32,526 bases of DNA from an uncultured Microbacteriaceae bacterium (GTDB taxonomy: Bacteria > Actinomycetota > Actinomycetes > Actinomycetales > Microbacteriaceae): contig CAIOGW010000025.1 of the NCBI GenBank assembly GCA_903857985.1, forward strand, positions 1 to 32,526, read 5' to 3'. A program made the position numbers and the translations under genes. The notes beneath the pieces are model-generated. The model worked only from the letters and a program-made list of their open reading frames with translations, ran no database searches and was not told where the DNA came from. Shown piece after piece: positions 1 to 32,526 of the stretch (position 1 is its first letter; each line of letters opens with the position of its first letter).

Positions 1-137
1 ACGGGATCATCATCGAGAAAAAGCGTGTAGATCTCGGCGAGACCAGCGGGCGCTGTCAGCAACGCGGTGACGACATGATTCGCTTCGCCGACGGAAGTTC
101 TCGTTCCACCGGAAAGAACGCTTTTGACGTCGCTCAT
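1..137 (-). CDS. Partial CDS (N-terminus only), hypothetical protein
   Basis: Reverse-strand ATG at 137 reads MSDVKSVLSGGTRTSVGEANHVVTALLTAPAGLAEIYTLFLDDDP and runs off the window edge. Confidence 0.55.
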   Translation of the reverse strand, partial: MSDVKSVLSGGTRTSVGEANHVVTALLTAPAGLAEIYTLFLDDDP

Positions 138-297
138 TCGACTCCCTCATTCACCCCATCACGGCTGGTGATATGGACCCCATCAGCACAGCAGTCGTGT
201 CTGAAAAACTCGTGAGACTTCTGGTTCATATACCCAGTCTCTGCATCCCCCGTGGGCGCCCGTGTTAGACTTTTTTCAGTTTTTGAGATTGGGTTTA

Positions 298-320
298 CGC
301 GCCGAATAACATTCGGCGCG
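298..320. promoter_or_regulatory. Perfect 10-bp inverted repeat (CGCGCCGAAT-AAC-ATTCGGCGCG) in the leader of the DUF3073-type gene
   Basis: Seen directly; ends 23 nt before ATG 344. Confidence 0.6.
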
Positions 321-343
321 TCTCACGTAAAAGGGGCACCCTC

Positions 344-535
344 ATGGGTCGTGGCCGGCAAAAAGCGAAGCACACCAAGGTGGCACGCGAGCTGAAGTAT
401 TTCAGCCCTGACACCAACCTGTCTGCGCTCGAAGAAGAGCTTGTCAAAACGCAAGACGCCAAGCTTGAAGAGAACCTCGCTAAGTGGGCCGACGTCGCAA
501 GCGACGAGTCCGACAGCAATGCCGAGAAGGCCTAG
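344..535 (+). CDS. DUF3073 family small protein
   Basis: MGRGRQKAKHTKVARELKYFSPDTNLSALEEEL... matches the actinobacterial DUF3073 pattern as recalled. Confidence 0.85.
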   Translation: MGRGRQKAKHTKVARELKYFSPDTNLSALEEELVKTQDAKLEENLAKWADVASDESDSNAEKA

Positions 536-537
536 CC

Positions 538-556
538 CGCTGGCTCAGCGTTTTTT
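538..556 (+). terminator. Rho-independent terminator-like hairpin (CGCTG-GCT-CAGCG followed by T6)
   Basis: 5-bp stem, 3-nt loop and six T directly after the DUF3073 stop; overlaps the 3' end of the convergent gene. Confidence 0.6.
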
Positions 557-1588
557 AGGGCTCTCCGGGGTCGACGGTTTTCTTGCGGAAGTCTTTTTTG
601 CCTGAGCTTTAGCTCGAGCCTTTGCCTGAGCGCTGGCCACAGCGGTACGCGACCTCACGGTCGTTGCCGTCATCTTGGCCGCGGCGACTGTTTTCGAACC
701 GGCCTTCTTGGCCGCAGCGGCCGTTTTCGAACCGGCCTTCTTGGCGACGGCAGAGACCTTGCTCGCCACCTTCTTGATTGCGGGGGACGCCTTTACGGCC
801 ACGCGGGCGGCGGCCTTCTTACTGGCGGTCGTTACCCGGCTCTCGTTGGCCGCACGGCGAGCCAAAACAGCCGAGGTTTCTGCGGCCGTATAGGCCTCGC
901 GGGCCATCCAATAAACACCCAGACCGCTGACAATCGTGAACAGCAAGATGCCCACCCAACCGGTGAGGATAAAGGGCAGCAGCGTACCGATGAACGACGT
1001 CTTTCCCTCAGCCAGCAGGATACCGGTGAGCAAAGAGCCCACCCCCAGTGTCGTTGAGATACTCATGATCACGATCCAGCGCCAGGTGTCTCGCCCACGC
1101 GAGCGCAGGAGAAGCCACTGAGCAATGGGAACAATCAATATGACCACGAGGATGGCCACGATGATGCCAACCAAGACAGCCGGGTTTGACCAGTCCGGTT
1201 CTCCAAAAGATCCGGGTAAAAGTGCCGCAACCCAAGCTACTCCCATGGCTAACGTGGTCACGATAATCCAGCGCCACGCGGGCACGCGCAGTGGCCCCCG
1301 GCGGAGGGCAACGACTTCGCCAATGCCGAGCACGAGGCCTTGGAAGAGCCCCGTCGCGACGAGCCCCATGAACTGGCGTAATCCGTCCCAGCCCTCGGTC
1401 ACGGCAAAAGCCATGACGACCGCGGGTGGAATGAACCCCGCGGAAGCGGCCACTACAACGAGTGACAGCCACCACCAGAGAGACCGCAGCGGTGTGCGAC
1501 GAGCCAGTTTTTTTGCGGCCGAAGCAGCGGTCCGGGTGCGCCGAGAGAAGAGCTTCTTGCGAAGCGCGGAGAGCTTCTCTTTATTCAC
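545..1588 (-). CDS. Multi-TM membrane protein with Lys/Ala-rich histone H1-like C-terminal tail
   Basis: Several hydrophobic segments, then KKAGSKTAAAAKKAGSKTVAAAK...KKR. GTG start at 1588 (VNKEKLSALRKK) overlaps the purM stop (GTGAATAA); the longer ORF start at 1645 lies inside purM. Confidence 0.75.
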   Translation of the reverse strand: MNKEKLSALRKKLFSRRTRTAASAAKKLARRTPLRSLWWWLSLVVVAASAGFIPPAVVMAFAVTEGWDGLRQFMGLVATGLFQGLVLGIGEVVALRRGPLRVPAWRWIIVTTLAMGVAWVAALLPGSFGEPDWSNPAVLVGIIVAILVVILIVPIAQWLLLRSRGRDTWRWIVIMSISTTLGVGSLLTGILLAEGKTSFIGTLLPFILTGWVGILLFTIVSGLGVYWMAREAYTAAETSAVLARRAANESRVTTASKKAAARVAVKASPAIKKVASKVSAVAKKAGSKTAAAAKKAGSKTVAAAKMTATTVRSRTAVASAQAKARAKAQAKKTSARKPSTPESPKKR

Positions 1589-2684
1589 CGTATGTCCCCA
1601 CCAGTCGCACGGCACCCCCGTCGACACCTTTTGCGCCTTGTTCAAACCCGGCGAAATCGCGCGGGGTCAGTGACACCATACCGGCGACCCATGCGGGAAT
1701 GCCCTGAGCAGCCAGAGCGGAGATCACTGCGGACGCGGCGTCGGCCCGAACGACACCGAACATTCCGATGCCGAGGTTCCAGGTGGCTTCGGTGGATTCG
1801 AGGGTGTCGCCCGCCATGTCGGACAAAACGCGGAACACGGCCGGAGGGTTCCACGTGGAACGGTCCACCTCAACCCACGATCCGTGCGGCAGAACGCGGG
1901 CAAGGTTTGCGGCAATGCCGCCACCCGTTACGTGACTGAGCGCGTGCACCGTGGGGCCCACCTCGGCATCGGCCAGAAGGCTGACGAGTGGGCTCGTGTA
2001 GAGTCGCGTGGGTTCGAGCAAAACCTCGCCCACCACGCCGCCGAGGTCGGCAGAAGAATCTGTCAGGGTAATTTTCTTGTTAGCCAGTATGTGGCGCACG
2101 AGCGAATAGCCGTTGGAGTGAAGTCCGCTCGAGGCCATGGCAATAACCACGTCGCCACTGATCACACGGTCGGCCCCCAGCAGGTTGTCGGCCTCCACCG
2201 CGCCCACGGCGGCTCCGGCAACGTCGTAGTCGTCAGGGCCGAGGAGGCCGGGATGCTCGGCGGTTTCGCCGCCCACGAGGGCCGTTCCCGTCTCGGCACA
2301 CGCGCGCGCGATGCCGGCCACGATGCTCGCAATGCGCTCGGGCACCACCTTGCCGCACGCGATGTAGTCGGTCATAAAGAGGGGGCGCGCACCGCACACC
2401 ACGATGTCGTCGACCACCATGCCCACGAGGTCTTGGCCGATGGTGTCGTGCTTGTCGAGAGCCTGTGCGATGGCCACCTTTGTGCCCACGCCATCTGTGC
2501 TGGTGGCCAGCAGGGGGCGATCAAAACTCTTCAGAAACGAGACATCAAACAATCCGGCGAACCCGCCCACGCCGCCGAGCACCTCGGGCGAGTGCGTGGC
2601 CTTGATCGAGGCCTTCATGAGTTCGACGGCGAGGTCGCCCGCAGCCGTATCGACTCCGGCCTGTGCGTACGAGTTTGTGCCCAT
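1581..2684 (-). CDS. purM: Phosphoribosylformylglycinamidine cyclo-ligase
   Basis: MGTNSYAQAGVDTAAGDLAVELMK..., GGFAGLFD, STDGVGTKVAIA, VGGETAEHPG motifs. Confidence 0.97.
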   Translation of the reverse strand: MGTNSYAQAGVDTAAGDLAVELMKASIKATHSPEVLGGVGGFAGLFDVSFLKSFDRPLLATSTDGVGTKVAIAQALDKHDTIGQDLVGMVVDDIVVCGARPLFMTDYIACGKVVPERIASIVAGIARACAETGTALVGGETAEHPGLLGPDDYDVAGAAVGAVEADNLLGADRVISGDVVIAMASSGLHSNGYSLVRHILANKKITLTDSSADLGGVVGEVLLEPTRLYTSPLVSLLADAEVGPTVHALSHVTGGGIAANLARVLPHGSWVEVDRSTWNPPAVFRVLSDMAGDTLESTEATWNLGIGMFGVVRADAASAVISALAAQGIPAWVAGMVSLTPRDFAGFEQGAKGVDGGAVRLVGTYGE

Positions 2685-2767
2685 TGTCGCCCCAGTCTAT
2701 CGGCGCGGGGTGTGGCAGACTGAAGGTGACTCTCGTCCCTTTCGTCGGCTTGGAGATGCCCCGTCCC

Positions 2768-4225
2768 ATGTGTGGAATCGTTGGAATCGTCTCAACCGAA
2801 CCAGTGAACCAACAGGTTTATGACGCCCTTCTCTTGCTGCAGCACCGAGGTCAAGACTCCACAGGTATCGCCACGTCAGACGGCAGTCACCTCCACCAGT
2901 TCAAGACCAAGGGCCAGGTGCGCGAGGCGTTCCGCACGCGCGACATGCGCGCCCTGCCCGGAACCCTCGGCCTCGGACACGTGCGTTACGCGACGGCCGG
3001 GGCTGCCAAGCACGAAGAAGAGGCGCAGCCGTTCTATGTGAACGCGCCCTACGGAATCGTTCTCGTGCACAACGGCAACCTCACCAACACGCGTGAGCTC
3101 ACGAGCGATCTGTTCCGCGTTGACCGCCGGCACGTCAACACGTCGAGCGACACCGAGCTTCTGCTCAATGTGCTTGCCACCGAACTGCAGGGGCAGATTT
3201 CTGGTACCGACCTCGACCCCGATCAGGTCTTTGGCGCCGTGGCTAACCTGCACCATCGCGTCCAGGGTTCCTATGCGGCAATCGCCGTGATTGCCGGGCA
3301 CGGACTGCTGGCATTCCGGGATCCATTCGGCATCCGTCCGCTTATTTTGGGCAAGCGCCTCACCGATGCGGGCAAGGAAGAGTGGATTGTCGCCAGCGAA
3401 TCGCTCGTGCTCGAGAGCGCGGGTTACGACGTGGTGCGCGACGTTGCTCCCGGCGAGGCCGTGTTTATCACAGTTGACGGCGCGATGTTCTCACGACAGT
3501 GTGCCGAGAACCCGCGGCTCGTACCCTGCTCGTTTGAGTATGTGTACCTCGCCCGCCCCGACTCCATCATGAACGGCATCTCTGTCTATGAGGCCCGTCT
3601 TCGGCTAGGCGACAGACTGGCCAACACCCTCGCCGAGTACGCACCCACGGGCAACATCGATGTGGTTATGCCCATCCCCGATTCATCACGGCCGGCCGCC
3701 ATGCAGGTCGCCCGCAAGCTCGGCATCGAGTACCGTGAGGGCTTTTACAAGAACCGCTACGTGGGCCGCACGTTCATCATGCCGGGGCAGGCGCAGCGCA
3801 AGCGTTCGGTGCGACAAAAGCTCAACGCGATGTCGTCGGAGTTCGCCGGCAAGAACGTGCTGATTGTTGACGACTCGATTGTTCGCGGCACCACCTCGCG
3901 TGAAATTGTCGAGATGGCCCGAGCAGCTGGCGCCAACGAAGTCACCTTCACCTCGGCCGCACCACCCGTGCGCTTTCCTCACGTCTACGGCATTAACATG
4001 CCCTCGCCCCACGAGCTCGTGGCACACGGCCGCAAGATTCCGGAGATCGCCGCAGAGCTGGGTGCCGACCACCTCATCTATCAAGAGGTCGACGACATGC
4101 GCGACGCCATCATCGAGGGCTCCAGCGTCACCGAGCTCGAGATGTGCTGCTTCACCGGCGACTACGTGACCGGCGGCATCGACGCCGACTACCTCGCCTG
4201 GGTTGCGGCCAACCAGCTCAGCTAG
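2768..4225 (+). CDS. purF: Amidophosphoribosyltransferase
   Basis: Starts MCGIVGIVSTEPVNQQVYDALLLLQHRGQDSTGIAT (N-terminal nucleophile Cys); PRPP motif VLIVDDSIVRGTT. The ORF-track start (2663) is upstream of the likely start. Confidence 0.97.
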   Translation: MCGIVGIVSTEPVNQQVYDALLLLQHRGQDSTGIATSDGSHLHQFKTKGQVREAFRTRDMRALPGTLGLGHVRYATAGAAKHEEEAQPFYVNAPYGIVLVHNGNLTNTRELTSDLFRVDRRHVNTSSDTELLLNVLATELQGQISGTDLDPDQVFGAVANLHHRVQGSYAAIAVIAGHGLLAFRDPFGIRPLILGKRLTDAGKEEWIVASESLVLESAGYDVVRDVAPGEAVFITVDGAMFSRQCAENPRLVPCSFEYVYLARPDSIMNGISVYEARLRLGDRLANTLAEYAPTGNIDVVMPIPDSSRPAAMQVARKLGIEYREGFYKNRYVGRTFIMPGQAQRKRSVRQKLNAMSSEFAGKNVLIVDDSIVRGTTSREIVEMARAAGANEVTFTSAAPPVRFPHVYGINMPSPHELVAHGRKIPEIAAELGADHLIYQEVDDMRDAIIEGSSVTELEMCCFTGDYVTGGIDADYLAWVAANQLS

Positions 4226-4228
4226 CTT

Positions 4229-4246
4229 CTCGCGCTGATTCGCGAG
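4229..4246. terminator. Possible terminator hairpin between convergent purF and photolyase genes (CTCGCG-CTGATT-CGCGAG)
   Basis: Perfect 6-bp stem in the convergent intergenic gap; no strong U-tract. Confidence 0.35.
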
Positions 4247-4261
4247 GGATAACGCGACCGG

Positions 4262-5737
4262 TTAGAGGCGCCCGGCGCTCAGAGCATCGAGCACTTCGGC
4301 GGCACGCACGCGCACCTCGGAGAGGTCTGAGAGACGATTGAGGCCGGCGAGCTGCTGACCCATTCGATGATTCTTGGCGAAGGTCTCGCGGTGACGATCG
4401 AGAAAGTCCCAGTAGAGGGTGGTGAAGGGGCACGCGTCGTCGCCGACACGCTTCTTTGGGTCAAATCGGCAGCCGCCGCAGAACTCTGTCATGCGATTGA
4501 GGTAGGCGCCCCCGGCGGCGTAGGGCTTGGTCATGAGGCGGCCCGAATCGGCGTGCGTGGCCATGCCGATGACGTTGGGCACCATGACCCAATCGCTCGC
4601 GTCGACAAACTGCTCGCGCATCCAATCAAGGAATTTTTGCGGGTTGACTCCCGTGACGAGCGCCAGGTTACTGAGCACCATCAGACGCGGAATGTGGTGT
4701 ACCCAGGCACGTTTCTCGATGTCCGCCACAACGGAACTCACGCAGTTCATCTGGGTCGCCGTGGAGTCGGTGAACGCGGGCAGAAGCTCGCGGTCGGCCT
4801 GTAGCCCGTTGAGGTTGCGGTAGTCCTCCCCCAAAAACCAGTACATGCCGTTGATGTACTCGCGCCATCCGATGACCTGCCGCACAAACGCTTCGACAGA
4901 TTGAAGGGGGGCTCGCCCGTCGCGGTAAGCCTCGAGGACGGCCGCCACAACTTCTTGGGCATGCAGGAGTCCGACGTTGAGGTACGGGCTCAGCAGGGAA
5001 TGATGCAGCGCCCACTCGTCTTTCGGCACCGCGTCTTCGTAGGGGCCGAATCCGGCGAGGTGGTGGTCAACAAACCACGCGAGTTGTTTCAGCGCCCCCT
5101 CACGCGTCGTTGCCCACGTCGTCGAGGCCGTGTGGTTGAGCTGCTTCTCTACCTCGCGATCGATGTCATCGCGGTCATGTTCGAGGTGGCCGGGCCACGT
5201 GTAATTCTTAGGCGGGGCCAGCCGATTGTCGGCGTCGAAGTTCCAGCGGCCGCCCTCTGGTGCACCGTCGGTCACGAGAATGCCGAGGCGCACACGCTGG
5301 GCACGATAGAAGTTCTCCATCACATAGGACTTCTGCTTGCCGGCCCACAGGGCAAAATCTGCGCGTGACGTGAGGAAGAAATCGTTCTCCAGGAATTCCA
5401 CCCCGAACTCGGCCAACTGCTGGGCTTGCCGAAACGATGACGGCTCGGCACACACGATGGGCAGGTCGCCAAACTCCTGGCGAATCACGGTGAGGCCATC
5501 AAGGGTTGTGGGTGCCCGAACAAACCTGACCGTGAACCCGTCGGCCTCGGCGAGCGCGGCAAAGTGTCGGGCTGCCGAAACCATGAAGAAGAGGCGTTCG
5601 GCATTCCACGGGCGCCCCGTGAGCATGCGCTCGCTCTCCACCATGACGACAAGATCGGTTTTGTTATTGGCGTCCCTAAGTGGTCCATGGTCAAGACTCA
5701 GATGATCAAACGGCACAAAGATCACGCGCTCAAACAT
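4262..5737 (-). CDS. Cryptochrome/photolyase family protein, FeS-BCP (prokaryotic 6-4 photolyase) type
   Basis: [20 protein letters not shown] start; four-Cys pattern NCVSS ... FCGGC-(12 aa)-C, HIPRLMVLSNLAL, PNVIGMATHADSG. Start reassigned to M at 5737 because upstream sequence encodes another ORF. Confidence 0.9.
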   Translation of the reverse strand: MFERVIFVPFDHLSLDHGPLRDANNKTDLVVMVESERMLTGRPWNAERLFFMVSAARHFAALAEADGFTVRFVRAPTTLDGLTVIRQEFGDLPIVCAEPSSFRQAQQLAEFGVEFLENDFFLTSRADFALWAGKQKSYVMENFYRAQRVRLGILVTDGAPEGGRWNFDADNRLAPPKNYTWPGHLEHDRDDIDREVEKQLNHTASTTWATTREGALKQLAWFVDHHLAGFGPYEDAVPKDEWALHHSLLSPYLNVGLLHAQEVVAAVLEAYRDGRAPLQSVEAFVRQVIGWREYINGMYWFLGEDYRNLNGLQADRELLPAFTDSTATQMNCVSSVVADIEKRAWVHHIPRLMVLSNLALVTGVNPQKFLDWMREQFVDASDWVMVPNVIGMATHADSGRLMTKPYAAGGAYLNRMTEFCGGCRFDPKKRVGDDACPFTTLYWDFLDRHRETFAKNHRMGQQLAGLNRLSDLSEVRVRAAEVLDALSAGRL

Positions 5738-5874
5738 CAGCCCCGACACTTCTGCGAGCAGTACTTCACGGAATCCCAGTCGCGCGCCCACTTTTTTCGC
5801 CATTCAAACGGCAAACCGCAGCGCTCACACACCCGCGGAGCGAAACCGTTCTTAGTCTGAGCGACGCGTGGCAT
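5737..5874 (-). CDS. DUF2256-like small zinc-ribbon-like protein (45 aa)
   Basis: Reverse translation from ATG 5874: [45 protein letters not shown]. CxxC...CxxxC; stop overlaps the photolyase start (TGATG). Absent from the ORF track (below length cutoff). Confidence 0.85.
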
Positions 5875-5943
5875 GAACCAACGTTATTACCTTCACGTGG
5901 GCGGATTCGTCTTCAGGTGAATCTGTCGAGCAAGAGTACGCAC

Positions 5944-6255
5944 CTACGCCTCGGGGTTACCGACCGTTTCGCGTGTGGCCTGGGTCGTGATGGTGCGCTT
6001 GCCGACCGTGCGGTCAAGGATGATTGCCACAACCAAGCCGAGCGCCCCACCAAGCGAGAGCGAAATGAGGAGCATGAAGCCGAAGACCTGAAGCACGGTG
6101 TACTGCGCATCGATAGGGAATACGACCGTGAGCACCAGGGCGGCAATGACGCCCACGATAAGACCGAGGATGAAGAAGCGCAGATAGCGCGGAGATCGGC
6201 GCACGGTGACCGTCTCGCTCGTAACCGAATTCTTGGGGGCTGCCATGTCTACCAT
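5944..6255 (-). CDS. Small two-TM hypothetical membrane protein
   Basis: Two hydrophobic segments (FFILGLIVGVIAALVLTVVFPI, FGFMLLISLSLGGALGLVVAIIL). Confidence 0.7.
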   Translation of the reverse strand: MVDMAAPKNSVTSETVTVRRSPRYLRFFILGLIVGVIAALVLTVVFPIDAQYTVLQVFGFMLLISLSLGGALGLVVAIILDRTVGKRTITTQATRETVGNPEA

Positions 6256-6638
6256 TCTTGCAGGGGCACGAGCGTGCCGAGATCGGCGCGGTTTCCGGAG
6301 GCGTGTACGCGGGCTCCCTCACGAGCATCAGTCCACGAGAGTTCGCCGGTAGCGAGGGCCACCCACGTGGCGGCATCCATCTCGACCACGTTTGCCGGAG
6401 TACCCCGCGTGTGGCGCGGACCCTCGACGCACTGCACGGCGCCGAAGGGTGGAACGCGCACCTCGACGGTGTGGCCGGGATGCGCGTCGGCAAGGATCTG
6501 GAGCAAGTAACGCACGGCCGTCGCTAGTTGGGGTCTCGATACGCCGAGGTCGTCTGTTACTCGACCGGCGGACACATCTTCGCGCACGGCGGCAACGGCC
6601 GCACGGCCGTCTTCTTCTCGGATGCGCTGGGGAGCCAT
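6249..6638 (-). CDS. Sterol carrier family protein (MDMPI/SCP2-like)
   Basis: VEVRVPPFGAVQCVEGPRHTRGTPANVVEMDAATWVALATGELSW. Confidence 0.8.
   Translation of the reverse strand: MAPQRIREEDGRAAVAAVREDVSAGRVTDDLGVSRPQLATAVRYLLQILADAHPGHTVEVRVPPFGAVQCVEGPRHTRGTPANVVEMDAATWVALATGELSWTDAREGARVHASGNRADLGTLVPLQEW
6532..6571 (+). repeat. REP-like repeat copy A (GGTCTCGATAC...TACTCGACCGGCGG), inside the sterol carrier CDS
   Basis: Ends match the copy at 31343-31378; central hairpin degenerate. Confidence 0.55.
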
Positions 6639-6671
6639 GGCTCCAGTCTGCCGGAGTGCGCCGAGATCCTT

Positions 6672-6709
6672 GGTTTCGATTCGTCGCTGCGCGACTACTC
6701 AACCAGCGG
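6672..6709 (+). repeat. REP-like repeat copy B (GGTTTCGATTCG-TCGC-TGC-GCGA-CTACTCAACCAGCGG)
   Basis: Same end sequences as copy D; internal hairpin TCGC/GCGA. Confidence 0.75.
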
Positions 6710-6753
6710 GGCCGGGCGCGGGGCCCCGTTCGAGCACGCTCTAGGCTTAAGGC

Positions 6754-8022
6754 GTGAAGATTCTCGTGGTGGGCTCGGGTGCGCGCGAGCACGCCATCAT
6801 CCTGTCGCTGCTCAGCGAGACCGAAGACCACGACATCACCTGCACTCCCGGCAACGCCGGCATCGCCCACGACGTGCCCTGCGTGATGGCCGATGCCAAC
6901 GACCCCGAGGCCGTGGCCGCCATGGCGAGCCAGCTCGAGGTTGACCTTGTGGTGATTGGCCCCGAAGCGCCGCTGGTGGCCGGTGTCGCCGATGCTGTGC
7001 GTGACGCGGGCATTGCCGTGTTCGGGCCGGATCAGGCTGCCGCTGCGCTGGAGGGATCGAAGTCTTTTGCCAAGCGCATCATGGATGCCGCCGGAGTTCC
7101 CACCGGCCGCGCTCATCGCGCCAGCACGCTGCTCGAGGCCGAGACAATCCTCGACGACTTTGGTGCCCCGTACGTGGTCAAAGCCGACGGCCTGGCGGCC
7201 GGCAAGGGCGTGATCGTTACGAGCGACCGCGACGCGGCGTTGGCGCACACCATGCACTGGCTCGCCGAGGGTGAGGTTCTGATCGAAGAGTTTCTCGACG
7301 GCGAGGAGGTGTCGCTGTTCGTCTTTGCCGACGGCCACGACGTGCTGCCCCTCACCCCGGCGCAGGACTTCAAGCGCCTCCTCGATGACGACGAAGGTCC
7401 CAACACCGGCGGAATGGGCGCCTACTCGCCACTCCCGTGGCTGGCCACGCAGTTTGGCAGCATCGATGCCTTCACGCGCGAGTGCGTGGAGACCGTGGCG
7501 CTGCCTGTGGTGCGCCAGCTCGAGAGCGAAGGCTCCCCGTTCGTTGGGCTTCTTTATTGCGGGCTCATCGTGACGAGCGCGGGCATCCGCGTGATCGAGT
7601 TCAACGCGCGCTTTGGCGACCCCGAGACGCAGGTTGTGCTGCCCCGAATGGTGACGCCACTCAGCAGAATGCTCTATGCGACTGCTGTGGGCGACCTCGC
7701 GAGTCAGCCCGCCATCGAATTCTCCGACGATGCGGTGATTACGGTCGTACTGGCCAGCGAGAACTACCCGGATATTCCCCTGACCGGTCGTGAGATCAGC
7801 GGGCTCGGCGATGCCTCCTCGGTTCCCGGTGTACACATCACCCACGCGGCCACTGCGCACGACGGCGAGCGCCTCGTGGCCTCAGGTGGTCGGGTGCTCA
7901 GCGTGGTTGCCCGCGGCGATTCTTTTGCCGAGGCGCGCACGCGAGCATATGACGCCATGGGGCGGATTGAGCTGCTGGGTGGCCAGTATCGGCGCGACAT
8001 TGCGGCCAAGGTGGTGGGCTAG
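6754..8022 (+). CDS. purD: Phosphoribosylamine-glycine ligase
   Basis: [15 protein letters not shown]..., [45 protein letters not shown]. Confidence 0.97.
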
Positions 8023-8948
8023 TGGTTTCGACAGGCTCAACCAGCGACAGCACAGGCTCAACCAGCGACAGCGCAGGCTCAGCGGCCAATCTACCTGGGT
8101 GGTCGCACGCCTACTCTGGCAAGGTGCGCGATCTCTATGTGCCTGCCGGCCAGGACCTCGACACTGCTCCACGCATCCTCGTGGTTGCCAGCGACCGGGT
8201 GAGCGCATTCGACCATGTTCTTGAGCCGGGCATCCCCGGTAAGGGCGCGCTGCTCACTCGTCTCAGCACCTGGTGGTTTAGCAAACTCGGTGTCAGTAAT
8301 CACCTGCGCGAGCCCGATTCGAGCACGCCGGAAATTCCCGCGAGTGTTGCGACATCATCGATGCTGGTAGCCAACCTCGATATGTTTCCCGTCGAGGCCG
8401 TGGTGCGGGGTTACCTCACGGGAAGCGGTTGGTTGGAGTACGAGGCAACCCACAGCGTCTGCGGAATAGTGCTGCCGGCCGGCCTCAACGACGGCGACAA
8501 ACTGCCCGAACCCATTTACACGCCAGCGTGGAAGGCTCCCGTCGGTGAGCACGACGAGAACATTTCGTTCGAGCGAACAGTCGAACTCGTTGGCGCCGAC
8601 GACGCTGCCGCCATCCGCGACCTGTCGCTGAAAGTTTTTGCTGCGGCGAGCGCCATCGCGGCCAAGCACGACGTCATTCTGGCGGACACAAAGTTTGAGT
8701 TTGGGCGCGACCGTGAGACGGGCCAGATCTGCCTCGCAGACGAGGTGCTCACGAGCGACTCGTCACGCTATTGGGATGGGCGCGACTACGCCGCGGGCAA
8801 TAGGGGCCTGAGTTTTGACAAGCAGATTGTGCGCGACTGGTTGAGCGCCAACTGGGACAAGCACGGCGCCCCTCCCGCGCTCCCGGCCGAAATCATTGCC
8901 CAAACCGTCGCCCGCTACGAATCCCTCATCGAACGTCTCGTCGAGTAG
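8022..8948 (+). CDS. purC: Phosphoribosylaminoimidazole-succinocarboxamide synthase
   Basis: YSGKVRDLY, LVVASDRVSAFDHVLEPGIPGKGALLT, ADTKFEFGRD. GTG start overlaps the purD stop (TAGTG). Confidence 0.96.
   Translation: MVSTGSTSDSTGSTSDSAGSAANLPGWSHAYSGKVRDLYVPAGQDLDTAPRILVVASDRVSAFDHVLEPGIPGKGALLTRLSTWWFSKLGVSNHLREPDSSTPEIPASVATSSMLVANLDMFPVEAVVRGYLTGSGWLEYEATHSVCGIVLPAGLNDGDKLPEPIYTPAWKAPVGEHDENISFERTVELVGADDAAAIRDLSLKVFAAASAIAAKHDVILADTKFEFGRDRETGQICLADEVLTSDSSRYWDGRDYAAGNRGLSFDKQIVRDWLSANWDKHGAPPALPAEIIAQTVARYESLIERLVE
8024..8085 (+). repeat. REP-like repeat copy C, short form (GGTTTCGACAGGCTCAACCAGCG) with 21-bp tandem expansion, in frame in purC
   Basis: ACAGGCTCAACCAGCGACAGC repeated about 2.6 times, encoding STGSTSD units. 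Confidence 0.8.
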
Positions 8949-9103
8949 CCGGCGCGAGGCACCGAGCCTCAGCGTCCACGCCCGGTCACACCCGCGTAAC
9001 CCCCTGGTCTGTGGATGGCCCGCCTCGCCTAAATAACATACTTCGGCCTGTTAGAGGTTTTCCCCCTAGAGTGAGCACGTTGACGCGAGGAATGGGAGAA
9101 GCT

Positions 9104-9457
9104 ATGCCGAAGATCGAGATTGTTGATAACACCCTCAAGGTTGAGCTCACGGGTGCCGAGAAATTCGCGGCGTTCTCGGGAAACCTCTCTTTTCCGATGA
9201 GTCACGTGAAGAGCGTCGCGGTCGATGAGGCGGCGGTGGATCACCTCGGGCTCCGAGCGCCTGGCGTGCATCTCCCCGGAGTCTTTGCCGCTGGCACTTA
9301 CTATCACGACGGAGATCGCCAGTTTGTTTACTGGCACGAGGGTGACATCGCCGTGGTCATTAACCTCAGCGACGAGAAATACGACCGGCTCATCGTGGGC
9401 GTCTCTGGCACTCGCGCCGACGCCGACGCGCTCGTGGCCCGGATTTCGCCGAGCTAG
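9104..9457 (+). CDS. Conserved hypothetical protein
   Basis: MPKIEIVDNTLKVELTGAEKFAAFSGNLSFPMSHVKSVAVD...; start at 9104 after GGGAGAAGCT. Confidence 0.75.
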   Translation: MPKIEIVDNTLKVELTGAEKFAAFSGNLSFPMSHVKSVAVDEAAVDHLGLRAPGVHLPGVFAAGTYYHDGDRQFVYWHEGDIAVVINLSDEKYDRLIVGVSGTRADADALVARISPS

Positions 9458-9468
9458 GTAACCGCCAA

Positions 9469-9537
9469 GGTTTCGATACGCGCCTTCGGCGCTACTCAAC
9501 CAGCGGGAGCGCGCCTGCGGCGCTACTCAACCAGCGG
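9469..9537 (+). repeat. REP-like repeat copy D: one full hairpin copy plus a second left-truncated copy
   Basis: GGTTTCGATACGCGCC-TTC-GGCGCTACTCAACCAGCGG then GCGCGCC-TGC-GGCGCTACTCAACCAGCGG. Confidence 0.8.
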
Positions 9538-9595
9538 GGCGCTTGGCGACCGATAGAATTGGTGCATCCCACCCCTCGAGACAGTCGGAGCCACA

Positions 9596-9862
9596 ATGCC
9601 CACCATCGTCGTCGAGGTCATGCCCAAAGCCGAACTTCTTGACCCTGCGGGCAAGGCAGTTGCCGGTGCGTTGGCACGACTCGGACACACCGAATTCGCG
9701 AACGTGCGCATTGGAAAGCGGTTCGAGCTCACCGTTGAGGGGCCGATAACCGAGGCCACCCTCGCCGCGGCACGCACCATCGCCGAAGAGATGCTGTCCA
9801 ACCAGGTCATCGAAGACGTCATCAGCGTGCACGAAGCACCAGCATCCGGGGCCAGCGCGTAA
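9596..9862 (+). CDS. purS: Phosphoribosylformylglycinamidine synthase subunit PurS
   Basis: [45 protein letters not shown]; overlaps purQ start. Confidence 0.95.
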
Positions 9863-10554
9863 TGCGCGTCGGCGTCATCACCTTTCCGGGTTCTCTCGAC
9901 GACCGCGATGCCCAGCGTGCTATCCGCTTAGCCGGGGCCGAGCCGGTTGCCCTCTGGCACGGCGAACACGACCTCAAGAAGGTTGATGCCATCGTGCTTC
10001 CCGGCGGGTTTAGCTACGGCGACTACCTGCGCTGCGGTGCCATCGCCAGCCACTCGCCCATCATGGCCGAGGTGGTCGATGCGGCCAACAAGGGAATGCC
10101 CGTGCTCGGCATCTGCAACGGATTCCAGATGCTCGTTGAGGCGCACCTCCTGCCCGGCGGCCTGATCCGCAATGACCACGGGCGCTTCGTGCGCCGCGAC
10201 CAGATGATTCGGGTCGAGAACAATCGCACCGATTGGACCAACAAGTTCGACGAGAGCGAAGAGATTGTGATTCCGCTCAAGAACGGTGAGGGTGGCTACA
10301 TCGCCGATAAGGCCACGCTCGATCGCCTCGAGGGCGACGGGCTCGTGACTTTTCGCTACCTCGGCGTGAACCCAAACGGATCGCTCAACGACATCGCGGG
10401 AATCAGTAACGAACGCGGCAATGTGGTGGGGCTCATGCCACACCCGGAGCACGCGGTGGAGAGAGGGTTCGGGCCCAACACCGCCGACGCCATGCGCTCG
10501 GGCATCGACGGCCTGCGCATCTTCACGAGCATGATTGCGAAGGTACTCGCGTGA
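9862..10554 (+). CDS. purQ: Phosphoribosylformylglycinamidine synthase subunit PurQ
   Basis: [55 protein letters not shown]. Confidence 0.97.
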
Positions 10555-11045
10555 GCGCGCCCGTAACGACGGCATCACCCCGCCGGTTCACGCCCAAGCG
10601 CCTTTACCTGATCCTCGCCATCGCGGAGGCCTGCACCTGGACGCTCCTGATCGCAGGCTTGATTCTGCGAGCGACGTCGGGTATCGATGCCACGTTGTTC
10701 ACCGTGGTTGGCGGTCTGCACGGCTTCGTGTTCCTGTCCTATGGGGCCACCGCGATTCTGGTTGCCATCAACCAGCGCTGGCATCCACTCGTGGCGCTTC
10801 TCGCCGTGGCCACGGCCATCGTGCCCTACGCCACCATCCCCTTCGACGTGGTTCAGTCGCGCCGGGGAGCGCTTAACGGTGACTGGCGGTTGACGGAATC
10901 CGACGACCCTCGCGACAAGAACTGGTTCGACCGCACCGTGCGCTGGTTCCTTAACCGTCCCGGACTTCTCGTGCTGGTCGTCGTTGTCGCCATTGTTCTC
11001 GTTTTCAGTATTTTGCTGCTTGTCGGCCCTCCCGGAGGTCGCTAA
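10551..11045 (+). CDS. DUF3817-type membrane protein
   Basis: [45 protein letters not shown] overlap with purQ stop. Confidence 0.8.
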
Positions 11046-11047
11046 CC

Positions 11048-13339
11048 ATGAGCCGACACGTTGCCGACACCGTGGCCAACGCCGCCGCGACCCCGGAGAA
11101 GGAACAACCGTTCGCCGCACTCGGACTCAAGCCCGACGAGTACGCCAGGATTCGCGAGATTCTGGGTCGTCGCCCCACCTCCGGCGAGCTGGCCATGTAC
11201 TCGGTGATGTGGAGCGAGCACTGCTCGTACAAGTCGTCCAAGATATACCTGCGGCAGTTTGGCCAAAAGGTCACCGACAAAATGCGAGAGCGTCTCATGG
11301 TGGGCATGGGCGAGAACGCCGGCGTGGTGGATATCGGTGAGGGCTGGGCCGTCACCTTCAAGGTGGAGAGCCACAACCACCCCAGCTACATCGAACCGTT
11401 TCAGGGCGCGGCCACCGGTGTGGGCGGAATTGTTCGCGACATCATCTCGATGGGTGCGCGTCCCGTTGCCGTGATGGATCAGTTGCGCTTTGGTGCGATT
11501 GACCACCCCGACACAGCCCGCGTGGTGCACGGCGTGGTGGGCGGTATCAGCTTCTACGGCAACTGCCTCGGTCTGCCCAACATTGGCGGCGAGACAGTCT
11601 TCGACGCGGTGTACCAGGGCAACCCGCTGGTGAACGCGCTGGCCGTGGGTGTTCTTCGGCACGAAGACTTACACCTTGCTAACGCCTCCGGCGTGGGCAA
11701 CAAGGTGGTACTTTTCGGCGCACGCACGGGCGGCGATGGAATTGGAGGCGCATCGATACTGGCGTCCGACTCGTTCGACTCCACCGGGCCCACCAAGCGG
11801 CCCGCCGTTCAGGTGGGCGACCCGTTTGCCGAGAAAGTGCTCATCGAGTGCTGCCTCGAGTTGTACGCCGGCGGACTCGTGGAGGGCATTCAAGACCTCG
11901 GCGCTGCGGGCATCTCGTGTGCAACGAGTGAGCTGGCCAGCAACGGCGATGGCGGCATGTTCGTGGAGCTAGACAACGTGCTGCTGCGCGATCCCACGCT
12001 CACCGCAGAAGAGATCCTCATGTCGGAAAGCCAAGAGCGCATGATGGCAGTGGTCAAGCCCGAGAAGCTAGAAGCTTTTCTGGCCGTGGTGGCCAAGTGG
12101 GACGTGGAGACGAGCGTGCTGGGCGAGGTGACCGACACCGGGCGACTGATCATTCACCACGGTGGCGAAGAGATTGTGAACGTTGACCCTCGCACAGTGG
12201 CCATCGACGGGCCGGTGTACGAGCGGCCGGTTGCCTATCCCGCCTGGATTGATGCCCTGCAGGCCAACTCGGCGAGCGCGCTTCCCCGCGCCACCGAGGG
12301 CGACGAACTTCGCGAGCAGTTTCTCGCGCTCGTGGCCAGCCCCAACCTGGCCGACACGTCGTACATCACCGATCAGTACGACTACTACGTCGGGGGCAAC
12401 ACGGCCCTGGCTTTCCCCGACGATGCGGGCATGATCCGCGTCGACGAAGAATCCGGCCTTGGGTTTGCGATCGCCACCGACGCTAACGGCCGCTACTGCC
12501 AGCTCGACCCCTACGAGGGTGCGCGCCTGGCACTCGCGGAGGCCTTCCGCAACGTGTCGATGACGGGTGCCGTGCCAGCCGCCGTCACCGACTGTCTCAA
12601 CTTTGGCAGCCCCGAGAATCCCGAGGTGATGTGGCAGTTCATGCGGTCCGTTGAGGGCTTGGGCGACGCGTGCATGGAGCTGGAGATTCCCGTCACGGGC
12701 GGCAACGTTTCGTTCTACAACCAGACCGGCGACCAGCCCATTCACCCCACTCCGGTGGTGGGCGTGCTCGGCATCATCGACGACGTGGAGCGTCGAGTGC
12801 CCAGCGCCTGGCAAGACGAGGGCAACAACATCTACCTGCTGGGTGTCACGCGCACCGAACTCGATGGATCCGCCTGGGCCGGGACGATTCATGGGCACCT
12901 CGGTGGCCGACCTCCGCAGTTATCTCTCAATGACGAGAAAGCGCTTGCCCATCTCGTGCAGGGCGCCGCACTCGAGGGGCTGCTAATGAGCGCCCATGAC
13001 CTCTCTGAGGGCGGCCTGGCGCAGGCGCTGGCCGAGAGCGTGGCGCGCTTCGGAATCGGCGCCCGCGTGTGGCTCAACGACATCATTGAGCGCGACGGCA
13101 TGGACCTCACCTCGGCGCTGTTCTCGGAGTCGACCGCCCGCGCCATCGTCACGGTGCCGCGCGAAGACGACGTCAAATTCGTGGGCCTGTGCGAAGCACG
13201 TGGCTATCCCGTTCTCCGCATTGGTGTCACCGACGGTCGTGACTACGAGGCCACACTGCACGTGCAGGACGTCTTCACCGTGCCGGTGGCCGAGATCCGC
13301 GAACGCAGCAATGCCACCCTCCCGCACTACTTCGCGTAA
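11048..13339 (+). CDS. purL: Phosphoribosylformylglycinamidine synthase subunit PurL
   Basis: [71 protein letters not shown]. Confidence 0.98.
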
Positions 13340-13374
13340 TTTACAGTCGTTCGGCAAGTGCGAGAAGAAGAGGG

Positions 13375-13695
13375 CTAGTCGCGGCCCGAAGCCAGTCGCT
13401 CATGGTGATGAATAACTTCGTCAACCACAAAGTTGAACCACTTCTCAGCAAAGGCAGGATCGAGGTCAGCCTGTTCGGCCAGGGCTCGGAGACGCGCCAC
13501 CTGTCGCTTTTCGCGGTCGGGGTCTGATGCTGGCATGTCATTTTCAGCCTTCAGAACGCCCACAGCCTGGGTGAACTTGAACCGCTCCGCCAGTAGGTGA
13601 ATCAATGCGGCATCGATATTGTCAATGCTCTGTCGCAGGGAAGCCAAGCGAGCTAGCGCCTCGTCACCGAGGCCATCGTGCGCATCAGCAGCCAT
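13375..13695 (-). CDS. Chorismate mutase (AroQ class)
   Basis: LRQSIDNIDAALIHLLAERFKFTQAVGVLKAENDMPASDPDREKRQ. Confidence 0.88.
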   Translation of the reverse strand: MAADAHDGLGDEALARLASLRQSIDNIDAALIHLLAERFKFTQAVGVLKAENDMPASDPDREKRQVARLRALAEQADLDPAFAEKWFNFVVDEVIHHHERLASGRD

Positions 13696-13789
13696 GTAAC
13701 GACTTTAGCGCAGGCCCACACGGCGAAAGAGGAGTGATTTTCTCTGCTCTTCCGTTGCGCACCCTCGGGTGGATGCTGACGCCGTCGGA

Positions 13790-14491
13790 CTAGTCGTCAT
13801 CACTAACGTTGCCGCGTCCGTTGTCGCCGCGTCCGCCATCACCGCGTCCGCCATCGCCACGTCCGCCATCACCACGTCCGCCATCACCACGTCCGCCATC
13901 GCCACGTCCGCCATCGCCACGTCCGCCATCACCGCGTCCGCCGTCGCCGCGTCCGCCATTACCGCCGCCGGATCCCGCGTCATCTGACGACTCGGGGTCA
14001 TCAGGATCCACAGAATCGACCGAGTCTTCGGTGTTTTCCACAGGGGCCCCCGTGCGTGCCGGCACGTTTCCGATACCCCCGTCAGGTGTGCCGGGCTCGC
14101 CCTCAGTTCCGTCATCGCCCACAGTGCCGTCGTCTTCGACGACTTCTTCCGAGAGGGGTGATTGGCTCCATGCATCTGACTCCTGGTCGCGGTGGTCCTC
14201 GAAGACGTCAGCGAGGCCCGAAAGCATGGCCGGATTCTCGAGGAGGCTCGCTACCTGCGCGCTGATGGCCGGATCAATCACGCCGGCCTCAATAGCGTCG
14301 GCGAGCTGCCCCACCAACTCCTGCGAGAGGTCGGCGGAAAGCTCGTCGAGGCCAAGGTTTTGCAGTGTCGCGCCAACGAGGGCTTGCGCAATGGCATCGT
14401 TCGTGGCCCCACTGGCCGGATTGGCCACAAAGGCCACGGGAACACTCAAGCCCAGTCCGAGTCCGATGACGATCAAGATTTTGCGGATCAT
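13790..14491 (-). CDS. Secreted hypothetical protein with acidic linker and C-terminal (GGRGD)n tail
   Basis: Signal peptide MIRKILIVIGLGLGLSVPVAFVANPASGA; tail is nine GGRGD units; ATGA overlap with the upstream lipoprotein gene. Confidence 0.75.
   Translation of the reverse strand: MIRKILIVIGLGLGLSVPVAFVANPASGATNDAIAQALVGATLQNLGLDELSADLSQELVGQLADAIEAGVIDPAISAQVASLLENPAMLSGLADVFEDHRDQESDAWSQSPLSEEVVEDDGTVGDDGTEGEPGTPDGGIGNVPARTGAPVENTEDSVDSVDPDDPESSDDAGSGGGNGGRGDGGRGDGGRGDGGRGDGGRGDGGRGDGGRGDGGRGDGGRGDNGRGNVSDDD
13811..13960. repeat. 15-bp tandem repeat, about 10 units (consensus RCCRCGTCCGCCATC on + strand)
   Basis: Unit-by-unit reading; encodes GGRGD on the minus strand. Confidence 0.9.
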
Positions 14492-14802
14492 TTGCTTGCC
14501 ACCGCCACGTCCGTCTCGGCACGCTGGCGCCAGAGATTGAGGGTATTGGCCAGAATTGCGTCTCTAGCGGCGTTCACCTCGGCTGAGGAAACAATGCTCT
14601 TTTCGACGGCAGCTTGTATGTCTCCGGACGACAGGATGACAGCGGCAAGAAGGACACCTTCGGCAGATACATTGTCGGGCAACTCATCGGTAAGGATGTT
14701 GCCTGATTCAACGCCAGTGGGCAACGAGCACGCAGCGAGTGTTCCGAGTGCAATGGCACCCGCGGCAAAGGCCACGAGAGCTCCGGTCACTATCTTGCGC
14801 AT
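14488..14802 (-). CDS. Putative lipoprotein of unknown function
   Basis: MRKIVTGALVAFAAGAIALGTLAACSLPTG with lipobox LAAC. Confidence 0.75.
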   Translation of the reverse strand: MRKIVTGALVAFAAGAIALGTLAACSLPTGVESGNILTDELPDNVSAEGVLLAAVILSSGDIQAAVEKSIVSSAEVNAARDAILANTLNLWRQRAETDVAVASK

Positions 14803-14846
14803 CCCTCCAGCGTAAGGGAATGGCGCGTTGGCGGTCTGTTTGCGAT

Positions 14847-14860
14847 GTCAAAGGTTTGAC
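14847..14860. promoter_or_regulatory. Inverted repeat GTCAAA-GG-TTTGAC upstream of the lipoprotein gene
   Basis: Perfect 6-bp arms in the gap between the purA 3' end and the lipoprotein start. Confidence 0.4.
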
Positions 14861-14906
14861 CAAGGATTTCGGCTCGCGCACCGGTGTGGCGCGCCGTGAG
14901 GTCGAC

Positions 14907-16190
14907 CTAGACCAGATCGTGACGCACCACAATGGCATCGCGGGCCGGACCGACGCCAATGGCCGAGAAGCGGGCGCCGCTCATCTTTTCGAGCGCAAGA
15001 ACGTACTTCTGTGCGTTGGCTGGCAGATCGTCGAACGTGCGCACGCCCGTGATGTCTTCGGTCCAGCCAGAGAAGTTTTCGTAAATGGGTGTGGCGTGGT
15101 GAAAATCGCTCTGGTTCACCGGAACCTCGTCGACGCGCGTGCCGTCGACGTCGTAGGCCACACAGACAGGAATCTCGTCGAGGCCCGTAAGCACATCCAG
15201 TTTGGTCAGCACAAAATCGGTCACGCCATTGATGCGCGTGGTGTAGCGCGCGATGGGAGCGTCGTACCAGCCACAGCGGCGTGGCCGACCGGTGGTGGTG
15301 CCAAACTCAAAACCTTTGGAACGAAGGTATTCGCCCGAGTCATCGAAGAGCTCCGTGGGGAATGGCCCCGAGCCGACGCGCGTCGTGTACGCCTTGACCA
15401 CGGCAATCACACGGTCGACGCGGGTAGGGCCGATTCCCGAACCCGTGAGGGCACCTCCGCTAGTGGCGTTGGAGGACGTGACAAAGGGATACGTGCCGTG
15501 ATCTACGTCGAGCATGGTGGCCTGGCCACCCTCAAAGAGCACCGTCTTATTTGCGTCGAGCGCGCTGTTGAGCTCGAGCGACGTGTCACACACCATGGGG
15601 CGCAGACGATCGGCATATGACATGAGTTCGGTTATCACCTCGTCGGCTGTGATGGCGCGGCGGTTGTAGATCTTGACGAGCAAGTGATTCTTAATCTCGA
15701 GGGCGCTCTCCACCTTCTGGCGCAGAATTCCCTCATCAAAGATGTCTTGCACGCGGATGCCCACGCGGTTGATCTTGTCGGCGTAGGTAGGGCCGATTCC
15801 CCGGCCGGTGGTGCCAATCTGACGCTTGCCCAAGAATCGCTCGGTCACTTTGTCGAGTGTGCGGTGGTAGCTGGTGATGATGTGGGCGTTGGCGCTCACG
15901 CGAAGGCGTGAGACGTCGATGCCGCGCGACGATAGCGCCGAAAGCTCGCCAAAAAGCACCTCGAGATCAATCACTACGCCATTGGAAATCACGGGTGTCA
16001 CACCGGGCGTGAGGATTCCCGATGGCAGCAGGTGGAGCGCGTACTTCTCGTTTCCTACCACCACCGTGTGGCCGGCGTTATTGCCGCCGTTGAACTTGAC
16101 GACGTAGTCGATGCGACTGGCCAGGAGATCGGTGGCCTTGCCCTTACCCTCGTCGCCCCACTGGGCGCCCACGAGAACGATTGCTGGCAT
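14907..16190 (-). CDS. purA: Adenylosuccinate synthetase
   Basis: [51 protein letters not shown]. Start set at M 16190. Confidence 0.97.
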
Positions 16191-16250
16191 GACGATTCCC
16201 CTCGTCGATGTTTCGGCGAAGCGCAAGACGCAACCTGCCAGTAGTTGATT

Positions 16251-16892
16251 CTATCGTTTTGCGTGCTGTAATACCCACGAGTGCATGGTGACGGCGGCCG
16301 CCGCCGACGCGTTGATGGATCGCGTGGATCCGAACTGTGTGATCTCGATGACGTTGGTCGCGAGGGTGACGGCCTCGGGGGACAAACCGGGGCCCTCCTG
16401 GCCAAAGAGCATCAGACATTTCTCGGGCCATACGAACGTTTCGATGGGAACGCATCCGGGAACGTTATCGATGGCGAGCACGGGCACAGCGTTCTCAGCG
16501 GCCCACACACCGAGGTCTGCCACGGTTTCGTGATGCATCACGTGCTGGTAGCGGTCGGTGACCATGGCGCCACGTTTGTTCCATCGCTTCCGGCCCACGA
16601 TGTGAACGGCGGCCGCCCCGAACGCATTCGCACTGCGAACGATGGAGCCGATGTTCATGTCGTGCTGCCAGTTCTCAATCGCCACGTGAAACCCGTGACG
16701 ACGAGCATCGAGGTCGGCCACAATTGCGTCCATGCGCCAATAGCGATAGCGGTCAATCACGTTACGGGTATCGCCTTCGCGCAGCAGCTCGGGGTCGAAC
16801 TGTTCCCCGGTGGGCAACGCGCCCGCCCACGGACCAACGCCGGACGTGCTCAGTTCGTGCGTTGGCGCAGGAATGTGTTCAGGGGTATCCAC
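16251..16892 (-). CDS. TrmH/SpoU family RNA methyltransferase
   Basis: NIGSIVRSANAFGAAAVHIVG, LMLFGQEGPGLSPEA, SINASAAAAVTMHSWV. Confidence 0.9.
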   Translation of the reverse strand: MDTPEHIPAPTHELSTSGVGPWAGALPTGEQFDPELLREGDTRNVIDRYRYWRMDAIVADLDARRHGFHVAIENWQHDMNIGSIVRSANAFGAAAVHIVGRKRWNKRGAMVTDRYQHVMHHETVADLGVWAAENAVPVLAIDNVPGCVPIETFVWPEKCLMLFGQEGPGLSPEAVTLATNVIEITQFGSTRSINASAAAAVTMHSWVLQHAKR

Positions 16893-16914
16893 GTTTGAAA
16901 TCTAGACCGGATCG

Positions 16915-16948
16915 GAGATTAGTTCGCAATTACCTGAATCGTAATCTC
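16915..16948. promoter_or_regulatory. Nested inverted repeats upstream of acyl-CoA dehydrogenase (GAGATTA...TAATCTC; ATTAC-N7-GTAAT)
   Basis: Seen directly in an AT-rich gap ahead of the four-gene cluster. Confidence 0.4.
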
Positions 16949-17021
16949 GTTTATTGCAAATTTTGTGTGTAATCACTGCCTGACTAAGTATTGGAAGACA
17001 TCAATAGGTGTGCGCGATGAT

Positions 17022-18194
17022 ATGAACATGTCAGAAAACTCCGTATCACAAGAAGACTTTGTTGAAATTCTCGGCGGGCTGCGCCAGTTCATTCGAGAAA
17101 AGGTCATGCCTCTCGAGCGCGAAATCGCTGAGGGCGACGCCATTCCTGAGTCCCTGCGCTCTCAGGCCAAAGACCTCGGGCTCTTTGGTTATGCCATAGG
17201 CCAAGAGTGGGGCGGCATTGGGCTCGACCCCGTTCAAGAGGCGGAGCTGGCAATCGAGTTGGGCTACACCAGTCTCGCTTTTCGTTCAATGTTTGGAACC
17301 AACAACGGAATTGCGGGACAAGTCATCTCCGGCTTTGGCACAGATAGCCAAAAGGAGACCTGGCTTGAAGGCATCGCCAGCGGTGACATTGTGGCATCGT
17401 TCGCTCTCACTGAAACCGGCGCCGGTTCGAATCCCTCAAGCATGCGCACCAAGGCCGTCACAACGAAGAGCGGCTGGAGCATTTCTGGTGAGAAGCGTTA
17501 CATCACCAATGCCCCGAGTGCTGATGTCTTCATCACTTTCGCCAAAGTGACGGACGACGCGGGAAAGAGCGCTGTTGAAGTGTTTATCGTTCCCAGCAAT
17601 TCCCCCGGCGTGACCGTCGGCCCGCACGACAAAAAGATGGGCCAGGCCGGGGCCTGGACTGCTGACGTGCACTTCGATGAGGTTGCGGTGACAGAGGATG
17701 CGCTCGTCGGCGGCAAGAGCGGTGTTGGTTACAGAGCCGCAATGACATCGCTGGCGAAGGGGCGGATCACTATCGCTGCTCTTGCCGTTGGCCAAGCACA
17801 AAGAGCTCTCGACGAGTCTCTCTCTTACGCGGCGATTGCCAAGCAGGGCGACGACATCATCGGAAACTTCCAACTTGTTCAAGCAATGTTGGCAGATCAG
17901 CAGGTGGGAGTCTCGTCCGGGCGAAGCCTCGTGCTCGATGCGGCACGCAACTACGCCAGCGGCGCCGACACGCGCATTGGCCCGTCAGTGGCAAAGCTCT
18001 ACTGCACCGAAATGGTGGGGCGGGTTGCCGACCTCGCCGTTCAAATCCACGGAGGGGCGGGTTACATTCGCGACTACTTCGTCGAGCAGATTTACCGCGA
18101 CGTTCGCCTGCTTAGACTCTACGAAGGAACAAGTGAAATCCAGCGCCTCATTATTGGGTCTAACCTCGTCAAGCAAGAGCTAGCGTCGAACTAG
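17022..18194 (+). CDS. Acyl-CoA dehydrogenase family protein
   Basis: FALTETGAGSNPSSMRTKA, GEKRYITNA, QIHGGAGYIRDYFVEQIYRDVRLLRLYEGTSEIQRLIIG. ATG at 17022 or 17028. Confidence 0.95.
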   Translation: MNMSENSVSQEDFVEILGGLRQFIREKVMPLEREIAEGDAIPESLRSQAKDLGLFGYAIGQEWGGIGLDPVQEAELAIELGYTSLAFRSMFGTNNGIAGQVISGFGTDSQKETWLEGIASGDIVASFALTETGAGSNPSSMRTKAVTTKSGWSISGEKRYITNAPSADVFITFAKVTDDAGKSAVEVFIVPSNSPGVTVGPHDKKMGQAGAWTADVHFDEVAVTEDALVGGKSGVGYRAAMTSLAKGRITIAALAVGQAQRALDESLSYAAIAKQGDDIIGNFQLVQAMLADQQVGVSSGRSLVLDAARNYASGADTRIGPSVAKLYCTEMVGRVADLAVQIHGGAGYIRDYFVEQIYRDVRLLRLYEGTSEIQRLIIGSNLVKQELASN

Positions 18195-18209
18195 TAAAGA
18201 GGGTCCTCC

Positions 18210-18986
18210 GTGAAAATTGTTGTACTCGTAAAGGAAGTCCCCGACACCTGGGGGGAGCGCCTTCTCGACCTTGAGACCGGTCTCGCCGATCGGGTGTCGA
18301 GTGAGCGCGTGATTGATGAAATCGTTGAACGCGGTCTGGAGTTCGCCATTTCCTTCGCTGAACAGAATGACGGAACCGAGGTCATTGCTCTTTCTATGGC
18401 GTCTGAGGAGGCCACGGGCACGCTCAGGAAGGCTCTCGCGATGGGGGCCGACCGTGGGGTCCTCATCGTTGACGAAGCGCTTCACGGGGCCGACATCACA
18501 CTCACGGCTCAAGTCCTCGCCGCGGCTCTTGAACACATCGGTTTTGACCTGATCGTGTCTGGCGACCAGTCCACCGACGGTGCCGGCGGAGTTGTTCCTT
18601 CCGCTGTTGCCGAACTTCTTGACATTCCGCAACTACCCCGGTTGGCGACTGTCGATCTGAACGAAAAGGAGGTGACGGGCGCGCACGTAACAGACCGAAT
18701 TACTCTGAGCCTTTCCGCGCCACTTCCCGCGATGATGTCTGTATCCGAGCGGTTTGCCGAACCTCGCTTTCCCAACTTCAAGGGCATCATGGCAGCCAAA
18801 AAGAAGCCGTTTGAGGTCCTCGGAATTGCCGAACTCGGGAAAGACATCAGCGTCCTTGATCGACCTCGATCGATCATGACGGAGATTGCAGGAAAACCTC
18901 CTCGTGAGTCGGGCGTGAAGGTTATTGCCGACGAGAACTCTGGGCGCGATCTCGCCGAGTTCCTCAAAAAGAATCAGCTGATTTAG
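18210..18986 (+). CDS. etfB: Electron transfer flavoprotein beta subunit
   Basis: [24 protein letters not shown]..., [31 protein letters not shown]. Confidence 0.95.
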
Positions 18987-18996
18987 GGCGGAAAGC

Positions 18997-19959
18997 ATGA
19001 CCAACAACATCCTCGTTCTCCTCGACGTCTCTGCCGACGGTAGTCTCGCCCCCAGTTCGCACGAACTGCTCGGAGCGGCCGAGTCCCTCGGAACGCCGGT
19101 AGCACTCCTGGTTGGTTACTCCGAGCACCGAAATGCTCTGGCTCAAGCCGCAGCTGATGCCGGTGCCACAAAGGTCCTCTTGGCCGATGGTGACGACGGG
19201 GCTTACGTTGTTCCCGTGGTCGATGCCCTCGCGGCCGCTTTCGAACTCACCAAGCCGGATGCCGTTCTTGCTGCTCACTCAGATCTCAGCAAGGAAGCGG
19301 TCGCTCGACTTGCCGTTCGCGTGGGATGTGCAGTCAACGTTGACGCCGTAAACGTGACGAGGGACTCCGAAGGCGTTGTTGCTCACCATTCCGCTTACGG
19401 AGGCGCATACACGGTGGCCTCGTCTGCCACCTTTGGCGCTCCGGTTATCACTGTTCGTCAAGGATCAATCGAGGCTCGTGCAGGCAAGCAGCCTCTGGCA
19501 TCCGAGGCGCTCACCGTTGCGTCGAGCAATCGAAAATCTGCCACGATATCCAGCGTCACTATTGCGGACGCTCCGACGACCTCCCGGCCTGAACTTCGGG
19601 GGGCGAAGAAAGTCGTATCGGGTGGTCGCGGCTTAGGGTCGGCGGAAAAATTCGAACTTGTCGAGGAGTTGGCCGACGCCCTGGGTGCTGCTGTGGGTGC
19701 CTCTCGTGCCGCGGTTGACGCAGGTTTTGTGCCACAAAGCTTCCAAGTTGGACAAACCGGCGTGCAAGTTTCGCCCAACCTGTACATCGCACTGGGTATC
19801 TCTGGTGCGATCCAACACAAGGCCGGAATGCAAACGTCTCAGACCATCATCGCCATCAACAAGGATGAAACCGCCCCCATATTTGAGATTGCCGACTATG
19901 GCATCGTCGGCGACGTCTTTATTGTTGTTCCGCAGCTCATTGCCGCGCTGAAGAGGTAG
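18997..19959 (+). CDS. etfA: Electron transfer flavoprotein alpha subunit
   Basis: [83 protein letters not shown]. Confidence 0.96.
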
Positions 19960-19972
19960 GCCAAAAAGTCTC

Positions 19973-21307
19973 ATGTCCGTCAATGCGCTCAGGCGCGGCC
20001 TGCCGCGTGTCTCTGGAGGCTCACCATGGCCAGACGGGCTTCCCGTAACGTCGAGCAAGAAAATCGACCAGCCCGCCGGCAACGTAGACCCCCTGCTGCG
20101 CGCCACCAGCAATGTTTCCCCGGGCCCCGTGCAACCCACTCAGGACGAAAAAACGGCGGCTAGCGCCCCTGTGGGTGAGGCACTTCTCGAGGGGTTTCGT
20201 CGCGGGCTCCCTCGGGTTGCCGGTGGAGAATCGTGGCCTAACCAGTCAGTTTCGTCGGGTGTACTTTCCGCCGCTCCTCATTCCCGTCACGAAGAGGAAA
20301 CGTCCAGCGTCGTTCCAGAACTCCCGGCACAGGTCGATGCAGCGGCCGGGCCGGCATCATCGTCACCGGCGAGTGATTCCGGCCCTATTCAGGGTCGTAT
20401 TTCTCTCAAGGAACGATTAGTCCTCTTGCCAATGACGAGCAAGATACTCCTCAGCTCGGCCGCGTTTGTGGTGCTTGCGGGAGTGATTATCCTGCTGGCC
20501 CGCATTTTCGTTCAGATACCGGCCATCGAATCGTTCATCACAGAGTTCCCGGGGACAACGTCGTTACCTGCTACCGCCCCGATCGGCCTACCCGCGTGGA
20601 TTGGTTGGCAGCACTTCTTCAACGTCTTCCTCATGGTGCTGATTATCCGCTCCGGTATCACGATTCGTAGGGAAAAACGTCCGGGGGCCTATTGGGCTCC
20701 GCGGCGAAACCCGGCTGCCAAGGTCAGCCTCACCGTTTGGTGGCATCAGTCGGTAGACACCCTGTGGCTGATCAACGGTCTCGCCTTCGTGGTGCTTCTC
20801 TTTGTTACTGGCCAGTGGATGAGGATTGTGCCCACGAGTTGGGAGGTTATCCCGAACGCCATTTCTGCTGGCATACAGTACGCAACACTCGACTGGCCTA
20901 CCGAAAACGGCTGGGTCAACTACAACAGCCTTCAAGTTCTCGCCTATTTCACAATAGTTTTTGTCGCCTCGCCGTTGGCTGCAATCACCGGCTATCGCAT
21001 GTCTGGCATGTGGCCTGAGCGGGCAAAGCGGCTCTCCGCGTTATTCCGGATGGAATGGGCCCGTGCCATCCACTTTCCGGTGATGATTTTCTTCTGTGGA
21101 TTCATTGTCATTCACGTGTTCTTGGTTATGACCACCGGCGCCCTGAAAAACCTCAACCACATGTACGCTGCCCGCGACGTGGTGGACTGGGTCGGGTTCT
21201 GGGTTTTCGCCGGCTCTCTAGCCATCATTGGTCTCGCGTGGTTTGCCGTTCGGCCGCTCGTGCTCGCGCCAATTGCCAGACTGTTTGGTTCGGTCACCAG
21301 CCGATAG
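19973..21307 (+). CDS. Cytochrome b/b561-like multi-TM membrane protein with duplicated N-terminal RRGLPRVxGGxxWP motif
   Basis: About six TM segments with His in IGWQHFFN, VWWHQS, AIHFPVMIFFCGFIVIHVFLV (candidate haem ligands); motif seen twice (RRGLPRVSGGSPWP, RRGLPRVAGGESWP). Confidence 0.75.
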   Translation: MSVNALRRGLPRVSGGSPWPDGLPVTSSKKIDQPAGNVDPLLRATSNVSPGPVQPTQDEKTAASAPVGEALLEGFRRGLPRVAGGESWPNQSVSSGVLSAAPHSRHEEETSSVVPELPAQVDAAAGPASSSPASDSGPIQGRISLKERLVLLPMTSKILLSSAAFVVLAGVIILLARIFVQIPAIESFITEFPGTTSLPATAPIGLPAWIGWQHFFNVFLMVLIIRSGITIRREKRPGAYWAPRRNPAAKVSLTVWWHQSVDTLWLINGLAFVVLLFVTGQWMRIVPTSWEVIPNAISAGIQYATLDWPTENGWVNYNSLQVLAYFTIVFVASPLAAITGYRMSGMWPERAKRLSALFRMEWARAIHFPVMIFFCGFIVIHVFLVMTTGALKNLNHMYAARDVVDWVGFWVFAGSLAIIGLAWFAVRPLVLAPIARLFGSVTSR

Positions 21308-21319
21308 GCTCAACCCACC

Positions 21320-22285
21320 ATGTCACAAGCAATCGTCGTCGATCAGCCCGGAGACTCGTCGGTTCTCAACTACCGCGAGGTGGCCGACCCCGTTGCGGGG
21401 CCCGGTGAGGTGTTGATTCGCACCACGGCCATCGGCATCAACTTCATCGACATTTATCATCGCGAGGGCAAGTACCCGGTGGAGTATCCGTTCACCCCGG
21501 GCAAGGAGGCCGTGGGCATCATCGTGGCGCTCGGTGAGGGCGTCACCGGCCTGGCTGTGGGCGACCGCATTGCCACCACGGAAGCAGCGCGGGCCTACGC
21601 CGAGCTGGTCGTGGTGCCCGCTGAGGGCGCGTTGCCCGTGCCCGCCGGTCTCTCCGACGAGGTGGCTGTGGCCCTTCCCCTTCAGGGAATGACGGCGCAC
21701 TATCTCGTGAACTCGAGTTTCCCGCTCGAAGCAGGGCAGACCTGCATCGTGCACGCCGCCGCCGGTGGCGTGGGGCTACTGCTCACGCAGATGGCCAAAG
21801 CCAAAGGAGCGCGCGTGATTGCGACCGTCTCGTCTCCCGAGAAGGAGGTGCTGGCTCGCGAGGCCGGTGCCGATGTGGTGCTGGGATACGACGACTTTGC
21901 GGCCAAAGCCCGGGAGTTGACCAACGGCGAGGGCGTGCACGTGGTTTACGACGGCGTGGGCAAGACCACATTTGATCAGTCACTGGCCGCGCTCCGGATT
22001 CGAGGCGTGTTGGTGTCGTTCGGCTCGGCGTCCGGGGCCGCAGCGCCATTGGACATGTCACGCTTGGCCCAGGGCGGTTCGCTCACAGTGACACGGCCCA
22101 CACTGTGGAGCTTTCTCCAGACACCCGAGGAGCGCGCCTGGCGTTGGGGTGAGGTCAGCTCGGCAGCCGTGAGCGGTCAGCTCGATGTGCGCGTGGGTGC
22201 CATTTTCCCCCTGAGCGATACTGCTGCCGCCCACGATGCCCTCACGGGTCGTCACACCACCGGCAAGGTCGTGCTGATTCCCTAG
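21320..22285 (+). CDS. NADPH:quinone reductase-like zinc-independent MDR family oxidoreductase
   Basis: GINFIDIYHREGKYPVEYPFTPGKEAVGIIVALGEGV, VHAAAGGVGLLLTQMAKAKGARVIATVSS. Confidence 0.92.
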   Translation: MSQAIVVDQPGDSSVLNYREVADPVAGPGEVLIRTTAIGINFIDIYHREGKYPVEYPFTPGKEAVGIIVALGEGVTGLAVGDRIATTEAARAYAELVVVPAEGALPVPAGLSDEVAVALPLQGMTAHYLVNSSFPLEAGQTCIVHAAAGGVGLLLTQMAKAKGARVIATVSSPEKEVLAREAGADVVLGYDDFAAKARELTNGEGVHVVYDGVGKTTFDQSLAALRIRGVLVSFGSASGAAAPLDMSRLAQGGSLTVTRPTLWSFLQTPEERAWRWGEVSSAAVSGQLDVRVGAIFPLSDTAAAHDALTGRHTTGKVVLIP

Positions 22286-22318
22286 CTCCCTGCCGCAACT
22301 GGCGGCATCACGCGTCGG

Positions 22319-22867
22319 CTAGGCGAGTCCCAGGTCGGAGAGGCCAATCGCCGAAAGGTAGGGATATCCCGCAGACTCGATGCGTTCTTTGGCGCCGGTG
22401 TCGCGATCAACGACCACGGCGACCGCCGCCACGGTGGCCCCCGCACGCTCGAGTGCCTCAATCGCGGCAAGCGGGGATCCGCCCGTTGTCGAGGTGTCTT
22501 CCAAAACAATCACGCGCTTGCCGGCCAGTTCAGGACCCTCGACCTGTCTGCCGCGGCCGTGGTCTTTGGCCTGTTTGCGCACCACGAAGGCGTCGTAGGC
22601 GACACCGCGCGCCACCCCCTGATGCATGACCGCAGCAGCAATCGGGTCAGCGCCCATGGTGAGGCCACCCACCGCGGCGATGTCGGGAATGTCCGCAATC
22701 AGGTCGAGCATCACCTGACCAATGAGCGGTGCCACCACGTGGTCAAGACTCACGCGGCGAAGATCGACGTAGTACGTTGCTTTCTGTCCGCTGGTAAGCG
22801 TGAAGTCACCGTGAAAAACGGCGTCGCGCGTGATGTGTTCGATGAGTTCACTGCGTGCGTCAGACAT
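22319..22867 (-). CDS. pyrE: Orotate phosphoribosyltransferase
   Basis: FTLTSGQKATYYVDLRRVSLD, AAVGGLTMGADPIAAAV, RVIVLEDTSTTGGSPLAAIEAL. Confidence 0.95.
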   Translation of the reverse strand: MSDARSELIEHITRDAVFHGDFTLTSGQKATYYVDLRRVSLDHVVAPLIGQVMLDLIADIPDIAAVGGLTMGADPIAAAVMHQGVARGVAYDAFVVRKQAKDHGRGRQVEGPELAGKRVIVLEDTSTTGGSPLAAIEALERAGATVAAVAVVVDRDTGAKERIESAGYPYLSAIGLSDLGLA

Positions 22868-22915
22868 GAGCCCAGACTACCCGCGCTACCCGCACACGGG
22901 CAGTAGCGTTGAGGC

Positions 22916-23749
22916 ATGCGCATCGCCACCTGGAACGTGAACTCGATTCGCGCCCGCGTGGATCGCGTTGTCGATTACCTGGTGCGAGAGAACGTCGACG
23001 TGCTGTGCATGCAGGAGACCAAGTGCCGTGAGCACCAGTTTCCGCTCGAAGCGTTCGAGGCGGCCGGCTACGAGGTCGCTCTGCACGGACTCAACCAGTG
23101 GAACGGGGTGGCCATCGCCTCCCGGCTGCCCATCGAAGACGTGACCATCGGGTTCGATGCGATGCCCGGATTTGGCCCCCTCGACGACGCGGGTATCCCT
23201 CCGCTCGAAGCGCGCGCTCTGGGCGCCACCGTTGAGGGTCTGCGCCTGTGGAGCCTCTACGTACCCAACGGCCGCGAGCTCGACAACGCTCACTACCCCT
23301 ACAAACTCGAATGGTTGGGCGGGCTAGCGCGCGACATGAGTGCGTGGATGGCTGCAAACCCAGATGAACCGATTGCCCTGTTGGGCGACTGGAACGTGGC
23401 GCCGTTTGACACCGACGTGTGGGACGTCGACCAGTTTGTGGGCTCCACGCACGTTTCACAGCCCGAGCGTGACGCGTTCTTTGCTTTCGAGAAGGCAGGA
23501 TTCGCCGACGTTGTTCGCGAGCGCGTTCCCGAGGGCTACACGTATTGGGACTACAAGCAACTGCGCTTTCCTCGTAACGAGGGCATGCGCATCGACTTTA
23601 TTCTCGCGAACGCGCCCTTTGCCGAACTCGTGAGTTCAGCGCACATCGCGCGAGACGAGCGCAAGGGCGACGGACCGAGTGATCACGTACCGGTTGTGGT
23701 GGATCTGGACTATGGTGACACTGACGATGACCGTCCGATGATTTTCTAG
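22916..23749 (+). CDS. xth: Exodeoxyribonuclease III
   Basis: MRIATWNVNSIRARVDRVVDYLVRENVDVLCMQETKCRE, LLGDWNVAP, GMRIDFILAN, SDHVPVVVDL. Confidence 0.95.
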   Translation: MRIATWNVNSIRARVDRVVDYLVRENVDVLCMQETKCREHQFPLEAFEAAGYEVALHGLNQWNGVAIASRLPIEDVTIGFDAMPGFGPLDDAGIPPLEARALGATVEGLRLWSLYVPNGRELDNAHYPYKLEWLGGLARDMSAWMAANPDEPIALLGDWNVAPFDTDVWDVDQFVGSTHVSQPERDAFFAFEKAGFADVVRERVPEGYTYWDYKQLRFPRNEGMRIDFILANAPFAELVSSAHIARDERKGDGPSDHVPVVVDLDYGDTDDDRPMIF

Positions 23750-23757
23750 GAGAAGCC

Positions 23758-24165
23758 ATGACCAGCCCCGCGTCCACACCAGAGAACACCCCCGCGGCAA
23801 CGACCACGGCCACAGCAACGTCGTCTGTGATAAAGCGCAGGGGAGCTTCCCGTAGCCTCGACATCACGCTGACCATCGTGTTCTTAGTTCTCAATGCCCT
23901 CATGGTGGCGGCGCTCTTTGTGCCCGCACTGTTCTTGGCCATGGCGTCAGCCGGTTGCATGGGCTCGTGCAACTTAGACGTCGTTCAGGCCGGGTTCAAT
24001 ATCGCTCTCTTTGGGCCGAGCGTGGCATTCATCGTGAACCTCGTGCTGAGCATCGTCTTCCTCGTGAAAAAGCGCACGACATGGCTGCTCAGCTTGCTGG
24101 TGGGCGTGGGTGGATTTCTGGTCTTCCTGCTCGGTGTTGCCCTGGTCTTTCTGCCCGCCAGCTAG
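23758..24165 (+). CDS. Hypothetical multi-TM membrane protein
   Basis: Pro/Thr/Ala-rich N-terminus then three hydrophobic segments. Confidence 0.7.
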   Translation: MTSPASTPENTPAATTTATATSSVIKRRGASRSLDITLTIVFLVLNALMVAALFVPALFLAMASAGCMGSCNLDVVQAGFNIALFGPSVAFIVNLVLSIVFLVKKRTTWLLSLLVGVGGFLVFLLGVALVFLPAS

Positions 24166-24204
24166 AGCGCACGCTCGAGCGCTGCCTTTTCGACCAAACG
24201 CGGT

Positions 24205-25035
24205 TTAGCGGCCGCGGAAGTTGTCCATCGACGAGTACACGTGAAAGACCTTGTCGGCAATCACGTCGAACGCGCGTTGCGGCAGCACGCCCTTCAAGAA
24301 CTTCGACAGGTGCACGGTCCAGGGCAGCATCAGCATGGGTTTGCCTTGGCGCATGGCACGCCACACGCGAGACACCACGTATTCCGGAGTCATCAGTGGC
24401 GTCATGAGCGGCCCGCGAGCGCCGTCAAACATGCCCGTCGAAATGTAGGTGGGCGCCACCGTCGTCACTTTCACGTTGCCGTAGCCCTCGCGCGTGAGCT
24501 CCAGCCGAACCGAGTCGCCCCAGCCGATCAGTGCCCACTTGCTGGCAGCGTAAACACTCATCTTGGGGTTGGAGATGAGTCCGGCGGCCGACGCAATATT
24601 CACAATTCGGCACTCGCGACCCGACGCCAGCATTCCGGGCAAAAATTCGTGCGTGGTCACCATGGGCGCCACGGTGTTGACCATCATGATGGCCTCGGTG
24701 TGGTCTGCGTTGTCGTGCTCCCAGAACACACCACCGCGAACGATGCCAGCATTGTTGATGAGCACGTCCACGCCACCGTGTGTGGCGATGACGGACGCGG
24801 CAGCCTTCTCAATGGCCTCGCGCTTCGAGAGGTTAACGACCATGCCGTCGACGATGACTCCGGCCGGTGCGCTGGCCGTGATCTCACGCGCCGTTTGCTC
24901 GAGGGCCTTCTTGTTCACGTCCCAGAGCACCACAACGGCTGCGCCTTCGGCCGCCGCCCGCTCGGCATAAAGCCGGCCCATACCCATGGCGGCGCCGGTA
25001 ATGACGAATCGGCTACCGGCGACCTCACAGGCCAT
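24205..25035 (-). CDS. SDR family oxidoreductase
   Basis: FVITGAAMGMGRLYAERAAAEGAAVV, LINNAGIV, YAASKWALIGW. Confidence 0.92.
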   Translation of the reverse strand: MACEVAGSRFVITGAAMGMGRLYAERAAAEGAAVVVLWDVNKKALEQTAREITASAPAGVIVDGMVVNLSKREAIEKAAASVIATHGGVDVLINNAGIVRGGVFWEHDNADHTEAIMMVNTVAPMVTTHEFLPGMLASGRECRIVNIASAAGLISNPKMSVYAASKWALIGWGDSVRLELTREGYGNVKVTTVAPTYISTGMFDGARGPLMTPLMTPEYVVSRVWRAMRQGKPMLMLPWTVHLSKFLKGVLPQRAFDVIADKVFHVYSSMDNFRGR

Positions 25036-25044
25036 AAGAAGTGA

Positions 25045-25164
25045 TTACTTCTCGCACTGGCAGCGGTCTGCCTCGGCGACACCCTCGAGTGCTACTTCGA
25101 TGTGTTCGCCACAGCCGTCCCAAGTGGGCTTGCCGCAGTTTTCACACTCAATGCGCTTGCACAT
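25045..25164 (-). CDS. Small Cys-rich protein (39 aa)
   Basis: MCKRIECENCGKPTWDGCGEHIEVALEGVAEADRCQCEK; start 25164 within the longer listed ORF, AAAGGAA ribosome-binding site upstream. Confidence 0.8.
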   Translation of the reverse strand: MCKRIECENCGKPTWDGCGEHIEVALEGVAEADRCQCEK

Positions 25165-25184
25165 GTTGTGTTCCTTTCGTGGGG

Positions 25185-26855
25185 TTAGGGGAAGGCGAGC
25201 ACTCGTTGTGTTCGCTCGCGAGATTCGGTACCGGCGAGCCAAGTTAGGCATCCACCGTCAAGGTTATGGGCATTCTTGCCGTTTTGGCGCAGGAGTTGAG
25301 TGGCGATGTGTCCGCGTTGGCCAACGCGACAGTGCACGATTACCTCGCCGTCGGGAACTTCGTCTAACCGCGAGCGAAGATCATCAACGGGGATGTGCAG
25401 CGAACCGGGAATAGCGCGTACATCGTTCTCGGGATCAGTGCGTACATCGAGCACGGTAGCGCCGGCGGCCACGCGAGCTTCGAGTTCGTGCCACTGCACA
25501 CTCGGCGTGCGCTGGTGCCAAATGTTGTTGGCAACGTAACCGAGCTGGTTGACGGCGTCCTTGGCAGATCCAAACTGAGGCGCGTAAGCGAGTTCCAGAT
25601 TCATCAGGTCGTCGACGGTGAGGCCGGCATAAATGGCGGTGGCCAACACATCGATGCGCTTGTCGGCACCGTCGGTGCCCGTGGCCTGACCGCCCAGGAT
25701 CTTTCCCGTCTCGGGATCGAAAATGACCTTGAGGGCCAGCGTTGCCGAGCCCGGGTAGTAACCGGCATGAGAACCCGGGTGCGCGTGCGCCACACGGTAG
25801 TCGAGGCCGGCAAGTCGAGCACCTTTTTGGGAAAGCCCCGTGATGGCCGCCACCATTCCGAAGGCACCGATGATACCTGTGCCCTGGCTGTCGCGCTCGG
25901 GGCTCTCCACCCCGGCGATCACGTCGGCCACGGCGCGGCCGTGCCTATTGGCGAGGTTGGCCAGCCAGATCATCTGATCAGCGCCCGTGAGCGCACTGTG
26001 CTTCTGTGCCGCGTCGCCCACGGCAAAAATGTGGGGGTCGCTCGTGCGGTGGTTCTCGTCGACCCAGATTCCGCCGGCCGTGCCCATGCGCAGACCGGAC
26101 TGTGCGACAAACTCGGCATCCGCCGTGACCCCGATGGCCGAGATCACGAGATCGGCGCTCAAGAGCTGACCATTGTCGAGCACGACTTCGAATTCCGTGA
26201 TCTCAACTGCCGTGCGACCGAGTGCGAGCGTGATGCCGTTGCTCTCGAGTGTGGCCTGCAGCGGTTCAATCATCTCGGGGTCGAACTGGGGAAGAATTGT
26301 CGACGCCTGCTGGACGAGCGTGACCTGCATACCCCGGTGTCGAAGGTTTTCGGCCACCTCGACACCAATAAACCCTCCCCCGAGAATCACGGCGGTGCCG
26401 GCCTCGGTGCCGGCGTCAGTAGCATCGACGGCATCCTTGATGCGCACGGCGTCGGGAACATCGCGCAGCGACAGGGCGCGTTCGTTGCCGGGAATAGCGA
26501 GCTGTCGAGGGCTTGCTCCGGGCGAGAGAATAAGTGAGTCGTAGGAATCGGTGAATTCCTGGCCCGTGAGCATGTTCGTTCCCGTCACGGTCTGTGTTGC
26601 CGGGTCAATGGCCACAATGCGCGAATTGACGCGAACATCCAGCCGGAACCGGCGCCATAGCGAATCCGGGGTTTGCAGCAGCAGGCTCTCTTCCGCGCCA
26701 ATCACATCGCCGATGAAGTAGGGCAGTCCGCAGTTGGCAAAAGACACGTGCGGGCCCTGCTCATACACCGTGATCTCGGCGTGCTCGTCGAGTCGACGCA
26801 AGCGCGTGGCTGCCGACATCCCTCCGGCAACTCCGCCGATAATGATCGTTTTCAC
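25185..26855 (-). CDS. CoA-disulfide reductase-type FAD oxidoreductase with C-terminal rhodanese domain
   Basis: GTG start VKTIIIGGVAGGMSAATRLRR; active-site SFANCGLPYFIG; rhodanese VIVHCRVGQRGHIATQLL. Confidence 0.9.
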   Translation of the reverse strand: MKTIIIGGVAGGMSAATRLRRLDEHAEITVYEQGPHVSFANCGLPYFIGDVIGAEESLLLQTPDSLWRRFRLDVRVNSRIVAIDPATQTVTGTNMLTGQEFTDSYDSLILSPGASPRQLAIPGNERALSLRDVPDAVRIKDAVDATDAGTEAGTAVILGGGFIGVEVAENLRHRGMQVTLVQQASTILPQFDPEMIEPLQATLESNGITLALGRTAVEITEFEVVLDNGQLLSADLVISAIGVTADAEFVAQSGLRMGTAGGIWVDENHRTSDPHIFAVGDAAQKHSALTGADQMIWLANLANRHGRAVADVIAGVESPERDSQGTGIIGAFGMVAAITGLSQKGARLAGLDYRVAHAHPGSHAGYYPGSATLALKVIFDPETGKILGGQATGTDGADKRIDVLATAIYAGLTVDDLMNLELAYAPQFGSAKDAVNQLGYVANNIWHQRTPSVQWHELEARVAAGATVLDVRTDPENDVRAIPGSLHIPVDDLRSRLDEVPDGEVIVHCRVGQRGHIATQLLRQNGKNAHNLDGGCLTWLAGTESRERTQRVLAFP

Positions 26856-26902
26856 GAGAAGCTCCTGCCCTCTTTTGTTGCTCAAACCGAAACGAAGACC
26901 AA

Positions 26903-27160
26903 CTAGGCCATCGACATGAAGGCCTTCTCGAGCGCGACCCGATTGACGTCACCTTCGGGGCCCGTGCCACAGTGGCTCATGCCGGTTGCGATGATGCTGA
27001 ACCCTGCGCGATCAAGTGCGGTGCTGGCAGCGGCGAGCTGCGTGAGGATTTCGGTGCAATCTCGGCCCTCGTCGATCATGCGCACGAGGCCACCAATCTG
27101 TCCCTGCACGCGCACCAAACGGTTGCGAGCATTTTTGAGTTCGTCTGCGGGGAGTTTCAT
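26903..27160 (-). CDS. CsoR/FrmR/CstR (DUF156) family metal- or persulfide-sensing regulator
   Basis: NRLVRVQGQIGGLVRMIDEGRDCTEILTQLAAASTALDRAGFSIIATGMSHC. Cys35 and Cys64 present; the position four before Cys64 is Gly rather than CsoR His. Confidence 0.9.
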   Translation of the reverse strand: MKLPADELKNARNRLVRVQGQIGGLVRMIDEGRDCTEILTQLAAASTALDRAGFSIIATGMSHCGTGPEGDVNRVALEKAFMSMA

Positions 27161-27174
27161 GATTCACCTTTCAT

Positions 27175-27205
27175 GGGTATAGAGTTACTATACCCTAGGG
27201 GGTAT
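27175..27205. promoter_or_regulatory. CsoR/CstR-type operator: overlapping half-sites GGGTAT/ATACCC/GGGTAT
   Basis: GGGTATAG-AGTTA-CTATACCC (27175-27195) overlapping ATACCCTAGGGGGTAT (27190-27205) in the 61-bp divergent gap. Confidence 0.75.
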
Positions 27206-27221
27206 CGAAAGGAAAATTGAA

Positions 27222-27611
27222 ATGAAGCGCATCATTACCGCAATTGCTATCGTGGCAACCCTTGGCGCGGGCGGACTTGCCCTCAGTGCCTGCTCATCGA
27301 CTGGAGAGAATGCACCCATGGCCGCCGTTGACTTCACCGCCGACACCATCGTGATCGACGTCCGCACACCCGAAGAGTTCGACACCGGCCACCTTGCCGG
27401 AGCACTCAATATCAATTGGCAGGGCGCCGAGTTCATGCAGGCCGTTGACGTGCTCGACAAGTCCGCGAACTACGTGATCTACTGTCGTTCAGGAAATCGC
27501 GCCGGGCAGGCCATCGACATGATGAAGAGCATGGGATTCACCAATGTAACGAATCTCGGAAGCGTTGACGAGGCCGCAAAGGCAACCGGCATCGCCGTCG
27601 TCACCGATTAG
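27222..27611 (+). CDS. Rhodanese-domain lipoprotein
   Basis: Lipobox LSAC in MKRIITAIAIVATLGAGGLALSACSS; IDVRTPEEFDTGHLAGALNI; active site YCRSGNRAGQA. Confidence 0.9.
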   Translation: MKRIITAIAIVATLGAGGLALSACSSTGENAPMAAVDFTADTIVIDVRTPEEFDTGHLAGALNINWQGAEFMQAVDVLDKSANYVIYCRSGNRAGQAIDMMKSMGFTNVTNLGSVDEAAKATGIAVVTD

Positions 27612-27635
27612 TGGTTTCCTCCAGCGATTGAGGGA

Positions 27636-29828
27636 TTAGTCGTTTAACAGCTCTGCCGTCAGCGCATCGTCCGCCCCCGGATCGAGTCGAGGGGCAGGCC
27701 CCGTTGACGTAACCGTGAGGCCGTCATCGGCAAGGTCGACCGTCACGAGGTCGCCGTCGCGCACCGTGCCGGCGAGCAGCGCTGTGGCCAACTTGTCATC
27801 AATCTCGTGCTGCATGAGGCGACGCAAGGGCCTAGCGCCATAAATGGGGTCGTAGCCGCGTTCCGCCAGCCACGTGCGGGCTGCGGGCGTCACCGCCAGC
27901 TCGAGGCGACGATCGGAGAGCCGTACCTGCAGGCGGTCGATGTACAGTTCCACGATTGACCCGAGGTCAGCCTGGCTGAGCGACTGAAACACCACGATGT
28001 CGTCGAGACGATTGACGAACTCCGGTTTGAAGGCTTGGCGCACCAGGTTTTGCACGGCCTGCTCCTTGTCGGCATCCGACAGTTCCGGGTCCACCAAGTA
28101 CTGACTTCCCAGGTTTGACGTGAGAATCATGATCACGTTGCGGAAATCGACCGTACGGCCTTGGCCGTCGGTGAGTCGACCGTCGTCGAGCACCTGAAGC
28201 AGGAGGTCGAAAACTTCGGGATGAGCCTTCTCCACTTCGTCAAACAACACAACGGAGTAGGGGCGGCGGCGAACGGCCTCGGTGAGCTGACCGCCCTGCT
28301 CGTAGCCCACGTATCCGGGAGGGGCGCCCACAAGACGCGAGACGGCAAACTTTTCGCCGTACTCGCTCATGTCGATGCGAATCATGGCCTTTTCGTCGTC
28401 GAACAATACCTCGGCGAGCGCCTTGGCCAACTCGGTCTTGCCCACGCCCGTGGGGCCGAGAAACAAAAAAGATCCGGTGGGGCGATCGGGATCGCTGATG
28501 CCCGCGCGCGAACGACGCACCGACTCAGCGACGGCGCGCACGGCCTTCTTCTGGCCAATGAGACGCCTGCCGATCTCGGCTTCAAGGTTGAGGAGCTTCT
28601 CAGTCTGGCCCTGCGTGAGTCGGTCAACCGGAATGCCCGTCCAGGCAGCAATCACTGCCGCAATTTCGTCGGCTGTGACCTGGTCGCGCACCATCATGGG
28701 CGTGTCCGACTCGGCCTTTTCGGCCGCAGCGACCTCGCTCTCAAGTTGCGGAATCTCGCCGTAGAGCAGGCGTGACGCCGCCTCGAGGTTGCCCTCGCGC
28801 TGCGCTCGGTCGGCCTGAATGCGCGCCGCATCGAGTCGGCCCTTGAGGTCACCCACACGGTTGAGCGCGGCCCGCTCGGCCTGCCAGCGGTCATCGAGCT
28901 CGGCAAGTTTGATTTCACGCTCGGCGAGGTCTTCGCGCAGTTTAGCCAGTCGCTGCTTGGAGGCGTCGTCTTTCTCCTTCTTGAGGGCGAGCTCCTCAAG
29001 CTTGAGGCGATCAACGCCACGACGCAGCTCGTCGATCTCAACGGGCGCCGAGTCGATCTCCATGCGCAGGCGGCTCGCAGCCTCATCGATGAGGTCGATG
29101 GCCTTGTCGGGCAGCTGTCGAGACGTGATGTACCGATTGCTCAGGGCGGCCGCGGCCACGAGAGCGTTGTCGGCGATGGCCACCTTGTGGTGGGCCTCGT
29201 AGCGCTCCTTGAGCCCGCGCAGAATGGCGATGGTGTCTTCAACCGTTGGCTCACCCACGAACACCTGCTGAAAGCGGCGCTCCAACGCGCCGTCCTTCTC
29301 GATGAACTGCCGATACTCGTCGAGCGTGGTGGCGCCAATGAGGCGCAGTTCGCCGCGCGCGAGCATGGGCTTGAGCATGTTGGCAGCCGCTACCGATCCT
29401 TCACCGCCGCCGGCACCCATGAGGGTGTGCAGTTCGTCGATGAACGTGATGATCTGTCCGTCGGACGCATCAATCTCGGCAAGGACGGCCTTGAGCCGTT
29501 CCTCAAACTCGCCGCGGAACTTTGCTCCGGCAATGAGCGCGCCGATGTCGAGGGCAACGAGCTGCTTGCCCTTCAGGCTCTCGGCCACGTCGCCGGCCAC
29601 GATGCGCTGGGCGAGGCCCTCAACCACAGCGGTCTTGCCCACGCCCGGTTCGCCAATCAGCACCGGGTTGTTCTTGGTGCGGCGCGTGAGAACCTGGCTG
29701 ACGCGTCGGATCTCGGCGTCACGTCCTATGACGGGGTCGAGCTTGCCGTTTTTCGCACGCTCGGTGAGATTGATGCCGAACTGCTCGAGAGCGCTCTTTG
29801 CCTCTTCTTGTGGGGCTTGCGGGGTCAT
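27636..29828 (-). CDS. clpB: ATP-dependent chaperone ClpB lacking the N-terminal Clp_N domain
   Basis: Two AAA modules ([16 protein letters not shown]), M-domain coiled coil; protein begins at the linker before the first AAA module; start overlaps hspR stop. Confidence 0.95.
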
Positions 29829-30259
29829 TGTTGTTCTCCCGATTCGATGCGGCGGAGCGGATTCCAGCGAACCACCTCGGTGGCACGGCGAACCCGCTGG
29901 CCGTTGCGCAACGTTTGCACTTCGCCCGCGGATCCGGCGGCAAAGACCCGTCGACCGGGTTGAGCGAGTAGCGAATCGGCGAGGGCTGTCTCAAGCTTGC
30001 GCACCCGCTCCCGCAGGGTGACCACGTCGTTTTCAAGTTCGAGGACGCGCTTGATTCCCTCAAGGCTCACACCCTCCGCACCGAGTCGGGCGACCTCGCG
30101 CAGTTGCACCACGTCTCGCATGGAGTAACGGCGCGACTGGCCCGCCGTGCGCTTGGGTTGCACGAGCCCCAGGCGGTCATACTGACGCAGTGTTTGGGGG
30201 TGCATGGCGGCAAGTTCGGCCGCCATCGAAATGGTAAAAATCGGCTGGTCTTCGTCCAC
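29825..30259 (-). CDS. hspR: MerR-family heat shock repressor HspR
   Basis: [49 protein letters not shown]; between dnaJ and clpB. Confidence 0.93.
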
Positions 30260-30268
30260 GTCGGCCCC

Positions 30269-31243
30269 CTATCGCCGTCCGCGCTGAAGTATCTCGGCCC
30301 GGGGGTTGTCTTTCGGCGCCTTGGCCGCAAACTCTTCGAGAGCCTTCGTTGCCTCAGCATCGAGGTGTGTGGGTACGGCCACCATGACCTCGGCAAGCAG
30401 ATCACCGTGACCCTTGGCGGTCTTTACCCCGCGCCCCTTGACGCGGAGGATTCGGCCGCTCGGGGTTCCCGGAGCCACCTTGAGCTTGACCGTTTCGCCC
30501 TCGACCGTGGGTACCTCGATGGTGGCACCCAACACTGCCTCGGTGAACGTCACGGGCACAACGAGGCGAACGTTGAGTCCGTCGCGCTCGAATACGGGAT
30601 GCTTGCTCACGGTGACGGTGAGCACGACGTCTCCAGGCTCTCCACCGTCTGGGCTGGCGTGACCCTTGGCACGAATGCGAACCTTTTGCCCGTCGGCCAC
30701 GCCCGCAGGAATCTTGACCTTGACGCTGTTGCCCGAGGGCAGTTGCAGGGTCATGGTGTCGCCGTGCAGGGCCTCAAAGAAGTCCACCACCACGGTCGAA
30801 ACGATGTCTTGTCCTTTACTCGGACCACCCCAGCCGCGGAATCCGCCGGAGGATCGGCCAAAGCTGCCGTTGCCGAACATGCCGCCGAGAATGTCTTCGA
30901 ATCCTGCGCCCTGCGGGAATCCGCCGCCGCCACCGCCACCGTAAGGACTGCCGCGGAACGCATCGTCGAAGCCGCGCCCCTGACCTCCTGCGGTAAAACG
31001 CGCGCCCGACCCCATAGCTCGAATCTGGTCGTACTCGGCGCGCTGCGCGGGGTCCGACAGAACCGAGTGAGCCTCGGTGATTCCTTTGAACGTGGCCTCG
31101 GCCTTGGCGTCACCCGGGTTGCTGTCGGGGTGGTGCTTGCGCGCGAGCTTGCGATAGACCTTTTTCAGTTCTTCTGGCGAGACGTCCTTCGAGACGCCGA
31201 GAACCTTGTAGAAATCTTTGTCGAGCCAATCTTGACTAGCCAT
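30269..31243 (-). CDS. dnaJ: DnaJ C-terminal domain-containing chaperone lacking the Cys-rich zinc finger
   Basis: J domain [37 protein letters not shown] (HPD); Gly-rich linker; no CxxCxGxG repeats. Confidence 0.93.
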
Positions 31244-31275
31244 CAGCGCCTCCTTTCGTTGTGTGAAGTTGAGTC

Positions 31276-31335
31276 TCGTTGATTGAGCTTGTATTTCGTT
31301 GATTGAGCTTGTATTTCGTTGATTGAGCCTGTCGA
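31276..31335. repeat. Three 20-bp tandem units (TCGTTGATTGAGCYTGTMKW), ending in an inverted short-form REP-like copy (E1, 31321-31339)
   Basis: TCGTTGATTGAGCTTGTATT twice then TCGTTGATTGAGCCTGTCGA; the last is the reverse complement of the copy C core. Confidence 0.85.
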
Positions 31336-31342
31336 AATCACG

Positions 31343-31378
31343 GGTCTCGATACGGGCTACGCCCTACTCGACCAGCGG
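31343..31378 (+). repeat. REP-like repeat copy E2 (GGTCTCGATACGGGC-TAC-GCCCTACTCGACCAGCGG)
   Basis: Hairpin GGGC/GCCC with outer GGTC...GACC; directly abuts the grpE stop codon. Confidence 0.8.
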
Positions 31379-31969
31379 CTATTCGGGGGTTGCCACAATA
31401 ACTTTGGCGGGTCGAACCTGGGTCGAACCTAAACGGTATCCCGGCTCAACAACTTCGAGAACCGTGGGTGCTGTGACATCAGCGGTTGGCTGCTGCAACA
31501 GCGCCTCGTGCTGATTGGGGTCGAACGCGTCGCCCACGGCACCGTAGGTGACCAGGCCGAGGCGTTCGGTGACGGCGCGCAGCTTGGTGGCAATCAGCGT
31601 GATGGGGGCGCCATCAACCAGGTCGCCGTGCTTGTCGGCGCGCTCGATGTCGTCGAGTACGGGGAGCAGTGAGCGAACCACGTCGCCCACGACGCGCTCG
31701 CGCTCGATGTCGCGATTCGCTTCGGTGCGCTTGCGGTAGTTGGCGTACTCGGCGGTGACGCGCTGCAGATCTGCGAGTCGCTCGGCGGCAAGCTCGTCGG
31801 CCGCCTTGTCGAGAAACTCAACGTCCACATCGGTGAGCGAGGTTTCCACGTCGGCGTCTTCGTAGCCGCCCTCGGGGAGCTCGGAGGAGCCTTCCGGCTC
31901 CTCCAGAACATCCTCGATGCCGAGACCTTCTGCTTCCGTGGGCTCCTCGCCCGCAGGATCCTTGGCCAC
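31379..31969 (-). CDS. grpE: Nucleotide exchange factor GrpE
   Basis: ERLADLQRVTAEYANYRKRTEANRD, LLPVLDDIERADKHGD, HEALLQQPTADVTAPTVLEVVEPGYRLG. Confidence 0.95.
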   Translation of the reverse strand: MAKDPAGEEPTEAEGLGIEDVLEEPEGSSELPEGGYEDADVETSLTDVDVEFLDKAADELAAERLADLQRVTAEYANYRKRTEANRDIERERVVGDVVRSLLPVLDDIERADKHGDLVDGAPITLIATKLRAVTERLGLVTYGAVGDAFDPNQHEALLQQPTADVTAPTVLEVVEPGYRLGSTQVRPAKVIVATPE

Positions 31970-31971
31970 GA

Positions 31972-32526
31972 TTACTTGTCGGCCTTCTCGTTCGACTCGT
32001 CCTTATCAGCAACGTCGTCTTCGACCACTTCAGCATCAACCACGTCTTCGTCAGACGGTGCGTCGGCCGAGTCTTGAGTTTCAGCCTGTGCGGATGCGTA
32101 GATGGCTTCGCCCAACTTGCCCTGGCTCTCGGCGAGCTTCTCGACCGCTGTCTTTACCGCGCCGTCGTCGTCACCGGCGAGCGCAGCCTTGACGGCATCG
32201 ACATCGGCCTGGACCGTTGTCTTAACCTCGTCCGCGAGCTTCTCGTCGTTCTCCTTGATAAGCTTCTCCACTGAGTAGACCATCTGCTCGGCGTTGTTGC
32301 GCGTCTCGGCAGTCTCGCGACGTTCTTTATCTTCGGCAGCGTGCTCCTCGGCTTCGCGCACCATGCGCTCGATGTCGTCCTTGGCCAGCGACGATCCGCC
32401 GGTGATGGTCATCGACTGCTCCTTGCCCGTGCCCTTATCTTTGGCAGACACGTGCACGATGCCGTTTGCGTCGATGTCGAACGTGACCTCACTCTGAGGC
32501 ATGCCGCGGGGTGCGGGGGCGATGCC
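31972..32526 (-). CDS. dnaK: Molecular chaperone DnaK, C-terminal part (runs off window)
   Basis: [63 protein letters not shown]; frame stays open to 32526. Confidence 0.95.

Follow-up and report, generated by a model that had tools for sequence, protein, structure and literature searches.

Among described repeats, the closest to the element considered here are the GTAG REPs (Di Nocera et al. 2013, PMC3733652), which are palindromes of 20-40 bp that bear a GTAG-type motif whose second base varies, form subfamilies with compensatory stem changes and short loops, favour convergent and unidirectional gaps near the 3' ends of genes, and place some copies in ORFs for repair, replication and tRNA-synthetase functions, all as found here. 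The REPIN/RAYT systems (PMC3116915, PMC2817692) likewise consist of non-autonomous dispersed palindromes proposed to move as single-stranded DNA hairpins. The Rickettsia palindromic elements (RPEs), of which RPE-4 and RPE-6 are equated with CGTC REPs in PMC3733652, share with the present element in-frame occurrence in essential genes, a fixed reading frame and the lack of a known transposase, and PARCELs (PMC2996958) share with it coding tandem repeats with dyad symmetry.

Copies, arrays and gene context

The initial annotation of the window (the whole stretch of DNA analysed, 32,526 nt) had proposed a dispersed REP-like family with long and short forms sharing the same ends, a proposal borne out by the home genome (1.6 Mb; a MAG, 84% complete), which contains 54 matches to GGTTTCGA-N3-30-TCRACC, with 0 for the reversed pattern used as control, and 58 covariance-model matches at E<=0.001. 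The family is far larger than the window shows. The element occurs in the Microbacteriaceae-type genome and in other bacteria of at least three phyla, in dozens to hundreds of copies, and the exact long form was also found in Gordonia, Aeromicrobium, Chloroflexota and Treponema; the highest numbers are 359 copies among actinobacterial genomes and 368 in Treponema, of which five genomes carry 11 to 368. Searching the literature by sequence words yielded no paper on the family, and none for Microbacteriaceae.

The window copies are all present at the places and on the strands first assigned, with the arm pairings as first read. Copy A (6532-6566, plus strand) is of the long form; its arms pair as GGTC/GACC, its core, CCGAGGTCGTCTG, is partly decayed, and it lies antisense within a coding gene (6249-6638, minus strand) that is SCP-like with a PF17844 match. 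Copy B (6672-6704, plus) is a long form with GGTT/AACC arms, stem GTCGC/GCGAC and loop TGC; its site holds an orthologous copy in four congeners, is expanded to three tandem copies in G100 and lacks the element in G101. Copy C (8024-8042, plus), a short form with GGTT/AACC arms, is read in frame within the N-terminus of PurC, and is followed on the same strand by a 5'-truncated tandem unit of 21 nt, also in frame (8043-8063), and by a third, degraded unit (after 8063, to about 8084). Copy D (9469-9501, plus), long and with GGTT/AACC arms, occupies the gap from an ORF that ends at 9457 to purS and is followed by a 5'-truncated tandem copy consisting of AGCGGGA, the core and TACTCAACC (9502-9532, plus). 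Between grpE and dnaJ are found copy E1 (31321-31339, minus), a short form with GATT/AATC arms accompanied by two 20-nt 5'-truncated tandem units (31281-31320, minus) with the same right arm, AATC, and copy E2 (31343-31373, plus), of the long form with GGTC/GACC arms. The intragenic position of copy A, the coding role of copy C and the one or two 5'-truncated tandem copies after each of C, D and E1 had escaped the initial annotation.

The copies are dispersed, and different species retain them at the same sites; locally they multiply to form head-to-tail arrays with 5'-truncated members; among copies that retain one end only, 98 have the right end vs 22 the left. At orthologous sites in five congeners, copies are kept, expanded or missing. 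Same-site conservation is 96% for the stem, 80% for the loop, and 58% and 48% for the adjacent 5' and 3' flanks; the conservation of the arms at orthologous sites is inflated by the use of arm patterns to find copies and contigs. Among the sites compared, no recent insertion flanked by clean target duplications was found. The best candidate for a gain, L243 10907, is present in G102 alone and brings about 30 additional bases with it, and the 'empty' purC sites retain GTGGTTTCGG, so that loss fits too. Viewed as a possible MITE of a DDE transposon, the element has arms that are short inverted repeats, and no target-site duplication was seen at the empty sites viewed by eye.

About one-third of the copies lie inside genes, in fixed reading frames, as do RPEs within protein genes; the genes with in-frame copies include those for IleRS, RecG, DnaX, LeuC, BCCP and PurC, which have essential functions, and the inserted frame encodes the peptide GFDT...TTQPA. 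The remainder follow the mostly intergenic distribution of REPs, in convergent and unidirectional gaps: convergent gaps hold 55 of 139 copies in 13% of gap bases, with enrichment at 3' gene ends, and divergent gaps 11 of 139 in 30% of gap bases.

Fold, compensatory change and strand asymmetry

The element is a palindrome of about 35-43 bp which, read on the strand complementary to that of the initial annotation, has the form CGNY-GGTTGA-GNAG-stem-GNA-stem-CGNN-TCGAAACC, and is in keeping with the 20-40 bp palindromes in many dispersed copies that define the GTAG superfamily of REPs. A GTAG-type motif (GTAG, GGAG or GCAG) precedes the stem on the minus strand. It is not an unpaired end tag: conserved arms lie outside it, and column 9 is the pairing partner of its second base. 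Beyond the element, homology is limited to NRCG on the right and to short complementary GNT/ANC, clearest in Treponema and Chloroflexota, and no longer unit was seen around it in the high-copy genomes looked at. A few Anaerolinea copies (L303, L318, L330) have perfect inverted flanks of 10-12 bp; long inverted repeats as a general property of the flanks were rejected, these cases not being general.

The compensatory change noted initially in the terminal arms and core stems lies far above the level of shuffles. In the alignment covariation test, paired cells amount to 97.6% vs 79.2% in shuffles, and the covariation score is 0.466 vs 0.108, a value reached by 0 of 500 shuffles. When the arms were read without demanding complementarity, 64 complementary non-consensus arm pairs were counted, the shuffled mean being 7.9 and the maximum 16. 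The inner pair 9-28 covaries as well (U-A 20, G-C 11, C-G 5, unpaired 0), switching between T-A, G-C and C-G from genus to genus. The fold is kept through compensatory change, both from genus to genus and at sites that are orthologous; as causes of this covariation, inter-copy conversion, template switching and stepwise selection are only partly separated.

The triloop has the sequence GNA in 66% of cases on the minus strand vs 3.6% on the plus strand, the loop-closing pair is C-G in 162 of 167, and orientation between co-directional genes is unbiased (34 vs 39). As the GNA tip is one-stranded and there is no bias relative to transcription, the data point to a folded DNA strand as the substrate, which fits better than RNA; the GNA bias could in part be a founder effect.

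Mobilisation and competing explanations

The explanation preferred here, to which we assign about an even chance, is that these palindromes of about 35-43 bp form a non-autonomous, REP-like family whose hairpin is the target of a trans-acting enzyme. The unit would fold as single-stranded DNA into one hairpin, which, with its GNAG motif, would be recognised and then copied or pasted by a single-strand-specific enzyme acting in trans, by analogy with the action of TnpA-REP on GTAG REPs; in Actinobacteria and Treponema this putative enzyme would not be a recognisable Y1_Tnp. Slippage at the hairpin may generate the local arrays, and copies would survive where harm is small, at 3' gene ends and with few in promoter regions, or where the reading frame that they insert yields a soluble peptide.

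Movement by an unlinked RAYT, as first suggested, found no support. Profile searches with PF01797 (Y1_Tnp) gave 0 matches in the home genome, 1 among 100 family genomes (90 of them at least 90% complete), in a genome without matches to the element pattern, and 0 in near-complete genomes of actinobacterial hosts, which hold as many as 359 copies. Of the five Treponema genomes, the four that carry 21 to 368 copies gave no match, among them the copy-rich ones with 133 to 368; the sole match is a 66-bp fragment in the 11-copy genome, and the same search recovers Y1 in E. coli; for Actinobacteridae, published phylogenomics reports only IS200-type TnpA (PMC6006769). A RAYT was therefore rejected as the mobiliser in actinobacterial hosts and copy-rich Treponema. 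A classical REP/RAYT relation, with a Y1 tyrosine transposase that acts in trans but is lost, very divergent or encoded in the 16% of the genome that the MAG lacks, would agree with the GTAG/GGAG-like motif 5' of the hairpin and with the REP-like copy numbers and gene context, and a past RAYT-bearing donor is possible since all Chloroflexota with the exact element carry Y1_Tnp genes. However, among the hosts searched it is only in this phylum that a Y1 gene accompanies the element, an element lies within 1.5 kb of just 2 of 29 Chloroflexota Y1 loci, about chance level, and the loci are not consistently flanked by it as by a cognate REP, so that this relation is considered unlikely.

A mutational origin of the pairing, through template switching or ectopic conversion between copies, would deprive the covariation of its value as proof of a selected fold, and is judged similarly improbable. 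In its favour, a manual tally of same-site stem changes gave about 8 double vs about 8 single, most of the double ones being transversions that need a non-wobble intermediate, and inverted repeats are known to be homogenised by template switching (PMC8604942). However, template switching should invert loops, and 0 of 92 loop changes at orthologous sites are swaps for the reverse complement, the loops being instead strongly one-sided; L205/L226 keep an unusual TTT loop while one stem pair flips, unlike the outcome of whole-core conversion, and both dispersal and the fixed 9-28 pair are left unexplained.

An RNA-level element selected at gene ends (terminator, attenuator or mRNA 3' stabiliser) would account for the bias between convergent and divergent gaps and for the conservation of sites across species, but is very unlikely given the lack of orientation preference and of a T-tract, the copies within operons (grpE-dnaJ, before purS) and ORFs, a GNA strand fixed by the element independently of transcription, and the absence of any Rfam match in the window. 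An intrinsic terminator was rejected on the same lack of orientation preference and on the 3' flank, which is NRCG without a T-run.

Within the preferred explanation of a hairpin recognised in trans, a more far-reaching version, to be taken as tentative, is that of a Y1-free REP-like palindrome of Actinobacteria, Chloroflexota and Spirochaetota that would spread via another hairpin-acting enzyme and add in-frame peptide cassettes to essential proteins.

Comparison with known systems

The spread of REPs is still argued from RAYT-bearing proteobacteria, and a clean test of whether such palindromes depend on a RAYT at all is offered by hosts that carry hundreds of copies but in which a Y1 gene is not detectable. 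The copies in IleRS, RecG, DnaX, LeuC, BCCP and PurC indicate that a selfish palindrome can regularly supply protein insertions outside Rickettsia.

Compared by description with the GTAG REPs of PMC3733652, which include a Chloroflexi family, GTAG-23, the element differs in that its motif is enclosed by an outer stem, GGTT/AACC, the second base of the motif pairing with the far side, in having a short form, in its head-to-tail, 5'-truncated arrays, head-to-tail dimers being said there to be rare, and in hosts that include Actinobacteria, outside the GTAG phyla listed there, and have no RAYT. REPIN/RAYT systems differ in their Y1_Tnp, which actinobacterial hosts and copy-rich Treponema lack here, and in their typical inverted dimers, which are not the sole form of pairs in the present family. 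Unlike the Rickettsia elements, the family has no CGTC end, a different sequence and mostly intergenic copies, and PARCELs are set apart by a 25-residue amphipathic repeat whose peptide is unrelated to that of the element. Taken together, these likenesses and differences place the element most suitably among REP-like families of the GTAG/GNAG type, with behaviour that is in part that of RPEs and with a putative mobiliser.

Forms and distribution of the element

The six copies of the initial annotation are present (A, 6532-6566; B, 6672-6704; C, 8024-8042; D, 9469-9501; E1, 31321-31339, on the minus strand; E2, 31343-31373), and the long (A, B, D and E2) and short (C and E1) forms were found to be two versions of one element, with the layouts GGTTTCGATACG-stem-loop-stem-TACTCAACC and GGTTTCGACAGGCTCAACC, respectively. 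One or two 5'-truncated tandem copies are attached to each of copies C, D and E1. The proposed dispersal of the family was borne out by a whole-genome pattern search of the home genome, an 84%-complete MAG (1.61 Mb, 212 contigs). This search yielded 54 matches to GGTTTCGA-N3-30-TCRACC and 0 to the reversed pattern used as a control; a covariance model detected 58 long copies at E <= 0.001.

The long form is found in 6/6 genomes of the genus (14 to 43 exact matches each), and 64 of 100 genomes sampled from the family contain a pattern match, several with 20 to approximately 200 and many with just one or two; Leifsonia, Rhodoglobus, Agreia, Schumannella, Cryobacterium and Homoserinibacter are among the named members with matches. 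Outside Microbacteriaceae, the exact long form was found in Gordonia, Aeromicrobium, Anaerolineae and other Chloroflexota, and Treponema. Copy numbers are as high as 368 in one Treponema bryantii genome, 359 in one genus of another actinobacterial family and, varying with the pattern used, 189 to 198 in one Microbacteriaceae member. Past the arms, the element extends rightward by NRCG (C at +3 in 192/198, 69/69 and 23/25 copies of three groups) and leftward by a short complementary GNT, clearest in Treponema, with position 2 covarying in Chloroflexota (z = 6.3).

Other arrangements were also observed. On contig C100 of genome G000 (loci L022 and L023), a 43-bp element has the widespread motif CTGAGCTTGTCGAAG nested inside short-form ends (GGTTTCGACAGGCC...TGCTGAGCTTGTCGAAGCATCAACC), and some copies in Anaerolinea and other Chloroflexota (L303, L318, L329 and L330) cap a longer perfect inverted flank of variable sequence (e.g. 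gggccaaacgtg...cacgtttggccc). The minus strand of the window also carries a 15-bp tandem repeat, TCGCCACGTCCGCCA (13812-13965, approx. 9 units, within ORF 13790-14491), and a 33-bp one (673-745, 2.2 units, within ORF 545-1588), both ORFs being without a Pfam match.

Fold, covariation and orthologous sites

The core stems do vary yet stay paired, as had been claimed: among 30 equal-length copies 98.6% of cells are paired and 7 pairs have changed on both sides, and these two values and the covariation score each lie above every shuffle. The inner pair 9-28, in 36 copies from more genera, is T-A in 20, G-C in 11, C-G in 5 and broken in 0, and its variation sets GTAG, GGAG or GCAG ahead of the stem on the minus strand. 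When the terminal arms were scored without demanding complementarity, 64 complementary non-consensus pairs (GGTC/GACC, 34; GATT/AATC, 21; GGCT/AGCC, 7; CGTT/AACG, 2) were counted versus a shuffled mean of 7.9, so that the compensatory arm changes first noted in the window hold genome-wide.

Across 372 ortholog pairs the copy is intact in 274, partial in 26 and missing in 72, with presence overestimated because contigs were chosen for holding copies. Identity is 96% in stems and 80% in loops, values that the search pattern does not impose, and 58% and 48% in the adjacent 20-nt and 16-nt flanks. Between orthologous flanks, copy B occurs in five species, as a tandem of three in G100, and is missing in G101; copy D occurs in G000, in G102 and, as three units, in G100; copy C occurs in G000, G012 and G094 but not in G100, G102 and G101, where the start GTGGTTTCGG, or one like it, is present and either loss or gain may have occurred. 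In the G100 version of copy A both sides of the stem have changed in a compensatory way, from CCGAC/GTCGG to CCCAC/GTGGG. At one orthologous site (L205, 3561) the palindrome has opposite orientations in G094 and G012.

The stems could be kept paired by stepwise selection, by template switching or by conversion between copies. A hand tally of distinct stem events at orthologous sites gave approximately eight double and eight single changes, and the doubles are mostly transversions, which hints at change in one step. Conversion of whole cores is at odds with the rare TTT loop retained at the L205/L226 site while one pair flips, and template switching with the count of reverse-complement swaps, 0 of 92 loop changes.

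Right-end-only copies number 98 versus 22 left-end-only ones, and 80 of the 98 lie directly 3' of another copy. The simplest reading of the arrays is repeated tandem duplication with breaks inside the hairpin and just beyond the right end; polymerase slippage after copying of the minus-strand hairpin would give such breaks.

Genomic placement and coding copies

Of the 229 matches counted over 1.09 Mb from six congeners, 139 are intergenic and 73 lie in called genes, where chance accounts for a few. Convergent gaps hold 40% of intergenic copies versus 13% of gap bases, and divergent gaps 8% versus 30%. Genic copies keep a fixed reading frame. In the sense direction, long copies encode GFDT...TTQPA, apart from one in a questionable ORF of 50 codons, and short ones encode VSTGST or ISTSSI; in the antisense direction the reading is RLSSAEGAYRNP. 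Copies whose arms are GGTC/GACC, copy A among them, use the antisense GRVxxx frame, GGT-TGA (stop) having become GGT-CGA in them. Host genes include those of IleRS, where the insertion point is directly past the stretch aligning to solved structures, RecG, DnaX, LeuC, BCCP, GatA, an Fpg/Nei-type glycosylase and PurC. In the 2.0 Mb genome G046 (contigs C1, C2, C3 and C6; L082-L088 and L095), about 13 of 14 arrays lie on one contig strand, unlike in other genomes, and replication or gene direction may be the source.

Folding strand, mobiliser and related systems

The triloops are closed by C-G in 162 of 167 cases and are of the GNA type in 66% on the minus strand versus 3.6% on the plus strand (n = 167). 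DNA mini-hairpins of the d(C-GNA-G) type are known for their extraordinary stability (mini-hairpin literature, e.g. PMC4686876). At orthologous sites, 66 loop changes affect the middle base and 33 and 21 the other two. The stable tip follows the strand of the element rather than that of the transcript, and orientation between co-directional genes is even (34 versus 39), from which we infer that the folding molecule is a single-stranded DNA substrate.

Movement by an unlinked RAYT, as initially suggested, is unsupported for the home genome. Its domain, PF01797, was not found there, which alone is weak evidence because the MAG is incomplete, nor in 99 of 100 family genomes (the single positive one is without a match to the element pattern) nor in any high-copy actinobacterial genome tested; absence across complete relatives is the stronger evidence. 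Five Treponema genomes yielded just one 66-bp fragment, in the genome with fewest copies. PF01797 is present in 8/8 Chloroflexota genomes tested, but an element lies within 1.5 kb at just 2 of 29 Y1 loci. For Actinobacteridae, a survey of Y1 proteins likewise reports IS200-type TnpA alone (PMC6006769).

The element resembles the GTAG REPs (PMC3733652) in its anatomy and genic surroundings, but it does not share two of the features that define them: a terminal tag that is unpaired, and a RAYT. It could prove to match the Chloroflexi family GTAG-23 of the same work. Its coding copies, in turn, are similar to the Rickettsia palindromic elements.
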